A stretch of 64,000 nucleotides of DNA, taken from the NCBI RefSeq assembly GCF_030209835.1, contig NZ_JARVRF010000015.1, positions 62,001 to 126,000 on the forward strand. Direction: 5' to 3'. The stretch comes from Arthrobacter sp. efr-133-R2A-120. GTDB taxonomy: Bacteria; Actinomycetota; Actinomycetes; Actinomycetales; Micrococcaceae. Below, in pieces: positions 1 through 64,000 of this stretch (position 1 is its first letter; every line of letters begins with the position of its first letter). The position numbers and the translations under genes are program-made. The notes beneath the pieces are model-generated. The model did not search any database and was not told the DNA's origin. It worked only from the letters and a program-made list of their open reading frames with translations.

Positions 1-3000
1 TCGCCGAGTTGCTTCTGGCAGTCGAGCGCGCTCCTTCGGTCACTGTGGCCGGTTGCAAGCAGCTGGCCTGGGATGCGGAACGCAGGCTCATCGACGCCGG
101 TCTGTCCACGAGCCGCTGGGCCGAACGGCTGACCCTCATTGAAGCCGACGAACTGGACCAGGGCCAGTACGACGGGCGCACAGACACTTTCGCGGTGAAT
201 TCCGCGGGCATGCTCATCCGCCGCGACGCCTGGGAACAGCTGGGCGGTTTCGACCCGGCGCTTCCCGGCGTGGGAGACGACGTCGATTTCTGCTGGCGCA
301 ACTGGCTCGCGGGCAACCGGGTTGTGGTGGTTCCGGCGGCGCGCATGTTCCACGTAGAGCACCGTCCCAACGGCTTGGCGACACCCGCCGCCGCACGCAA
401 GAGCCAAATCCACTTGAGGCTCACACACGCTTCGCCGTGGAAGGTTCCGCTGCACGCGCTCGGCGCGTTGCTCGGGAGCACGGTCAGGCTCGTCTTGAGC
501 ATCCTCGTTAAGGAGCCGGGTTACGGGATCTCCCAACTTGGCGCCACCCTTGCGGCGATTGGCCGTCCCCGCGCGATCTGGCGTTCCAGGGAGAACGCCG
601 CCCGGACGCGGCGCGTGCGACGTTCGATGGTCAAGGGCCTGCAGACTCCGCGGCGCGAGGTCTGGGCCCACCGCCGCTCCCTCGTCGAGGCGATTGGCGC
701 GGACGAATTCCAGGAGACCGATTCCCTGGCTCCGGAACCGAGCGGTGACGCCGGTGACGATTTCGTGGCCCTCGAAACGAATGAACGAGGCTGGATAGGG
801 ACGGGCGCAGTCGCCGCCGGATTTGTTGCGCTAGCCGCTTCCATCGTCGGGTTGCTGGGGCTCCTGGGGGCAAGCGGGGTGACGGGCGGAGGCCTGTTGC
901 CGTTGTCCGCCGCCGGGGACATTTGGCGGTCCGCGTCCAGTTGGTGGATCAGCTTAGGCGCTGGCTTGCCCGGACACGGGGATCCATTCGCCTACCTCCT
1001 GTGGCTTGTGTCATTGCTCGGGGGAGGCGACTCCAGCACAGCCGTCGTTTGGCTGTTGTTGCTGGCCATGCCACTGTCTGGCCTGGGCGCCTGGTTCGCC
1101 GCTGGCGCGATGACCACGCTGCGCCGTTACCGTTTTATTGCGGCCTTGGTCTGGGCCGGAGCACCAGCCCTCCAAGTCGCCTTGAACCAAGGAAGGGCCG
1201 GCGCCCTTCTCGCCCACGTCGCGATGCCCTTGCTGGTGCTGGCCCTCTTTCGAGCCACGGGATCGGCGCTGGGGCGGGGCACTACCTTGGACCAGATCCA
1301 GCCGTCCGGCCACGCCGCAGCCAAGCCGTTGCCGGGCAAGCCGGGCGTCAACGGCACTCCGTCGTGGACGGCTGCTGCCGCGGCGGGCCTGGCGCTGGCA
1401 GTCGTAGCGGCCTCTGCGCCATCCCTGCTTCCTCCCTTTGCCGTCCTCATTGTTTTTTGCGGCATCGCCTTGGGGCGGCGGGGGCGGACCATTTGGTGGT
1501 CACTGCTTCCGAGCGCTGCGCTCTTTGCGCCATATGTCCTCTCCGTCCTGGAACGGCCCCGCGCCATGCTGGCCGATCCGGGCCTGCCGCTGGGTTTCGA
1601 AGCCGCACCGTTGTGGCAGCAACTGCTTGGCCAACCCTTGAAATTCGATGCCAACGGCGGTTTGGCCGGCTTGGCGCTATTCGGCCCGTCGGGTATTCCG
1701 TGGGCGCTGGCGCTTGCCCTGCTGCTCGGCGCGCCGGTCCTGCTCCTGTCCATTGCCGCACTCTTTGTGCCCGGACGGCGGTCCCGCGTCACGCGTTTCC
1801 TCTGGGCCGGGGCCCTCTTGTTCCTCGCATGGGCATGGCTTGCCGGACACGTGGCAACCGGCGTCGACGGCAACGTGCTCGTCGCACCCTTCACCGGGCC
1901 GGCTGTTTCCGCCGCCGGGTTCGCCTTCCTGGGAGCGGCGATGATCGGCGCCGACAACCTCCTCCAGCTGAAGGCCAAGGCAGAAGACGGCCGCCCGGTC
2001 CAGCGCGCGGCAGTGCGGATCGTCTCCGCAGTAGCGACGCTTCTCCTCATTGCCGGACCCCTTGCAAGCATGGGCCTCTGGGCAACCCAGAATGTCCTGG
2101 CCAGCGCAGACACCTCGACTTCGAGCAGCGGCGCGCTTGGCACGCCGCGCCTGGTCCAGCCCTCAGGGCCGGGCACATTGCCGGCCACCGCCGTCGACCA
2201 CGGCCAGGGGCCGGAACAGACCCGTACGCTGGTCATCACCGCCGGTGAGAACGGTGGCTACACGTCATCCCTCATGCGCGGAGCCGGAACTACATTGGAC
2301 TCGCTCTCCACTGTCGCTGCGGGACGTTCCATCGTGGGATCACCCGGACAGGAACGCCTTGTGGCCGACGACGACGCCACCGCCTCCATCCGGAACGCCG
2401 TGGCCACGATTGTCGCGGGATCAGGCGTAGACCCCCGGCCCGGCCTTGAGCAGCTCGGCGCCGGATTCGTGGTTCTGAAGTCGGCCGACACCGCTGCCCA
2501 GTTGACGGCCAACCGGATCGATTCCGTTCCCGGCCTGGTGGCAGTGGGCAAGACCGATTCCGGGTGGCTGTGGCGGGTCACTCCGCTCAACCAGGCCGCC
2601 GCAGCCGACGCCGAGACGGCGCACCGTGTCAGGGTGGTGGATGCCAAGGGTGCCGTTGTTGCCCTCTTGCCCTCCCTTGGAACCACTGCCGCCGGCAACA
2701 TCCCGGCAGGCGGGGACGGACGCCTTGTAGTGCTCGCCGAGCGGGCAGACGCCGGCTGGAGCGCTTGGTTGGATGGCCGCCCACTGAGCCCGACGACGTC
2801 CGGATGGGCCCAGGCATTCACGTTGCCTTCCGCAGGCGGCCAGATCGAGATCCGCTACACCACCGTCTGGGAGCCTTGGCTCAGCATCCTGCAGGCCGTC
2901 GTCATCGGATTGACCGCGGTGCTGGCCATCCCCATGCCCGCCCGCAGGCCGAAGGCCGGCCTCCTGAAGGAACAAAACTCTCTCCGTAAGGAGTACAGCA

Positions 3001-3008
3001 GTGTCTGA
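1..3008 (+). CDS. GT2 family glycosyltransferase, large multi-pass membrane protein (5' end outside window)
   Basis: The reading frame is open from the first bases (codons start at base 3), so the true start lies upstream. The first ~120 residues are the C-terminal half of a GT-A glycosyltransferase: SAGMLIRRDAWEQLGGFDP followed by GDDVDFCWR is the acceptor-side ED/W region of family 2 enzymes. A hydrophilic linker follows, then roughly ten or more hydrophobic segments (about residues 260-700), then a soluble, probably extracellular C-terminal domain of about 270 residues and a final membrane segment near residue 970. The stop overlaps the DUF5719 gene by 8 bp, so the two are co-transcribed. 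The layout is that of actinobacterial cell-wall glycan transferases; donor and acceptor cannot be read from the sequence. Confidence 0.85.
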   Translation, partial: AELLLAVERAPSVTVAGCKQLAWDAERRLIDAGLSTSRWAERLTLIEADELDQGQYDGRTDTFAVNSAGMLIRRDAWEQLGGFDPALPGVGDDVDFCWRNWLAGNRVVVVPAARMFHVEHRPNGLATPAAARKSQIHLRLTHASPWKVPLHALGALLGSTVRLVLSILVKEPGYGISQLGATLAAIGRPRAIWRSRENAARTRRVRRSMVKGLQTPRREVWAHRRSLVEAIGADEFQETDSLAPEPSGDAGDDFVALETNERGWIGTGAVAAGFVALAASIVGLLGLLGASGVTGGGLLPLSAAGDIWRSASSWWISLGAGLPGHGDPFAYLLWLVSLLGGGDSSTAVVWLLLLAMPLSGLGAWFAAGAMTTLRRYRFIAALVWAGAPALQVALNQGRAGALLAHVAMPLLVLALFRATGSALGRGTTLDQIQPSGHAAAKPLPGKPGVNGTPSWTAAAAAGLALAVVAASAPSLLPPFAVLIVFCGIALGRRGRTIWWSLLPSAALFAPYVLSVLERPRAMLADPGLPLGFEAAPLWQQLLGQPLKFDANGGLAGLALFGPSGIPWALALALLLGAPVLLLSIAALFVPGRRSRVTRFLWAGALLFLAWAWLAGHVATGVDGNVLVAPFTGPAVSAAGFAFLGAAMIGADNLLQLKAKAEDGRPVQRAAVRIVSAVATLLLIAGPLASMGLWATQNVLASADTSTSSSGALGTPRLVQPSGPGTLPATAVDHGQGPEQTRTLVITAGENGGYTSSLMRGAGTTLDSLSTVAAGRSIVGSPGQERLVADDDATASIRNAVATIVAGSGVDPRPGLEQLGAGFVVLKSADTAAQLTANRIDSVPGLVAVGKTDSGWLWRVTPLNQAAAADAETAHRVRVVDAKGAVVALLPSLGTTAAGNIPAGGDGRLVVLAERADAGWSAWLDGRPLSPTTSGWAQAFTLPSAGGQIEIRYTTVWEPWLSILQAVVIGLTAVLAIPMPARRPKAGLLKEQNSLRKEYSSV

Positions 3009-4644
3009 CAACCAAGACCCGGCACCCAAGGTCAGCGCGGGGTCAAGGAAGCGCAGCCAGCGCAAAGCCGGAAACAAGAACAAGGCCGTCGTGTTGGGAG
3101 CACTTTCCGCAACGTTGCTCCTTGCTGCCGGGGCCGGGATGGTGTCGGCAGCATCGATCGTGCCGTCCCCGTCGGGAAGCAAAACGGTGGACATGTCCCT
3201 TGCGGATGTCCCCGCAGGCAGGACAACCGCGGTGTGTCCGGCTCCTCCCCGCCTCCCCGAAGGAATCGCCGCGGGCACCGACACCCAGTTCAACCCGGTT
3301 TCACGTTCGGCAAAGAGCTTCCTGGATGCCGTGGTGCTCAGCGACGCTAGCGGATCCGTTCCGGGGAGCAACCTGGCCTCGCTCGGTGGCTCCGCTATCG
3401 CAGACATTGCCAAGCCTCCCGCGACCACCCAAGCCCCTGCGTCCGGGCCGCCGGTGCTTAACGCCGGCGTCGTGGCCCAGAGGCCCGCGGGCGAGGTCAC
3501 CGTCGTGGGCGCCGATCCCATCAGCGGCCAGAAGGCGGCGGTAGCGGGCTTGATGAGCTACACCGCCAGCGACGGCGATCTCCGCGGACTGGCGGCGGCA
3601 CCCTGCCAGCAGCCGGTCAACGATGCATGGCTCCTGGGAGCGAACACCGCACTGGGGCGGACAGCGGTTTTGAACATCAGCAACGCCTCAGGCACGCCGG
3701 CCACCGTCAACCTTGAGCTGTTCGGTGCCCGTGGACAGATCCAAGCCCCGGACAGCCGTGGCTTGCTCGTTTCGCCGGGAGCGACGCGGTCCATCAACTT
3801 GGCCGGACTGGCCCCGAACGAGGGCCAGCTCTCGGTGCATCTGCGCAGCAGCGGCGGCCCGGTCGCGGCAACCATCCAGCAGAGCGTTCTCCGGGGCCTC
3901 ACCGCAGGTGGCGTCGAGCTCATTACTCCCGGTGCCGGCGCCGCTGATTCCCAGGTCATGACCGGGGTGGACGTCCAGGATCCGGCCGCCGTGAAGTCAC
4001 TCGCGGACAAGCCCGGGTTTGCCGACGTCGTTCCGGCCTTGCAGATTACCGTCCCCGGTCCTGTTGACGCCGTGGTGGATGTGCGCTTGTACGGGCCGAA
4101 CGGCCAGCGCGCCTTGCCCGGTGGGGGAGCGGTGACTGCCAAAGCGGGTTCGGTTACCGAAGTGCCGCTCACCGGCATCCCGGCCGGCATGTATACCGTC
4201 AGTGCTACTTCGGATGTTTCCTTCGCCGCGTCCTCCCGCGTAACGCGTGGGCTCAAAGCCGGGGATCCTGTTGATTTCGCCTGGTCTCCGGCCGCGGTCC
4301 GTTTGGGCAGCCAGCATGTGATGGCGGTGCCCCAAGGCGGCACCCGTTTCCTGAGCTTCGGCGTGCCGACGGGCCGGGCCACGGTCAGTTACACGCCGGT
4401 CACTTCGGACGGCAAGGTCCACAAGACGGAAACCGTCGACATCGCCGGGGGGACCACCTCGGTCATCGGCGTGCCGGATAAGTCCGACGGCGCCACAGTC
4501 TCCGGCTACATCGTGTCGGCGGCAGGGGACGCGGCCTACGGCGCGCTCGTGCTTGGCGAGGCCGATCAGCCCGGGGTTTCGGTCCTGACCATCCAGGATG
4601 GCGCTGCGGGGCATGAAAAAGTACAGGTCACGCTGGGTTACTGA
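3001..4644 (+). CDS. DUF5719 family secreted/membrane-anchored protein
   Basis: 547 residues from a GTG start that overlaps the upstream glycosyltransferase stop by 8 bp; an AAGGAG-type ribosome site lies at about 2986-2991, inside the upstream gene. A basic N-terminus (about 30 residues) precedes one hydrophobic segment (about residues 31-52), then a long extracytoplasmic region of Ala/Gly/Val-rich beta-type sequence. This matches the DUF5719 family, which accompanies this glycosyltransferase in actinobacteria; its function is unknown. No catalytic motif was seen. The gene ends convergent with the zincin-like gene, the two 3' ends overlapping by 7 bp. Confidence 0.75.
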   Translation: MSDNQDPAPKVSAGSRKRSQRKAGNKNKAVVLGALSATLLLAAGAGMVSAASIVPSPSGSKTVDMSLADVPAGRTTAVCPAPPRLPEGIAAGTDTQFNPVSRSAKSFLDAVVLSDASGSVPGSNLASLGGSAIADIAKPPATTQAPASGPPVLNAGVVAQRPAGEVTVVGADPISGQKAAVAGLMSYTASDGDLRGLAAAPCQQPVNDAWLLGANTALGRTAVLNISNASGTPATVNLELFGARGQIQAPDSRGLLVSPGATRSINLAGLAPNEGQLSVHLRSSGGPVAATIQQSVLRGLTAGGVELITPGAGAADSQVMTGVDVQDPAAVKSLADKPGFADVVPALQITVPGPVDAVVDVRLYGPNGQRALPGGGAVTAKAGSVTEVPLTGIPAGMYTVSATSDVSFAASSRVTRGLKAGDPVDFAWSPAAVRLGSQHVMAVPQGGTRFLSFGVPTGRATVSYTPVTSDGKVHKTETVDIAGGTTSVIGVPDKSDGATVSGYIVSAAGDAAYGALVLGEADQPGVSVLTIQDGAAGHEKVQVTLGY

Positions 4645-5156
4645 TAACGACGGCGGTAAACGGGGTCCAGGGTCTCCGGAGGCACTCCAAGCATTTCGGC
4701 GGTGTACTCGACGACGACGTCGTGCACCAGGTCCTGGAGGTCCTCGCGTCCGCCGGTGGTGTGCTCGACGACGCGCCGATAGATGGTGATGACGGGTCCT
4801 GCGCCGCGGGCCGCCGGAGTGTATGAGCCCAGCGGGGCCGCGGTTCCCTCAGCCACCAGTTGCTCAAGGTTCGGCGGGATCTCGTCGACGGCGAACGCTA
4901 CGCCGTCGAGCCGTTTGCCCCACATATCCTGCAGCCGTTCCGCGGAATCGAGCACGAGGTCGTCGAACCTTTCGGCGCGCGTCCGGTAGCCGGGAAGGTT
5001 GGGAAGGATGATTTCACCGCGCAAGCCCCGCCCGTGGCGGTTCCTGCGGCGCTCCCTGAAGCCGCGTGCGGACGTGCCCGCCGTCGTCGTTTCCGGGCTG
5101 TCCCCGGTGTCGGACAAATGGACTGTGAAGCCCGGAACGTGGTGCTGTGACTGCAT
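4638..5156 (-). CDS. Zincin-like metallopeptidase family protein with lost active site
   Basis: 172 residues from an ATG at 5156. The middle (ILPNLPGYRTRAERFDDLV, then VAFAVDEIPPNLEQL) is typical of the short zincin-like (DUF1025) proteins that sit beside DUF3499 in actinobacteria (Rv3259 context). In catalytic members of that family a VVHEIAHHFG-type helix carries HExxHH. Here the matching helix reads VVVEYTAEMLG, so every zinc ligand is gone; I infer a structural or regulatory role rather than proteolysis. It is divergent from DUF3499, with about 97 bp between the two start codons. Confidence 0.7.
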   Translation of the reverse strand: MQSQHHVPGFTVHLSDTGDSPETTTAGTSARGFRERRRNRHGRGLRGEIILPNLPGYRTRAERFDDLVLDSAERLQDMWGKRLDGVAFAVDEIPPNLEQLVAEGTAAPLGSYTPAARGAGPVITIYRRVVEHTTGGREDLQDLVHDVVVEYTAEMLGVPPETLDPVYRRRYQ

Positions 5157-5239
5157 ATATCGACTCTAGACCCGTGATTCCGCCAACGCGACATAATGCC
5201 CGTAAAGAGGCAATGCACCGCGTCGCGGCCAAGTGCGGC

Positions 5240-5245
5240 TAATCT
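5240..5245 (+). promoter_or_regulatory. -10 element TAATCT of a probable leaderless promoter
   Basis: TAATCT ends 8 nt before the GTG at 5254, so transcription would start at or within a base or two of the start codon. A clear -35 is not visible. Confidence 0.5.
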
Positions 5246-5253
5246 GGGATGTT

Positions 5254-5628
5254 GTGGGTGCCATTCGTCAGTGTTCCAGATCAGCCTGCCGCCAATCCGC
5301 GGTAGCTACTTTGACGTACGTCTACGCCGAATCCACGGCGGTGCTTGGTCCGTTGGCTACGTACGCCGAGCCGCATTCCTACGATCTGTGCGCCCAGCAT
5401 GCCGAGTCGCTGACCGTACCGCGGGGCTGGGAAGTCATGCGGCTCGCCATGCCGTCCTCGCCCCCACAGCCCGGACCGGACGATCTCCTTGCCCTGGCCA
5501 ACGCCGTGCGCGAAGCCGCGTCCGCCCCGGCCGCACCGGAACAGCGCACTGTCCGCGCACCCTTTGACGGACCGGCCCCCGTAGAAGGAACCAGGCGCCA
5601 CCTGCGCATCCTGCGCGATCCCTCCTGA
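5254..5628 (+). CDS. DUF3499 family protein
   Basis: 124 residues from GTG 5254, giving the family-typical beginning MGAIRQCSRSACRQ; an upstream in-frame GTG at 5233 is possible but would add seven atypical residues. Paired cysteines (CSRSAC near the start and LCAQH around residue 45) look like a small zinc-binding fold. The C-terminus carries a basic tail (GTRRHLRILRDPS). Function is unknown. In mycobacteria this gene is followed by manB and manA; here the next gene is Trm112, with 160 bp of non-coding DNA in between. Confidence 0.75.
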   Translation: MGAIRQCSRSACRQSAVATLTYVYAESTAVLGPLATYAEPHSYDLCAQHAESLTVPRGWEVMRLAMPSSPPQPGPDDLLALANAVREAASAPAAPEQRTVRAPFDGPAPVEGTRRHLRILRDPS

Positions 5629-5678
5629 CTCCCGGGGCAACGGGAACCGCGTCGTCTGACGCCGTGTGTCGACGCTCC

Positions 5679-5729
5679 CTGTGTGACAAGCTGTGTGACA
5701 CCGTTCCCTGCGCCGCCGGGTTGTACTCT
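5679..5729 (+). promoter_or_regulatory. Direct repeat CTGTGTGACA x2 and candidate -10 upstream of Trm112/ahcY
   Basis: CTGTGTGACA occurs at 5679-5688 and again at 5691-5700 (12-bp period). A -10-like TACTCT lies at 5724-5729, about 60 nt before the Trm112 start. This is the only evident promoter region for Trm112 and ahcY. The repeat has the spacing of a regulator site on one face of the helix, but the regulator is unknown. Confidence 0.4.
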
Positions 5730-5789
5730 GGAAGCTGCCATATCTGTCCAAAGCGGCGTCCGCGAGATGCCATCCAGGGAGCTTCAACC

Positions 5790-6029
5790 ATGCCAAAGGT
5801 CAGTCCTGAATTGTTGTCCATCCTGCGGTGCCCCGTCACCGGGTCCCCGCTGGAGCAGGACGGCGAGGAACTTGTCTCGACGGCCGCGGCTGCCTCGGGC
5901 GAAAAGCTCCGCTATGCCATCCAGGACGGAATCCCCTTGCTCCTGCCCCCGGAGCTGCTGGCCGCCGCCAACGCCGCTGCCCCAGACCAACATGACGGAG
6001 CCCAGCACGACGGCCCCCTCCACGCCTGA
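5790..6029 (+). CDS. Trm112 family protein
   Basis: 79 residues from ATG 5790, with AGGGAG 9 nt upstream. The start LLSILRCPVTGSPLEQDG and DGIPLLLPPE are the Trm112/YcaR signature of small zinc-ribbon-like proteins that activate methyltransferases. Of the usual cysteine pairs only one cysteine (RCPV) remains. A longer frame opens upstream at 5664, but its extra residues are not family-like. It lies 42 bp before ahcY and is probably co-transcribed with it, placing a methyltransferase partner beside the SAH-recycling enzyme. Confidence 0.8.
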   Translation: MPKVSPELLSILRCPVTGSPLEQDGEELVSTAAAASGEKLRYAIQDGIPLLLPPELLAAANAAAPDQHDGAQHDGPLHA

Positions 6030-6071
6030 GCCCCACCTGACTTGACCATTCGGTACTTCCAAAGGACTTCC

Positions 6072-7553
6072 ATGACTTTCGACTACAAGGTTGCAGACAT
6101 CTCCCTGGCTGAAGCCGGCCGCCACCAGATTCGCCTGGCCGAGCACGAAATGCCGGGACTCATGTCGTTGCGCGCCGAGTTCGGTCCGAGCCAGCCGCTC
6201 AAGGGCGCGCGCATTGCGGGATCCCTGCACATGACCGTACAGACCGCGGTGCTCATCGAGACGCTGACAGCCCTCGGCGCCGAGGTGCGCTGGGCCTCGT
6301 GCAACATCTTCTCCACGCAGGACGAGGCCGCTGCCGCCGTCGTGGTCGGCAAGGGTACTGTCGAGGATCCCCAAGGCGTTCCGGTGTTCGCTTGGAAGGG
6401 CGAGACCCTCGACGAATACTGGTGGACTGCCGAGCAGATCCTCAGCTGGCCGGGCGCTGACGCCAACCCGGAGTTGGGTCCCAACATGATCCTCGACGAC
6501 GGCGGCGACGCCACGCTGCTGGTCCACAAGGGCGTCGAGTTCGAAGCTGCGGGCGCGGTGCCGGCCGCCGCGGAAAACGATCCCGAAGAGTATGCACTCG
6601 TCCTTGACGTGCTGCGCAAGAGCCTTGCCGCCGATCCGAAGAAGTGGACCCGCATCGCCGCCGGCATCCGTGGCGTGAGCGAGGAAACCACCACGGGCGT
6701 GCACCGTCTCTACCAGCTCGCCGAACAGGGCAAGCTCCTTTTCCCGGCCATCAACGTCAACGACTCGGTGACCAAGAGCAAATTCGACAACAAGTACGGC
6801 ATCCGCCACTCCCTGCCGGACGGCATCAACCGCGCGACGGATGTCCTCATGGGCGGCAAGGTTGCGGTCGTCTGCGGCTACGGCGACGTCGGCAAGGGCG
6901 CCGCCGAGGCGCTCCGCGGCCAGGGTTCGCGCGTGATCGTGACGGAGATCGACCCCATCTGCGCACTCCAGGCAGCCATGGACGGCTACCAGGTGGCCAA
7001 GCTGGAATCGGTGTTGGAACAGGGCGACATCTTCATCACCACTACGGGCAACAAGGACGTCATCATGGCCTCCGACATGCTCCGCATGAAGAACAAAGCG
7101 ATCGTGGGCAATATCGGCCACTTCGACAATGAGATCGACATGGCCGGACTGGCAAAGATTCCCGGCGTTCGGAAGGTCGAAATCAAGCCGCAAGTGCACG
7201 AGTGGGTGTTCGCCGCAGCCGACGGCCGCGAAGAGCGATCGATCATCGTGCTTTCCGAAGGCCGCCTCCTGAACCTGGGCAACGCGACAGGCCACCCTTC
7301 GTTCGTCATGAGCAACTCCTTCGCCAACCAGACGATCGCCCAGATCGAGCTGTGGACCAAGAAGGACCAGCCCGAGGCCGAGCGCGAATACTCGAACCAG
7401 GTTTACGTGCTGCCCAAGATCCTCGACGAGAAGGTCGCCCGGCTGCACCTGGATGCTTTGGGCGTGGAATTGACCGAGCTCAGCAAGGAACAGGCGGAAT
7501 ACCTGGACCTTGACGTGGCCGGTCCATACAAGCCGGAACACTACCGGTACTGA
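6072..7553 (+). CDS. ahcY: Adenosylhomocysteinase (S-adenosyl-L-homocysteine hydrolase)
   Basis: 493 residues. The enzyme reversibly hydrolyses SAH to adenosine and homocysteine in the activated-methyl cycle and is a cytosolic NAD-dependent tetramer. Visible family motifs: [16 protein letters not shown] near the N-terminus, [26 protein letters not shown] (substrate lysine and aspartate region), [15 protein letters not shown] (Rossmann NAD site) and the C-terminal KPEHYRY. The ATG at 6072 has AAAGGA upstream and matches family length; an in-frame TTG at 6042 would only add ten residues. A perfect hairpin follows the stop. Confidence 0.97.
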
Positions 7554-7560
7554 GAGCACC

Positions 7561-7594
7561 GGCTGGGAGCACGCCTGCAGGCGTGCTCCCAGCC
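7561..7594. terminator. 34-bp perfect inverted repeat after ahcY
   Basis: Two 17-base arms beginning GGCTGGGAGC are exact reverse complements with no spacer, starting 7 bp after the ahcY stop. The GC-rich hairpin is very stable but lacks a U-tract, a form common in high-GC actinobacteria. Confidence 0.75.
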
Positions 7595-7613
7595 AATATC
7601 AAGCCGCACCCTC

Positions 7614-7671
7614 TAGGATGCGGCTGTGACATGAGTTTTTTGGGGGGCGTGGGTTTCTTGGGGGGCGTGAG
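7614..7671 (+). promoter_or_regulatory. -10-like element and 18-bp tandem repeat upstream of first L,D-transpeptidase
   Basis: TAGGAT (7614-7619) is a -10 candidate for the L,D-transpeptidase gene. In the leader, TTGGGGGGCGTG is repeated exactly at 7640-7651 and 7658-7669 (18-bp period, with flanking T-runs). The G-run repeat directly precedes the start region and could affect translation or allow slippage variation. Confidence 0.4.
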
Positions 7672-7688
7672 TTTTGGAGAAAACAGGA

Positions 7689-8966
7689 ATGGGTCTTAAT
7701 CCCGACGGCGAGCAAGCGGACACTTTCGAGCATGTGGATGGTGCGCCGACGAAGCGAAGCAGGTTCCGCAAGGTCGCCTGGATCGTGGTTGTCTGCCTCA
7801 TTGCCGCGCTCAGTGGCACGTTCGCCGCAGTGGCTCCGCATGCGGCCAGTGCGGCCATCGAGTCCGAGGGATCCTCAGGTGAACGCAGCGAGGCCGCAGC
7901 CGTGCTGCCCGTCGTGAAGCCCGCCACGGTGGTTGCCTCGCCTGCTAGCGGGGCCAAGCAAGTGAACCCGGCTGCGCCCGTCACCATCAGCGTCAAGGAC
8001 GGAACCCTGGACAGGGTCTCCTTGACGAGTTCCCAAGGCAAGACTGTTGACGGTGCGTTGACCCCGGATGGGCTGAGCTGGACCGCGTCCACGCCCCTCG
8101 AATTCAACTCCTCCTACACCTTCAATTACACCGTCGCGGATGCTGCCGGCCGCGCAACGTCGAAGACCGGATCCTTCACGACGGTTTCCACCCAGAACGA
8201 GGCAGACGCCGCCATGTACCCCCTGGACGGGTCCAAGGTAGGCGTGGCGCAGCCCCTCCAGCTCACGTTCAGTGAACCCGTGGTCAACAAAGCAGCCGTC
8301 GAGAAGGCCATCAAGGTCACGTCCACCTCGGGCCAGGCCGGGGCCTTCCACTGGTTCAGCGACACCATGGTGCGCTACCGTCCGGAAAACTTCTGGGCAG
8401 CGAACAGCACTGTGACAGTGGACCTCAAGCTGTTCGGGGTGGACTTCGGCAACGGCCAGATCGGCAACTTCAACAAGACGAACACCTTCAAGATCGGCGA
8501 TAAGAAGGTGGCGGTGGCCGACGCGGTTGCCCACACGTTCACGGTCAGTGTCAACGACCAGCAAGTGGGCCAGTGGCCGGACACTATGGGCGACACCAGG
8601 TTCCCTTCCGCGCGCGGCTACTTGGTGCTCATGGAAAAGTACCGGGTAGAACACATGGATGCCTCCACCATTGGCCTCAAGCCGGGGGATCCGGCCTACT
8701 ACGGACAGCTTGATGTCAACTACGCCACGCGCCTGACGCCGAGCGGCGAGTTCATCCACCAGGCCACGGACACGGCTATGCCATACGTCGGTGTCACGAA
8801 CCTCTCGCATGGTTGCATCGGTTTGGGAGCGGACGGGGCGAAATGGGTGTACGACAACATGACAACCGGAGACGTCGTCCAAGTGGTCAACACCGAGGGT
8901 GACTACGCCAACTACGACGACGGTTTTGGCGACTGGAACATCCCCTGGGCGCAATACGCCAACTGA
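7689..8966 (+). CDS. L,D-transpeptidase with Ig-like domains (YkuD family)
   Basis: 425 residues. It forms 3-3 peptidoglycan cross-links outside the membrane. One N-terminal membrane segment (about residues 28-50) leads to two Ig-like domains (about residues 80-270) as in mycobacterial Ldt proteins. The C-terminal YkuD domain ends with the catalytic site NLSHGCIGLG, with Cys as nucleophile; the usual Arg/Asn after the cysteine-hydrophobic pair is Gly. ATG 7689 is preferred because GGAG lies 9 nt upstream; a TTG at 7674 is in frame. A close paralogue follows about 100 bp downstream. Confidence 0.9.
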   Translation: MGLNPDGEQADTFEHVDGAPTKRSRFRKVAWIVVVCLIAALSGTFAAVAPHAASAAIESEGSSGERSEAAAVLPVVKPATVVASPASGAKQVNPAAPVTISVKDGTLDRVSLTSSQGKTVDGALTPDGLSWTASTPLEFNSSYTFNYTVADAAGRATSKTGSFTTVSTQNEADAAMYPLDGSKVGVAQPLQLTFSEPVVNKAAVEKAIKVTSTSGQAGAFHWFSDTMVRYRPENFWAANSTVTVDLKLFGVDFGNGQIGNFNKTNTFKIGDKKVAVADAVAHTFTVSVNDQQVGQWPDTMGDTRFPSARGYLVLMEKYRVEHMDASTIGLKPGDPAYYGQLDVNYATRLTPSGEFIHQATDTAMPYVGVTNLSHGCIGLGADGAKWVYDNMTTGDVVQVVNTEGDYANYDDGFGDWNIPWAQYAN

Positions 8967-9070
8967 TAGGGCGCGCCTAGCCGCACGGCCCGGGACGCAT
9001 CAGTACCCCGGTAGACTTGGCGGGTCAGTCTTGGGGGCTGGCGTTTTGCCGGGGGATGTGGAGTTGCACT

Positions 9071-10303
9071 ATGGCGTCGCAAAGGAAACGCAAGACCGGG
9101 AAGATTCTCGGAATCATGGGGATGTTTACCGGCGTTGCGGCCGGAGGAATCGGTGTTGCAACCGCCCCGAATTGGCTGGGCACAGCTGTGGAGTCCGAAT
9201 CGCGATCGCCGCAGCGCACCGACGCCGGGCTGGCGTCCGCGGTTGTGAAGGCAGTGGAACTGGGAATCACGCCCCTTGACGGTGCGCGCGAAGTGAATCC
9301 GGCCGTCGGGCCTTCCGTGAAAGCCGTACACGGCACGCTGAAGGACGTCGAACTCGTCCCGGCCAAGGGCGGCCAGGCCATCAGGGGAACCATGAGCGCT
9401 GACGGCAGCACCTGGTCCACGCTGGGTCCCTTGGCTTTCAACACTGAGTACCGTTACGGGTTTTCCGTTGTTGACGGCGCGGGCCGGGTAACCCGGAAGA
9501 CACAATCCTTCACCACGGTGTCCACGCCCAATGAGGCCAATGCCGTAGTGTTCCCCAACGACGGTTCCATCATGGGTTCGGGGCAACCCATCGAAATCAA
9601 CTTCAGCGAGCCTGTGGCGGATAAAGCCGCCATGGAACAGGCGGTGAAGATCAGTGTTTCCTCGGGCCAGGAAGTGGCCTGGCGCTGGTACTCGGACCGG
9701 AAAGTGCGGATCCGCCCGCAGGCATTCTGGGCCGCCGGCACGAGCGTCACAGTGGACATGCCCTTGTTCGGCAGGGACTTCGGCAACGGAATGATCGGCA
9801 ACTCCAACACCAAGGCCACGTTCAAGACCGGTCCGCGGCGGATAGCCGTGGTGGACGACGCCACCAAGACCATGAACGTGTATTTCGACGGCGCACTCGT
9901 CAAGACCGCTCCTGTCACACTCGGCAGCCTGGACTGGCTCTCGCCCACCGGCTACGCCGTGATCATGGAGCAGGAACGCCACTCCAAGTTCAACGCCGGC
10001 AGCATCGGCCTCAAACCCGGTGACAAGGGCTACTACGCGCCGCTCGTCGTCGAGCACGCGAACCGGCTCACGAACTCCGGGGTGTATGTGCACCAAGCGC
10101 TTCCATCTGCCTATGGGGCCGTTGGCGTAGACAACGTCTCGCACGGCTGCGTTGGCTTGCTCCCGGCCGACGCCGCCTGGTTCTTCAACAACATGCGGAC
10201 GGGGGATGTGGTCCAGGTCCTGAACACCGGAGCCCCCGCGGTGGAACCGCTTGAAGGCTTCGGCGACTGGAACATTGCCTGGGCCAGCTACGCGAAGCGC
10301 TGA
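9071..10303 (+). CDS. L,D-transpeptidase with Ig-like domains, second paralogue
   Basis: 410 residues from ATG 9071, with GGAG 7 nt upstream; upstream in-frame starts from 9017 lack a ribosome site. Layout equals the preceding gene: an N-terminal membrane segment (about residues 13-36), two Ig-like domains and a YkuD domain with NVSHGCVGLLP around the catalytic cysteine. Both paralogues end in a nearly identical GFGDWNI..A.YA tail. A -10-like TAGACT at 9012-9017 suggests its own promoter. It converges on the RDD gene. A tandem duplication with divergence is the simplest origin. Confidence 0.9.
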   Translation: MASQRKRKTGKILGIMGMFTGVAAGGIGVATAPNWLGTAVESESRSPQRTDAGLASAVVKAVELGITPLDGAREVNPAVGPSVKAVHGTLKDVELVPAKGGQAIRGTMSADGSTWSTLGPLAFNTEYRYGFSVVDGAGRVTRKTQSFTTVSTPNEANAVVFPNDGSIMGSGQPIEINFSEPVADKAAMEQAVKISVSSGQEVAWRWYSDRKVRIRPQAFWAAGTSVTVDMPLFGRDFGNGMIGNSNTKATFKTGPRRIAVVDDATKTMNVYFDGALVKTAPVTLGSLDWLSPTGYAVIMEQERHSKFNAGSIGLKPGDKGYYAPLVVEHANRLTNSGVYVHQALPSAYGAVGVDNVSHGCVGLLPADAAWFFNNMRTGDVVQVLNTGAPAVEPLEGFGDWNIAWASYAKR

Positions 10304-10368
10304 GCGCTGCCGGGACTTGCCGCAGTGGTGCCCGATGGCGGCGCGCACCTCGCGTGCCGGCTGCTTGG

Positions 10369-11181
10369 CTAGCGGGTGAACGGGAGCCTGTTGAGTCGAT
10401 CCCCGACGACGGCGCTGCGTTGTTCTGCGCGGCGCAGCCGTTCCAGGTCCCGGTTTCGCCGCTCACCCAATACTGCGTGCAGGTAGCCTTCCGGCGTCGT
10501 TCCCGGCGGCGGTGGTGGGGCGACGTAAGCCGCCAGTTCGGTCGCGAGGGCCGCGGCCAAGTGGGCGCGCGAGTCGGGAGCCATCCGCGAGGCCTGCTGG
10601 ATGAACTGTGATGCCCGCCGCGCCGTGCCGTCCGGAACCCTGCCGATATCCGCGAGCCCCACCCACACCTGCAAATGCGGGGGCGCGAAGGGGAGGATTT
10701 TGGGTTCAGCAGGAACCCGCTGTCTGAGCGAATACGTTCCGGCCACGACGTCTCCGAGCCTCTTCGCCTTGTCGTTGAACAGCGCCACGGCGATCGCCAA
10801 TCCGCCGAACGTCGCGTAGATCTCCAGGAAGCCGATCAACCCGCGGATCACCGCGTGCCGGAAACGGATGGATCCGCCGTCGTCGCGCACGATCCTGAGC
10901 CCGGTAGCCAGCTTGCCCAGCGAGCGGCCGCGGCTCAGCGTCTCCACCGCCACGGGGACCACCACGAGGCACAACACCACGCTGGACAAGGCCATGGCAC
11001 GGCCCGCCGCCGGGTCCACATCCGGAGCCACCGCACTGAGCAGGAACAACAGACCCAACAGCAAAACAATCTGAACCAGGACGTCGAGCATGAGCCCAAG
11101 GGCCCTCGCCCCGAACGATGCCGGCCGCAGTTCAAGGACCACGGCCTCGCCGGTAATGATCGAACTCAAGCCCGCCCCCAA
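10369..11181 (-). CDS. RDD family membrane protein
   Basis: 270 residues. The N-terminal half (SSIITGEAVVLELRPASFG, then ARALGLMLDV) with several membrane segments to about residue 155 is an RDD domain; the arginine-aspartate pattern is seen in LSRGRSLGKLATGLRIVRDDGG. The remaining ~110 residues are soluble and basic and end near the next gene. Function is unknown; some RDD proteins act as ion exchangers. The annotated start is TTG 11181, but TTG 11169, giving the family-like beginning SSIITGEA, is at least as likely. Divergent from the SpoIIM-like gene. Confidence 0.75.
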   Translation of the reverse strand: MGAGLSSIITGEAVVLELRPASFGARALGLMLDVLVQIVLLLGLLFLLSAVAPDVDPAAGRAMALSSVVLCLVVVPVAVETLSRGRSLGKLATGLRIVRDDGGSIRFRHAVIRGLIGFLEIYATFGGLAIAVALFNDKAKRLGDVVAGTYSLRQRVPAEPKILPFAPPHLQVWVGLADIGRVPDGTARRASQFIQQASRMAPDSRAHLAAALATELAAYVAPPPPPGTTPEGYLHAVLGERRNRDLERLRRAEQRSAVVGDRLNRLPFTR

Positions 11182-11296
11182 GCATTGCCACGATGTCTGC
11201 AGGACCGGACGGCTCCCGCTGGATCGAGTCTAGCCGCGGCCACGGATGCGGAGCAGGGGTTGCCCGGATGTCGGGACTGTTGGGGAGGGTTGGGAT

Positions 11297-11302
11297 TAGG
11301 GT
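11297..11302 (+). promoter_or_regulatory. -10 element TAGGGT of a probable leaderless promoter
   Basis: TAGGGT ends 6 nt before GTG 11309, and no ribosome-binding sequence fits in between. Confidence 0.6.
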
Positions 11303-11308
11303 AGAGCC

Positions 11309-12301
11309 GTGGACATGGATGCCTTCTCTGTCGTGAACGGGACCAAATGGTCCCGCTTGCACGAGCTCGCGCACAAACGACGCCTTGACGGCGGCGAAGC
11401 CGACGAGCTTCTGCGTTTGTACCAAGTGGTGTCATCACACTTGTCCCTCATCCGCTCCGTGGCCCCGGAGAGCGCACTCTCCGCCTCGTTGTCGGCGGCC
11501 CTCGCCCAGGCCCGTACCCGCTTCACCGGGGCACGGTCGAATTTCATGGAAGACCTCGCCCGCTTTTTTGTGGTGTCCCTGCCGGCCGCGTTCTACCGCT
11601 TGCGGTGGCTCACGGTCTGCTGCGGGGTTTTCTTCTGCCTTGTGGCGGCGGCTTATACGCTCTGGATCGGATCGTCCCCGGACGCCCTGAGGGCCTTGGG
11701 AAGCAACGATGCCGTGAAGCAGTACGTCGAGCATGACTTCGTCGGCTACTACTCCGAGAACCCTGCTGCGTCCTTCGCAGGTGCTGTCTGGACCAACAAT
11801 GCCTGGATCGGGGCGCAGGCCGTAGCCTTGGGCATCACCGGCTTCTGGGTGCCGTACATGCTGTTCTCGAATGCACAGGGCGTGGGAGTCGCTGCGGGAG
11901 TCTTTGCCGCCACCGGCAAGATGGATGTGTTTTTCAGCTACATCCTCCCGCACGGCCTCATGGAGCTGACGGCCGTCTTCATCGCCTCCGCCGGCGGTCT
12001 CCGCATTTTCTGGGCCCTGGTTTCCCCAGGCCCGCGCCGCAGGATGCAGGCAGTGGCGGACGAGGGGCGTTCGCTGATCACGGTGGCCCTCGGCCTGGTG
12101 CTTGTCCTGTTCGTTTCCGGACTCGTCGAGGCCTTTGTGACGCCCAGCCCGCTTCCGGTTTGGGCCAAGATCCTGATCGGTTCGCTCGTTCTCGCGGCAT
12201 ACTGGGTCTATGCCTTGGTGCTGGGCGGGCGGGCATTCCGTGCCGGCGCTACAGGCGACCTGGACGCAAACGACGCCGGTTATCGGGAGATCGCCGCCTG
12301 A
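11309..12301 (+). CDS. Stage II sporulation protein M-like membrane protein
   Basis: 330 residues. A soluble N-terminal helical part (KWSRLHELAHKRRLDGGEAD, then LLRLYQ) is followed by five or so membrane segments from about residue 95. The stretch NNAWIGAQAVALGITGFW, then PHGLMELTAVFIASAGG, is the SpoIIM/DUF95 signature; the family is widespread in non-sporulating actinobacteria. It is divergent from the RDD gene, a pairing often seen beside MoxR/DUF58/transglutaminase operons; here that operon lies about 7 kb downstream. Start: GTG 11309, apparently leaderless. Confidence 0.85.
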   Translation: MDMDAFSVVNGTKWSRLHELAHKRRLDGGEADELLRLYQVVSSHLSLIRSVAPESALSASLSAALAQARTRFTGARSNFMEDLARFFVVSLPAAFYRLRWLTVCCGVFFCLVAAAYTLWIGSSPDALRALGSNDAVKQYVEHDFVGYYSENPAASFAGAVWTNNAWIGAQAVALGITGFWVPYMLFSNAQGVGVAAGVFAATGKMDVFFSYILPHGLMELTAVFIASAGGLRIFWALVSPGPRRRMQAVADEGRSLITVALGLVLVLFVSGLVEAFVTPSPLPVWAKILIGSLVLAAYWVYALVLGGRAFRAGATGDLDANDAGYREIAA

Positions 12302-12447
12302 CGGCTCCCGGGTCCGGCCGCAATCCGGCGTTCGCCGGGGTGGCTCATCGTCTGTCTGCGAGGGCTGACGGTAGGCTCGAAGGCAGAGAAGATTGCCAGC
12401 GGACCGTTCCTGCTCAGGCATGTGAATCCTACGGAAGTGAAATCCAA

Positions 12448-13641
12448 GTGACCGAGAAGAGCCCCATCCCCAAAGACCCGGACGCGGATATCCACGACGA
12501 CGGCGATGAGCCGGCCTTCGAATGGATGAAGCCTGCTCCCAAGTCCACGGCCGCTGACGCTCGCCCGGCACGGGCTGCTGACGGAGACCAGGACACTTCG
12601 GCGAAGCGGATGCCCCAAGAGGGCAGGCCGGGAGCCGGGTCCGCGTCAGGGGCAGTTGCAGGCGGGGCCGCACGGCCCCTGGCCGGACGGCCCGTGGATG
12701 GACAGCCTGCGGGAGGACAACAGCCGGAGAGCCGGGCAGACCGCAAAGCCGCTGAAGCAGCGGAGGCCGGGCCGGAACCGGCCCTCTTCGCGGAACCTCT
12801 GCCGACGTCGGCCCTTCAGGTCCGCCCGCCGGAGGCCGAGGTGGAACGTCGAAACCATGAGCGGGAGCAGGCCGCCAACGCCAAGCCTGTGGCGCCGCGT
12901 ATTTTCCAAGTCCTGCTGGCCGTTTTCTACCCGGTGGTCCTCCTGGTGCTGGCAATCCGCGCCGTGGCTAGTCCGCTGTTTTTGTGGGTCGAGTATTACC
13001 GGCCGGGATTCCCCGGCGACGGCTATGGTTTCAACGCCGACGACCGGATGACCTATGGTTCCTATGCCCTGGACTATCTCAGCAACTGGTCCGGGCCACG
13101 CTACTTGGGGGACCTTGTCAACCAGAACGGCGAGAAGCTGTTCAAGGAGGGCGAAGTTTCGCACATGGCCGACGTCAAGACCGTGATGCTCTCCGCGTTC
13201 GGTGCCGGGGCCCTCATGATCATCATCGGCATCATCGCAATGATCTATCTGCGCAAGCGAAGCACGGGCGGGATCCGCCGCGGCCTGTTTGCCGGTTCGA
13301 TCGTCACCTTGGTGCTCATCCTGGGACTGGGCACGCTTGCCGCACTGGGCTGGCAGCAGTTCTTCACGGACTTTCACCACATCTTCTTCGCCAACGGCAC
13401 CTGGACATTCGCGCTCGACGACACGTTGATCCGATTGTTCCCGGGACAGTACTGGATGGACTCCGGGATTGCGATCGGTGCCCTGGTCTTCATCACTGCC
13501 CTGCTGACGCTCATCTTCACCTGGCCTACCCGCCGTCGTCGCGGACTTTCTCCGAAGAACGAGGCCGCAGCGGAAGGCGCCGCGAAGGCTGAGGATGCAG
13601 ACGCAGAGGCCCGCGCGGAGGCCGGTGCGCCCGAGAAGTAA
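12448..13641 (+). CDS. TIGR01906 (DUF1461) family integral membrane protein
   Basis: 397 residues from GTG 12448 with GGAAG about 9 nt upstream; longer frames to 12160 run through the preceding spacer and are not family-like. The first ~145 residues are low-complexity, rich in Pro, Ala, Asp and Glu. Then come four membrane segments (about residues 155-180, 250-270, 285-305, 345-365) separated by a conserved loop (WVEYYRPGFPGDGYGF, then DDRMTYGSYALDYL) typical of TIGR01906. Function is unknown. The C-terminus is acidic and alanine-rich. Confidence 0.8.
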   Translation: MTEKSPIPKDPDADIHDDGDEPAFEWMKPAPKSTAADARPARAADGDQDTSAKRMPQEGRPGAGSASGAVAGGAARPLAGRPVDGQPAGGQQPESRADRKAAEAAEAGPEPALFAEPLPTSALQVRPPEAEVERRNHEREQAANAKPVAPRIFQVLLAVFYPVVLLVLAIRAVASPLFLWVEYYRPGFPGDGYGFNADDRMTYGSYALDYLSNWSGPRYLGDLVNQNGEKLFKEGEVSHMADVKTVMLSAFGAGALMIIIGIIAMIYLRKRSTGGIRRGLFAGSIVTLVLILGLGTLAALGWQQFFTDFHHIFFANGTWTFALDDTLIRLFPGQYWMDSGIAIGALVFITALLTLIFTWPTRRRRGLSPKNEAAAEGAAKAEDADAEARAEAGAPEK

Positions 13642-13658
13642 CGCTTCGCCTACAACGG

Positions 13659-13706
13659 AAAAAGCGGCCCGTCTGGGAATTTCCAATTCCGAGGCGGGCC
13701 GCTTTT
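13659..13706. terminator. Bidirectional intrinsic terminator
   Basis: AAAAAGCGGCCCG and CGGGCCGCTTTTT flank a ~20-nt loop. The stem has A-runs on one side and T-runs on the other, so it can serve both the TIGR01906 gene (+) and the convergent mannosyltransferase gene (-). Confidence 0.9.
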
Positions 13707-13742
13707 TGTGTGGGTGCTGTCCCGACCTTCCGGGCAGGCGCC

Positions 13743-15389
13743 TTAGATCCAGGACGGCATCCACATGCGCATGCGCCAGTCCTGGTAGCTGATCACTTCC
13801 GCTGTCCACACCGGATAGAAGAACGCCGACAGCAGGACGGCAAGGACCACCACAAGGCCGACCAGGTACAGGCCGGAGCGGCGGCGCCACGGCGGAGCGT
13901 CGCTCCTACCGAGCACTAGTCCCAATCCATAGACGAGAGCCAAGATCAGGAAGGGCTCGAAGGAAAGCGCATAGAAGTAGAACATGGTGCGTTCCGGATA
14001 CATGAACCACGGCAAATACCCGGCGGCGACCCCGGCCAAGATTGCTCCTGCCCGCCAGTCGCGCCGTCCTGCCCACCAGAACAGCACCACGAAGAGCGCA
14101 ATCGTGGCACCCCACCAGACCACCGGGTTGCCGACCGACAGGATCGCCGAAGTGCAGTTGGGCAGATCGCAGCCGGAAGTTCCCTGCTTGGGGGACTCAT
14201 AGTAGAACGACGTGGGCCGCCCCATGATGAGCCAGGTCCACGGACTCGCCGAATACGGGTGCGGAGAGCTGAGGCCCTGATGGAAGTTGTAGGCCTGCAC
14301 GTGGTAGTACGCCAGGGAGCGCAACGGCCCGGGAATCCATCCCCACGCGGCAGAGGGATTCGTATCGGCCCAATGCCGGTAATAGGCGTCCTTGGAAAGG
14401 AACCAGCCCGTCCACGTGGACAGATACACGGCACTTGCCACAGGGATCATGGTGAAGAACGCCGGAATGCCGTCCTTGATGACCGCGGCGCTGGGCCAAC
14501 TCCGGATGCCCGCAATGCGCCTCGCGCTCATGTCCCAGAACACCGTCATAAGGCCGAAACCTGCCACGAAGAACAGTGCCGACCACTTGGTTCCAACCGC
14601 CAGGCCAAGGCAGACACCGGCCGCCAGCCGCCACCACCGGAATCCGAGCCACGGCCCTGAGGCGAGGTGCAACGCCGTCGGTCGGCCGTCCTTGGAGGCG
14701 CCAGCCAGGGCGGCAAGCCGTGCCGCCAGACGGCGCCGTCCGTCGTCGCGGTCCATCAGCAGGGCACCAAAGGCTGCGAGCAGCCAAAACATCAGGAAGA
14801 TGTCCAGCAGGGAGGTCCGCGACAGGACCAAGTGGTGGCCGTCGACGGCGAGCAACAGACCCGCGGCCGCGCCCAGGATGTGGGAACGGAACAGCTTCAG
14901 GGCGATCAAGGCGATCAGGAAGATGGAAAGAGTGCCCGTCAGGGCCGCGGAAAACCTCCAGCCGAAGGAGTTGTCCGAACCGAAGAGCCACATCCCGAAG
15001 GCGATCATCCATTTCCCGACCGGGGGATGCACCACGTACTCGGGAGAGTTGAGCAGGACGTTGGGGTTGCCTGCATTGAAGGCATCGTTGGCCTTGTCCG
15101 GCCAGGCCCGCTCGTATCCGCTGACCAGGAACGAGTAGGCATCCTTGACGTAATACGTCTCGTCGAAGACGAGGCCATGAGGGTCATCGAGGCGGACAAA
15201 ACGCAGGATCCCGCCGATGACCGCCGTGACGGTGGGGATCAGCCAGAACCACAGCCTCAAGGACGGCGGATAATCGCGCCAGCTTTGGATGCTGCCAATG
15301 AGCCGCGTCCGCAGGGCCTCGGCCGTGAAAGCCTCCCGGGGCCGTATCAGCCAGGTTTGCGGGGCGGGGCGCACGGAGGTATCGGTCAC
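13743..15389 (-). CDS. pmt: Dolichyl-phosphate-mannose--protein mannosyltransferase (GT39)
   Basis: 548 residues from GTG 15389. Transfers mannose from polyprenyl-phosphate-mannose to Ser/Thr of proteins during Sec export. The first extracytoplasmic loop carries the catalytic acidic pair in LVFDETYYVKDA, followed by NSPEYVVHPPVGKWMI; about ten membrane segments follow, with the conserved C-terminal region (YPERTMFYFYALSFEPFLIL) of bacterial Pmt. The -10 element sits 7 nt before the start, so the mRNA is probably leaderless. It is divergent from rsmI, with 68 bp between starts. Confidence 0.93.
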   Translation of the reverse strand: MTDTSVRPAPQTWLIRPREAFTAEALRTRLIGSIQSWRDYPPSLRLWFWLIPTVTAVIGGILRFVRLDDPHGLVFDETYYVKDAYSFLVSGYERAWPDKANDAFNAGNPNVLLNSPEYVVHPPVGKWMIAFGMWLFGSDNSFGWRFSAALTGTLSIFLIALIALKLFRSHILGAAAGLLLAVDGHHLVLSRTSLLDIFLMFWLLAAFGALLMDRDDGRRRLAARLAALAGASKDGRPTALHLASGPWLGFRWWRLAAGVCLGLAVGTKWSALFFVAGFGLMTVFWDMSARRIAGIRSWPSAAVIKDGIPAFFTMIPVASAVYLSTWTGWFLSKDAYYRHWADTNPSAAWGWIPGPLRSLAYYHVQAYNFHQGLSSPHPYSASPWTWLIMGRPTSFYYESPKQGTSGCDLPNCTSAILSVGNPVVWWGATIALFVVLFWWAGRRDWRAGAILAGVAAGYLPWFMYPERTMFYFYALSFEPFLILALVYGLGLVLGRSDAPPWRRRSGLYLVGLVVVLAVLLSAFFYPVWTAEVISYQDWRMRMWMPSWI

Positions 15390-15396
15390 TCAGCCC

Positions 15397-15402
15397 ATGC
15401 TA
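15397..15402 (-). promoter_or_regulatory. -10 element TAGCAT (minus strand), leaderless pmt promoter
   Basis: On the minus strand TAGCAT ends 7 nt before GTG 15389. It shares the 68-bp divergent region with the rsmI promoter. Confidence 0.6.
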
Positions 15403-15445
15403 CCTTTTGCCTCCGGGAGCTCCCTGAAAGCCCTAGCGGGGGCAT

Positions 15446-15451
15446 TAGGCT
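15446..15451 (+). promoter_or_regulatory. -10 element TAGGCT, leaderless rsmI promoter
   Basis: TAGGCT ends 6 nt before GTG 15458. Confidence 0.6.
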
Positions 15452-15457
15452 TGTTGG

Positions 15458-16381
15458 GTGACTGAACAGCTGAGCTCCCCGGATGAAACCACCGTTACTG
15501 ACTCGGCGGAGGCCCTTGAGGCGCAGGCGCTTCCTGCCCTGCCCGATGGCGTAGGCCGGATAGTGCTGGCTGCCACTCCCATCGGGAACGTAGGCGATGC
15601 CTCCAGCCGGCTCATCGAGTTGTTGCAGACAGCCGACATTGTTGCCGCGGAGGACACCCGGCGCCTGCATCGGCTGGTCCAGTCGCTCGGCATCACCGTG
15701 TCGGGCCGGGTCATCAGCTACCACGAGCACAACGAAGCCGCCAAGACCGAGGAACTGCTGGATCACGTCCGGGCCGGCAAGACCATCATCATGGTGAGCG
15801 ACGCCGGCATGCCCGCAGTGTCCGACCCCGGCTTCCGCCTCGTGGAGGGAGCCGTGGCAGCAGGGCTCTTCGTCACCGCCTTCCCCGGCCCGTCCGCCGT
15901 GTTGACTGCCTTGGCGCTATCCGGGCTGCCCACGGACCGGTTCTGCTTCGAAGGATTCCTGCCCCGCAAGGCCGGAGAACGCAGCTCCCGGCTTGCGGAT
16001 CTTGCCAATGAACGCCGGACGATGGTGTTCTTCGAGGCCCCGCACAGGCTTGAGCCAATGCTCCGTGCCTTGCACGAGCGGTTCGGCCCGGACCGCCGCA
16101 TCGCCGTTTGCCGCGAATTGACGAAGACCTACGAGGAAGTCATCCGGGGAACCGTCCGGGAACTGCTCGAGTGGGCTGAAAACAACGAGGTTCGCGGCGA
16201 GATTGCCGTCGTCGTGGCGGGCGCCCCCGAGCAGGCGCCGGGCAAGCCCGAAGACCACGTTGCCGCTGTCAATGAACTCATCGCCAAGGGCGTCAGGCTC
16301 AAGGAAGCGGTGGCCGCAGTGGCCGAAGACGCCCGCATCAGCAAGCGCGAACTGTACTCTGCCGTGCTCGCGGCGCGGTAG
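15458..16381 (+). CDS. rsmI: 16S rRNA (cytidine(1402)-2'-O)-methyltransferase
   Basis: 307 residues. SAM-dependent 2'-O-methylation of C1402 in the ribosomal decoding site. Motifs: LAATPIGNVGDASSR, VAAEDTRRLHRLV, SYHEHNE, MVSDAGMPAVSDPGFRLV, then FPGPSAVLTALALSGLP and FEGFLPRKAGER, in tetrapyrrole-methylase order. The GTG start gives about 25 extra residues before the conserved strand, as in other actinobacteria. Cytosolic; apparently monocistronic. Confidence 0.95.
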   Translation: MTEQLSSPDETTVTDSAEALEAQALPALPDGVGRIVLAATPIGNVGDASSRLIELLQTADIVAAEDTRRLHRLVQSLGITVSGRVISYHEHNEAAKTEELLDHVRAGKTIIMVSDAGMPAVSDPGFRLVEGAVAAGLFVTAFPGPSAVLTALALSGLPTDRFCFEGFLPRKAGERSSRLADLANERRTMVFFEAPHRLEPMLRALHERFGPDRRIAVCRELTKTYEEVIRGTVRELLEWAENNEVRGEIAVVVAGAPEQAPGKPEDHVAAVNELIAKGVRLKEAVAAVAEDARISKRELYSAVLAAR

Positions 16382-16446
16382 GGCGGTGCCCTCCGCGCGG
16401 TAGGGCTGTGCTCGCATCGCGGTAGCTTCAGGCCCAACCCGGGGGC

Positions 16447-16460
16447 TGTGCAACTGCACA
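16447..16460. promoter_or_regulatory. Palindrome TGTGCA-AC-TGCACA upstream of the dehydrogenase gene
   Basis: An exact 14-bp inverted repeat lies about 130 bp before the aldehyde dehydrogenase start, in an otherwise gene-free 211-bp spacer. It resembles a regulator half-site pair but has a 6-bp core between TGTG and CACA, too short for the CRP/GlxR consensus. Confidence 0.35.
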
Positions 16461-16592
16461 AACTCTTGCTCCCGCGGCAGTGCGTGAAGGCGTAGACACT
16501 GCTTCGCGGCGGGCAGTACCGTGACAGTAATTCCACAAAAATCAAGTGTTGGTGCATCTCTACAACGTGCACCGACTGACGAAGGAGTCACT

Positions 16593-18074
16593 GTGACTGT
16601 TACCGCCGATCGCGAAAGCGAACTTCTCGCCTCCGTTCCCACGGGGCTGCTCATCAACGGCCAGTGGCTGCCTGCGGCATCCGGCAAGACCTTCGACGTC
16701 GAGGACCCCGCCACGGGCAAGGTGCTAATGAGTATCGCCGACGCCGGAGCAGAGGACGGCGCCGCGGCACTGGACGCTGCTGCCGCCGCCCAGGCCTCCT
16801 GGGCCCGTACCGCTCCGCGCGAGCGTGGCGAAATCCTGCGCCGCGCGTTCGAACTCGTCACGGCACGCGCCGAAGACTTCGCGCTGCTCATGACCTTGGA
16901 AATGGGCAAGCCCCTGGCCGAAGCCCGCGGCGAAGTAGCCTACGGCGCCGAGTTCCTGCGTTGGTTCTCCGAGGAAGCCGTCCGCGTCAGCGGCCGCTAC
17001 TCCGCAGCCCCGGACGGCAAGAACCGCATCCTGGTCCAGAAGAAGCCGGTTGGTCCGTGCCTTCTGATCACCCCGTGGAACTTCCCGCTGGCCATGGCTA
17101 CCCGCAAGATTGCCCCCGCGGTTGCCGCCGGCTGCACCATGGTGCTCAAGCCCGCCAACCTGACCCCGCTGACCAGCTTGCTCTTCGCCCAGGTCATGCA
17201 GGAAGCCGGCCTGCCCGCGGGCGTGCTCAACGTCATCCAGACCTCCACGGCCGGAGCCGTCACCGGGCCCCTCATCAAGGACGACCGGCTGCGCAAGATC
17301 TCCTTCACGGGCTCCACCGCCGTCGGGCAGGCCCTCATGCGCGAAGCCGCGGACAAGGTCCTGCGCAGCTCCATGGAACTCGGCGGCAACGCACCGTTCG
17401 TGGTCTTCGAAGACGCCGATCTGGACAAAGCCGTCGAAGGCGCCGTCGCCGCCAAGATGCGCAACATGGGCGAGGCTTGCACCGCAGCCAACCGCTTCAT
17501 CGTGCACGACTCCATCGCAGACGCCTTCGCAGACAAGTTCGCTGCCAAGATCTCGGCACTGAACACCGCGCGCGGCACCGAGCCGGACTCCACGGTCGGC
17601 CCGCTGATCGATGGCAAGGCCCGCAACGGCGTGCACGCCCTGGTGTCCGACGCCGTTGCCAACGGCGCGGTTGCCGTCACCGGCGGTGCCCCGGTGGACG
17701 GCCCGGGCTACTTCTACCAGCCCACCGTGCTCAAGAACGTATCCGCGGACGCCCGCATCCTGAAGGAAGAAATCTTCGGACCTGTGGCACCGATCATCAC
17801 ATTCAAGAGCGAAGATGAGGCCATTAACCTCGCCAACAACACCGAATACGGGCTGGTTGCCTATGTCTACACCAGGGACCTGAACCGCGGACTGCGCGTC
17901 AGCGAACGGATCGAGACCGGCATGCTCGGCCTCAACGCCGGCGTCATCTCCAACGCCGCAGCACCTTTCGGTGGGGTAAAGCAGTCCGGCCTGGGCCGTG
18001 AAGGCGGTTTCGAAGGCATCGAGGAATACCTCACCACGCAGTACGTCGGCATCGCGGACCCCTACGCCGACTAG
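16593..18074 (+). CDS. gabD: Succinate-semialdehyde dehydrogenase-type aldehyde dehydrogenase
   Basis: 493 residues from GTG 16593, with GAAGGAG 5 nt upstream; the in-frame GTG at 16521 lacks such a site. NAD(P)-dependent oxidation of an aldehyde, probably succinate semialdehyde to succinate (GABA pathway). Visible: LLITPWNFPLAMATRKIAPA, the cofactor loop SFTGSTAVGQ, catalytic glutamate in SMELGGNAPFVVFEDAD, catalytic cysteine in GEACTAANRF, and the C-terminal PFGGVKQSGLGREGG. Substrate is inferred from the GabD-like PGSxLxx-free core, so another semialdehyde is possible. It is a single gene ending at a hairpin. Confidence 0.88.
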   Translation: MTVTADRESELLASVPTGLLINGQWLPAASGKTFDVEDPATGKVLMSIADAGAEDGAAALDAAAAAQASWARTAPRERGEILRRAFELVTARAEDFALLMTLEMGKPLAEARGEVAYGAEFLRWFSEEAVRVSGRYSAAPDGKNRILVQKKPVGPCLLITPWNFPLAMATRKIAPAVAAGCTMVLKPANLTPLTSLLFAQVMQEAGLPAGVLNVIQTSTAGAVTGPLIKDDRLRKISFTGSTAVGQALMREAADKVLRSSMELGGNAPFVVFEDADLDKAVEGAVAAKMRNMGEACTAANRFIVHDSIADAFADKFAAKISALNTARGTEPDSTVGPLIDGKARNGVHALVSDAVANGAVAVTGGAPVDGPGYFYQPTVLKNVSADARILKEEIFGPVAPIITFKSEDEAINLANNTEYGLVAYVYTRDLNRGLRVSERIETGMLGLNAGVISNAAAPFGGVKQSGLGREGGFEGIEEYLTTQYVGIADPYAD

Positions 18075-18120
18075 CAGGACTTCGGCGGACCTCTCGCAAC
18101 GGGGAACTGCCGTTGAGTGA

Positions 18121-18165
18121 AAGGCAGGGCACCGAACCTTCGGGTTCCGGTGCCCTGCCTTTGCC
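18121..18165 (+). terminator. Hairpin after gabD
   Basis: AGGCAGGGCACCGAACC and GGTTCCGGTGCCCTGCCTT pair around a TTCG loop, 47 bp after the stop; the T-tract is short. Confidence 0.75.
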
Positions 18166-18195
18166 GTTCCAAGCCCAACTGATCCCCACCGCCAC

Positions 18196-18240
18196 CCTCG
18201 CCTCGCGAGCTCGGCCAGGGAACCCTGGCGGCGTGGCCCC
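18196..18240. repeat. Intergenic repeat-family member sharing CTCGGCCAGGGAACC
   Basis: CTCGGCCAGGGAACC (18210-18224) followed by GCGTGGCCC also occurs twice after pth (35453-35550), in both cases between genes. It looks like a short dispersed extragenic element. Confidence 0.5.
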
Positions 18241-18290
18241 TCACTGTCGTTTTAGGCGCCCATAACGACAACAACTGCTAGTGAGTTGGG

Positions 18291-20825
18291 TCAGCGCCGC
18301 CAGCGGATGGCTTCGAAGAGTCTCTGGACGGATGTTGCCGCCCGGCGTGCTGCCGCCGCGAAAATGCCACCCAGCCGGCGGAAGGGCGACCATAGCAGCT
18401 GGAACCACCTGGACATCAAGGACGGCGGGAACCACTCAGCACGGAAGACCGCGAACCACGAGGCATTGTGCCGGAACGCGGCACGGACTGCGGCGATCCG
18501 GACTGAGGCCGCGTGCGTTTGCTCCGCCGCAGTATTTGCCGGGACTCCCGCCGGGGGACCATAACGCTGCCGTTCGAAGTCGCCGGTGAGTGAGGCGACC
18601 GCGCGCTGCCCGGCGTCGTCGTCGGCTCCCGACGGCGACGCTGCCGCCACCGGCGCTCCGAGTACAGCCGAGTTGCTCAACCGGCCCGCGAAATGCCGCG
18701 GGGTTTCGCTGGGCACGGGCGGTACACCGTAATCCGTGGCGAGGTCCTGGAGCTCAGCCCATGCAAGGACGGGACCACCCGGCCTCAGTCGCCGCGCCCG
18801 GATGCCGGAGCGGACCAGCCGCGGAGAGGCCGCCAACACTGCCAAAAGAAGCGCGGCTGCGGTGACGTAGAGAACGGTTGCGGAGACGGTGCCCGTGCCC
18901 GATCCAGCCCCCGGACCGGCAAGCGGAGGCACTGCAGCCGTGCTCGGTGCGGGAGTCGAGGAGCCCGGGACCAGGTTCTCGTCATGCAGGTTGGTGCTCG
19001 GGCCGCCCGCTGCAACAGGCTCGGCAGCATAGGGCGGAACCACACCGCGGGAAGGGGTTGGCTCGAAGGCGACCCAACCGACTCCCTCGAAATAGAGTTC
19101 GGGCCAGGCATGGGCGTCACGGGCATCCACCTGGTACTCCGGCAGGGGTTCTTGTCCCGCCACGGCAACTGTCGCCCCTGTGGCGTGACCCGGCGCGTAG
19201 CCGACGGCGATGCGGCTCGGGATTCCCTCGAGCCGCGCCATGACGGCCATCGCGGAGGCGAAGTGCACGCAATAGCCGCTCTTCTGCTGTAGGAAATCCG
19301 CCAGCACGGACATGCCGTTGCCGTCATAACCGCCCTGGACGGGAGCCTGCAGTGAGTAGCTGAACTGGGACGAGCGCAGGTAGTCCTGGATTGCCATCGC
19401 CTTGGCATAGTTTCCGTTGGCGCCGGCCGTCACTGTCTTGGCGGTGTTCTTCACGATGTCCGGAACATTGCTCGGCAGCTGGATGAAATCCTGCGAGATG
19501 GAGGTGGGCTTGGCGTTGTCCTGGCTCAACGTTGCGGTCGTCAGGGCGGGCAGCGCGGAATACACGGTGTACTGCTGGTTCCTCGTGGTGCCGTCCTCGC
19601 CGCGGATGCTAAGCGTCTCGGGATCCCACGACCAGCGTCCGCTCAGGCCGTTGACGGCGGTTGGGGCATACGGGACCGGCAGGTACGGACTGGTGAACTG
19701 CCCGGTGTCGATCACCGTCAATTGGCGCACCAGCTCAGAGGGGAGTGGGTAGTCCGGCGCCATGCGGCCCGGTCCTATGCGCCGGGAGGCTTCGCGGTCG
19801 TCCGGTGCCCAAGTATCGCCGTCGAACTTGTCAATGGTGACAGAGCGCAGGTACACCGGGGCCGTGGAGCTCGTGGCATAGGTGATGCTGCCATCGCCGG
19901 TGGGATTCCGCAGGCTGTTGCCGAGCGTGATCATGGGGTTCAGGCCGTTGGAGACGCCCCAGGGATTCAGCCGCGAACCCACCGGAAACGTCCCTCGCTC
20001 GAAGCCCGGGATCGCCAACGGCAAGAGGAGCCCCAGCACTAGGGCCACGCCACCGATCACCATCGACCGTTTGAGCTGACCCGTGCCGTGGGAGTTGTCG
20101 TTCTGCAGCCGCGAGTCCGGCGCGAACCACTGGCTGCAACCCAGGATCAGGATGAAGCCGACGGCGGCGGCGAGGAATCCGAGGAGCCCACCGCCTTGCG
20201 GCTTGATGGTTGCCGGGAAAACGAGGACCACCAGCAGGCCCAAGCCACTCGTCGCAGGCATGCCGAGCGGGACCGCCAGGGCATCGATGAGGACAGTTAC
20301 CAGGCCCAGGCCCGCGCAGGCGACGAATACTATTCCGGCGTTCGGGGAGACGGGCGCAGTCTCCGAGACCACCGTTTCGCCGGCGCGTTTGAGGAATTGG
20401 CCCAGCGTGTCAAGGGTCGCTCCGGAGGGAATGAAGCCCGCGATGCTTTCCGGCCGGAAGAACGTGAAATCGAGGATGAACACCAAGGCGATCAAGCCGC
20501 CCAACGTCGTGGGCAACGGGTGCACCCTCAGGGCACGAAGGACAGCCAGGGTCAATCCGACGATAAACACCGTGGTGATAGCTGGAACCAGCCACACCCA
20601 GCCCCTGAAGACCCCGTTGAGCGAGAGGGAAGCTCCGAGCACGGCGACGGCGATGGCCGCGGACATTGCCCAAGGGTAGGCTCCCGGTCCTTGCTTTCGC
20701 GGGGCGCGGGGCGCCGTTCCCGGGCCGCCGGCACTTCCCCCACCGCTGGAGGAGGCGTCACCGCTCGCTGCCGGCCCCGGGAGCGGGGACCGTCCCGGAG
20801 TGCCGTTCCTGGAGGTAGTGGTCAT
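18291..20825 (-). CDS. TgpA-like transglutaminase-core membrane protein (DUF3488/transglutaminase/DUF4129 layout)
   Basis: 844 residues from ATG 20825, which overlaps the DUF58 stop (ATGA). After a Pro/Ser/Gly-rich N-terminus come about eight membrane segments (residues ~50-265), then a large extracytoplasmic transglutaminase domain (about 300-620) with catalytic Cys in KSGYCVHFASAMAVM and His in DARDAHAWPELYF; the usual Asp after it is Glu (WVAFEPTPSRG). One more membrane segment (about residue 675) leads to a cytoplasmic DUF4129-like tail. Last gene of a MoxR-DUF58-transglutaminase operon, a conserved but poorly defined envelope system. Confidence 0.88.
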   Translation of the reverse strand: MTTTSRNGTPGRSPLPGPAASGDASSSGGGSAGGPGTAPRAPRKQGPGAYPWAMSAAIAVAVLGASLSLNGVFRGWVWLVPAITTVFIVGLTLAVLRALRVHPLPTTLGGLIALVFILDFTFFRPESIAGFIPSGATLDTLGQFLKRAGETVVSETAPVSPNAGIVFVACAGLGLVTVLIDALAVPLGMPATSGLGLLVVLVFPATIKPQGGGLLGFLAAAVGFILILGCSQWFAPDSRLQNDNSHGTGQLKRSMVIGGVALVLGLLLPLAIPGFERGTFPVGSRLNPWGVSNGLNPMITLGNSLRNPTGDGSITYATSSTAPVYLRSVTIDKFDGDTWAPDDREASRRIGPGRMAPDYPLPSELVRQLTVIDTGQFTSPYLPVPYAPTAVNGLSGRWSWDPETLSIRGEDGTTRNQQYTVYSALPALTTATLSQDNAKPTSISQDFIQLPSNVPDIVKNTAKTVTAGANGNYAKAMAIQDYLRSSQFSYSLQAPVQGGYDGNGMSVLADFLQQKSGYCVHFASAMAVMARLEGIPSRIAVGYAPGHATGATVAVAGQEPLPEYQVDARDAHAWPELYFEGVGWVAFEPTPSRGVVPPYAAEPVAAGGPSTNLHDENLVPGSSTPAPSTAAVPPLAGPGAGSGTGTVSATVLYVTAAALLLAVLAASPRLVRSGIRARRLRPGGPVLAWAELQDLATDYGVPPVPSETPRHFAGRLSNSAVLGAPVAAASPSGADDDAGQRAVASLTGDFERQRYGPPAGVPANTAAEQTHAASVRIAAVRAAFRHNASWFAVFRAEWFPPSLMSRWFQLLWSPFRRLGGIFAAAARRAATSVQRLFEAIRWRR

Positions 20826-22243
20826 CGTGGCACCGCCGCGCCACGGCGGACGTCCATCGCTGCGGCAGCGGCGGCGAGGATCTCTCCTTGATCGAAACCG
20901 GCCCATGCAGCTGGAAGGTCCGTTCTCGAACTTACGGCGACGGCACGCCAGCCGCCCAGCTTCAGGGCTTCGATGACGGGCTGGACATGGTGCGGGTGGT
21001 CGGTAACCACGAGGGCAAAAGCGTTGGCCCCGTAGCCGGCGGCCGGTGCCAACGCACGGGCCTCGGAGAGCGGCATATTGCCGAGCAGCGCGAGAACGGG
21101 ACCACGCAGGCGGTGTGCCGCCAGTTTGTCCATCAGGTGGTCGTCGAAGGGCGCCTCAGTACCCTCGACTACGCTGGCGGCCTCTTTGCGGCCGCGCTCG
21201 CCATGGACATGCCGGGGGCCGCTGAGCTGAATGGCGGCGAGGCTTTCGGCGATGGATTGCAGGCCTCCCAAACCACTGAATTCCTCGGTTTCCGGATACG
21301 GCGCGGAGCGGGATGCGCGAAATGCGGGGTGACCTGCGGCATCGAGGAAACGCAGCGAATAGTTGCGATCGGCGAGGTGGGCGCTGATCGACATCGCTGC
21401 CGTCACGACCCATTCGAAGTTCTCGCTGCTCACCAGTTCAAAAGCGTCGTCGTGGGCAGGGCCGAAGACCGCGGCCGAGCCCGACACGAAAGCGGAATAG
21501 CGCTGGTCCAGGATGATGGTCGCCTCGGGCGTGGTGACGGATTCCTCCTGCCGCACCATGAGTTCGCCGTGCCGCGCTGTCGCGGCCCAGTGGACGCGTC
21601 GCATCGGGTCGCCGTGCCGGTATTCGCGGGTCATCACGTCGTCGTCGCTGGGATTGGCGCGGATCCGGGTGGCCGTCACACCGTCGTTTCCGCGTGCGCC
21701 GGCGAGGCCGGTGGCGGGGAGTTCGACGGCGGCAGGCGTCACGGTGAGGATGTCGCCGTCGTCGATCTCGTGCCGGTGCAGCGACAAGCCGAAGGGATCG
21801 CAGAACTCGGCAGTGACCGGACCGATCCTGAACTGGCCGCGCTTGCCCGAACGCAAATGGTATTCATAGCGGCTGGTGCCACCGGAAGCGGTCCGGGCAG
21901 GAAACCGAAAGGCCGGAGGTTCGCCGAAGCGCGGCGGCAACTGTTCCTCCATGATTACGGGCCCGGCGGCTGCTCCGGTCCGTGCCACCGCCAACCGCAC
22001 CGTGGCCGTGGAGGAGGTTTCCACCGAAGAGGGATGGAATTCGCGGAACACCTGGAAGCGTGGTTTGAGGATGCGGACGCCGGCAAGCGATACCAGCGGC
22101 AGCACCAGCAGCAGGATCCCGAGGGCCAAAAGATCGCGCCTGCCCATGATCTGGGCAAGCAGCAAGGAGCCTACACCGCTGGCCAGCAAGCCCCACCCGC
22201 GGGTGGTGAACAGATGCTTCGGAAGTAGATCGATCAGCGCCAT
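20822..22243 (-). CDS. DUF58 domain-containing membrane protein
   Basis: 473 residues from ATG 22243, with GGGGGAGG upstream. Two N-terminal membrane segments (about residues 10-50) are followed by a beta-rich region and the DUF58 core, with RANPSDDDVMTREYRHGDP, RRVHWAATARHGELMVRQ and a von Willebrand-like beginning ATIILDQRYSAF. It is 22 bp downstream of the MoxR ATPase gene, its usual partner, and shares ATGA with the transglutaminase gene, so translation is coupled. Confidence 0.88.
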   Translation of the reverse strand: MALIDLLPKHLFTTRGWGLLASGVGSLLLAQIMGRRDLLALGILLLVLPLVSLAGVRILKPRFQVFREFHPSSVETSSTATVRLAVARTGAAAGPVIMEEQLPPRFGEPPAFRFPARTASGGTSRYEYHLRSGKRGQFRIGPVTAEFCDPFGLSLHRHEIDDGDILTVTPAAVELPATGLAGARGNDGVTATRIRANPSDDDVMTREYRHGDPMRRVHWAATARHGELMVRQEESVTTPEATIILDQRYSAFVSGSAAVFGPAHDDAFELVSSENFEWVVTAAMSISAHLADRNYSLRFLDAAGHPAFRASRSAPYPETEEFSGLGGLQSIAESLAAIQLSGPRHVHGERGRKEAASVVEGTEAPFDDHLMDKLAAHRLRGPVLALLGNMPLSEARALAPAAGYGANAFALVVTDHPHHVQPVIEALKLGGWRAVAVSSRTDLPAAWAGFDQGEILAAAAAAMDVRRGAAVPR

Positions 22244-22265
22244 GCCTGCCCCCTCCCCCGATCTC

Positions 22266-23342
22266 CTAGCTACTGCGGCGTTCCGCGCCAGCGTCCTGGC
22301 TTACCGGGAGGGAAGCCAGGATCGCCCGGATGATGCTTTGCGGAGTGTCACCGGAACTCGCGGCCTTGCGGTCAAGGATGATGCGGTGTGCCAGGACGGA
22401 TTCGGCGACGGATATGACGTCGTCCGGAAGGACGAAGTCCCTTCCGTCAAGGGCGGCCGTCGCTTTGGCCGCCCGTAGCAGTTGCAGCAGGGAGCGCGGG
22501 CTGGCGCCGAGACGCAGGCGGGCGCTGTCCCGGGTGGCCCGGCCCAAGGCAACCGTATATTCCTTGACGGATTGGGAGACGTAGACCTGCTGCACCGTGG
22601 CGATCATCGCGGCGACGTCCGCGGAAGTGACCACCGGGGTGACTTTGGCGAGGGGTGAGACCGCCTGATGCGTCTCGAGCATCTCGATCTCCGATAGCTT
22701 GTCAGGGTAGCCCATCGAGATGCGGGCCATGAAGCGGTCGCGCTGAGCCTCCGGCAGCGGATACGTGCCTTCCATCTCGATGGGGTTCTGCGTCGCGACA
22801 ACCATGAACGGTTCGCCCAGCTGGTACGAATGGCCGTCCACCGTCACCTGGTGTTCCTCCATGCATTCGAGGAGGGCGGACTGCGTCTTGGCGGAGGCGC
22901 GATTGATTTCGTCCCCGATCACGATATTGGCGAACACCGCACCCATCCGGAACTCGAACTGCCGCGAGGACTGGTTGTAGATGGAGACGCCCGTGACATC
23001 CGAAGGAAGCAGGTCCGGGGTGAACTGGATGCGGCTGACCCTGCAATCGATGGTGCGGGCGAGGGTCTTGGCGAGCAATGTCTTGCCGACGCCCGGCACG
23101 TCCTCCACCAGCAGGTGGCCTTGGGCGAGGAGCACAGTGAGGGCAAGTTTGGCGGCCTCGGCTTTGCCGTCGATGACTTTGTTGATGGCCGCAAGGATCT
23201 TCTCGCTGGCAGCGTGGAATTGCTCAGGATCCATGACGGTCGGCTTGTACCCGTTGAGGGACTCGCGCTCAGGCGGCAAGGCAACCACGGCCTCGTCCCG
23301 CAGCAATTGTTCGTCAACGGTGCCGTGTCGCTTTGAGTCCAT
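22266..23342 (-). CDS. MoxR family AAA+ ATPase
   Basis: 358 residues. Motifs in order: Walker A VEDVPGVGKTLLAKTLA, DLLPSDVTG, Walker B NIVIGDEINRASAKTQSALL, sensor 1 VVATQNPIEMEGTYPLPEAQ, sensor 2 region GASPRSLLQLLRAAKA. MoxR proteins act as chaperone-like ATPases for partner complexes, here DUF58 and the transglutaminase protein. ATG 23342 has GAGGGG upstream; longer frames to 23456 run into the promoter region, where a minus-strand TATATA-type -10 occurs near 23400. Confidence 0.92.
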   Translation of the reverse strand: MDSKRHGTVDEQLLRDEAVVALPPERESLNGYKPTVMDPEQFHAASEKILAAINKVIDGKAEAAKLALTVLLAQGHLLVEDVPGVGKTLLAKTLARTIDCRVSRIQFTPDLLPSDVTGVSIYNQSSRQFEFRMGAVFANIVIGDEINRASAKTQSALLECMEEHQVTVDGHSYQLGEPFMVVATQNPIEMEGTYPLPEAQRDRFMARISMGYPDKLSEIEMLETHQAVSPLAKVTPVVTSADVAAMIATVQQVYVSQSVKEYTVALGRATRDSARLRLGASPRSLLQLLRAAKATAALDGRDFVLPDDVISVAESVLAHRIILDRKAASSGDTPQSIIRAILASLPVSQDAGAERRSS

Positions 23343-23508
23343 GGACAATCCCCTCAGCCATGACAGCATCCCAGCCGGGCCGCGGTGCCTTGGCCGGGAT
23401 ATATACCGCCTTTTGTACCAGACTACCCAGCCTAGGCCCGCCGCAGACAGAGGCATGTTCCGTAGGGAGGGATCAGTGCGCAGTCAGGAAGGGATCAGCA
23501 GAGAAAGA

Positions 23509-23514
23509 TAGGGT
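23509..23514 (+). promoter_or_regulatory. -10 element TAGGGT, leaderless tatD promoter
   Basis: TAGGGT ends 6 nt before ATG 23521. Confidence 0.6.
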
Positions 23515-23520
23515 GGATCC

Positions 23521-24405
23521 ATGTGCAATTCCCTCCCACCGGCTTCCTACCGCGCGCCTGAAACCGGCGATTCCCGCAAGGAGTACCCGCCTGCTCCCGA
23601 GCCGCTGCCGGTCCCCGTGATGGACAACCACACGCACCTCGACTTCCGGCACGGCCTGCTCGAAGTCGCGGTGGCGGATGCTTTGGACGCGGCCGAAGCA
23701 GTGGGTGTCCAGGGCGCGGTGCAGGTAGGTTGCGATCTGGAGTCATCGCGGTTCACGGTCCAGGCGCTTGACGCGGACCGCCGGCTCCTCGGAGCTGTCG
23801 CGATCCACCCCAACGATGCCCCTGTGTACGCGGGCCGCGGAGAACTGGAATCGGCGCTCGCGGAAATCGAAGAACTGGCGGCCCATCCGAGGGTCCGGGC
23901 GATCGGTGAAACCGGGCTTGATTTCTACCGCACCCACGGCGACGGCTTGGTGCACCAGCGCCATTCGTTCCGCCGCCACATCGATATCGCGAAGAGGCTG
24001 GACCTCACCCTCCAGATCCACGACCGTGACGCCCATGACGACGTCGTCCAGGTTCTCCGGGAGGAGGGCGCCCCGGAGCGGGTGGTATTCCATTGCTTCT
24101 CGGGCGATGAAGAGCTGGCACGGATCTGTAACCTGAACGGCTGGTACATGTCCTTTGCAGGCACCATGACGTTCAAGAACGCCGCAAATCTGAGGGACGC
24201 GCTGGCCATCGCGGATCCGGAACTGGTGCTCGTCGAAACCGATTCCCCGTTCCTCACACCCCACCCCTACCGGGGCCGGCCGAACGCGAGCTACATGGTG
24301 CCGTACACCGTTCGTTCCATGGCTGAAGTGATCGGAACAGAGCTTTCCGCGCTGTGCTCGCAACTGGCCCAAAACACCGTGGCGACGTACGGATCCTGGG
24401 ACTGA
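23521..24405 (+). CDS. TatD family metal-dependent hydrolase/deoxyribonuclease
   Basis: 294 residues. TIM-barrel metallohydrolase: NHTHLDF (first metal histidines), AIGETGLDFYR (metal glutamate), the HDRDAHDD stretch in LQIHDRDAHDDV, VFHCFSGD, and VETDSPFLTPHPYRGR with the metal aspartate and TatD signature. TatD proteins are 3'-5' DNases or related phosphodiesterases in the cytosol. About 35 N-terminal residues precede the barrel. It lies upstream of rpf and ksgA, a common actinobacterial order (metG-tatD-rpf-ksgA-ispE). Confidence 0.92.
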   Translation: MCNSLPPASYRAPETGDSRKEYPPAPEPLPVPVMDNHTHLDFRHGLLEVAVADALDAAEAVGVQGAVQVGCDLESSRFTVQALDADRRLLGAVAIHPNDAPVYAGRGELESALAEIEELAAHPRVRAIGETGLDFYRTHGDGLVHQRHSFRRHIDIAKRLDLTLQIHDRDAHDDVVQVLREEGAPERVVFHCFSGDEELARICNLNGWYMSFAGTMTFKNAANLRDALAIADPELVLVETDSPFLTPHPYRGRPNASYMVPYTVRSMAEVIGTELSALCSQLAQNTVATYGSWD

Positions 24406-24417
24406 GCAGAAATCGTA

Positions 24418-24479
24418 TTACATACCCGGTATGTAAATATCTTGGTCACTTTATAACGCTTCGGTTACAGTGGGTAACC
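24418..24479 (+). promoter_or_regulatory. rpf promoter region with 19-bp palindrome and second inverted repeat
   Basis: TTACATACCCGGTATGTAA (24418-24436) is an exact palindrome around one central base. It abuts a promoter candidate: TTGGTC (24442-24447), 18 bp, TACAGT (24466-24471). A second inverted repeat, GGTTAC-N5-GTAACC (24463-24479), covers the -10. The predicted start near 24478 would leave a leader of about 190 nt before ATG 24672. The first palindrome looks like a TetR-type operator; the second resembles paired GTAAC half-sites as bound by MtrA in actinobacteria. Regulators are inferred. Confidence 0.5.
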
Positions 24480-24671
24480 AGTAGCCGGGGTCGGGGAAGG
24501 CCTTCGGACAACTAACTCCGTTCGCAATTGGTGTTCTCAGTTGAATTGAGTGTGGCGGCGCACAACTCCGCTGCAGTCCTCCTGCATGCTTCGGCACGCA
24601 TCCCGGACCGCGGCTGGAGGCCCCTGTGCGCTTTTCCCCGTGCCCGGATGGTCCAAAAGTTACGGGCAAAC

Positions 24672-25817
24672 ATGGTCAAGTTCTTCACCACGGGCGGCAA
24701 GTTCAGTTTCGTCAAGGTCGGTGCACAGTTGCTGGTGCTTTCAGCACTGGTACTGGGAGTGGTTGCTTTCACGGGCAACAACAAATCAGTCACCCTCAAC
24801 GTCGACGGCAAAGTGAGTTCCGTCCAGACCTTCGGCAATACCGTTGACCAAGTGGTCAAGGCTGCCAAGGTTGATCTGAAGGCTGAAGACCGGGTTTCCC
24901 CGGCTTTGGATGCCTCGGTGCAGAACGGTTCCATCATCAACGTCAACCTGGCCAAGGCCGTAACCGTGAGCCTTGACGGCGCCCAGCGGACGGTCAACAC
25001 CACGGCTCCCAACGTCGAAGGCCTCGTCTCCGAACTGGGCGTCGCGAGCGCATCCGCTGTCTCCCAGCCCAAAGATACGCAACTCGCCGTCTCCGGATCC
25101 TACGTTTCGATCCTGACCCCCAAGACGATCAGCCTGATCGTGGACGGCCAGAGCTCCTCAAAGACCACGACGGCCCCCGACGTGGGCACCGTCCTCAGCG
25201 ATGCCGGCGTCTCGCTTGGCGCGAACGACCGGGTTTCGCAACCCAACTCGGCTCCGGTAGTCCAGAACATGGTGATCAAGGTTTCCCGGGTGGACACAAG
25301 CAAGACCGCCACCGAGACGGAGAACGTCCCCTTCGACACTGTCACCACGGAAGACGCCACCCAGTTCAGTGACCAGAAGACGGTAACGCAGGAAGGGGTC
25401 CTCGGGCTGCTCAGCAAGACGTTCAAGCTCGTCCTGGTGGATGGTCGTGAGGCTTCCCGGACTTTGGTTTCCTCTGACGTCACCGTCCAGCCGGTCCCCG
25501 CGAAGGTAACGGTCGGCACCAAGGAGCGCCCCAAGCCTGCCGCGGCTGTTGCCTCCGGACCTACTGGCGCGCCGAACGAGGCCATGTGGGACAAGATTGC
25601 GCAGTGTGAGTCCGGTGGGAACTGGGCCATCAACACCGGCAACGGTTACTACGGTGGCCTGCAGTTCGACATCCAGACCTGGATCGGTTCCGGTGGTGGC
25701 GCCTACGCTCCCAACGCGGCCGCCGCCAGCAAGGCCCAGCAGATCGACATCGCCAACCGCGTCTACGCGCAGCGTGGCCTCTCGCCGTGGGGCTGCGGAT
25801 GGGCAGCTTCCAGCTAG
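24672..25817 (+). CDS. Resuscitation-promoting factor, RpfB-like (DUF348/G5/Rpf domains)
   Basis: 381 residues from ATG 24672. Secreted or membrane-anchored muralytic enzyme that stimulates growth of dormant cells. A membrane segment (residues ~13-32) is followed by three DUF348 repeats (about 38-230, for example [18 protein letters not shown]), a G5 domain (about 235-310) and the C-terminal lysozyme-like Rpf domain ([20 protein letters not shown], with the catalytic Glu in CESGG). The start is uncertain: in-frame ATG 24648 and TTG 24528 exist, but only this one puts the membrane anchor at the usual place. Confidence 0.88.
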
Positions 25818-25827
25818 GCAGGAAATG

Positions 25828-25866
25828 AAATTGGCCGGGTCCGGATTCTTCGGGCCCGGCCATTTC
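25828..25866 (+). terminator. Hairpin after rpf
   Basis: AAATTGGCCGGGTCCG and CGGGCCCGGCCATTT pair around a short loop, 10 bp after the stop; the T-run is only three bases. Confidence 0.75.
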
Positions 25867-25912
25867 GCGTAGTGAAGAGGGCGCGCGGGCGCCCCCGCCA
25901 GTGCTCAGACGA

Positions 25913-25918
25913 TACGAT
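25913..25918 (+). promoter_or_regulatory. -10 element TACGAT, leaderless ksgA promoter
   Basis: TACGAT ends 6 nt before GTG 25925. This promoter would also drive ispE, which overlaps ksgA. Confidence 0.65.
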
Positions 25919-25924
25919 ACCTAG

Positions 25925-26806
25925 GTGACTGAACCGAATTCCGAACACGCCGCCGTCGCGCCCCTTCTGGGAGCTGCGGACATCCGACGGCTCGCCGAGG
26001 AAATCGGTGTCCGACCAACCAAAACCCTGGGGCAGAACTTCGTCATCGACGGCAACACGATCCGGAGGATCGTCTCTGCCGCCGGTATTGATCCCGAGGA
26101 AACCGTGCTGGAGGTAGGGCCGGGGCTGGGTTCGCTGACGCTCGGCCTGCTCGACGCCGCCAAAACCGTTGTAGCCGTCGAAATCGATCCCGTACTGGCC
26201 GGCAAGTTGCCGGAAACGGTCCGTACTTGGCGCCCGGAGTCGGTGGACGATTTCCACCTCGTCCTCTCCGACGCCATGAAGGTCACTGAGCTTCCTGTGC
26301 AGCCCACCGCGCTTGTGGCCAACCTGCCGTACAACGTGGCGGTCCCCGTGGTTCTTCACCTGCTCCAACATTTCCCGAGCCTGCAACACGGGCTGGTCAT
26401 GGTCCAGGACGAGGTGGCGGACCGGTTGGCCGCGGGTCCCGGCTCCAAGATCTACGGAGTCCCGTCGGTCAAGGCCGCTTGGTACGGCCACATGCGCAAG
26501 GCCGGCGTGATCGGAATGAATGTCTTCTGGCCGGCGCCGAAGATCCACTCCGGACTCGTGTCCTTCACGCGCGGCGCGCCGCCGGCAACCCACGCCACGC
26601 GCGAACAGGTCTTCGCAGTCATTGACGCCGCGTTTGCCCAGCGCCGCAAGACGCTCCGCGCGGCCCTCGCAACGTGGGCCGGGAGCGCCGCGGAGGCCGA
26701 ACGTTTCATCGTCGCTGCCGGAGTTGACCCGACTGCCCGCGGAGAAGTGCTCGATATCAACGCGTTTGTCCGGATCGCCGAGGCACGCCACCCGCTGGAC
26801 GCATGA
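25925..26806 (+). CDS. ksgA: 16S rRNA (adenine(1518)-N6/adenine(1519)-N6)-dimethyltransferase
   Basis: 293 residues. Dimethylates the two adjacent adenines of the 16S 3' hairpin, a late 30S assembly checkpoint. Motifs: [18 protein letters not shown] (motif X), [16 protein letters not shown] (SAM motif I), VVAVEIDP, and [11 protein letters not shown] (motif IV, with catalytic Asn and Tyr). The start is a GTG just after the leaderless -10. It overlaps ispE by 4 bp (ATGA). Confidence 0.96.
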
Positions 26807-27780
26807 ATCCGGCAATCAGCGGTGTGAACCGGGGGCGCTTCGTCGCCCGGACCGTACGCGTCCGGGCGCCCGGCAAGGTGAACGTTTCCCTCAACGTCGG
26901 CCCCTTGCGGCCCGACGGCTATCACTCTGTGGCCAGCGTGTATCTCGCGGTTTCCCTGTACGAGGAAGTAGCCGCCACAAGCACGGAGGGGACCGGGATC
27001 ACTGTCAGCATCGCTCCCGCGAGCACGTTGGATCTCGACGATGTGGACATCCCGCTGGACGAGCGGAACCTCGCCTACAAGGCCGCCGCCATCATGAGGG
27101 ATGTCTCGGAGAACGCCACGGGCGTGCACTTGGAAATCACCAAGCGCGTCCCCGTCGCCGGGGGCATGGGCGGTGGCTCGGCCGACGCCGCGGCGACGCT
27201 CCTGGCCTGCGATGCCCTCTGGAACAGCGGTTTGTCACGCGAAGAACTGGCCCATCTGGCCGCCGAGTTGGGTGCGGACGTGCCGTTCTCGCTTCTCGGA
27301 GGCACCGCCGTCGGGCTTGGCGTCGGCGACGAACTCTCACCCGCCCTCGCGAAAGCGCAGATGGACTGGGTCCTGGTCTGTGCCGACTACGGACTCTCCA
27401 CACCCGAGGTCTTCCACACCTTGGACAGGCTTCGGAACACTGAGAAACTCGAGATCCCCGAGCCGCTTGAGGTCGACGCCAAGATCCTGCAGGCGCTGCG
27501 CGACGGGAATCCGGACGCCCTGAGCAAAGTCCTCATCAACGACCTCCAGCGCGCTTCGATCGAGCTGGCCCCGCAATTGCGTGACACCATCGGGATAGGG
27601 GAGTCGAACGGAGCCCTCGCCGGGATTGTTTCCGGTTCCGGCCCCACGGTGGCTTTGCTCGCCCACAACCCCCGGGCGGCCGAGGGGCTCGCCGAGGACC
27701 TTCGACACCTGGGACACAACGCCCTCGCTGTGCACGGCCCGGTTCCCGGTGCGCGGATCATCTCCGATACCCTCCTATGA
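26803..27780 (+). CDS. ispE: 4-(cytidine 5'-diphospho)-2-C-methyl-D-erythritol kinase
   Basis: 325 residues. GHMP kinase of the non-mevalonate isoprenoid pathway. Motifs: [21 protein letters not shown] (substrate lysine and tyrosine), the ATP loop [30 protein letters not shown] and the C-terminal [13 protein letters not shown]. The ATG overlaps the ksgA stop, so it is translated from the same mRNA. The first ~15 residues are an extension before the conserved core. Confidence 0.95.
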
Positions 27781-27831
27781 CAAGTCGCCAGTAGCGATTT
27801 CCTGATTATTCACACCAGAAAGTAGTACCCA

Positions 27832-29667
<1,836 letters not shown>

Positions 29668-30041
29668 GCGGGCAGGGACGGGCGGCGGCATCCTTTGCGC
29701 GGTCACCTTGGGTGCCGGAGCCGGCCCTTCCGCGTCGCTTAGACACGGCCCATATGTGGGCCTGCGGTCGCTGAGCGACCTCCGGCCCACGAAGGGCCGC
29801 GATGCGCTCCTTTCGGAAGAACCGCCCCCGGCGAGGAAAGTCACCTCGCGGGGCGGCGGACTTCCGGCGTCGTCCGCCAGCGGTGGGATGGATAGGGGGC
29901 CGTGGAACTCGAGGCACAAGGGAGACTGTAGGTCGTCGCGAACGAGCGAACCGACACCCAAATTTGCCCGCGACTCGGATCGAGGAATTCGATGCGCGGA
30001 TTCCGGTGTCGATAGTGATTTCGCGCGTCGACGGGGGCACC
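29668..30041. other. Gene-free spacer after the ABC-F gene with hairpins
   Basis: No frame here has codon use, a ribosome site or family motifs that support a gene. It contains two adjacent hairpins, GGCCCA-TATG-TGGGCC (29747-29762) and GGTCGCT-G-AGCGACC (29766-29780), which may terminate the ABC-F transcript or belong to decayed sequence. Confidence 0.5.
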
Positions 30042-30196
30042 TGCGTCGCGGAGGCAACTACGGACGCTACCGCGGAGGTGGCCACGGACGACGGCGAAGG
30101 GCCGTTGCGTCGCGGAGGCAACTACGGACGCTACCGCGGAGGTGGCCGCGGGCGACGGCGAAGGGCCGTTGCGTCGCGGAGGCAACTACGGAGGCG
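30042..30196. repeat. 64-bp tandem repeat, 2.4 copies
   Basis: Copies begin at 30042, 30106 and 30170, each with TGCGTCGCGGAGGCAACTAC; the first two full units differ at only two bases and the third breaks off after about 27 bp. A unit of 64 bp is not a multiple of three and no gene spans it, so it is not a protein repeat. Confidence 0.85.
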
Positions 30197-30284
30197 ACCA
30201 CGGACGAATCCCGAACCGCGAACACGGCAGCCGCGAAGGCGCCCACGGAAACGCGCCCACGGATGCGCCGGTAAACGCAACCGC

Positions 30285-30310
30285 AGAGCCAACCAGAGCC
30301 AACCAGAGCC
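30285..30310. repeat. 10-bp tandem repeat AGAGCCAACC, 2.6 copies
   Basis: AGAGCCAACC is repeated head to tail immediately before the stop codon of the TetR gene, extending the repetitive character of this spacer. Confidence 0.7.
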
Positions 30311-30311
30311 C

Positions 30312-30998
30312 CTAGCCCTCGCTTCGCAGTTCCGGTTCCTTTTGCAGGCCTGTCAGGCCGTTCCATGCCAGGTTGACCAGGTGGGCGGCTACTGCGCGTT
30401 TGTCGGGCTCGCGGTGGTCCAACCACCATTGGCCGGTCATGGCCACCATGCCTACCAGCATCTGGGCGTACATGGCGCCGTCGGCTGCGCTGAATCCTCG
30501 CCGCGAGAATTCGTCGGCGAGCAGGTTTTCCACGCGATCGGCCACGTGGGAGAGCAGCGTGGAGAAGGCGCCTTCGGGCTGGGAGGGCGGAGCGTCGCGC
30601 ATGAGGATCCGGAAGCCGTCGCTCCGCTCTTCGATGTAGCCAAGTAGGGCAAGGGCTGCCTGTTCAACGAGGACGCGTGGTTTGGCTTCGGCTGCGAGGG
30701 ACTCGTTGATGGCGTCGAGCAGGATCCGGAATTCGAACTCCACAACCTGCGTGTAGAGGCCTTCCTTTGAGCCGAAGTGCTCGTAAATCACCGGTTTGGA
30801 CACGCCTGCGGCGGCTGCGATTTCGTCAATGGTTGTGGCGTCTAGTCCCCGGACGGCGAAGAGGCCCCGGCCTATTTCGATGAGCTGGGAGCGCCGCTGG
30901 GAGCCCGTCATCCTGGCACGGGCAACCTGGCCTGCGGGTGGGTGGTTGATCACCCTGGAACCCGTCGACTGCCGGGGAAGTCCTGTGCTGTTGCTCAC
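30312..30998 (-). CDS. TetR/AcrR family transcriptional regulator
   Basis: 228 residues from GTG 30998. The DNA-binding domain covers about residues 30-80: QLIEIGRGLFAVRGLDATTI, DEIAAAAGVSKPVIYEHFGS. The C-terminal ligand domain (FRILMRDAPPSQPEGAF, then GQWWLDHREPDKRAVAAHLV) is of the TetR_C type common in actinobacteria. About 28 basic residues precede the HTH. A -10-like CATGAT on the minus strand is 6 nt before the start, so it may be leaderless. Longer frames to 31082 lack support. The regulated genes are unknown; tRNA-Gln and glmU are divergent. Confidence 0.88.
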   Translation of the reverse strand: MSNSTGLPRQSTGSRVINHPPAGQVARARMTGSQRRSQLIEIGRGLFAVRGLDATTIDEIAAAAGVSKPVIYEHFGSKEGLYTQVVEFEFRILLDAINESLAAEAKPRVLVEQAALALLGYIEERSDGFRILMRDAPPSQPEGAFSTLLSHVADRVENLLADEFSRRGFSAADGAMYAQMLVGMVAMTGQWWLDHREPDKRAVAAHLVNLAWNGLTGLQKEPELRSEG

Positions 30999-31112
30999 GC
31001 ATCCATCATGCCTTATGCCAAGCGTGAAGCGGCCTCGGGAGGGCCTGCCAATACCGCTGGAAAGGACTCGGGGATGCGCCAAGTCGCGAACACCGCAATG
31101 GTCATGGCAAAC

Positions 31113-31118
31113 TAGATT
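31113..31118 (+). promoter_or_regulatory. Candidate -10 TAGATT for tRNA-Gln
   Basis: TAGATT lies 69 nt before the mature tRNA 5' end, the only good -10 match in that spacer. Confidence 0.4.
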
Positions 31119-31187
31119 CTTGTGTGTGCGACCCGGTCAAACGGGAACCCCGCGGACCTCGCGTCCGCAAGGGCCACGTGCGCACGG

Positions 31188-31259
31188 TCCGCTCTGGTGT
31201 AATGGCAGCACCCCGGCCTTTGGAGCCGTGGAGTATAGGTTCGAATCCTATGGGCGGAA
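31188..31259 (+). tRNA. tRNA-Gln (anticodon UUG)
   Basis: 72 nt. The acceptor arms TCCGCTC and GGGCGGA pair (one G-U), with D-arm GTGT..., anticodon loop CTTTGGA giving TTG at positions 34-36, T-arm ATAGG-TTCGAAT-CCTAT and discriminator A. CCA is not encoded. Confidence 0.97.
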
Positions 31260-31350
31260 CTTGTCGGTGGTCTGCCGGCACCGCCTCTGATGGCACTGCG
31301 TATCCCGAAGCTGTCCACTGGCTGCGCGGAAAGCTGTGAATCGGCAAGAG

Positions 31351-31356
31351 TAGGAT
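31351..31356 (+). promoter_or_regulatory. Candidate -10 TAGGAT for glmU-prs
   Basis: TAGGAT lies 57 nt before the glmU start, which has its own AGGAGA ribosome site, so this transcript has a short leader. Confidence 0.45.
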
Positions 31357-31413
31357 AGAGCAGATGCCGCAGCCGGGTTCGCCCGGACGTAATCGAGCAA
31401 GGAGAGCGACTTC

Positions 31414-32922
31414 GTGAGCCCCGATACTACTGGCCCCGCCGCTGTTATTGTCCTAGCTGCCGGAGCCGGTACGCGCATGAAGTCGCGGACTCCCAAAATC
31501 CTTCACGAAATCGGCGGACGCTCCATGGTGGCGCACGCCATCCTCGCGGCGCGTTCCATCCATCCCCAGCAGCTGGCCCTGGTGGTCCGCCATGAACGGG
31601 ACCTCGTCGCCGCGCACATTGAACTGATCGATCCCGACGCCGTCATCGTGGACCAGGACGATGTTCCGGGAACCGGACGCGCAGTGGAAGTAGCTCTTGA
31701 CGCCTTGGACGCGAAGGCCGAACTCACTGGGACGGTAGTGGTCACGTATGGCGATGTGCCTCTGCTGACGGGTTCCCTTCTCTCCGAGCTTGTCGCCACG
31801 CATGAATCCGAGGGCAACGCCGTGACGGTGCTGACCGCTGTCCTCGACGACGCCAATGGTTACGGCCGTATCCTTCGTGCCGAGGACGGCACCGTGCTTG
31901 GCATCCGTGAACACAAAGACGCCAGTGACGCTGAGCGCTCCATCCGCGAGGTCAACTCCGGCATCTATGCCTTTGACGCAAAGGTGCTCCGCGCGCAGCT
32001 GCACAAGGTGACCACTGACAACATCCAGTGCGAAAAGTACCTCACTGACGTGCTCGGACTGGCGCGCGACGCCGGAGGCCGGGTTTCCGCCGTCGTCACC
32101 AAGGACCGGTGGCAAGTGGAAGGCGCTAACGACCGCGTCCAACTGGCCGCCCTCGGCGCCGAGCACAACCGCCGTACGGTCGAGGCCTGGATGCGTGCGG
32201 GTGTCACGGTCGTTGACCCGGCCACCACGTGGATCGATTCCACGGTCACCTTGGACGAAGACGTCCGGCTCCTGCCCAACACACAGCTCCACGGCACCAC
32301 CACCGTGGCGCGCGACGCCGTCGTCGGGCCCGACACGACCCTCACCGATGTTTCGGTGGGCGAAGGCGCGAAGGTGACCCGCACCCACGGCTCCGGATCC
32401 ACTATCGGCGCCAAGGCCACGGTAGGCCCGTTCACCTACCTGCGTCCCGGCACTGTCCTCGGGGAGACCGGCAAGATCGGCGCCTTCTACGAAACCAAGA
32501 ACGTGACGATCGGCCGCGGTTCCAAGCTGTCCCACCTCGGCTACGCCGGCGACGCCGAGATCGGCGAGGACACCAACATCGGCTGCGGCAACATCACGGC
32601 CAACTACGACGGCGAGAAGAAGCACCGCACGGTGATCGGCTCCGGCGTGCGGACCGGTTCCAACACCGTCTTCGTGGCCCCCGTAACGATTGGCGACGGC
32701 GCGTACAGCGGCGCCGGCGCCATCATCCGCAAAGACGTTCCCGCCGGAGCCCTCACCTTGAGTGTCGCTCCCCAGCGCAATGCAGAAGGCTGGGTCATCG
32801 CCAACCGGCAGGGCAGCAACTCGGCCCAGCGGGCGCAGGCTGCGCAAGCCGCGCATGGCTCCACTGCCACCCCCGATTCCTCAAGTACTCCGGCAACCAC
32901 AGAAGAGGGCACACAGGCATGA
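31414..32922 (+). CDS. glmU: Bifunctional UDP-GlcNAc pyrophosphorylase / glucosamine-1-phosphate acetyltransferase
   Basis: 502 residues from GTG 31414, with AGGAGA upstream. The N-terminal uridyltransferase has LAAGAGTRMKSRTPKILHEI and the EVNSGIYAFD loop; the C-terminal left-handed beta-helix has hexapeptide repeats (for example GRGSKLSHLGYAGDAEIG) and CGNITANYDGEKKHRT with catalytic residues. It supplies UDP-GlcNAc for peptidoglycan and would also feed the polysaccharide locus downstream. The last ~45 residues are an Ala/Ser/Thr-rich tail. It overlaps prs by 4 bp. Confidence 0.97.
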   Translation: MSPDTTGPAAVIVLAAGAGTRMKSRTPKILHEIGGRSMVAHAILAARSIHPQQLALVVRHERDLVAAHIELIDPDAVIVDQDDVPGTGRAVEVALDALDAKAELTGTVVVTYGDVPLLTGSLLSELVATHESEGNAVTVLTAVLDDANGYGRILRAEDGTVLGIREHKDASDAERSIREVNSGIYAFDAKVLRAQLHKVTTDNIQCEKYLTDVLGLARDAGGRVSAVVTKDRWQVEGANDRVQLAALGAEHNRRTVEAWMRAGVTVVDPATTWIDSTVTLDEDVRLLPNTQLHGTTTVARDAVVGPDTTLTDVSVGEGAKVTRTHGSGSTIGAKATVGPFTYLRPGTVLGETGKIGAFYETKNVTIGRGSKLSHLGYAGDAEIGEDTNIGCGNITANYDGEKKHRTVIGSGVRTGSNTVFVAPVTIGDGAYSGAGAIIRKDVPAGALTLSVAPQRNAEGWVIANRQGSNSAQRAQAAQAAHGSTATPDSSSTPATTEEGTQA

Positions 32923-33899
32923 GCGAAATTACCGCACACGGCGAGAAGAAACTAGTTCTCGCCGCCGGACGGGCGCACCCCGAGCTGGCGCAGGAAATCG
33001 CCAAGGAGTTGGAAACTGAACTCCTGCCTATCGACGCCTACGACTTCGCGAACGGGGAGATCTACGTGCGCTCGGCGGAGAGCGTCCGTGGCACCGATGC
33101 CTTCGTCATCCAGGCGCACCCGGCTCCGCTGAACAACTGGCTCATGGAGCAGTTGATCATGATCGATTCCCTGAAGCGCGCTTCGGCGAAGCGGATCACG
33201 GTGGTTTCGCCGTTCTACCCGTACGCCCGGCAGGACAAGAAGGGCCGCGGCCGCGAGCCGATCTCCGCCCGCTTGGTGGCAGACCTCTACAAGACTGCCG
33301 GCGCGGACCGCATCATGTCCGTGGACCTGCACACGTCCCAGATCCAGGGGTTCTTTGACGGCCCCGTGGACCACCTCATGGCCATCCCGCTGCTTGCCGA
33401 CTACATCCGCACCAGGGTCGAAGCGGACAACATCACCGTTGTCTCGCCGGACACCGGCCGTGTGCGCGTCGCAGAACAGTGGGCCGAGCGCCTGGGCGGT
33501 GCGCCTTTGGCGTTCGTCCACAAGAGCCGCGACCTCACGGTGCCGAACCAGGCTGTCTCGAAGACCGTCGTCGGGCAGATCGAAGGCCGCACCTGCGTCC
33601 TGATCGATGACATGATCGACACCGGTGGAACGATCTCCGGCGCAGTCCAGGTCCTCAAGAACGCCGGTGCCAAGGACGTCATCATCGCGTGCACCCACGC
33701 CGTGTTCTCCGAACCGGCGGCGCAGCGCCTGGCCGATTCCGGTGCCCGCGAGGTTGTCGTCACCAACACCCTGCCGATTCCGGCCGACAAGCGCTTCCCG
33801 CAGCTCACGGTCCTGTCGATCGCACCGTTGATTGCGCGCGCCATCCGTGAAGTGTTCGACGACGGTTCCGTCACCAGCCTCTTCGACGGCAACGCCTAA
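32919..33899 (+). CDS. prs: Ribose-phosphate diphosphokinase (PRPP synthetase)
   Basis: 326 residues. Makes PRPP from ribose-5-phosphate and ATP. Motifs: FANGEIYVRSAESVRG, PFYPYARQDKKGRGREPIS (ATP site), DLHTSQIQGFF, and the PRPP loop CVLIDDMIDTGGTISGA. The ATG sits in the glmU stop overlap ATGA, the usual glmU-prs pairing of Gram-positive bacteria. Confidence 0.96.
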   Translation: MSEITAHGEKKLVLAAGRAHPELAQEIAKELETELLPIDAYDFANGEIYVRSAESVRGTDAFVIQAHPAPLNNWLMEQLIMIDSLKRASAKRITVVSPFYPYARQDKKGRGREPISARLVADLYKTAGADRIMSVDLHTSQIQGFFDGPVDHLMAIPLLADYIRTRVEADNITVVSPDTGRVRVAEQWAERLGGAPLAFVHKSRDLTVPNQAVSKTVVGQIEGRTCVLIDDMIDTGGTISGAVQVLKNAGAKDVIIACTHAVFSEPAAQRLADSGAREVVVTNTLPIPADKRFPQLTVLSIAPLIARAIREVFDDGSVTSLFDGNA

Positions 33900-33950
33900 C
33901 CCGCCAATCCGCGGGTCGGGGCCGTTTTCCCTTCGGTGGGACGCGGCTGC

Positions 33951-34172
33951 TAGACTCTTGGGGATACCTTGGCGAGGGAGAGCACATCCGGGTTAAAACC
34001 GGATTGCGGGTCTCCGTTATCGACTGGGTCTGAATCTCCTTCAACGAAGGCGGACTGAACCTGCTGCTCAGCGGCCGGCATTCCGTCGGGCGTGGAAGGT
34101 CACCACAGACCTCCGCCCTTGCTGATCGACTTGCCGGCAATTCGCCGGCGCCACAGTAATCAAGGAGTACAC
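33951..34172 (+). promoter_or_regulatory. rplY promoter and ~210-nt structured leader
   Basis: A -10 TAGACT at 33951-33956 predicts a start near 33963, leaving about 210 nt before rplY. The leader can form several hairpins, including ATCCGG-N7-CCGGAT near 33990-34008 and GCCGG-N7-CCGGC at about 34132-34148, the latter close to the ribosome site AAGGAG (34162-34167). The frames opening in it look non-coding. It may be a cis-regulatory leader for L25. Confidence 0.45.
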
Positions 34173-34745
34173 ATGTCTGAGCAGAAGCTCGCAGCAGAAC
34201 TGCGCACCGAATTCGGCAAGGGTTTCGCCCGCCGCGCCCGCGCAGCCGGCCAGATCCCCGCCGTCATCTACGGTCACGGCGCTGAGCCCATCCACATCAA
34301 CCTGCCCGGCCGCGCCACCACCCTGGCCGTCCGCGTTTCCAACGCCCTGCTGGCCCTGGACGTCAACGGCGAAGAGCACCTGGCCCTCGTGAAGGACATC
34401 CAGCGCGACCCGATCAAGCAGATCATCGAGCACATCGACCTCCTGACCGTCCGCAAGGGCGAGAAGGTCACCGTTGACGTGGCCGTCCACGTTATCGGTG
34501 AAGCTGCCATTGGCGCAGTCGCAAACCAGGAAGCCACCACGGTTTCCCTCGAAGCCGAAGCCACGCACCTGCCGACCTTCGTCGAGATCAGCATCGAAGG
34601 CCGCAAGGCCGGCGAGCACGTCCACGCTTCGGACATCGTCCTGCCGAGCGGTTCGGAACTGCTCACCGATCCCGAGACCCTCATCATCAACATCTCGGAG
34701 GCCACTTCGGAGGCCGAGGAAGAAGCAGCTCCTGCCGCCGAGTAG
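34173..34745 (+). CDS. rplY: 50S ribosomal protein L25/general stress protein Ctc
   Basis: 190 residues from ATG 34173, with AAGGAG 5 nt upstream. N-terminal L25 domain (LAAELRTEFGKGFARRARAA, GQIPAVIYGHGAEPIHI) binds 5S rRNA; the C-terminal TL5/Ctc domain (about residues 95-175) and an acidic Glu/Ala tail follow. Length fits the two-domain Ctc form. Flanked by a structured leader and two hairpins. Confidence 0.95.
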   Translation: MSEQKLAAELRTEFGKGFARRARAAGQIPAVIYGHGAEPIHINLPGRATTLAVRVSNALLALDVNGEEHLALVKDIQRDPIKQIIEHIDLLTVRKGEKVTVDVAVHVIGEAAIGAVANQEATTVSLEAEATHLPTFVEISIEGRKAGEHVHASDIVLPSGSELLTDPETLIINISEATSEAEEEAAPAAE

Positions 34746-34756
34746 TTTTTCGGTTT

Positions 34757-34775
34757 ATTAGTCGTTCCGACTAAT
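34757..34775 (+). terminator. Hairpin ATTAGTCG-TTC-CGACTAAT after rplY
   Basis: A perfect 8-bp stem with a 3-nt loop begins 11 bp after the stop. It has low GC and no T-run, so it may be an mRNA-stability hairpin rather than the main terminator. Confidence 0.5.
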
Positions 34776-34794
34776 TGCGGCATGAGCCTTTGCG

Positions 34795-34832
34795 AGTGGC
34801 CGGGTCCCTGAGGGGTCCCGGCCACTTCTTTT
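34795..34832 (+). terminator. Intrinsic terminator between rplY and pth
   Basis: AGTGGCCGGGTCCC pairs with GGGTCCCGGCCACT (one T-T mismatch) around TGAG, followed by TTCTTTTC. Confidence 0.9.
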
Positions 34833-34853
34833 CATTCCACACTCTTGATTCCC

Positions 34854-34859
34854 TAGGAT
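34854..34859 (+). promoter_or_regulatory. -10 element TAGGAT, leaderless pth promoter
   Basis: TAGGAT ends 6 nt before ATG 34866. Confidence 0.65.
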
Positions 34860-34865
34860 GACTCC

Positions 34866-35450
34866 ATGACAGACACCTGGCTGATCGTAGGCCTTGGCAA
34901 TCCCGGCGCTGAGTACAGCCACAACCGCCACAATGTCGGCCAGATGGTCCTGGACGAACTTGCCTCACGCATCGGCGGAAGCTTCAAGGCCCACAAGGCC
35001 CGGGCCCAGGTGGTCGAGGGCAGGCTCGGGATCGGTGGCCCGCGCGTGGTGCTGGCGAAACCGATGAGCTATATGAACGTCTCCGGGGGACCCGTTTCCG
35101 GCTTGGCCAGGTTCTTCGACATCGCTCCCGATCACGTCATTGCCGTCCACGACGAAATTGATATTCCGTTCAATACCGTCAAGTTGAAGATCGGCGGCGG
35201 AGAAGGTGGGCATAACGGCCTGCGGGATATTTCCAAGGCATTGGCTACAAAGGACTACTTGCGGGTTCGCGTGGGCGTCGGCAGGCCGCCGGGGAGGATG
35301 GACACCGCGGATTACGTCCTCAGGGATTTTGGAGCCTCCGAGAAGAAGGAGCTTCCATTCCTCCTGGATGAAGCTGCCGATGCTGTCGAAGTATTGATGA
35401 CTGAAGGTTTGCTCGCCGCCCAGCAGAAGTTCCACCCGGTCAAGGCCTGA
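34866..35450 (+). CDS. pth: Peptidyl-tRNA hydrolase
   Basis: 194 residues. Releases peptides from prematurely dropped peptidyl-tRNA. Motifs: [20 protein letters not shown] with catalytic His (NRHNVG), [23 protein letters not shown] (catalytic Asp), and [13 protein letters not shown]. Position after rplY is conserved in bacteria. Confidence 0.96.
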
Positions 35451-35452
35451 CC

Positions 35453-35550
35453 CCACTGCCTCCCTAACCTCGCTTCGCTCGGCCAGGGAACCCGAGCAGC
35501 GTGGGCCCATCCACTGCCTCCCTAACCTCGCTTCGCTCGGCCAGGGAACC
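35453..35550. repeat. Two exact 40-bp direct repeats in the pth/regulator spacer
   Basis: Copies 35453-35492 and 35511-35550 are identical, beginning CCACTGCCTCCCTAACCTCG; each holds TCCCT...AGGGA arms and is followed by GCGTGGGCCCA, which recurs again at about 35600. A diverged relative lies at 18196-18240. The remainder of this 351-bp spacer (35551-35801) carries the promoter of the first LuxR gene, with a TATGAT -10 at 35698-35703. Confidence 0.8.
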
Positions 35551-35801
35551 TCCCCGCTACCTTCCCAAACTCGCACGCTCGTTTGGGGCCCCTCGGTAGC
35601 GTGGGCCCAGGCGGCGTGGGCCTGCCGTGCACTCAATTCAGTGGTTAACAAGTACCCTGATGGTTCGTCGTCTGGCTAATTGATTCGGGCGGATCGCTAT
35701 GATACTTTGCAAATCACTGCTGGGGGTGAAGAGGAAATTCTAAAGCAAACGACCCGCTGAACGTCACGTCCGCCAGAGCTGCGAAGGTAGCGTGATCTAA
35801 A

Positions 35802-38522
35802 TTGCGAGCAACACCGGAATCTGAAATAGGGCGACCCGCAACGGAGCGGCAAGCACTAGGCGCTGCTGAACGTCGAAAATGGTCGTCGCTTGTCCGGCAG
35901 GATCTTCAGAACACGGTTATTGAAGCGCTCGGCGAGCCGTCTTTGTATGGAGTGGTGGTGGTTGGCGCGCCGGGCGTCGGCAAAGCGACTTTTGCCCGTT
36001 CGGTTGAAGCCCGGCTCACTCCAAAGACCCACGTCCTCCACCTCCACGGCTCAACGGACGTCAACTCTCCGTTTGGGGCGTTGGCCCATCTTGTCGCGAG
36101 GCTTCCAGCAGATGCTGCAGATTCCCCTGGCGCGACCATCTATGGCATATCGCACTTGATAAGTGCGGACGCCGCGGGACGCGAAGTGCTGTTGGTCCTG
36201 TCGGAACTTCCCGCTTTGGACAGTATGAGCACGGCACTTCTGGTGCACTTGTTAATTAGCGGGACCGCGAAAGTCCTCGTCACCGTCCGCCAAGCGACGG
36301 ATATGCCGGAAGACCTGATCAGGTTGTTGAAGGACGGCCTCCTGGAAGAAGTTCAGCTTCAGGTTTTTTCCCGCTCGGAAGTTGCCAAATTGCTGACCGG
36401 CGTCCTTGGAAAACGGGTGACCGCAACCGCGGCAAGTGCATTGCATGCGTCCAGCGGTGGAAACCCCTTGGTGCTCCAAGCCATCGTCACCGAGCAGCTC
36501 CGTTCAGGCAACCTGCATCTGGCCGGGCAGGTTTGGGCGATGAAAGGCGAAATCCACCTTTCATCCGCGGAAGTCCTGACCGACCTGGTCCGTTCCCGCC
36601 TTTCCCGGGAGAGCCCTGCCGTCCAGGAAGCGCTGGAGCTACTTGCCCTCATTCGAACGGCCCCGCTCGCCGTGCTGTTGGACGTCCTCGAACCTGAAGT
36701 GGTTGCGGAGATGGAGTGGTCCGGCTATCTCCGCATCGAACCGTCCGGCTCCCGCCGGGTGGCGCTGCGCGACGAGTACATGGGTGAGGTCATTCGAGGC
36801 TGGATGGACTTGCCACGGCGGAATGAACTGCGCCGGCTTGCCGCCGGGGTGATTGGCAGCATTTCCCGGGACCTGGATGCGGAGGCCCTCCTGGGCTTTG
36901 CTTCTTCGACGCTAAACGTCCGCGAAACCCTTGAACCCGGGGTGGCCTTGGCGGCTGCGACGGCAGCGAACAGGCAATTCGATCCTTGGTTCGCCTTGGA
37001 ATGCGCCCGGCAGATCGGGCGCGAGGACAAGGAATGGGTGGCTGCGGCCCAGCAACGCTGCGTTTCCCACGTCATTCTGGCCGAACACGAGGCTGCGGTG
37101 GCCGCTTTGAAGGATGTGACTCCCGAGCAGCTCCGGCGGCTCCCGGCGTTCGACTATGCGGACTACGTCCAGGAGCTCTGCAGTGCGCTGTTGTGGATTC
37201 CAGGCGGGCACCTCCAGATACCAGACCTCATCGCCCAGGCCCAGGAGGATCTTTCCCGCCGATCGCAGGAAGTCGGAGCGGATGCCACGGAAATTGAACG
37301 GGCCTGCGGGATGCTCAGGCTTGCGAGTTTCGAGCTCCAGGTCCATCAGGGCGAGTATGCCGAAGTTGCCGAGGCCTTGGAGCAGGAGTACCGGGATGGC
37401 AATGATCTTCAACAAAGGTTGAGCTGCGGGAGCCTGCTGACCATGGCATGGGCGGTGCTTGGGCGGGAAATGGAAGCCATCGAGCTGGCGCGCGAGTTGA
37501 AGCACAAGATACAGCGCGCAAAGGCGCGGCCGCGCTTGCACAACTGGTTGTCCGAAGGCTTGTTTGCCGCACTCCTCTGCAGCGGACAGTGGGAAGAACT
37601 AGCCCGGATGCTGACGGCGACCCTCGATCAGCAACCAAAGAACATCCACTACCTTGGCGGAGCCGCCGAACTTGCCTTGGGCGTTTCCTACACCTATGCG
37701 GGACGGGCCGCAGTGGCGATCGACACCCTGCTGGGGGCCCAGGCGCAACTGGAGATCAGGCGCAACTACTATGGACCCGCGCTGGCCTACTCGGCGCTTG
37801 CCTTTGCCTATGCGCAGGCCGGCGACGTGAAGGAATCCCGGACGTTTCTCGAACTGGCGGAAAAGGGACAAGGGGAGACAGCATGGTTCCCCGCATGGAT
37901 GGCCGAATTCTGCGTCAAGATGGCACGACGCTGGTTGAAGGATCCCGGGGCGAAGCAAAGCCTCATCGAGTCGGCCAACCGGGACTTGGCGAAAGGACGG
38001 ATCACCACGGCATCCATCAGCCTCTTCGGCGCCACCGTCCACGGTACCGAGGAGGAGTTGCTGCTCCTGGAGCAGGTCTCCTCCCGCCGCCAAGGCAAGA
38101 TGGCCGCAGTGAACCGGATGGTGGCCGAGGGAAGCCGCAAGAAGGACCCGAAGACCCTGCTTCTTGCCGCTTCAGTTGCCCAGGAACTGAAGTTGGACGC
38201 GGTGGAGTCGCGCTGTGCCGTCCTGGCCCTGGACATCGCCCGGGAAGCCGGCGATTCGGCGTCCGCCAGGCTTGCCCAGCAACGGCTGGACCGCCTGGTC
38301 GGCACCGTGCCTGTATTGCCCCTGACACCGCATACTTTCGGACCCGAACTGACGGAAAGGGAGCGTCAGGTTGCAAAGATGGCCAGTCAAGGGTTGAGTA
38401 ACAAAGAGGTAGCCAACCAGTTGCAAGTTTCCGTCCGCACAGTCGAAGGCCACCTGTACCAAATCTTCACGAAAATGGGAATCTCATCGAGGAGCGAGCT
38501 TGAAGGAACCGCGCAGTCATGA
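35802..38522 (+). CDS. Large LuxR-type STAND ATPase regulator A
   Basis: 906 residues from TTG 35802, the best available start; the ribosome site is weak (GAAGG about 14 nt upstream). N-terminal AAA/STAND domain: Walker A GAPGVGKAT (residues 55-63) keeps the lysine but has Ala at the Ser/Thr position; the Walker B region LLVLSELPALD (about 130-140) lacks the acidic pair. The middle (350-830) is helical, TPR-like. The C-terminal LuxR HTH (LTERERQVAKMASQGLSNKE, then SVRTVEGHLYQIFTKMGI) covers about 842-900. First of four tandem relatives; it overlaps gene B by 23 bp, so they share an mRNA. It lacks the YACTC promoter box seen at gene C. Confidence 0.88.
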   Translation: MRATPESEIGRPATERQALGAAERRKWSSLVRQDLQNTVIEALGEPSLYGVVVVGAPGVGKATFARSVEARLTPKTHVLHLHGSTDVNSPFGALAHLVARLPADAADSPGATIYGISHLISADAAGREVLLVLSELPALDSMSTALLVHLLISGTAKVLVTVRQATDMPEDLIRLLKDGLLEEVQLQVFSRSEVAKLLTGVLGKRVTATAASALHASSGGNPLVLQAIVTEQLRSGNLHLAGQVWAMKGEIHLSSAEVLTDLVRSRLSRESPAVQEALELLALIRTAPLAVLLDVLEPEVVAEMEWSGYLRIEPSGSRRVALRDEYMGEVIRGWMDLPRRNELRRLAAGVIGSISRDLDAEALLGFASSTLNVRETLEPGVALAAATAANRQFDPWFALECARQIGREDKEWVAAAQQRCVSHVILAEHEAAVAALKDVTPEQLRRLPAFDYADYVQELCSALLWIPGGHLQIPDLIAQAQEDLSRRSQEVGADATEIERACGMLRLASFELQVHQGEYAEVAEALEQEYRDGNDLQQRLSCGSLLTMAWAVLGREMEAIELARELKHKIQRAKARPRLHNWLSEGLFAALLCSGQWEELARMLTATLDQQPKNIHYLGGAAELALGVSYTYAGRAAVAIDTLLGAQAQLEIRRNYYGPALAYSALAFAYAQAGDVKESRTFLELAEKGQGETAWFPAWMAEFCVKMARRWLKDPGAKQSLIESANRDLAKGRITTASISLFGATVHGTEEELLLLEQVSSRRQGKMAAVNRMVAEGSRKKDPKTLLLAASVAQELKLDAVESRCAVLALDIAREAGDSASARLAQQRLDRLVGTVPVLPLTPHTFGPELTERERQVAKMASQGLSNKEVANQLQVSVRTVEGHLYQIFTKMGISSRSELEGTAQS

Positions 38523-41259
38523 CAACGCTGCGGCGGTGCATGGTCATGTCGGAGAAAGCGGTACGAGGCCGGCTGAACCGTGGCTCGACTATGGGCATTT
38601 GCTTCCCGGAATTACCGCTGCAGTGCGTGCCGACGATTGTTCGGCCGTCTTCATCGTGGGCGATTCCGGTCTCGGCGCGTCATCTCTCCTGGCACAGCTG
38701 GGCAGTGTCTTCGGCGGGGACCTTGCGGTAGTCCCGATTCACGGGAGTCCTTCACTGACCGCTGTCCCATATGGGGTACTCGCTCCGTTTCTTGCCCATC
38801 TTTCGCTTGCCGACATATCCTCCCGGGTCGCTGTGCTCCGCTCACTTTGGGATCACCTCGAAAGCATCCGCGTAGGTACCGGGCCGGCTTTGCTGCTGGT
38901 CGACGACGCGCACTACCTGGACGATGCCACGTGCGCGATGCTGACGGAGCTTGTCCAGGCGGGTTGGGCCAAAATCGTGGCCGCATGCGTTCCGCGGCCG
39001 GGAGTTCCCGGGCCGCTCTTGCGCTTGTGGCACGAGGGAACTGCCGAGTGGTTTGACCTGGAGCCCCTGACGGCAGAGCAAGGCCACGAATTGTGCGAGG
39101 CATTGCTGGGCGGAATCGTCCTGAACAGCACGAGCCATGGGTTCTGGACAGAGGCAGGGGGCAACACCCTTCTGCTCAAGACCCTTGTCCGCGAAGCCGA
39201 GAGCTCGGGGACCCTCGTCCAGAGGCACGGTGTGTGGCTCAAAACGGCTGCAGCACCGGTCCACACGGTGAAGCTCGAGGCGGTTGTCAAACTTCAGCTG
39301 ATGCGCATTTCGGCCGCTGGCAGGGAAGCCTTGAGCTTGATTGCATTGGCGGAGCCGGTGGACGAGACCCTGATTAGCGTTGTGGCCGGAGAATCGGCCG
39401 TCCAGGAGTTGGTGGACCAGCATTTGATCAAGCCCGGAGGCAATGGGTTGCCAACCCTGCGGCTCGTCAATCCGGTCTACGGCGAGGTGCTTCGTAGCAT
39501 CGTCCCGGCCGCACAGAGCCTCCAACTGCATCGGCAGCTGATCTCACGGATGGATGTTCTGGAGGACAATCCGGATTCCTTGCTGCGGATGGTGACATGG
39601 TCTCTTGACTGCGGAGCGGACGTGCCCGACCGTCTCTTGATCCGGGCCGCGGTCCTTTCGGCAAGGCTCCTGCAGAGCGAGACGGCGCTGCGCATGGCGG
39701 CTGCGGTGCGGGACGCGCAGTGGCAATCGATTGCCCAGGCGGTTATGGCCCGCTCCTACTTCAATCTTGGCCGCCGGGAGGAGGCCGCGGCAGTCCTGGC
39801 CCAGGAAACAGTGGATACCGACGCCGGGCCGTCCCACGTAGTATCCGGCAGCCTCCTTCGCGCCGCTACGCGTGCCGCCGTCGGGCAGCCTGCTTCCTTG
39901 ATCCGGTCAGAAGCCGAGGTCCTCCGCGAGTGGGGAGAACAGCAGCCAGGCCTGCAGGGCCAGCGGACGCCGGCGGCGAAAGCCGCAGTGCCGCTCGCAG
40001 CCGCCCTCATCGGGCTGCTTGCCGGCTCCGTGGACGGCGACTACGAGAGGATGGGCCCTGAACTGGAGCGCGTGCTTCTTCAGTCGGGAACCGTGGAAGG
40101 TTCCTCGGCGCCGCTATTCAGGGCCTTGGCGCTGGCCCTGAAGGCAGAGATGTTCTGCGCTCTCGGCTTGGGACGCCAGGCAAAGCTGCTGGTGCTGGAG
40201 GCCGCCGCCCTCGCGCAGCCCCAGGAGAACGACGTCTTCTTCGTCCCTGAGTTCATCTCTGCGCGCCTCGTCATTTGCGCGTTGGCTGTAGGTGACTGGG
40301 CCGACGCACAAAAGCTGCTCGACAGGTACTACGAATCGTCCGGCGTCTCGATGGCGTCCTTCGGCGGGGCGGCCTACGTGGTGGCCGGGTACATTGACAT
40401 CAGGCAGGGAAAATCCGCCGACGCCTTGCCGTTGCTGACTGCGGGACTTGAAGCCCTGAGGGACAGCGACCCGCAGAATCTCTTCGGGCTGTGTGCTGCC
40501 ATGGCTTTCTATGCCGCAGCGGGCGCAGGATTGCCTGAAGCCGAACGGTTCCGGGCGGACTACAAGTCCTGGGGACAACACAGCACCCACCTTCTCGCGG
40601 CACAGGCAAGCAGCTTTTTCGAGGCCGCAGTTGAACTCCTCAACGCTGACGGCTCCGGAGTGGAGGCGTTGCACCTCAACGCGGACAACGCAGCGAAGGA
40701 AAACGCCACCTACCTTGAACTTCATGCCCTGGAGCTTGCGCTTGGCCTGGGAGACACCAGCAGGCTGGACCGGTTTTGTGAAACCGCGGCCGCAACGGAG
40801 GGCGAATGGGCGCATGCGCTCGCTGAATACGGGCTCGCGCTCAAATTCGGAGGGGCCGCCCGGTATCTGTCCGCAGGAGAGAAGCTGCAGGCGGCCACCG
40901 CCTACCACCTGGCCGCGAAGGCTTATGGTTTGGCGCTGGGAGCAGCGGATCGCGGCCAGACCAAAGAGCTCAGCGCGGTTGCCCGCGCAGGGCTGGCCCG
41001 TTGCAACGAAGAACTCGGTCAGGGCAGCGAGGAAGCACAGAACGAGTCCGTGGTTCCGAGGCTGACCCGGAGGGAATGGGACATCGTCAACCTCGCGGTC
41101 CAGGGCCTCAGCGACCGGCAGATTGCAGATACGCTCCTTATCTCGGTCCGGACCGTCGAAGGGCATCTCTACAGGTGCTATTCGAAGTTGGGGATCACCG
41201 GCAGGGACGAACTTGCCGGAGCTGCCGCGGTCGCACAGGGGGCGTCGGGCACAGGCTGA
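38500..41259 (+). CDS. Large LuxR-type STAND ATPase regulator B (Walker A lysine missing)
   Basis: 919 residues from TTG 38500, with GAGGAG 5 nt upstream inside gene A. The Walker A loop is GDSGLGAS (54-61), with Ala in place of the nucleotide-binding Lys, while Walker B LLLVDDAHYLDDAT (about 131-144) is intact. Helical repeat region to about 845; LuxR HTH LTRREWDIVNLAVQGLSDRQ, then SVRTVEGHLYRCYSKLGI. Paralogue of A, C, D and the distal gene E. Probably binds nucleotide poorly on its own. Confidence 0.88.
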   Translation: MKEPRSHDNAAAVHGHVGESGTRPAEPWLDYGHLLPGITAAVRADDCSAVFIVGDSGLGASSLLAQLGSVFGGDLAVVPIHGSPSLTAVPYGVLAPFLAHLSLADISSRVAVLRSLWDHLESIRVGTGPALLLVDDAHYLDDATCAMLTELVQAGWAKIVAACVPRPGVPGPLLRLWHEGTAEWFDLEPLTAEQGHELCEALLGGIVLNSTSHGFWTEAGGNTLLLKTLVREAESSGTLVQRHGVWLKTAAAPVHTVKLEAVVKLQLMRISAAGREALSLIALAEPVDETLISVVAGESAVQELVDQHLIKPGGNGLPTLRLVNPVYGEVLRSIVPAAQSLQLHRQLISRMDVLEDNPDSLLRMVTWSLDCGADVPDRLLIRAAVLSARLLQSETALRMAAAVRDAQWQSIAQAVMARSYFNLGRREEAAAVLAQETVDTDAGPSHVVSGSLLRAATRAAVGQPASLIRSEAEVLREWGEQQPGLQGQRTPAAKAAVPLAAALIGLLAGSVDGDYERMGPELERVLLQSGTVEGSSAPLFRALALALKAEMFCALGLGRQAKLLVLEAAALAQPQENDVFFVPEFISARLVICALAVGDWADAQKLLDRYYESSGVSMASFGGAAYVVAGYIDIRQGKSADALPLLTAGLEALRDSDPQNLFGLCAAMAFYAAAGAGLPEAERFRADYKSWGQHSTHLLAAQASSFFEAAVELLNADGSGVEALHLNADNAAKENATYLELHALELALGLGDTSRLDRFCETAAATEGEWAHALAEYGLALKFGGAARYLSAGEKLQAATAYHLAAKAYGLALGAADRGQTKELSAVARAGLARCNEELGQGSEEAQNESVVPRLTRREWDIVNLAVQGLSDRQIADTLLISVRTVEGHLYRCYSKLGITGRDELAGAAAVAQGASGTG

Positions 41260-41324
41260 AGCCGGAAACGGCCGCAGGGCAGTAGTAGTGCACTCTCGAT
41301 TCGAACGAGTCCCACTGCCAGCGA

Positions 41325-41427
41325 CGAGTACCCGCAAACCGGGGCAGGGGTACTCACACCCGCATACGAGTATCCGGCCGGATGAAAGTCGAGTACTCAC
41401 TACTGGTGTGGGCCTGACGGCTAGCTG
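41325..41427 (+). promoter_or_regulatory. Promoter of regulators C-D with YACTC box and CGAGTA sites
   Basis: CGAGTA occurs at 41325, 41367 and 41390; the last forms CGAGTACTC. TACTCA (41394-41399) is followed after 22 bp by TAGCTG (41422-41427) as -10. The leader then has a G-run and GGTCTC (41462-41467) just before ATG 41472. Four other promoters in this window share the box-to-minus-10 spacing. Confidence 0.6.
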
Positions 41428-41471
41428 GTTAATTGGGGGGTGTCACCACTCGATCACTGGGGGTCTCGCTC

Positions 41472-44255
41472 ATGTTGACAGCAGGCAGTGCATCTACGGT
41501 CCATGCCGTTCGGTCCGGGGGATCCCGGTACCAGGCATTCGACGCATCCTCGGCTTCATCCGCACCTGACGGAACCGAGGGCAAGCCGGCGATTTCGACG
41601 GCCTGGCCGCCGATTGGACCTAGAGCCGCTGTTGAGGACATCGCCCTTGCGTTGGCAGCATCCAAAGGCGGGGTGCTCGTCACGGGTCCGTCGGGCAGCG
41701 GCAAGAGCTACTTGACTACTCGGGCGGTCAACGAACTACGCGGAAACTCATTCGTCGTCGTCATCCGCGGCAGCGCAGCATTGGCGAGATCACCTTACGG
41801 CGCCCTCAATATCCTTTTGAGCGATCTTGACCCCGGATACCTGGCCCATCCCGTCCTGGTGCTGTCGGCGCTCACCAACTTGCTCCGTGAACGCGCCGAG
41901 GGAAAGCCGGTGTACCTGGTTATTGAAAACGCGGCCGAGCTTGACGAGTTGGCGGCCATGACAGTGGCCCAACTCGCGAGGAACGGCACCGCGCAGCTTG
42001 TCCTCACCTGCACGGACCCGCAGCGGCTCTGCGGCGAGATCACACGGCTTTGCGGCGATGGGTTCTTGCACCGGATTGACCTCAAACCACTGACTTTCCA
42101 GGAATCGCATGCCTGGCTCGAGGCCGGGCTGGGGGCACAAGTCTCTCCTTCCGGTGCCCATGCCCTGTGGACCGCCAGCGGGGGAAACCCGCACTACCTC
42201 AAGATGCTCGCGGCGGAGCTCGCCGAATCCGGTTCGCTTCTGAAAAGCGATGGTGTCTGGGTCCTGACATCCCGGAACGAACTGCACGGCAGGGCAATCA
42301 CCGATCTCATCACCACGCGGCTTGGGCGGATGGGCGGCGGTGAGCGCAAAGTCCTGGAGATCCTTTCACTGGCCAGGGCGGTGCCCCTGGAATCCCTGCT
42401 GGCGCTCGCTTCGGCGGACGATGTGGATTCCCTTGAGAAAAGGAGCGTCCTCGTCGTCGACGATTCGCTGCCCAGGATGGCCCGCCTCCAAAGCCAGCTC
42501 GTGGGAGACGTGGTCCGGGCGAACGTTCCCCCCGGCCGTAGCAACGAACTACGGGGCCTGCTCCTTGAGTCGATGGATCCGGGCCTCGGCCAACGCTCCA
42601 TGCTGCTGTCCATGGCCTCTTGGGCATTGGACTGCGGAGCCAAGCTGGGAAGGGAAGAAGCGCTTGAAGCTGCTGCAGTGGCGAATCGGCAACTTGATGC
42701 GCGGCTGGCCCTGCGCCTGGTCCGGTCCATTCCAGGCCACTCCACGGTGCCCGGGGCAGTAGCCGAGGAAGCCCGTGCGTTGATGACGCTGGGGGATGCC
42801 GCCGGGGCCCGGGACGTGCTGAGGCAACACCAGGACGGATCCGGCGATGAAGCCAGCCTTGCCGAATGGGTCCGGCTCAAGCTGGCCGAGGCCTCGGTCC
42901 TTCTGGCCCTTCCCGAAACCACGGCGCAAGCTTGCGAGACGCTGGCACACGTCCGCCGGCGGCTGGAAGACGAAACGATCACGGCGGGTGAAGGTCAGGA
43001 CATCGCCACGCTTCGGGAGCAACTTGTCCTGGCCGAATCGCAGGCCGCCAGCTATTCGGGTTCCTACGCTGAGATGGCAGCAAGGCTGGAAGAGGTACTT
43101 CAAGATTTTGAATCGCACGGCACGGAGTTCCGCCTCCTCGCCGGAAGCTGGCTGTGCGAGGCATGGGCCCTGACGGGACGGCAATCCGAGGCGGCGGACA
43201 TGGCAGAACAGCTGACGGCTGACTGCCATGACCCCGCTGTTTCGGTCGCCGCGGCCCGGCGCGCCACATCGCGGCTGCGGTTCGCCTTCGTGCTTGCCGG
43301 ACGGTGGGACAAAGAGGCGGAAATGGTCCAGCCAGGCGATGAGCTCTTGGTCTCCGCGGCCGAGGTATTGCCCACGGCCATCGATCTTCCCAAAGCGATC
43401 TTCCGGTGCCTTCAGGGACGGGGCCAAGACGGCTTGGAGGCGCTCATTCCGGTGATTAGCCAGCTGCGGGTCCAGGACAATGAAGGCATGCTGGATGTCG
43501 CCTGCACGGCAGCGGCCTACGCCTCGGCCTTGCAAGGCGAGCACGAGCAGGCCCTGCGCTACCTGAAGGAAGCGTCCACCCAGCTGCGCCGGCCGACGTG
43601 GCGGAAGGAGCGGACGAAGAGGTATCTCGCGGCGTTGGCCCGGGATCGGATCAACGGCCCGGAGGCCGCCATCGAGGAGCTCCTCCGCTTGGCCGACGCC
43701 GACCGGGACGAGGGCGCCCCGGGTCACGAGATCTTTTGCCTCAGTTCGGCCGTCCGGCTTGGCGCGGTCGCAGCTGCTCCACGGCTGTTGGACTCGGCCC
43801 TCCGCTGCCAGGGACGATTCGCTGAACTGTGCGTTGCGTACGCACGGGCGACGATATCCGGTAGCGCCGAGCTTCTTCTCGAGGCAGCACGGTTGGCCGA
43901 AGACATGCAGAACGACAGGTTCGCCTTCGATATCGCCGAGACCGTGTTGCACCTGGACCAGGTTCAGCTGGACAAGACGGTCCTCAGGAAGGCGCGGCAA
44001 CTCGCGGAGACGTGCAGGCAGCGCCTGCGCACACCGCAAAGCGGTAACCAAGAGGGACTGAAGTTGACTTCCCGCGAGTTGGAGATCGCCAAGTTGGCGG
44101 CGAACCGGGAGAGCAACAAAAGTATTGCCGCGAAGCTCCATGTTTCAGTACGCACGGTGGAGGGGCATCTCTACCAGATCTTCGGCAAGCTGAAAATCGT
44201 GGAACGCTCCGAGCTGAGCTTCGCCCTTGGCAACGTCGAAGGTGGTGCGAAATGA
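41472..44255 (+). CDS. Large LuxR-type STAND ATPase regulator C (Walker B altered)
   Basis: 927 residues from ATG 41472, chosen because GGGGGT lies ahead and the leader matches two other promoters; an in-frame TTG at 41433 falls at the predicted transcription start. Walker A GPSGSGKS (72-79) is intact. The Walker B region VYLVIENAAELD (about 147-158) has Glu-Asn where Asp-Asp is usual. Helical repeats to ~860; HTH LTSRELEIAKLAANRESNKS, then SVRTVEGHLYQIFGKLKI. It overlaps gene D by ATGA. Its promoter carries the shared box, which suggests autoregulation within the cluster. Confidence 0.88.
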   Translation: MLTAGSASTVHAVRSGGSRYQAFDASSASSAPDGTEGKPAISTAWPPIGPRAAVEDIALALAASKGGVLVTGPSGSGKSYLTTRAVNELRGNSFVVVIRGSAALARSPYGALNILLSDLDPGYLAHPVLVLSALTNLLRERAEGKPVYLVIENAAELDELAAMTVAQLARNGTAQLVLTCTDPQRLCGEITRLCGDGFLHRIDLKPLTFQESHAWLEAGLGAQVSPSGAHALWTASGGNPHYLKMLAAELAESGSLLKSDGVWVLTSRNELHGRAITDLITTRLGRMGGGERKVLEILSLARAVPLESLLALASADDVDSLEKRSVLVVDDSLPRMARLQSQLVGDVVRANVPPGRSNELRGLLLESMDPGLGQRSMLLSMASWALDCGAKLGREEALEAAAVANRQLDARLALRLVRSIPGHSTVPGAVAEEARALMTLGDAAGARDVLRQHQDGSGDEASLAEWVRLKLAEASVLLALPETTAQACETLAHVRRRLEDETITAGEGQDIATLREQLVLAESQAASYSGSYAEMAARLEEVLQDFESHGTEFRLLAGSWLCEAWALTGRQSEAADMAEQLTADCHDPAVSVAAARRATSRLRFAFVLAGRWDKEAEMVQPGDELLVSAAEVLPTAIDLPKAIFRCLQGRGQDGLEALIPVISQLRVQDNEGMLDVACTAAAYASALQGEHEQALRYLKEASTQLRRPTWRKERTKRYLAALARDRINGPEAAIEELLRLADADRDEGAPGHEIFCLSSAVRLGAVAAAPRLLDSALRCQGRFAELCVAYARATISGSAELLLEAARLAEDMQNDRFAFDIAETVLHLDQVQLDKTVLRKARQLAETCRQRLRTPQSGNQEGLKLTSRELEIAKLAANRESNKSIAAKLHVSVRTVEGHLYQIFGKLKIVERSELSFALGNVEGGAK

Positions 44256-46933
44256 CTGAGGTGGTTTCGACCGATGCGCTCGTCGGACGATTCAGCGTGA
44301 TGGCAGCCGTTGTCGACTGCCTTCTCGATGTCAACGGCCCCGGGGTCCTGCTTTTCGGCGACGCGGGCATCGGCAAAACGGCACTGATTAATGAAGTGGT
44401 CCATGAATTGGGGCAACGTGTCCGCCCCTTCAGGGTCTTTGCCGGTCCCACCCTGGCCTCCGTGCCGTTTGCCGCCTTGGCGCCGCTGTTGACGGCTTTG
44501 ACCCCAAGCCAGATCAATGAACCGTTGTCAGTCCTCAGGGCCGTGGTAGCGGCGTTGAACCCGGCAGGCCAGCCCCATCCAGCACCCGCCGTCCTGATCG
44601 TGGAGGACGCACACCACATCGATGACAGCAGCGTGGCTGTCCTGGCGCAGTTGGCGGCGGCGGAAGCCGCCAAAGTCGTCTTCTTGTGCCGTCCGTATCC
44701 TGCGCCGCCAGCCGAGGTTTTCTCGATGTGGTCCGAGGGGCTCGTGGACCGATTCGACTTGCAGCCGCTCAACGAGCAGGAAGTTAACCAACTTTGCGCC
44801 CAGGCCTTGGAAGCGCCCGTCGTCCAGGGCACCAGCGCCGTCCTCTGCAAGTACTCCGGCGGAAACCCGATGTTCCTGCTGGAACTCATCGAGCACGCAA
44901 AGTCGCTGGGCCAGTTGGTCTGCCGCAACGACGCCTGGATGCTTTCGGGCGAGCTGCGGGGAACCAGCGTGCGCTTGATGGACCTCGTGCGGAACCAGAT
45001 CCTGATGCTGGGAGCCGCGCAGCGTGAGACCCTCGAGACCGTGGCATTGGCGGAGCCTGTCCCGCTGAACGTCGTACAACAGGCCTGCGACTCCAGTGCC
45101 GTGGATGAACTGCAGGAACTGCATTTCATCGAGATCGCGTCCGACCCCGCCCGGCACGTCCGGCTGGCGCAGCCGCTGGTTGGTGAAGTGATCCGCCAGC
45201 TGGTCCCGACCGCCCACAGCATGACCATCCGGCGGCGCATCGTGGAGCTCATGGGGGCCAAGCCGCAGACCATGGACGGACTGCTGCGCTTCGTCTCCTG
45301 GGGTTTGGAATCAGGCACCGAGGTTCCGGACTCCGACATCCTGGAAGCAGCCCAGCTGGCCAACCGCTTGTTCATCCCCAGCTACGTGGAACGGGTAGCC
45401 GGCGCGATCAAGGATCCTTCGCTGAGGCTGGCAGCCCAGGTGGAGGTGGCGCGGGCCAAATGGTACCGGGGCGACATCAGGGGATCGGTGTCCTCGCTTG
45501 CCGGAGTGGTGGACAGGACAAATGATCCGCGGACGGTCCGGCAGGCATCGATGTTGGCGGCCCAGCTTGCCGGGCGTCAAGGCGTCGGGCCGAACGCCAT
45601 CAAACAAGCAGCATACGAATGGGAGGCGGCCCTGGCCAGGCTCGCCGAATCCCGTCAGGGGATCGACCCTGGTGAACTGGAACGCGGGAAGCTGGGAAGC
45701 AGGCTCCTCTCGCTGGAAGGCCTCCAAGCCGAAGGCCACTACGTCGAGACAGAGCGTGAGCTTCGCCAGATCTGGAAGGAAACGGACGACGACGAGTCCC
45801 GCCTCGTGGCGGGCACCCTCCTCGCCGAGGCCCTGGCTGTCACAGGACGCCCGGTTTCCGCCATCCAGATCCTGATGGAAATACAGGAGATGGTTTCCAC
45901 AAGCGGCGACTGGAGCCTCCAGTACGCAGGAATGGTGATGCGCCGCTACATTCTGGCCTTGCACCAGGCAGGTGAGTTCGGCGTTCTTGAAACGTTCCTC
46001 AAGAACCATGTTTCGCAGGCACCGAACTCCCTGATCTATTCAGGCGGGATGCTGCACCTGGCCGCAGGAATGGTGGACCTGCGCAGGGGAGACCTGGGGG
46101 TGGCGCTGCCCCGGCTTCGCCAGGCGGTCAGCATGCTGCGGGTCTCCGACATGGGAAGCGACCTGCCCGACGCCGTTGCTGCCGCCGCCTACGCGGCGTC
46201 GATCCTGAAACGCCGGGACACGGCCATGACGTACTCAAGCGAGTACGACGCATTGATCCGGGAAGGCGTGCATCCGTCGCTGCTGGCGCAAGGTCATGCG
46301 GCCGTTGCGCGAGCCGAACATACCGGATCGCAGACGGCGATTGCGAGACTCATGTCCCTTGCCGATTCCGCGGCCGCGGACGGAGCGATCGGCGCCGAGA
46401 TCGACATCCTGATGTTGATCCTGAGGCTGGGAGACACGGGTGTGGCGCGTCGGCTGATAGCAGTAGCCGAGGGCAGCGAAGGCCGGACGGCTGAGTTTGC
46501 CCTGAGCGTCGGGCTTGCCCTTGCGCACAAGGACGCGGACCGCCTCATTGAGCTGAGTGAATCGGCCGCCAGGGACGGACTGGAGTTGGCCGCAGCTGAT
46601 TGCGCCGGCCACGCCCTGCGGATCCTGGAAAGCAGGGGTGACAAGGCGCGCCAGCTGGAGGGACAGCGACTCCTCAAGCGCCGCACCGCTGCCCTCGACA
46701 AGGCCGGCCCGGTCCTTGAGGGGGGTTCCCCGGATCTCCAGAAGCTGACCCGCCGCGAACAGGAAATTGCAACGCTCGTGCAGTCGGGTTCGAGCAACAA
46801 GGACATCGCGCTTAGCCTGGGCTTGTCATTGCGCACCGTTGAAGGTCATCTGTACCGAATGTTTGCCAAGCTTGGCATCAGCCACCGGGAAGATTTGATG
46901 AACGGTGCCCACGGCACGCAGGGCCTGGGCTAG
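44252..46933 (+). CDS. Large LuxR-type STAND ATPase regulator D (both Walker motifs intact)
   Basis: 893 residues. Walker A GDAGIGKT (36-43) and Walker B LIVEDAHHIDDSS (about 115-127) are both normal, making this the only one of the five relatives with a complete nucleotide site. Helical repeats to ~830; HTH LTRREQEIATLVQSGSSNKD, then SLRTVEGHLYRMFAKLGI. Translationally coupled to C by ATGA. I infer it could be the active ATPase partner of degenerate relatives. Confidence 0.88.
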   Translation: MTEVVSTDALVGRFSVMAAVVDCLLDVNGPGVLLFGDAGIGKTALINEVVHELGQRVRPFRVFAGPTLASVPFAALAPLLTALTPSQINEPLSVLRAVVAALNPAGQPHPAPAVLIVEDAHHIDDSSVAVLAQLAAAEAAKVVFLCRPYPAPPAEVFSMWSEGLVDRFDLQPLNEQEVNQLCAQALEAPVVQGTSAVLCKYSGGNPMFLLELIEHAKSLGQLVCRNDAWMLSGELRGTSVRLMDLVRNQILMLGAAQRETLETVALAEPVPLNVVQQACDSSAVDELQELHFIEIASDPARHVRLAQPLVGEVIRQLVPTAHSMTIRRRIVELMGAKPQTMDGLLRFVSWGLESGTEVPDSDILEAAQLANRLFIPSYVERVAGAIKDPSLRLAAQVEVARAKWYRGDIRGSVSSLAGVVDRTNDPRTVRQASMLAAQLAGRQGVGPNAIKQAAYEWEAALARLAESRQGIDPGELERGKLGSRLLSLEGLQAEGHYVETERELRQIWKETDDDESRLVAGTLLAEALAVTGRPVSAIQILMEIQEMVSTSGDWSLQYAGMVMRRYILALHQAGEFGVLETFLKNHVSQAPNSLIYSGGMLHLAAGMVDLRRGDLGVALPRLRQAVSMLRVSDMGSDLPDAVAAAAYAASILKRRDTAMTYSSEYDALIREGVHPSLLAQGHAAVARAEHTGSQTAIARLMSLADSAAADGAIGAEIDILMLILRLGDTGVARRLIAVAEGSEGRTAEFALSVGLALAHKDADRLIELSESAARDGLELAAADCAGHALRILESRGDKARQLEGQRLLKRRTAALDKAGPVLEGGSPDLQKLTRREQEIATLVQSGSSNKDIALSLGLSLRTVEGHLYRMFAKLGISHREDLMNGAHGTQGLG

Positions 46934-47032
46934 CCGCACGCGCGGCTTCCTTGCCCACTGCTTGGGGTGACCGCTTCCCCGAAGCCTCCTTCCGCCGTCG
47001 TCCGCTGCAATGAAGGGCGCGAGGCCTTAAAG
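46934..47032. other. Start of 482-bp spacer after regulator D
   Basis: No gene or clear terminator is seen in this first part. Further on (47079-47094) a perfect hairpin GGCCCC-GGAA-GGGGCC may end the regulator transcript, although it lacks a T-run. Confidence 0.4.
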
Positions 47033-47153
47033 CGAGTACTAAATCGAGTGGTGAAAAGCGCCCGGACGGGTAGTCAATGGCCCCGGAAGGGGCCGCGCAT
47101 CCAAAGACGGGTATAGCCCACTCGCGCCCGCCCTAGGGGTTCGTTAATACGCT
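47033..47153 (+). promoter_or_regulatory. Promoter of the polysaccharide operon with YACTC box
   Basis: CGAGTA (47033-47038) and CGAGTG (47045-47050) lie upstream. AAAGACGGGTATAGCC (47103-47118) runs into CACTCG (47119-47124); 23 bp later comes TACGCT (47148-47153) as -10. The stretch AAAGACGGGTA-N-AGCC is repeated almost exactly at 54293-54308 before the second operon. A leader with GGTCTC (47192-47197) follows, 53 nt from -10 start to the first ATG. Confidence 0.65.
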
Positions 47154-47200
47154 TTTCCTGATGGCAACCGCCACTCATTTGGGGATAAGTGGGTCTCGAG

Positions 47201-47413
47201 ATGAAACGCAGGAAGAATTCTTTGCTCCAGGAAAACCACCCGGTAATCCGGCGAGAAGTCAGCTCCAATGCGACCGGTCTCCCGCTTTCGGCGGGTACCC
47301 CCACAATCGAGCCGGCGGCGAGCGGTCATGTGCCCTCTGAGACCAGGGCACATCCCGTTTCGCCGCCGGCTTTCTTTCACACTGGAGACAACAGGCACCG
47401 GGAGGTCGACTGA
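47201..47413 (+). CDS. Small leader ORF upstream of nucleotide-sugar dehydrogenase
   Basis: 70 codons from ATG 47201, preceded by GGTCTC and a GGGGATA purine run; begins MKRRKNSLLQENHPVIRREV and has no recognisable domain. The stop at 47411-47413 is 2 nt before the dehydrogenase ATG, so it could set translation of that gene. The same leader layout occurs at 54390. Whether the peptide itself matters is unknown. Confidence 0.45.
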   Translation: MKRRKNSLLQENHPVIRREVSSNATGLPLSAGTPTIEPAASGHVPSETRAHPVSPPAFFHTGDNRHREVD

Positions 47414-47415
47414 CC

Positions 47416-48798
47416 ATGGCACCGAACACGAAGGTAAAGACCCTCAAGGCAGAGCCCAGCGGGAGCTCGCAGTCCTTGCACACGCAGGCCCCAGCTTGGC
47501 CGGAGGGCGCGGGAACACGGACAAGCACACAGGACCAGGCCTTTACTTTCGACGTGGCGATCGTGGGCATGGGCTATGTCGGCCTGCCCACGGCCTTGGC
47601 CATCAACGCCTCCGGCCGGCGCGTTCTGGGCCTCGACGTGTCCGATGCCCGCCTGGCCGTGATCCGCGAGCAACGGGCCGATCTCCTCGACTCGGACAAG
47701 GAGCGGCTCAGCAACGCACTCCTGGACCCGACCTTCATGCTGAGCAGCGATTTGTCGTTGCTTGCCCGCGCGGCGGCGGTGGTTGTGTGCGTTCCCACTC
47801 CCGTAGACGAGTACTTGGTCCCGGACCTTGGCATTCTCCGGGCGGCGTGTGCCTCGGTGGTCGATTTCGCCACCACTGGCCAGCTGCTGATGCTGACCTC
47901 TACAACGTACGTCGGATCCACCCGCGACCTTCTGGCTTTGCCCCTGGCTGCCAAGGGACTTATTCCGGGCCGCGATGTGTTCGTGGCCTTTTCACCCGAG
48001 CGCATCAACCCTGGCGTGGATTCGTTCTCCCACGAAGACGTTCCCCGGGTAGTCGGCGGCGTGACCCCGGCCTGCGGCGAAGTTGCCGAACGGCTTCTGA
48101 GCGCCAGCACCAAGCTGGTCCACGTTGTACCGTCGGCGGATGTCGCCGAAATGACCAAGCTGGTGGAGAACACCTTCCGGGCCGTCAATATCGCCTTGGC
48201 GAACGAATTCGCCGATATCTGCCACGAACTCAATATGGAGGTCATGGACGTTATCGATGCGGCTTCCACCAAGCCATATGGATTCATGGCGTTCACTCCC
48301 GGCCCTGGGGTCGGCGGACACTGCATACCGTGCGACCCCCACTACTTGCTGTGGCAATTACGCAAGGCCCGCTTGACGGCTCCGGTGATCGAGCAAGCGA
48401 TGGCCGGGATTGCAGGCAGGCCGCACCAGGTGGTGGAGAAGGCCCGGCGCATCCTGTCGGACCGCAATCACGGTGTTGCCGGTGCCCGCGTCATGGTGCT
48501 CGGAGTCGCGTACAAGCCCGATGTCGAAGATCTCCGGGAATCCCCGGCACTGGAGATCATCTCCGCCTTGATCGCCGACGGAGCGGAAGTGGCATTCTCC
48601 GATCCTTGGTGCCGGACGGCTCCGGATGGCCACGGCGGGACGCTCGAATCCGAGCAATCGCCTGCTGACTGGGGCGCGGATCTGGTGATCCTGCACACGA
48701 GGCACAGCCGGATGGAACTTGACTGGCTGGCCGGGGCATCAGCAGTCCTGGACACGACGTACCGCTTGCCCAAAGCCGACAACGTAACCCGGCTCTAG
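47416..48798 (+). CDS. Nucleotide-sugar dehydrogenase (UDP-ManNAc/UDP-Glc dehydrogenase family)
   Basis: 460 residues from ATG 47416, with GGGAGG 11 nt upstream. NAD-dependent four-electron oxidation of a UDP-hexose to the uronate. After ~45 linker residues come the Rossmann site VAIVGMGYVGLPTALAI, VVVCVPTPVDEYLVPDL, FSPERINPG, EMTKLVENTFRAVNIALANE, and the catalytic cysteine in GGHCIPCDPHYLLW; the third domain has GVAYKPDVEDLRESPALEI. FSPERINPG and the HCIPCDP site fit the UDP-N-acetylmannosamine (WecC-like) branch better than UDP-glucose, but the substrate is inferred. First large gene of the polysaccharide operon. Confidence 0.88.
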   Translation: MAPNTKVKTLKAEPSGSSQSLHTQAPAWPEGAGTRTSTQDQAFTFDVAIVGMGYVGLPTALAINASGRRVLGLDVSDARLAVIREQRADLLDSDKERLSNALLDPTFMLSSDLSLLARAAAVVVCVPTPVDEYLVPDLGILRAACASVVDFATTGQLLMLTSTTYVGSTRDLLALPLAAKGLIPGRDVFVAFSPERINPGVDSFSHEDVPRVVGGVTPACGEVAERLLSASTKLVHVVPSADVAEMTKLVENTFRAVNIALANEFADICHELNMEVMDVIDAASTKPYGFMAFTPGPGVGGHCIPCDPHYLLWQLRKARLTAPVIEQAMAGIAGRPHQVVEKARRILSDRNHGVAGARVMVLGVAYKPDVEDLRESPALEIISALIADGAEVAFSDPWCRTAPDGHGGTLESEQSPADWGADLVILHTRHSRMELDWLAGASAVLDTTYRLPKADNVTRL

Positions 48799-48829
48799 AT
48801 CCACCAGGTTTTCGACGGAAGCAGGAGTA

Positions 48830-49834
48830 ATGAAAACAGCAATCACCGGCGGTGCCGGTTTCATAGGAAGCCACCTTGTTGAGCACTTGTTGGCAGCCGG
48901 GGACGAAGTCGCCGTGCTGGACAACTTGTCGACCGGACGCTTGGAGAATCTCAAGGGCGTCATCGGCCACAGGAACTTCCATTTCGTCGAGGGCACCATT
49001 CTCGACCGGGATGCGGTGGACAGGGTCGTGGCGGGTGCCGACAGGGTCTTCCATCTGGCCGCCGCTGTTGGGGTGAACTTGATTGTCGACCACCCGTTGG
49101 AGAGCCTCCGCACGAATATCCATGGCACCGAAGTGGTCCTGGACGCGGTCCTGGAATCAGGTGCCTCAATCTTGCTGGCGTCCACAAGCGAGATCTACGG
49201 CAAGAACACCTCGGACAGCCTCTCGGAGGAAGCGGACCGCATCCTGGGATCCGCGCTCAAATCCCGGTGGACCTACGCTGCGGCCAAGGGCATTGACGAG
49301 GCATTTGCCCATGCATACTGGCGCCAATTCGGGTTGCCGGTTGCCATCGTGCGGCTCTTCAACACAGTAGGCCCGCGGCAGACGGGCCGCTATGGAATGG
49401 TTGTTCCGCGACTTGTGCGGCAGGCGCTCCTCGGTGAGCCCCTGACGGTATACGGAGACGGCCACCAGACGAGGTGCTTCTCCTACGTGGGCGATATCGT
49501 TCCCGCCATCGTCCGCATTTCCGAGGAGCCGCTTGCCTACGGAAATGCCTACAACCTCGGCGGCAGTTACGAGATTTCAATCCTGACGTTGGCCGAAAGG
49601 ATCGTTGAACTCCTTGGGAGCGGCAGCGCCATCACCTTGGTGCCCTATGAGCAGGCGTACTCGGAAGGCTACGAGGACATGCGCCGGCGGGTTCCGGACA
49701 ACAGCAAGTCTTTCGGGCTTGTTGGCTTCGAGCCGAAGACCACCTTGGATGAAATCATCCTCAACGTCGCGGCCGACTACAAGCCGGCAAAAGTCCTGGA
49801 TCCCGCACGTTGGAAGATCACCCTCGCGTCTTGA
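48830..49834 (+). CDS. NAD-dependent nucleotide-sugar epimerase/dehydratase (extended SDR)
   Basis: 334 residues, 31 bp after the dehydrogenase, with AGCAGGAG upstream. TGGAGFIGSHLVEHLL is the extended-SDR dinucleotide site; the catalytic pair is in the Tyr-x3-Lys of RWTYAAAKGIDEAF, with ASTSEIYGKN before it. GPRQTGRYGMVVPRLV and YGDGHQTRCFSYVGD are shared with UDP-glucuronate decarboxylases and 4-epimerases. Acting after the dehydrogenase, it would interconvert or decarboxylate the UDP-uronate. Confidence 0.85.
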   Translation: MKTAITGGAGFIGSHLVEHLLAAGDEVAVLDNLSTGRLENLKGVIGHRNFHFVEGTILDRDAVDRVVAGADRVFHLAAAVGVNLIVDHPLESLRTNIHGTEVVLDAVLESGASILLASTSEIYGKNTSDSLSEEADRILGSALKSRWTYAAAKGIDEAFAHAYWRQFGLPVAIVRLFNTVGPRQTGRYGMVVPRLVRQALLGEPLTVYGDGHQTRCFSYVGDIVPAIVRISEEPLAYGNAYNLGGSYEISILTLAERIVELLGSGSAITLVPYEQAYSEGYEDMRRRVPDNSKSFGLVGFEPKTTLDEIILNVAADYKPAKVLDPARWKITLAS

Positions 49835-49928
49835 TGCGGGCCAGAACAAGCCGTGCCGACTGAAGCGGCGTCGTTCGACTGAAGTCGTTCAAGTGAAGAA
49901 GTACCGTGAAGAGAAAGGCTGAGTGCAA

Positions 49929-51884
49929 ATGAAACGAATCTGGGGGGCGTCTTTGTCTCAACCTCGCCACAGGGCCGAACGCTTGAGCCCCAAGGGAAAG
50001 TCGCGTTGGCTCGCAGGCGTTCTGAGCGTCCTGATGTCAACGTCTGTCTTTGGGATAGCGGTACCGGCCGCCCACGCGGCGCCGAACACCATCATTACCC
50101 TGACTTTCGACGACGCCAACGCAGATCAGATTCCCGCTGCGGCTATCCTCAAAAGCAACGGGCTCAAGGGCACGTTCTTTACGCCGTCGGGCTTCCTCAA
50201 CGCTCCGGGCTACATGACAACCCAGGAAGCACTGGCGTTGCAGGCGGACGGAAACGAGATCGGCGGCCACACAGTCACCCACCCGGACCTGGCCCAAATG
50301 GGTGCGGACGAGGTCACACGCCAGATCTGCAATGACAGGGTCAATCTCACCAACATGGGATTCACCAACGTCACCAACTTCGCGTACCCCTTCGCTTCCC
50401 TGACCCCGGCAGTGGAAACCACCGTCGCCGCCTGCGGATACAACAGCGCCCGCGGGCTCGGTGACCTGGAAAGCAAGGTGCCCGGAAGCGCAGGGCTGGG
50501 ATTCGCTGAGACCCTTCCTCCCGCTGATCCTTATGACACAAAGGCCCCGGACGAAGTGGACAACACCTGGACGTTGACCGACCTGCAGAACCTGGTCACC
50601 AAGGCCGAGCCCGGCGGCGGCTGGGTGCAGGTGACGTTCCACCACATCGGTACCGGTATCGATCCAACGTCAGGAATCGCGGATCCCCTGACGGTTTCCA
50701 CCGCGCTCTTCACCCAGTATGTACAGTGGCTCGCCGCGGAGAAGGCCGCCGGGCGGATCGCCGTCCAGACGGTCCAGGAGACGCTTGGCGGAGCCGTCAA
50801 ACCCGTTGTCGCCGGGCCGCCCGCACCGCCTCCCGTCACCGCGGGGAACCTCGTCAAGAATGCGAGCATGGAAACCGCTGGGCCGGTAGCTTCGGGACTG
50901 CCGCAATGCTGGGCCCAGGGCAACTACGGCAGCCACACTTCGGCCTTCACCACGGTAACCCCCGGGCATGGAGGCACCACCGGGACCCATGCCGAGCAGC
51001 TCGTGATGTCGGCCTATGTCAGCGGGGACGCCAAGCTAGTGCCAACCCTCGACCTGGGCGAGTGCGCGCCAAGTGCGACTCCCGGCCACACCTATGAGAT
51101 GAAAGCCTGGTACACCTCGACGACGACGACCCAATTCGAACTGTATTACCGCACGGGGCTGGGAACGTGGACGTATTGGACCGCTAGCCCGTATTTCCCG
51201 GCGTCGACCGCATGGGCACACGCTACGTGGACCTCGCCCGCGCTTCCAGTGGGTGCTTCGGCCGTCAGCATGGGCTTGAACCTGCTCGGCAACGGCACCT
51301 TGATCACGGACGACTTTGAACTCTATGACAGTGCAGGTATAAAGCACTTCATAGACGTCACTCCTACCACGGCGTTCTATGAGGAAATCAGTTGGCTGTC
51401 GAACAACTTGATTTCGCAAGGTTGGCCTGACAACACCTACCGTCCCCTCACGTCAATCACCCGCGAAGCCATGGCAGCGTTCCTCTACCGTTTCTCCGGA
51501 AGCCCTGTAGTGCCGGCGAACGCGCCCACGTTCTCCGATGTGCCAGCCGGCGCTCCGTTCTACAACGAGATCCGTTGGCTGGCATCCACAGGCATCACCA
51601 CGGGGTACCCGGACGGAACCTACCACCCAGGTGAGGCCGTCAGCCGGGCCGCGATGGCCGCGTTCCTCTATCGTCTCAAGGGCCGTCCCTCTGTGCCGGC
51701 GAACGCACCAACCTTCTCCGATGTGCCGGCCGGCGCTCCGTTCTACAACGAGATCCGTTGGCTGGCATCCACAGGCATCACTACCGGCTTCCCTGACGGC
51801 ACGTACAGGCCAACCACCGCAATCAACCGTGACGCCATGGCTGCCTTCTTGTACCGCTACAACATTGATTTCCCGAAGGGTTGA
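49929..51884 (+). CDS. Secreted polysaccharide deacetylase with carbohydrate-binding region and three SLH domains
   Basis: 651 residues from ATG 49929 (AAAGG about 10 nt upstream; GTG 49923 is an alternative). Signal peptide ends near residue 50 (VPAAHA). NodB-type deacetylase: TFDDANA (59-65) with base and metal Asp, HTVTH (114-118) with both metal histidines, FAYPF, and TFHHIG late in the domain. Residues ~300-460 are a beta-rich, probably carbohydrate-binding region (GLGTWTYWTASPYF). Three SLH domains (about 470-650) would attach it to a cell-wall polymer. It would de-N-acetylate a surface glycan in place. 94 bp downstream of the epimerase. Confidence 0.88.
   Translation: MKRIWGASLSQPRHRAERLSPKGKSRWLAGVLSVLMSTSVFGIAVPAAHAAPNTIITLTFDDANADQIPAAAILKSNGLKGTFFTPSGFLNAPGYMTTQEALALQADGNEIGGHTVTHPDLAQMGADEVTRQICNDRVNLTNMGFTNVTNFAYPFASLTPAVETTVAACGYNSARGLGDLESKVPGSAGLGFAETLPPADPYDTKAPDEVDNTWTLTDLQNLVTKAEPGGGWVQVTFHHIGTGIDPTSGIADPLTVSTALFTQYVQWLAAEKAAGRIAVQTVQETLGGAVKPVVAGPPAPPPVTAGNLVKNASMETAGPVASGLPQCWAQGNYGSHTSAFTTVTPGHGGTTGTHAEQLVMSAYVSGDAKLVPTLDLGECAPSATPGHTYEMKAWYTSTTTTQFELYYRTGLGTWTYWTASPYFPASTAWAHATWTSPALPVGASAVSMGLNLLGNGTLITDDFELYDSAGIKHFIDVTPTTAFYEEISWLSNNLISQGWPDNTYRPLTSITREAMAAFLYRFSGSPVVPANAPTFSDVPAGAPFYNEIRWLASTGITTGYPDGTYHPGEAVSRAAMAAFLYRLKGRPSVPANAPTFSDVPAGAPFYNEIRWLASTGITTGFPDGTYRPTTAINRDAMAAFLYRYNIDFPKG
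51510..51783 (+). repeat. Near-identical 90-bp SLH-encoding repeats (183-bp period)
   Basis: Segments starting at 51510 and 51693 share about 90 nearly identical bases, including TCTACAACGAGATCCGTTGG. The period of 61 codons equals one SLH domain. The DNA identity indicates a recent duplication or gene conversion of the second and third SLH domains. Confidence 0.85.
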
Positions 51885-51998
51885 GCGCGGCTCGTCCTGA
51901 GGGACAGTGGGTGGGATTTCCCAGCAAATTTCCGGTGTTCTCCCGCCCAAGGCCACGTACACTGCGAAAAGCACGTAAGACAGGTCCCAAGGGAGCGA

Positions 51999-52784
51999 AT
52001 GGTGAATCCGGCGAAATCGACGGTGAAGCGTTGGAACCGCCCGGCCGTCTGCACTGCATTTTGCGTGGCCCTGCTGACGGCGGCCTGCACCGGACCAGGG
52101 CCGGCGCCGAGCCCGACCCAATCAGCCACGACGGCCGGGCGCTATCCCTGGCACACCGGGATAGTGTCCACGACCTTTTGGGTTGGCGAGATCTTTGATC
52201 CCAAGGCCGCAGATGGCAGCCAAGTAATGTCCACTTACGACTCCCAATGGATGCAGAGCTACGGAGGCTGCGACGGCGTCGTGAAGAACGGCTGCCAGAC
52301 CGAGGCGAGAGCCCAGGCAAAAGGATACGCACCGACCAGCATGACTCCGAAGGAGAACCCGTTCTACCTCGATCTTCCTTTCGATGACATCAACGATCCC
52401 ATCGCGTTTGCTGAACGGGCCAGCGTCATCCCATGGGCGAATGATCCCGGGTTCGCTGGCAATGCCCAGAACCGTTCCTTCAGCTACATGAAGAATCAAT
52501 GGGTCAGGATCCGGATGGGCAACCGCGAATGCTACGGACAGATCGAAGATGCCGGTCCGGGCCAGTATCACGACAAGGACTACGTCTTCGGTTCGAATGA
52601 TGCCCGTCCAGCCAACAAGAACTTCAACGGGGCCGGCATGGATGTGTCGCCTGCGCTCAACGGGTGCCTTGGTTTCTCCGAGCTCGATGGCGAGTCGGAC
52701 AAAGTCGACTGGCAGTTCGTGCCACGGGACCAGGTTCCGGCTGGCCCCTGGCTGAACATCGTCACGGTCAGCCAAGTGAAGTAG
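51999..52784 (+). CDS. Secreted (lipo)protein with double-psi-barrel-like signature, copy 1
   Basis: 261 residues from ATG 51999 (GTG 52002, with better spacing from GGGAG, is an alternative). TACACT at 51958-51963 is a candidate -10. The N-terminus is a signal sequence with a possible lipobox (LLTAAC). The body holds IVSTTFWVGEIFD, NPFYLDLPFDDIND, CYGQIEDAGPGQYHD, then GAGMDVSPALNGCLGF. The pair ...DAGP... and ...GMDVSPA... recalls the DRGP/DLSxxA motifs of RlpA/expansin-type barrels; that assignment is inference. A close paralogue is encoded at 57582-58649. Confidence 0.7.
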   Translation: MVNPAKSTVKRWNRPAVCTAFCVALLTAACTGPGPAPSPTQSATTAGRYPWHTGIVSTTFWVGEIFDPKAADGSQVMSTYDSQWMQSYGGCDGVVKNGCQTEARAQAKGYAPTSMTPKENPFYLDLPFDDINDPIAFAERASVIPWANDPGFAGNAQNRSFSYMKNQWVRIRMGNRECYGQIEDAGPGQYHDKDYVFGSNDARPANKNFNGAGMDVSPALNGCLGFSELDGESDKVDWQFVPRDQVPAGPWLNIVTVSQVK

Positions 52785-52848
52785 CCACGGCGGCCGGGGC
52801 CGTCCCAGGAACCCGGTACAAGCAGCCCCTCGAAAACTGGAGGTATCC

Positions 52849-52935
52849 ATGCAGTGGCTTAAGAAATTGTTCCGGCACGGCAACGGCCGGCACCTCGCCC
52901 GACCGGCCGACGGCAAGAACCAGAACAGGGCGTAA
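52849..52935 (+). CDS. Predicted 28-residue basic peptide
   Basis: ATG 52849 has GGAGGT ending 4 nt upstream, the strongest ribosome-binding sequence of the region, and the frame runs 28 codons to TAA. The peptide starts MQWLKKLFRHGNG and is strongly basic with an amphipathic first half; no signal peptide. It sits 64 bp after the first double-psi-like gene and converges on the GH18 gene. No known family recognised. Confidence 0.5.
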   Translation: MQWLKKLFRHGNGRHLARPADGKNQNRA

Positions 52936-52973
52936 CGTACTGGCCCGGCATGATCCTCTCTTGATCGGCGGGA

Positions 52974-54149
52974 TCAAGGCAGTTTGGCGTGGAATCCTGC
53001 ACTCAACAAATCGGAGAAGCGCTGGGTTCCTTGATCGATGCCGCTGCACACGTGGCTGGCCGGATCCTCTGGAGTGTCCTGCGGGCACGACATATCCCGG
53101 TTCAGGGACCACATGGATACTCGTTGAACCCCCTTGCTGATGGCGAAGGAGTTCAATCCGCGGGCCGCATCAAGGTCGAACACTTCGCCCGGGAGATCGT
53201 TCCGGCCGATCATGGGGGTCAATCCCATCTTTCCCCAGATCTGTTCGCTGTTAAGGGCAATCCCCGCACGCTGATAGATGATGCTGAGCTGGTCGTTGGT
53301 GGACTGGGCCGCCGAGGTTCCGGCATCGAGCATGCTCTGCGATTGACTCCGGCTTGAACCGTAGTTCATGGTCATGATGTTGACCCCGGACAGCTGGACT
53401 CCGGCGGCGAGCATCTGGTCAACGGCTGAGGTTCCGGCGTCGGTCAGCCCTTGCGGGGTGACCGGGAGGGTCAGCCAAATTGAAAGGGCGTGCCCTTCCT
53501 TGACACGCTCCTTCTGGAGGGCAGCGACGGCTGCGGCGCGGCGCTGCCAGGCTGCGCTGTCCGCAAGGTTGTCGCCCTCGATGTCAAAGTCGATGGTTGC
53601 GGGGTTGTAGCGTTCGAGGACGGCCCGGTAGGCCCTTTCCAGATCTGTTGCGTTCTGGCAGGAGTTGGCGAGCTCACTGTTCACTGAGCCGCCGAAGGAC
53701 ACAGCGAAGGCGCCGCCGTTCGACCGGAGCTTGGCGATACGTTCTTCGAGCTTGAGTGAGGTCTTCGCGGCATCGAGGCTGTATGTGCTACCCCAACTCG
53801 GTGTGCAGGCCTGTCCAGCCATTGCCACCACAAACGCCAGAGTGACATTCTTGGTGCCCTCGCCCACGGGTGTCTCGAAAGCGTATTGAGGGACCACAGT
53901 GACGTCGACGTAGCCGGAAAACCACGGGGGCTCGAGGGAACCGTTTGCGTCCGTAGTAAACCGCCACACGAGGATGCCTCCCATCCCCACCACCACAAGG
54001 ACTGCGGCAATGCAGGCCCGGGCGAAACCTGACAGCCGGCGGCGAGGTCCATTGGCTTGGGGCGACAAGCGACGGACGTCCCGCGCGCCGCCCGCCCCAG
54101 CCGAAACGGACGTGCCGCTTCCCTGTTTCCTGGACACGCTCTCCGCCAT
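52974..54149 (-). CDS. Secreted GH18 chitinase-like glycoside hydrolase
   Basis: 391 residues from ATG 54149, with GGAG 7 nt upstream; ATG 54188 gives 13 more residues. One N-terminal membrane/signal segment (about residues 44-63) precedes a GH18 barrel: VTLAFVVAMAGQACTPSWG, GGAFAVSFGGSVNSELA, then the catalytic strand ATIDFDIEGDN with acid Glu, NIMTMNYGSS, and a final VSMWSLNRD. The first Asp of DxxDxDxE is Ala, as in some chitinase subfamilies. It likely cleaves a GlcNAc-containing polymer, either the locus product or chitin. It is the only minus-strand gene between the two operons. Confidence 0.82.
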   Translation of the reverse strand: MAESVSRKQGSGTSVSAGAGGARDVRRLSPQANGPRRRLSGFARACIAAVLVVVGMGGILVWRFTTDANGSLEPPWFSGYVDVTVVPQYAFETPVGEGTKNVTLAFVVAMAGQACTPSWGSTYSLDAAKTSLKLEERIAKLRSNGGAFAVSFGGSVNSELANSCQNATDLERAYRAVLERYNPATIDFDIEGDNLADSAAWQRRAAAVAALQKERVKEGHALSIWLTLPVTPQGLTDAGTSAVDQMLAAGVQLSGVNIMTMNYGSSRSQSQSMLDAGTSAAQSTNDQLSIIYQRAGIALNSEQIWGKMGLTPMIGRNDLPGEVFDLDAARGLNSFAISKGVQRVSMWSLNRDMSCPQDTPEDPASHVCSGIDQGTQRFSDLLSAGFHAKLP

Positions 54150-54255
54150 CCTTAAACTCCGACTGCCCTGATTGCACCATTTGACCATGAACAGGCCGGA
54201 TTCGCCCCTGCCCGCGCCCCCGGGTTTGATCCCCGTGGTTTCGGCGCGTAGCGCA

Positions 54256-54342
54256 CGAGTAGTGGTGCTGTCCGGACGCCAAGGTTGAGTGTAAAGACGG
54301 GTAGAGCCTACTCGTGTCCGTTGCCTCCCTAATTCATACGCT
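54256..54342 (+). promoter_or_regulatory. Promoter of the pseudo-deacetylase/synthase operon with YACTC box
   Basis: CGAGTA (54256-54261) is upstream; AAAGACGGGTAGAGCC (54293-54308) leads into TACTCG (54309-54314), then after 22 bp TACGCT (54337-54342) as -10. GGTCTC (54381-54386) lies 3 nt before ATG 54390, which is 53 nt from the -10 start, exactly as at 47201. Confidence 0.65.
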
Positions 54343-54389
54343 GATGGTGTCAGTTGGTTGAGGGCAACGGGGGAGAGACAGGTCTCACA

Positions 54390-54659
54390 ATGGAAACGGA
54401 CTCTCTGGTCCGAACGGCATCAGGACGCGGCGGATTCATCCGAGAAGGCGTTTGCCTCGAGTCCGAGCCTGTTCTTTGGGGATACAGCACAGTCCCTCCT
54501 ATGGACCCAGCGCCAATTGACGGTGCTGCCGGACGGCAGCGCGCCCTCGCAGAGAGGGTCCCTGAGCGGGGGCCGGTGGTGAATAAGCCTTTGAGACCGA
54601 GGCTTCCCCCAGTCGCCACCGGCCCCTTCAGGAATCCCGGCAACTCGGGTTGGCAATGA
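54390..54659 (+). CDS. Small ORF translationally coupled to the pseudo-deacetylase
   Basis: 89 codons from ATG 54390, with a GGGGGAGAGACAGG purine run upstream. The stop overlaps the next gene's ATG as ATGA, so the two are probably coupled. Sequence begins METDSLVRTASGRGG; Pro/Arg/Gly-rich, no recognised domain or membrane segment. Same leader position as the ORF at 47201, but no clear sequence similarity between the two peptides. Confidence 0.5.
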   Translation: METDSLVRTASGRGGFIREGVCLESEPVLWGYSTVPPMDPAPIDGAAGRQRALAERVPERGPVVNKPLRPRLPPVATGPFRNPGNSGWQ

Positions 54660-56068
54660 GTCCCCGGGTGAAGGGCATCGCATCCGGCCCGGTCCGCACT
54701 TCGAGGAAGCGGGCAGGTCTATGGGCTGCCTCGTGGGTGTCGGTGTTGCTCTTGTTGACGGGCGCAACATCGCTGATCAACGGAAGCCAAGCTCCCGTCG
54801 GTGGGTCCGCGAACAATACCCCCACACCTTCTATCGCCCCGCTCTCTTCTGTCAGCTTGACGTTCGATGCGGGCCGGGCGAGCCAGATGGAGGCGGCCCG
54901 GATCCTGAAGGACCACGGACTCCGGGGCACCTTTTTCATCGACTCGGGCTTTGTTGGCGCACCTGACTACATGACAACGGACAATCTCCATAGCCTGGCC
55001 GCGGACCAGAATGAAATCGGTGGCCACACAGTCACCCTTGCCGATGTGACCTCCGTAGAACCCGATGAAGCGTCGAGACAGATTTGCAACGATCGGGTGA
55101 ACCTCACGGACTGGGGCTTTAAGGTCACTTCCTTTGCCTATCCGTTTGCGGCTTCAACGCCGAAATCGGAGGAACTGGTCGCCGGATGCGGCTACAACAG
55201 CGCGCGAGGCCTCGGCGAGATCAGCACTCCTGTTGACTGCGTCGGCTGCGCGGCAGCAGAAACTGTCCGCCCCGCCGACTTGTTCCGGACGCGGGCGACC
55301 TCGGAGGTCGGCAGCAAATGGACGTTGGCCGACCTTGAGGCGACCGTAGCGCAAGCCGAAAAGGCCGGCGGCTGGTTACAACTGACCTTCTACGACATCG
55401 ACAACAGCGGCAGTCCCCGCTCCATCAGCCCCGCGTTGTTCGAACAGTTCGCCACCTGGCTGGCGGCCAAGACCCAACCAGGGACGATGGCCGTGCGCAC
55501 GGTACACGACGTGATCGGCGGCGTGGCGAAACCCGTGGTGAACGGTCCCGTGGCCGCTCCGGCAGCACCGGGACAGAACGCCATTCGGAATCCGGGGCTC
55601 GAAACTGCTGGAAAGTACGGCTTGCCGCAATGCTGGCAGGTGTCGTCCTACGGCAAGAACGCCGTCGTTCTGAGCACTTTGACTCCAGGTCGCACCGGTG
55701 CGGTGGCCCGTCGCCTGGACGTGACCGAATACGCCTCCGGTGACGCCAAATTGCTTCCCGTCCTCGATCTCGGAGCATGCGCTCCGAGCGTGAGTGCAGG
55801 CCACAGCTATTCGCTCAGGGCGTGGTACCAGTCCAACGCGAAGACCCAATTTGAAGTCTATTACCGCAACAAGCTGGGCACGTGGACCTATTGGACAGCC
55901 AGTCCGTGGTTCACGGCCAACACCAGTTACGAGCAGGCGATCTGGGAAACGCCGCCCGTTCCGGCAGGAGCCGAGGCCATCAGCTTTGGAATGAACCTCT
56001 TCAGTGATGGCCAGCTTGCTACCGACGATTACGAAATGTACGACACTGTGGGAGCACCGTCGCCGTGA
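54656..56068 (+). CDS. Polysaccharide deacetylase-like protein with lost metal-binding site (probable pseudoenzyme)
   Basis: 470 residues from ATG 54656. N-terminal membrane segment (about residues 23-42). It is a paralogue of the SLH-anchored deacetylase (same GTFF, NEIGGHTVT, RQICNDRVNLT and FAYPF stretches, then the same carbohydrate-binding-like region with GTWTYWTASPWF), but lacks SLH domains. The metal site is lost: TFDD is TFDA (69-72), HTVTH is HTVTL (124-128), and TFHHIG is TFYDID. I infer a glycan-binding or assembly subunit. The stop overlaps the synthase start by GTGA. Confidence 0.85.
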   Translation: MSPRVKGIASGPVRTSRKRAGLWAASWVSVLLLLTGATSLINGSQAPVGGSANNTPTPSIAPLSSVSLTFDAGRASQMEAARILKDHGLRGTFFIDSGFVGAPDYMTTDNLHSLAADQNEIGGHTVTLADVTSVEPDEASRQICNDRVNLTDWGFKVTSFAYPFAASTPKSEELVAGCGYNSARGLGEISTPVDCVGCAAAETVRPADLFRTRATSEVGSKWTLADLEATVAQAEKAGGWLQLTFYDIDNSGSPRSISPALFEQFATWLAAKTQPGTMAVRTVHDVIGGVAKPVVNGPVAAPAAPGQNAIRNPGLETAGKYGLPQCWQVSSYGKNAVVLSTLTPGRTGAVARRLDVTEYASGDAKLLPVLDLGACAPSVSAGHSYSLRAWYQSNAKTQFEVYYRNKLGTWTYWTASPWFTANTSYEQAIWETPPVPAGAEAISFGMNLFSDGQLATDDYEMYDTVGAPSP

Positions 56069-57444
56069 TAGTTCTTTCGATCTTTTTGGTTCTGGGAGTC
56101 AGCACGATCTTTTGGTCTCTTGCCGGGCTGGTCCGTCTCGCGGGTGAGGAGTCGTGGCGGGCCCGGGAATTGTCCTTCCGGATCCGCGGGTGGATCGCCT
56201 TGCTGCGCGGCGTCAACGCGCCGATCCCTCGACGTCAACGCGCCCGCCATCGCGCAAAGGGAGTGCGGATCTCCCCGGCGAATGTCGCGGTCCTCATGGC
56301 CGCCCACAACGAGGCTTTGGTCATCAGCGAGACAATCCTTGCCGCGTCCGCTTTAGTCCCTCGACGCAACATCCACGTCGTTTCGGACATGTCCACCGAT
56401 GACACTGCGGCCATTGCGCGGGCCGCCAGGGTGAAGGTCCTTGACCTGGAACCGAACCGTGGCAAGGCAGGTGCACTCGCGGCGGGCATCGCCCATTTCG
56501 ATCTGTGCAGGCGGTTCAAGGTGGTCATGCTCCTGGACGCAGACACCCGCCCGATGCCGGATTATCTCGAAACGGGGCTCCCGCTCTTTGACGACCCCGC
56601 GGTGGTCGCCGTCGCGGGACGGGCCAAGTCAATCATGAGCCCGGCACCTCCGACGGCGATGGGCCGCTTCCTTGTGGCCTACCGGGAGCGTTTGTACATC
56701 GCGGTCCAACTCCTGCTCAAGTACGGCCAGGCAGCCCAGGGTGCCAATGTCGTCTCCATCGTGCCTGGATTTGCCAGCATGTACAGAACCAGCGCGCTCG
56801 CGAAAATAGAGGTCTTGGCGCCCGGACTGGTGATCGAAGACTTCAACATGACGTTTGAAATCCATGCAAAAAAGCTGGGACGGATCGCATTCCATCCCTC
56901 GGCCGCTGTTGCGTACACCCAGGATCCGGACAATCTGAAGGACTACATCAAGCAGGTGCGGCGGTGGATACTCGGTTTCTGGCAGACCGTCAGGCGGCAC
57001 GGCCTGCAGTTCAGCCGATTCTGGTTTGTCCTGGGTTTGTACATTGTTGAACTCGTAGCCAGCTGCCTCTTCTTCGTGCTTCTGGTGCCGGCTTTCCTGC
57101 TATCGTCCCTCGCTGCTGTCGAGGTGTGGATTTTTGGCAATCGATCGGACGTTTTTGTCTTTCTGTCGGGTGTCCTGCGGCCCCAGGACGTCCTCATTGG
57201 GGTCTTCCTGCCGGACCTTTTCCTGACAGTCCTTGCCGCAGTTTCGATGCGCAACCCGCGTTTTCTGTTGATGGCGCCCCTGTTTCCGCTGATGCGGATC
57301 CTGGACGCAGTCATCTGCCTCCAGGTCCTGCCCAGGGCGTACTCGTCGAGTTCGTCGGGAGTGTGGGTCAGCCCGGTCCGGAGGATCCAGCGCCAACCCC
57401 AGGAAGTCTCGACGCCGGGGCCTTCCGTCGTGCGGACGGGCTAG
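56065..57444 (+). CDS. Processive GT2 glycosyltransferase (polysaccharide synthase)
   Basis: 459 residues from GTG 56065, overlapping the pseudo-deacetylase stop. An N-terminal membrane segment, then the GT-A domain: VLMAAHNEALVISETI, LLDADTRPMPDY (DxD), VPGFASMYR, LVIEDFNMTFEI (catalytic ED) and QVRRWILGFW (QxxRW of processive synthases), then three to four membrane segments (about 315-345, 355-380, 395-435). Relatives include NodC, PgaC, hyaluronan and cellulose synthases. It would polymerise a beta-linked, probably N-acetylhexosamine-containing chain while exporting it; the sugar is inferred from the deacetylase and GH18 neighbours. Confidence 0.88.
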   Translation: MIVLSIFLVLGVSTIFWSLAGLVRLAGEESWRARELSFRIRGWIALLRGVNAPIPRRQRARHRAKGVRISPANVAVLMAAHNEALVISETILAASALVPRRNIHVVSDMSTDDTAAIARAARVKVLDLEPNRGKAGALAAGIAHFDLCRRFKVVMLLDADTRPMPDYLETGLPLFDDPAVVAVAGRAKSIMSPAPPTAMGRFLVAYRERLYIAVQLLLKYGQAAQGANVVSIVPGFASMYRTSALAKIEVLAPGLVIEDFNMTFEIHAKKLGRIAFHPSAAVAYTQDPDNLKDYIKQVRRWILGFWQTVRRHGLQFSRFWFVLGLYIVELVASCLFFVLLVPAFLLSSLAAVEVWIFGNRSDVFVFLSGVLRPQDVLIGVFLPDLFLTVLAAVSMRNPRFLLMAPLFPLMRILDAVICLQVLPRAYSSSSSGVWVSPVRRIQRQPQEVSTPGPSVVRTG

Positions 57445-57473
57445 CGCACAATCTGGCGAAGTGAGCGGACACA

Positions 57474-57522
57474 CGGACGCCCACGCTACACAGCCATCGC
57501 GGCTGTGTGGCGTGGGCGTCCG
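57474..57522. terminator. Bidirectional hairpin between synthase and double-psi gene
   Basis: CGGACGCCCACGCTACACAG and its near-exact complement (57501-57522) pair around ATCGC; it lies between convergent genes. No long T-run. Confidence 0.8.
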
Positions 57523-57581
57523 GCACTCCCGGAGTATGTAGTGTCCGGTTGACCCTCAGGGACCTGGGAACGCGTGTCGCG

Positions 57582-58649
57582 TTAGTTGGTCACTCCCGCG
57601 GTGGTGACAACAGAGAGCCACGGACCGGCGGGCACACTGGCGCGGTCAACGAAACGCCACGATACGTGGTCGTTGTCGCCGTCCAGATCAGCGAAGCCCA
57701 GGCAGCCGTTCAAGGCAGGTGACACATCCATGCCCGCACCCTGGCTCGGGTCGCCGGAGAACTGCTTGTTGGCAGGACGCGCGTTGTTCGCACCGAAGAC
57801 GTAGGCGGAATCGTGGTAAAGGGAGCCGCTGGAGGGGCCGGCATCTTCGACTTGTCCGTAGCAGACGCTGCCATTGGGGCCGGTGATCTGGACCCATGCG
57901 TTTTTCATGTAGCTGTAGCTCGAGTCCGCGCAGTGGTTGACGCCCGTTTTGGCGTTGTCCGCGGCGGCCCACGGAATCACGTTGCAACGCTCGGCGAAGG
58001 CGACACTGTCATTGACGTCGTCGTAAGGCAGGTCCAGGTAGAACGGGTTCTGCAAAGGCTTGGGCTGGTGCAGCGGGAAGTACCCATTACTGGCAACGCG
58101 CTGTTCCGTGGCGCATTTGAAGCTCGTGCCGGTCCCGGAACTGACTCCGTCACAACCGCCGTAAGTGCTGCCGGGGCAACCGCTCGCGCTCGACGGAGTG
58201 GTTCCCATGTTGATGCCGGTGTGCTGCAGAGCCCACTGGCCGTTGTACGTGGAGCAGACCTGGGAGCCGTCCGAGAGGCTGGCATTGAAGATCTCGCCCA
58301 CCCAGAAGGTGGTGCTCACGATGTTGGTGTGCAGCGGGTATGTTCCCGTGACGGGCAGGGGCGCTGCCGTTGGTGCGGGTGCGCCGGCGGCTGGAGCGGA
58401 AGCAGACGGTGCGGCCGGAGCGGGCGTGCTCGACGGCGTCGTGACCTTGGTAGGGGCCGGCGTCGGCGCCGGGGTGGAGGTGCGCGTTGGCGCGGATGAA
58501 GCGGAAGGCGACGAGCTCGGCCGCGAATATGAATCGCGGTCGCCGGCCTGGTAGGAGGATTTGTGTGATGACTGGACAGCGGACATGGTGGCGAACCCGC
58601 CGAAGGCAAGGACCGCCAAGGCGACTAGTGCTGTGAACAGGTGTTTCAT
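57582..58649 (-). CDS. Secreted protein with double-psi-barrel-like signature, copy 2
   Basis: 355 residues from ATG 58649; no ribosome site is visible. An N-terminal membrane/signal segment (residues ~5-25) is followed by a Ser/Pro/Ala/Thr-rich linker to about residue 100, then a domain about 45-55% similar by eye to the gene at 51999: IVSTTFWVGEIFN, NPFYLDLPYDDVND, CYGQVEDAGPSS, GAGMDVSPALNGCLGF. It has more cysteines than copy 1. Likely acts in the cell wall on the same polymer. Convergent with the synthase operon and divergent from regulator E. Confidence 0.75.
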   Translation of the reverse strand: MKHLFTALVALAVLAFGGFATMSAVQSSHKSSYQAGDRDSYSRPSSSPSASSAPTRTSTPAPTPAPTKVTTPSSTPAPAAPSASAPAAGAPAPTAAPLPVTGTYPLHTNIVSTTFWVGEIFNASLSDGSQVCSTYNGQWALQHTGINMGTTPSSASGCPGSTYGGCDGVSSGTGTSFKCATEQRVASNGYFPLHQPKPLQNPFYLDLPYDDVNDSVAFAERCNVIPWAAADNAKTGVNHCADSSYSYMKNAWVQITGPNGSVCYGQVEDAGPSSGSLYHDSAYVFGANNARPANKQFSGDPSQGAGMDVSPALNGCLGFADLDGDNDHVSWRFVDRASVPAGPWLSVVTTAGVTN

Positions 58650-58984
58650 ATTTTGGGTGACATATCTGTTGGGGACATAGACATACGAGACCTGGGCAAT
58701 GGGTAAGGCGATCTGCGGCCGAACGCGCCGCAGCGTCGTACACGGCCAAATGGTGTGTCACGACAGAGTGGTTACGAAAATCGGCTGCGCTTCAACTCCC
58801 CAGAAGTAGCCAGCCGGAACTTACTCTTGCGGCACCAGCTTACACAGTTAGATCACAGGGTGGTAACAGCGGATGCAAATTCGGCGAAGGAACCGGCCTG
58901 GAAACGACGCCTTGGCACTTCGCCTGGAGGCCCCGTGGAGCGGGGATATTCCGCGCTAGTAGCCCCGGAAAACCAAGTAGTTAC
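58650..58984. other. Divergent spacer between double-psi gene and regulator E
   Basis: No gene is supported. It holds CACTCT on the minus strand (58770-58765) with a poor -10 match 24 bp on, and GGTTAC/GGTAAC motifs near 58771 and 58862. These are weak. Confidence 0.35.
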
Positions 58985-59018
58985 CACTCAATTCAGGGCT
59001 GAAACCCGGAGGTAACGT
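58985..59018 (+). promoter_or_regulatory. Promoter of regulator E with YACTC box
   Basis: CACTCA (58985-58990), exactly 22 bp, then TAACGT (59013-59018) as -10. The leader to ATG 59091 is about 70 nt and lacks the GGTCTC element. Confidence 0.6.
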
Positions 59019-59090
59019 TTGGAAATGACACCGGTCCGTGCCACAGCCGTCAGGAACGTGTGTCCGGCGGCCCGAAGATGAGACAGGACC

Positions 59091-61745
59091 ATGGACGAAA
59101 CCGAAGGGACCCACACCTCGCCCCCGATTATTCGGGCAGCCGAGCTCCAGGAGATTGTCATTGCCTTGTCAGGGCCGGAACCGGCCGGGATAGTCATCTC
59201 GGGACCGGGCGGCTCCGGAATGACCACCCTCTTGGACGCCGCGGCTTCAGTGCTGGGCGGGTCCTTTAGCGTAATCGCCCACAACGTCTCGGAGTCATTC
59301 GCGGACATTCCTTTTGGAATCGCCATGGCGCTTGTTCCGGACCTGCCGGCCAGGGCCAAGGTGTGGCCGGGTTCCATCGTGGCAGCTTGCCGCAAAGCAA
59401 TACGTGGGGCTGCGACATCCGGATCCGCCGCCTTGCTGGTGCTGGACAACATCGATTTCCTGGATGACATGTCCCTTTGGCTCCTGAGCCAATTGCTTGT
59501 TGAACCGGACATCCGCCTGATTGCCACACACCGCTCGGACCGGCCCTTGAGGATGGAACTCATGGAGTCCGTGGTTTCACGGCAGCTTGCCGTTGTGACG
59601 CTGGATGATCTTACGGAGCAGCAGCTCCGCGAATTCCTTGATGATCGCCTCGGCGGGCGTGCTGCCCGCAGCCTGGTCCGGGACATCCATGCCCTCACCG
59701 GAGGAAACCTGCAGACCGCGAAGTTGCTGGTGGACGAAGCCGCGGCGCGTGGCGAGATCGTGGAGCAGGCTGATTCCTGGATATTGTCCGGGCCGATCCG
59801 CCTGGACGGTTCGCAAGCGCTCGAGCTGACCCGCCACCGGCTTGAGGGCTATTCCGTGCCGCAGCGGCAGGTCGTGGACATTCTGGCGGTGGGGGAGCCC
59901 ATACCGCTGGCAGTCCTTGACCAACTTGTCCAAAAGCGGGCGATCGAAGCGCTGCGGGCCGACGGAACGATCCGTGTCCAGAAAGACAGCCAGGAGACGG
60001 CAACGCTCAGCCACGCCATCGAGGGAAGGCTGGCCCGGCAGCAGCTGGGAGCTGCACGGATCCTCGAACTACGCCGGAGCATCTACGCGTCGTTTTCACC
60101 CGTTGCCGATGACTCGCTCTGGACGCTGTTCCGTCGCGTGGACCTCGAACAGGCGAGTGGTTTGCCGGTGCCCGACGCCGATCTTTTGGCCGTGGCCATT
60201 GCCGCAAACGACATTCACGACAATCGGAGGGCCCGGCGGTCCGCGGAAGCGGTGCAGGCGCCGGAACTCGGGCTGGTTGCAGGTGTGGAACTGGCAAGGG
60301 CGCTCTACCAAACAAGGGATTTCTCCGGGGCGGTCAGGGTCCTGAAGGGTTTGGTGGCGAACACCCCCGACGTCCTGACTCTGGACTTCGCCCACGCGGT
60401 ATGGCTCCTGCTGCATGCGCTTTTGCCGACATCGCCCGGGGCCAGTGTGCTGCAGGCGGTCCTCCAGGATGCCCGACGGCGGCTGGAGGCTGCCGCCGTC
60501 GGAATCCAGCCGGGCGGGGAGGCCCATCGTGACCATTCGGCCGTCCGGGACGAACTGGATGTTCTCCAGCTGTATCTGGATGCGCAGAACGGCACCTGGC
60601 CTTCAGCCAGCGGTGAGCTGTTCCAAAGGCTTAGCCATAGCCAATTGGTCGATCCTGGATTGCGTACGGAGCGCCATCCACCACCGCCTACCCAGGCTGG
60701 CGTGCTGTTGATGGCCCTCGTATCCCAAGGGCTGGCCGTCAGCGGACGGTTCGCGGACGCCGTCGCCCTTTCGACGCTGGCCCTCGAAGCCGTGGGGCGG
60801 CTGCCACGGTGCCCCGTGGACTTCCACTCCACGGTGCTGACCATCCACGGGTCCAATCTGATCTGGCGCGGGCAATGGGGCGGCCCCGAAATGTTCTGCG
60901 CCGGCAGTTCCAGCTACAGCAACCGGATGAGCTATTTCGGCGGCTCCGCCCACCTTTACAGGGCGCTCGTCCTCGCCAGGCAGGGGAGCCTGGAACTGGC
61001 GTGTGAACAATTCCGCCAGGCCAAGGCCCGGCTCGATGAAGCCGACCCCGACGGGCTCCTGCCACCGGCCCTCGGAGGACTTGCCGCGGCTGCGTGGTTG
61101 CTGGGCGATGTCAACCAGGTACGTCGCGCGTTGGCGGCCTACGACTCGCGGGCCAGCGGCGGGAACTATCTCGCCTCGCAGCTCGCCGAAAGCTATTCGT
61201 CCGCCGCCCGGTCAGTGCTGGTTGGCGCGGAACACTCGCACCGGAAACTGCTCCAACTTGCCGGTTCTGCCGCCAAGAAGGGACACCGGGCCCTCGAAAT
61301 GTTGAATCTCGGCCTGGCTGCCCGCACAGGCAGCCGGGGATACAGGCAGCTGGGAGCGGGAGTGTCCGAACTGGTGTGGAGCGTCGAGTCCGGCATACCG
61401 TCGGGACAGGAAGCAGGACAGGAAATGGGAACAGGGCAAGTCAGCACGGGGGAATCTCAGCAAGCGTTCGACCAGGAGGAAGCGTTCGCTTTTGACGAGC
61501 CCCACCCGGTCGGTCCGGAGACCGGGTCCTCGGTCCTTCCCGGCATTGTCAAGCTTTCACAGCGTGAACGGGAAGTCACCGCCTTGGTGGCCTCCGGGCT
61601 GAGCAGTGCTGAGGTGGCTGCTCGATTGGGTATTGCGGTGAACACGGTCAACGCCCACCTGCAGCGGGTTTACGGCAAGCTCGGGGTTTCGCGCAGGCAG
61701 AAGCTCTCCGAACTGTGGGACGAGTTGGCGAAGCCGGAGGAGTAG
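59091..61745 (+). CDS. Large LuxR-type STAND ATPase regulator E (Walker A lysine replaced by Met)
   Basis: 884 residues from ATG 59091, with CAGGA upstream. Walker A GPGGSGMT (38-45) has Met in place of Lys; Walker B LLVLDNIDFLDDM (about 115-127) keeps the Asp. Helical region to ~815; HTH LSQREREVTALVASGLSSAE, then AVNTVNAHLQRVYGKLGV, differs from the TVEGHLY of A-D at the recognition helix, so it may read another site. It lies at the far end of the polysaccharide locus and has the shared promoter box. Confidence 0.88.
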   Translation: MDETEGTHTSPPIIRAAELQEIVIALSGPEPAGIVISGPGGSGMTTLLDAAASVLGGSFSVIAHNVSESFADIPFGIAMALVPDLPARAKVWPGSIVAACRKAIRGAATSGSAALLVLDNIDFLDDMSLWLLSQLLVEPDIRLIATHRSDRPLRMELMESVVSRQLAVVTLDDLTEQQLREFLDDRLGGRAARSLVRDIHALTGGNLQTAKLLVDEAAARGEIVEQADSWILSGPIRLDGSQALELTRHRLEGYSVPQRQVVDILAVGEPIPLAVLDQLVQKRAIEALRADGTIRVQKDSQETATLSHAIEGRLARQQLGAARILELRRSIYASFSPVADDSLWTLFRRVDLEQASGLPVPDADLLAVAIAANDIHDNRRARRSAEAVQAPELGLVAGVELARALYQTRDFSGAVRVLKGLVANTPDVLTLDFAHAVWLLLHALLPTSPGASVLQAVLQDARRRLEAAAVGIQPGGEAHRDHSAVRDELDVLQLYLDAQNGTWPSASGELFQRLSHSQLVDPGLRTERHPPPPTQAGVLLMALVSQGLAVSGRFADAVALSTLALEAVGRLPRCPVDFHSTVLTIHGSNLIWRGQWGGPEMFCAGSSSYSNRMSYFGGSAHLYRALVLARQGSLELACEQFRQAKARLDEADPDGLLPPALGGLAAAAWLLGDVNQVRRALAAYDSRASGGNYLASQLAESYSSAARSVLVGAEHSHRKLLQLAGSAAKKGHRALEMLNLGLAARTGSRGYRQLGAGVSELVWSVESGIPSGQEAGQEMGTGQVSTGESQQAFDQEEAFAFDEPHPVGPETGSSVLPGIVKLSQREREVTALVASGLSSAEVAARLGIAVNTVNAHLQRVYGKLGVSRRQKLSELWDELAKPEE

Positions 61746-61867
61746 GGTCGGCGCTCCGCGGATGAAGGCAGCGAAGCCGATTGGTGGGACAATTACTAGG
61801 TGACGCCGCCACTCCTGGCGGTCAGCCGCTGGCGATTGCCACGTAGTCCTAACAAGGAGCACCGGTT

Positions 61868-63202
61868 TTGACAATGGTTTCCACCCCCGCGAGGGGAGAT
61901 GCCCAGGTTTCCGCACTCGATGACGATGAAGTCCGTCGCATCCGGAACGACTTCCCCGTTCTTGAGCAGGAAATCAACGGCAAACCGCTGGTCTACCTGG
62001 ATTCGGGAGCCACCTCGCAGAACCCCCGGAGCGTTCTCGAGGCTGAGCAGGAATTCTATGAACAGCGGAACTCCGCCGTCCATCGCGGCGCGCACCATCT
62101 TGCGGTAGAAGCCACGGACGCCTTCGAGGAAGCGCGTGCCACCGTGGCACGTTTTGTGGGAGTGCAGGACGATGAGCTGATCTGGACCGCCAACGCCACC
62201 GCCGGGCTGAACCTCCTGGCCTATTCGTTTTCGAACGCCAGCGTGGGGCGGGCAGCCGGCGACGCCGGGCGTTTTGCCCTCAAGCCGGGCGACGAAGTGC
62301 TTGTCACCGAAATGGAACACCATGCCAACTTGATCCCCTGGCAGGAATTGTGCCGGCGGACCGGAGCAAGCCTTAAGTACATTCCCTTGGACGACGCCGG
62401 TGCGCTGCGTCTTGAGGAAGCAGCACGCCTCATGACCGCGCGCACCAGGATCCTGGCCTTCACCCACACCTCCAACGTGCTTGGCAACATCAACCCCGTG
62501 GACGTGTTGGTCCGGATGGCCCGGGAAGTGGGCGCCTTGGTGGTCCTGGACGCCTGCCAGTCCGCGCCGCACCTGCCCTTGGACTTCAAGGCCCTTGACG
62601 TGGATTTCGCGGTATTCTCCGGCCACAAAATGCTGGGGCCAACGGGTATCGGCGCGGTCTATGGCCGCAGCGAACTACTCAATGCCATGCCACCGTTCCT
62701 GACCGGTGGTTCCATGATCACTACCGTGACCATGGAGGAAGCCCACTACCTGCCCGCCCCGCAGCGTTTCGAGGCCGGAACCCAGGCTATTTCTCAGGCG
62801 GTGGCACTGGCTGCCGCAGCAAACTACCTCAGCGAAACAGGAATGCACCGGATCGCCCTTCGTGAGGCGGAGCTTGGCCAAAGGCTTGTCACAGGCCTTA
62901 GCGCTATCGACGGCGTGCGAGTGCTGGGACCCGGTCCAGGAGAAGAACGGACCGGACTTGCCGCGTTCGACGTCGCCGGAGTGCACGCGCACGACGTCGG
63001 GCAGTACCTCGATGATCTGGGCATCGCCGTCCGGGTGGGTCACCATTGTGCCCAGCCTCTGCACCGCAGGCTGGGCCTGAGCGCTTCCACCAGGGCCAGT
63101 ACGTACCTGTACACCACATCCGAAGAAGTCGACCTGCTGGTCGAGGCCGTCGCGCAGATCAGGCCATACTTTGGTGTAACCGCTGCCGGAGCCACATCAT
63201 GA
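61868..63202 (+). CDS. sufS: Cysteine desulfurase, SufS family
   Basis: 444 residues from TTG 61868 (AAGGAG 9 nt upstream; ATG 61874 is in frame but spaced 15 nt). PLP enzyme that moves sulfur from cysteine to a Cys persulfide. Motifs: YLDSGATSQNPRSV, TEMEHHANLIPW, DACQSAPHLPLD, PLP lysine in FSGHKMLGPTG, and the active-site cysteine in VGHHCAQPLHRRLG. The partner gene follows with an ATGA overlap. The SufBCD genes are not in the window. Confidence 0.93.
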   Translation: MTMVSTPARGDAQVSALDDDEVRRIRNDFPVLEQEINGKPLVYLDSGATSQNPRSVLEAEQEFYEQRNSAVHRGAHHLAVEATDAFEEARATVARFVGVQDDELIWTANATAGLNLLAYSFSNASVGRAAGDAGRFALKPGDEVLVTEMEHHANLIPWQELCRRTGASLKYIPLDDAGALRLEEAARLMTARTRILAFTHTSNVLGNINPVDVLVRMAREVGALVVLDACQSAPHLPLDFKALDVDFAVFSGHKMLGPTGIGAVYGRSELLNAMPPFLTGGSMITTVTMEEAHYLPAPQRFEAGTQAISQAVALAAAANYLSETGMHRIALREAELGQRLVTGLSAIDGVRVLGPGPGEERTGLAAFDVAGVHAHDVGQYLDDLGIAVRVGHHCAQPLHRRLGLSASTRASTYLYTTSEEVDLLVEAVAQIRPYFGVTAAGATS

Positions 63203-63711
63203 GCGGCCTGGATTCCTTGTACCAGCAGCTGATCCTGGAGCACTCCAAGACCCGCAGCGGTGGAGACCTCGCCAAGCTTCCGGCCGCGGCAACGGGCACT
63301 CCCGGCCCGGGACAGGGCGGAACGGGACAGAGCCACCAGCTCAATCCCATTTGCGGGGACGAAATCACCCTCCGGCTGAGTCTCGGCACTGACGGTGACG
63401 GACAGGCTGTCACGGAGATCCATTGGGACGGTGACGGCTGTGCCATTTCGATGGCCTCCGCGTCCATCCTCAGTGAAATGGCACCGGGCATGTCCCCGAC
63501 GTCCCTTCGCCACACGATCGATCACTTCCGGGAATTGATGCGTTCGCGCGGCAAGCTGGAAGCGGATGAGGAACTGCTGCAGGACGCTGCCGCCCTGGCC
63601 GGGGTTGCCAAGTATCCTGCCCGGGTAAAGTGCGCCATGCTCGCATGGGTTGCCGCGGAGGACGCGCTGCGCCAAGCCGAGGCGGGCCAAGGGGTGTCCC
63701 AGGCTCTCTAA
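63199..63711 (+). CDS. sufU: SufU-type iron-sulfur assembly/zinc-dependent sulfurtransferase protein
   Basis: 170 residues, the ATG overlapping the sufS stop. LYQQLILEHSKTRSGG at the start, then cysteines in NPICGDEITL, DGDGCAISMASASILSEM and PARVKCAMLAW: the three conserved SufU cysteines with the adjacent Asp. It takes sulfur from SufS. An insertion of Gly/Thr-rich residues lies at about 30-48. The translation overlap fits a dedicated pair. Confidence 0.93.
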   Translation: MSGLDSLYQQLILEHSKTRSGGDLAKLPAAATGTPGPGQGGTGQSHQLNPICGDEITLRLSLGTDGDGQAVTEIHWDGDGCAISMASASILSEMAPGMSPTSLRHTIDHFRELMRSRGKLEADEELLQDAAALAGVAKYPARVKCAMLAWVAAEDALRQAEAGQGVSQAL

Positions 63712-63713
63712 CG

Positions 63714-63773
63714 CGGGTAGCCCGAGGTCGAGTAGCGTCCACTCTATTTCGGGCTCCGGGCCGGACTTAGCCT
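63714..63773 (+). promoter_or_regulatory. YACTC-box promoter of the 45-residue membrane protein
   Basis: CGGGTAGCC (63714-63722) and CGAGTA (63729-63734) are followed by CACTCT (63740-63745), 22 bp, and TAGCCT (63768-63773) as -10. The -10 ends 6 nt before ATG 63780, so the transcript is leaderless. Confidence 0.6.
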
Positions 63774-63779
63774 CGAAGC

Positions 63780-63917
63780 ATGATTACCTTGGAGAGCAGG
63801 CGCGAATGGCGCCGGAGCCAGCATCGGGTCCGCAGGGCGGAATTCGTGGTTGTGGGATTGTTGCTCGTCCTCGTCGCCGCGACAATTCTCGCCGCCGTCG
63901 CGGGACTGATGCAGTAA
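63780..63917 (+). CDS. Small single-pass membrane protein (45 residues)
   Basis: ATG 63780 to TAA 63917. An Arg-rich N-terminus (MITLESRREWRRSQHRVRR) is followed by one hydrophobic helix (about residues 22-43) with VLVAATILAAV. The leaderless -10 and the YACTC box upstream support a real, regulated gene that is too short for routine annotation. It is probably an inner-membrane modulator linked to the envelope regulon; no known family recognised. Confidence 0.6.
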   Translation: MITLESRREWRRSQHRVRRAEFVVVGLLLVLVAATILAAVAGLMQ

Positions 63918-63966
63918 GGGCCGGACGCACCAACGCAGCCATGCTGCGGGGTTCACGACCGACTAT

Positions 63967-64000
63967 ATGACGTTGAAAAGCCTACGAGATGACGTTGAAA
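63967..64000. repeat. 12-bp direct repeat at the right edge
   Basis: ATGACGTTGAAA occurs at 63967-63978 and 63989-64000 (22-bp period), cut by the window end, so the number of copies is unknown. Confidence 0.5.

Follow-up and report, generated by a model that had tools for sequence, protein, structure and literature searches.

The window, that is, the whole stretch of 64,000 nucleotides of Arthrobacter sp. efr-133-R2A-120 that was analysed, encodes five LuxR/LAL regulators (A to E), two polysaccharide operons and a small membrane protein, all on the forward strand.

35802..38522, + strand: LuxR/LAL regulator A, recognition helix RTVEGHLY
38500..41259, + strand: LuxR/LAL regulator B, RTVEGHLY
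41472..44255, + strand: LuxR/LAL regulator C, RTVEGHLY, Walker A present; the start is a conserved ATG
44252..46933, + strand: LuxR/LAL regulator D, RTVEGHLY, Walker A present
47416..52784, + strand: polysaccharide operon 1 (UDP-sugar dehydrogenase, sugar epimerase, polysaccharide deacetylase with SLH domains, protein without a Pfam family)
54650..57444, + strand: polysaccharide operon 2 (polysaccharide deacetylase, family 2 glycosyltransferase)
59091..61745, + strand: LuxR/LAL regulator E, helix NTVNAHLQ
63780..63917, + strand: 45-aa membrane protein (by reading), predicted leaderless target of site 5

Actinobacteria commonly encode LAL regulators, which are large proteins. Regulators A to E are 884-940 aa in length, and GerE scores above the Pfam cut-off in all five. 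AAA_16 is above its cut-off, together with a P-loop, in C and D, and these are the only two with a clear Walker A. Regulator E falls just under the AAA_16 cut-off (31.9 versus 32.6), B gives a weak AAA match and A none, and the P-loop pattern is absent from A, B and E. Regulators D and E, the only ones of the five scanned against NCBIfam, match the MalT and AbsR2 models far under the curated cut-offs. With regulator E as query, 41 of the 120 genomes of the family show LAL-like matches (at most seven candidates scored per genome); this query does not separate relatives of E from other LALs.

A preliminary description of this DNA proposed a regulon of five promoters, in which a YACTC box is followed after 22-23 bp by a TANNNT-like -10. 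The quoted sequences are present at the quoted spacings in all five spacers, and sites 2 to 5 stand unchanged. The box is real but incomplete as an element, as it is the right arm of RRGTA-N5-YACTC, an inverted repeat of 15 bp (read at 47109, 54299, 58975 and 63730), whose left arm had been overlooked. The upstream block AAAGACGGGTA, which sites 2 and 3 were correctly noted to share, belongs to this same element as its left flank plus left arm, and AA(A/G)(A/T)C often precedes the repeat. TANNNT follows 23-24 bp past the end of the repeat, and a conserved -35 is absent. The distance from repeat end to -10 is 23 bp, or 24 bp at site 2, corresponding to 22 and 23 bp after the six-letter box. Taking the first base of the -10 as -12, the repeat would be centred at -43 (site 2: -44) relative to the predicted start points.

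41391..41405, + strand: site 1 operator GAGTA-CTCAC-TACTG, promoter of regulators C-D, in 18/18 relatives' genomes searched
41429..41434, + strand: site 1 -10 TTAATT, replacing TAGCTG
47109..47123, + strand: site 2 operator GGGTA-TAGCC-CACTC, polysaccharide operon 1
47148..47153, + strand: site 2 -10 TACGCT
54299..54313, + strand: site 3 operator GGGTA-GAGCC-TACTC, polysaccharide operon 2
54337..54342, + strand: site 3 -10 TACGCT
58975..58989, + strand: site 4 operator AAGTA-GTTAC-CACTC, regulator E
59013..59018, + strand: site 4 -10 TAACGT
63730..63744, + strand: site 5 operator GAGTA-GCGTC-CACTC
63768..63773, + strand: site 5 -10 TAGCCT, with ATG 6 nt further on, predicted leaderless

The register of site 1 had to be revised. 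The arrangement TACTCA-22-TAGCTG is a chance register, and TAGCTG, kept in only 6/18 relatives, was rejected as the -10. The repeat GAGTA-N5-TACTG is found in all 18 relatives' genomes searched (L076 left out), and exactly 23 bp past it stands TTAATT (17/18) or TTAGTT (1/18). At site 5, the ATG lies 5-6 nt past the -10 in 17/17 copies, from the window and 16 relatives (no copy was seen in three of 19 loci). The first T of the -10 is 12 bp from the ATG in 16 of these copies and 11 bp in one, in agreement with the leaderless actinobacterial pattern, in which the first T of TANNNT lies about 12 bp before the ATG (PMC3160421, available part).

Conservation in relatives follows the same architecture. 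Within the loci of 19 relatives, 60 of the 61 plus-strand repeats have TANNNT at 23 or 24 bp, the exception being L063:15108; six minus-strand readings of palindromes are left out of this count. When 42 of the 60 sites are aligned (A1, 61 columns), the columns without variation are C10, GTA 13-15, ACTC 22-25 and, within the -10, both outer T positions and the A. Between box and -10, A1 has no invariant or 90% column, and no conserved -35 occurs 16-19 bp before the -10. R1, a model trained solely on the relatives' copies of these promoters, places window sites 2 to 5 at the top of its matches in the own genome (E 1e-8 to 6e-8), a ranking to be expected because these sites are orthologues of the R1 training set. 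Outside its training sites, R1 matches the promoter of an SLH polysaccharide deacetylase (E 5.5e-6) and that of a predicted leaderless small membrane protein (E 2.3e-4), both in the own genome. Most own-genome members outside the window sit on contigs other than that of regulators A-D. The regulon proposed from five promoters is well supported, and its extent goes far outside the window.

Genome-wide counts depend on the -10 spacing. In the own genome, the bare repeat RRGTA-N5-YACTC is no more frequent than its reversed control (32 matches versus 46), nor is the AAC-preceded form with up to two mismatches (259 versus 484). As the controls outnumber the matches, bare box counts were dropped as evidence until the -10 spacing was added. 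With the spacing, however, the pattern is concentrated: TANNNT stands at offset 23 or 24 in 15/32 repeats, against seven at the other 88 offsets (0-89) combined, and the figure is 11/28 once the four window sites from which the pattern was derived are removed. The 17 matches without a -10 are not counted as members, with C1, C20 and C52 named as possible ones. At these three and site 1, four otherwise good own-genome copies, TT-x-A-x-T takes the place of TANNNT. Overlap with an ORF of GC3 above 0.72 is seen at 7/15 sites without a -10 versus 1/13 with one, in a comparison that leaves out L024, L025 and two window sites. Despite having a -10, C5 and C37 may be chance matches. C5 lies upstream of an ABM-like protein, a match below the Pfam cut-off.

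The distribution of the operator was compared with that of the helix RTVEGHLY among 120 family genomes. The helix is found in 20/20 R1-positive genomes versus 42/100 others (Fisher 3.8e-7) and, counted by genus, in 10/10 motif-positive genera versus 19/32 overall (p 0.0014). A control helix, RTVENHL, occurs in 4/120 genomes and in none of the 20 motif-positive ones. An R1 match (E 0.01) is absent in 42 of the 62 RTVEGHLY genomes, perhaps because the filters are strict and R1 is tuned to close relatives; with a second model, R2, three genomes (G009, G032 and G058) become positive. Physical proximity was examined as well: of 30 R1 sites in other genomes, 16 have an RTVEGHLY gene within 10 kb, where 0.24 would be expected, and the remaining 14 are more than 10 kb, and also more than 15 kb, from any such gene. 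This linkage could reflect a surface-polysaccharide locus, not the regulator. In three other genera, the repeat and -10 immediately precede a gene for an RTVEGHLY regulator (L120, L129, L134, L138 and L139), the sites in L134 and L138 alone being themselves R1 matches.

Within a sample of the order, motif and helix are almost confined to the Arthrobacter family. R2 matches were found in 11/24 family genomes versus 1/273 others, four of the 11 (G000, G006, G031 and G063) having contributed sequences to R2, and RTVEGHLY was found in 16/24 versus 2/273, with all 11 R2-positive family genomes among the 16. The sole motif match outside the family (G259; E 0.0016, 297 genomes searched) is in a genome without RTVEGHLY and is probably due to chance.

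The box, its fixed -10 spacing, its conservation, the neighbouring genes, and its co-distribution and co-location with RTVEGHLY regulators are direct observations. In combination, they suggest that the element is quite probably an LAL operator in a regulon of Arthrobacter-family surface genes, at which dimers of the A-D type would bind, replace the -35 and activate. The likely reader is the RTVEGHLY group of LALs (A-D here), while regulator E would be a target of the box and, because its helix differs, is probably not a reader. Dimers of RTVEGHLY LALs would bind RRGTA-N5-YACTC, with its centre at about -43, stand in for the missing -35 and recruit housekeeping RNA polymerase to TANNNT (class II activation). 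They would thereby drive two of their own genes, C-D, via site 1, as well as regulator E, an LAL whose helix differs, operons for surface-polysaccharide synthesis and modification, and small membrane proteins. The binding, the positive sign of the control, the points at which transcription would begin and what the regulators would sense are inferred.

The preliminary description had left the choice between an activator replacing the -35 and an alternative sigma factor. Fixed spacing, conservation and co-location with RTVEGHLY genes lend good support to a predicted activator box, while a sigma factor with YACTC for a -35 and TANNNT for a -10 is very improbable. The fixed distance between both elements would suit such a factor, but sigma factors usually have 16-19 bp between -35 and -10, whereas the box ends at about -36 and leaves 23-24 bp. 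Moreover, the box is an inverted repeat at about -43 with a conserved left arm and flank, perfect palindromes of the repeat occur in several genera, and no column is invariant from the box to the -10. The -10 itself is the ordinary TANNNT described for actinobacterial promoters (PMC3160421, available part). Chance similarity among high-GC spacers, for which the excess of reversed controls over bare repeats would speak, is refuted by the offset concentration and the conservation in relatives and has a negligible probability.

Given a real operator, a regulator other than the LALs that tends to occur in the same genomes might bind it. Co-occurrence is not binding, and 14/30 sites in other genomes have no RTVEGHLY gene within 15 kb, but this reading is unlikely: Pfam finds no DNA-binding proteins besides the LALs among 15 scanned window proteins (part of the cluster ORFs), sites stand at LAL promoters in several genera, and helix and motif have common taxonomic limits. 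That LALs bound at -43 would instead hold the genes off is scarcely to be expected, as a fixed -10 spacing without a conserved -35 is expected of activation, and repressor sites are usually variable in position. Repression does have a precedent in the Streptomyces LAL SCO6993, which represses and binds short palindromes (PMC9628970, available part).

The proposed activating LAL operator has counterparts among known systems. The lux box of Proteobacteria (LuxR-TraR) is an inverted repeat of about 20 bp in place of the -35, read by a GerE HTH dimer, as is predicted here. Its sequence is CTGTA-N6-TACAG, with GTA...TAC on the inner side and the centre near -42.5, and the present repeat likewise has a fixed place over the -35, with its centre near this position. 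The arms here are GAGTA/TACTC with a spacer of 5, in contrast to CTGTA/TACAG with a spacer of 6, and the regulators here, LALs, have about 900 aa, whereas LuxR-TraR acyl-homoserine-lactone receptors have about 250 aa. The operator may thus work like a lux box, yet it is not one, because its arms and spacer are of the GAGTA-N5-TACTC type. By sequence, the best solved-structure matches of the GerE domain of D are the response regulator 4wt0/4wuh/4wul, which we take to be LiaR, and EsrB, VpsT and VraR. The NarL heptamer, TACYYMT, resembles the YACTC arm; NarL arms are oppositely oriented, with TAC outside, and NarL, LiaR, VraR and VpsT are two-component or c-di-GMP regulators.

According to the available parts of the sources, the DNA site of the LuxR dimer is an inverted repeat of 20 bp (PMC9628970), and MalT, the prototype LAL, combines an ATPase with a C-terminal GerE (PMC6099782). 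In contrast to the inverted repeat of this operator, MalT recognises a short box, GGA[TG]GA (PMC9628970). SCO6993 of Streptomyces coelicolor also binds short palindromes, including at its own promoter, but it represses antibiotic regulators, and its consensus site could not be predicted, according to its authors (PMC9628970), whereas here a single consensus fits many promoters of one genome and its family. TpdR of Rhodococcus is likewise an actinobacterial LAL activator with promoter repeats over the -35, but it serves one catabolic operon through 15-nt direct repeats and a chemical inducer (PMC6099782). The literature searched, mostly outside subscription papers and including the available parts of PMC3466318, PMC9628970 and PMC6099782, held no description of the present operator, and the portions examined named no genome-wide operator for any LAL.

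Sequence alone yields a testable operator, a matching recognition helix and a target list, so that surface regulation in these common soil bacteria can be tested directly. Tentatively, several paralogous LALs with different sensing bodies, one helix and a single family-specific operator code might form a many-input gate that restructures the cell surface, with a cascade via E, which would be a possible reason for a genome to keep several LALs side by side. What lies behind the sites includes nucleotide-sugar operons and genes for LuxR regulators, polysaccharide deacetylases and small membrane proteins. Some of the deacetylases carry S-layer-homology domains, and L106 has an fn3 match only, below threshold.

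Four of the five promoter spacers in the window, at 47109 and 54299 (sites 2 and 3, polysaccharide operons), 58975 (site 4, regulator E) and 63730 (site 5, by reading a 45-aa membrane protein), contain RRGTA-N5-YACTC, a 15-bp inverted repeat flanked 5' by AAAGAC, AAAACC or GAGGTC. TANNNT begins 23 bp after the repeat at sites 3 to 5 and 24 bp after it at site 2; counting its first T as -12, the repeat centre lies at -43 or -44. Across 38 family sites, the last base of the spacer is C in 31, and GTG is frequent directly 3' of the repeat. The YACTC boxes singled out in the preliminary description are real as portions of this longer element, but the box alone is incomplete. For site 1, upstream of regulators C and D, the register quoted there does not match the repeat. 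Moved by a few bases, the site reads AAAGTC-GAGTA-CTCAC-TACTG, followed by TTAATT at a spacing of 23 bp. Regulator C is present in all 18 relatives' genomes searched (locus L076 left out), and all 18 keep the corrected register, with TTAATT as the -10 in 17 and TTAGTT in one, whereas the -10 originally assigned, TAGCTG, is found in only six. Additional GAGTA/TACTC half-sites lie upstream of site 1 (41310-41380). Among close relatives, those shown in that orientation (L141, L146 and L148) retain them, and this array may serve autoregulation.

In the own genome (5.12 Mb, 81 contigs), the bare repeat was not enriched, with 32 matches versus 46 for the reversed repeat used as control, and is therefore uninformative by itself. 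Its spacing to the -10 is distinctive: TANNNT stands at offset 23 or 24 in 15 of the 32 repeats, and the remaining 88 offsets (0 to 89) total seven. Without the four window sites behind the pattern, the count is 11 of 28. With L024, L025 and two window sites left out, one of 13 sites with a -10 overlaps an ORF of GC3 > 0.72, versus seven of 15 without.

The arrangement is conserved in 19 loci from Arthrobacter and Pseudarthrobacter collected by a search with regulator E, where 60 of 61 plus-strand repeats have TANNNT at 23 or 24, the sole exception being L063:15108. In an alignment of 42 of these sites, the invariant columns were a single C, the GTA and ACTC of the repeat, and three of the six -10 positions (first T, A, last T); no column between box and -10 reached 90%. 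At site 5, an ATG lies 5-6 nt past the -10 in all 17 copies (the window and 16 relatives), and three of the 19 loci had no visible copy. Leaderless genes in high-GC bacteria have this spacing (PMC3160421), and it supports the -10 and the predicted start point of site 5. At site 4, an ATG 6 nt past the -10 starts a short reading frame ahead of regulator E (59025-59080), possibly a leaderless leader peptide; it is not kept in L066 or L068.

The genome was scanned with R1, a site model built from the relatives' copies. Sites 2 to 5 ranked first, as expected for orthologues of its training set, followed by further sites outside the window. Members were called from R1, the offset test and R2, a second model that includes the new sites.

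Likely regulon members outside the window, predicted from operator copies
L094: polysaccharide deacetylase with SLH domains; signal-like start
L104: polysaccharide deacetylase without SLH domains; signal-like start
L106 (cut by contig end): polysaccharide deacetylase without SLH domains; signal-like start, fn3 match below threshold
L098: operon opening with a GFO/IDH/MocA oxidoreductase, then epimerase-like and aminotransferase-like genes (by reading only)
L096: secreted-looking protein; LAL-like gene two genes downstream (by reading)
L102: secreted-looking protein
L100:3738-3980: small protein, start (M/V)DG-x-x-WIW, behind an operator copy
L101:5457-5897, minus strand: small protein, same start; operator copy without TANNNT
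L105, downstream of 5380: small protein, same start, behind an operator copy
L095: small membrane protein, predicted leaderless
L103: lipoprotein-like protein; operator copy without TANNNT

The three (M/V)DG-x-x-WIW proteins are mutually related, each with one membrane helix by reading; neither of the two that were scanned (L100 and L101) reached the cut-off of any Pfam or NCBIfam family. In the window itself, a UDP-sugar dehydrogenase, an epimerase and a glycosyltransferase are joined by two further deacetylases, of which one carries SLH domains, and by LuxR regulators. The common theme of the regulon is the cell surface. On contigs C1, C20 and C52 the copies resemble site 1 in carrying TT-x-A-x-T at offset 23 or 24, and those on C5 and C37 could be chance matches. 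A perfect palindrome that scores well with R2 (L107, end of C52, 18517-18531) precedes a possible membrane protein; it has no TANNNT, with TTCAAT at 24. Between regulator E and site 5 (61868-63711) lie a class-V aminotransferase, presumably cysteine-desulfurase-like, and, by reading, a SufU-like protein, odd neighbours for surface genes.

The window has five LuxR regulators (A to E, 884-940 aa); A to D, the candidate readers of the operator, share the recognition helix RTVEGHLY, and E has NTVNAHLQ. Of 120 family genomes (Micrococcaceae, to judge from the named relatives Arthrobacter and Pseudarthrobacter), 62 have a match to RTVEGHLY at the DNA level and none has one to its reversed control. 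R1 sites (E up to 0.01) were found in 20 of the 120, all with RTVEGHLY, versus 42 of the 100 others (Fisher 3.8e-7). Because relatedness makes genomes non-independent, genera were also counted (10/10 versus 19/32 overall, p 0.0014). The control LuxR helix RTVENHL occurs in four of 120 genomes and in none of the 20. R1 gave 30 sites in other genomes, and 16 of them have an RTVEGHLY gene at most 10 kb away (0.24 expected), as do 11 of 53 perfect CGAGTA-N5-TACTC repeats (0.29 expected). Across 30 regions of other genomes (28 from R1 hits, two from LAL matches), 24 of 42 repeats have the -10 at 23/24, both strands counted. Repeat and -10 stand directly 5' of an RTVEGHLY LAL gene in L120, L129, L134, L138 and L139, from three genera. 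Of these five sites, those in L134 and L138 are R1 hits and the remaining three are not.

Counting against the LAL reading are the 42 of 62 RTVEGHLY genomes that had no R1 hit, the other 14 of those 30 R1 sites, which have no RTVEGHLY gene within 10 kb or even 15 kb, and a Walker A motif that is clear only in C and D. Three of the R1-negative genomes (G009, G032 and G058) were positive with R2, so the sensitivity of R1 is limited.

The analysis establishes the sequence element, its spacing, its conservation and its co-distribution with RTVEGHLY; binding and activation by the LAL regulators, and the signals behind them, are inferred. A GerE-domain dimer would occupy the inverted repeat, whose arms have their centres 10 bp apart and whose midpoint is at -43; the lux box sits near -42.5. 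With no -35 and an ordinary -10, this is the arrangement expected where a LuxR-family protein acts as a class II activator. Setting aside a designed repeat protein, the best solved-structure matches to the GerE domain of D were a response regulator (4wt0 and 4wuh, presumably LiaR), EsrB, VpsT and VraR. At three positions assumed from NarL contacts to read bases, A to D have E, G and Y and regulator E has N, A and Q; given these differences, regulator E should read another sequence and would be a target one step down in the cascade. Palindromic operators that cover the -35 and serve a LuxR-family activator are already known as a kind. No description of this operator or regulon was found in the open-licence literature, and what appears new is a LAL operator valid across genome and family, seemingly common to four paralogues.

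Over 297 genomes of the order, R2 sites were found in 11 of 24 family genomes and one of 273 others, and RTVEGHLY in 16 of 24 and two of 273. All 11 R2-positive family genomes, four of which (G000, G006, G031 and G063) were sources of R2 sequences, are among those 16. Contig C4 of another genome, G308, carries at about 67000-95000 five R2 sites and four RTVEGHLY genes in the window's order, so that the cluster appears to have a syntenic copy there.
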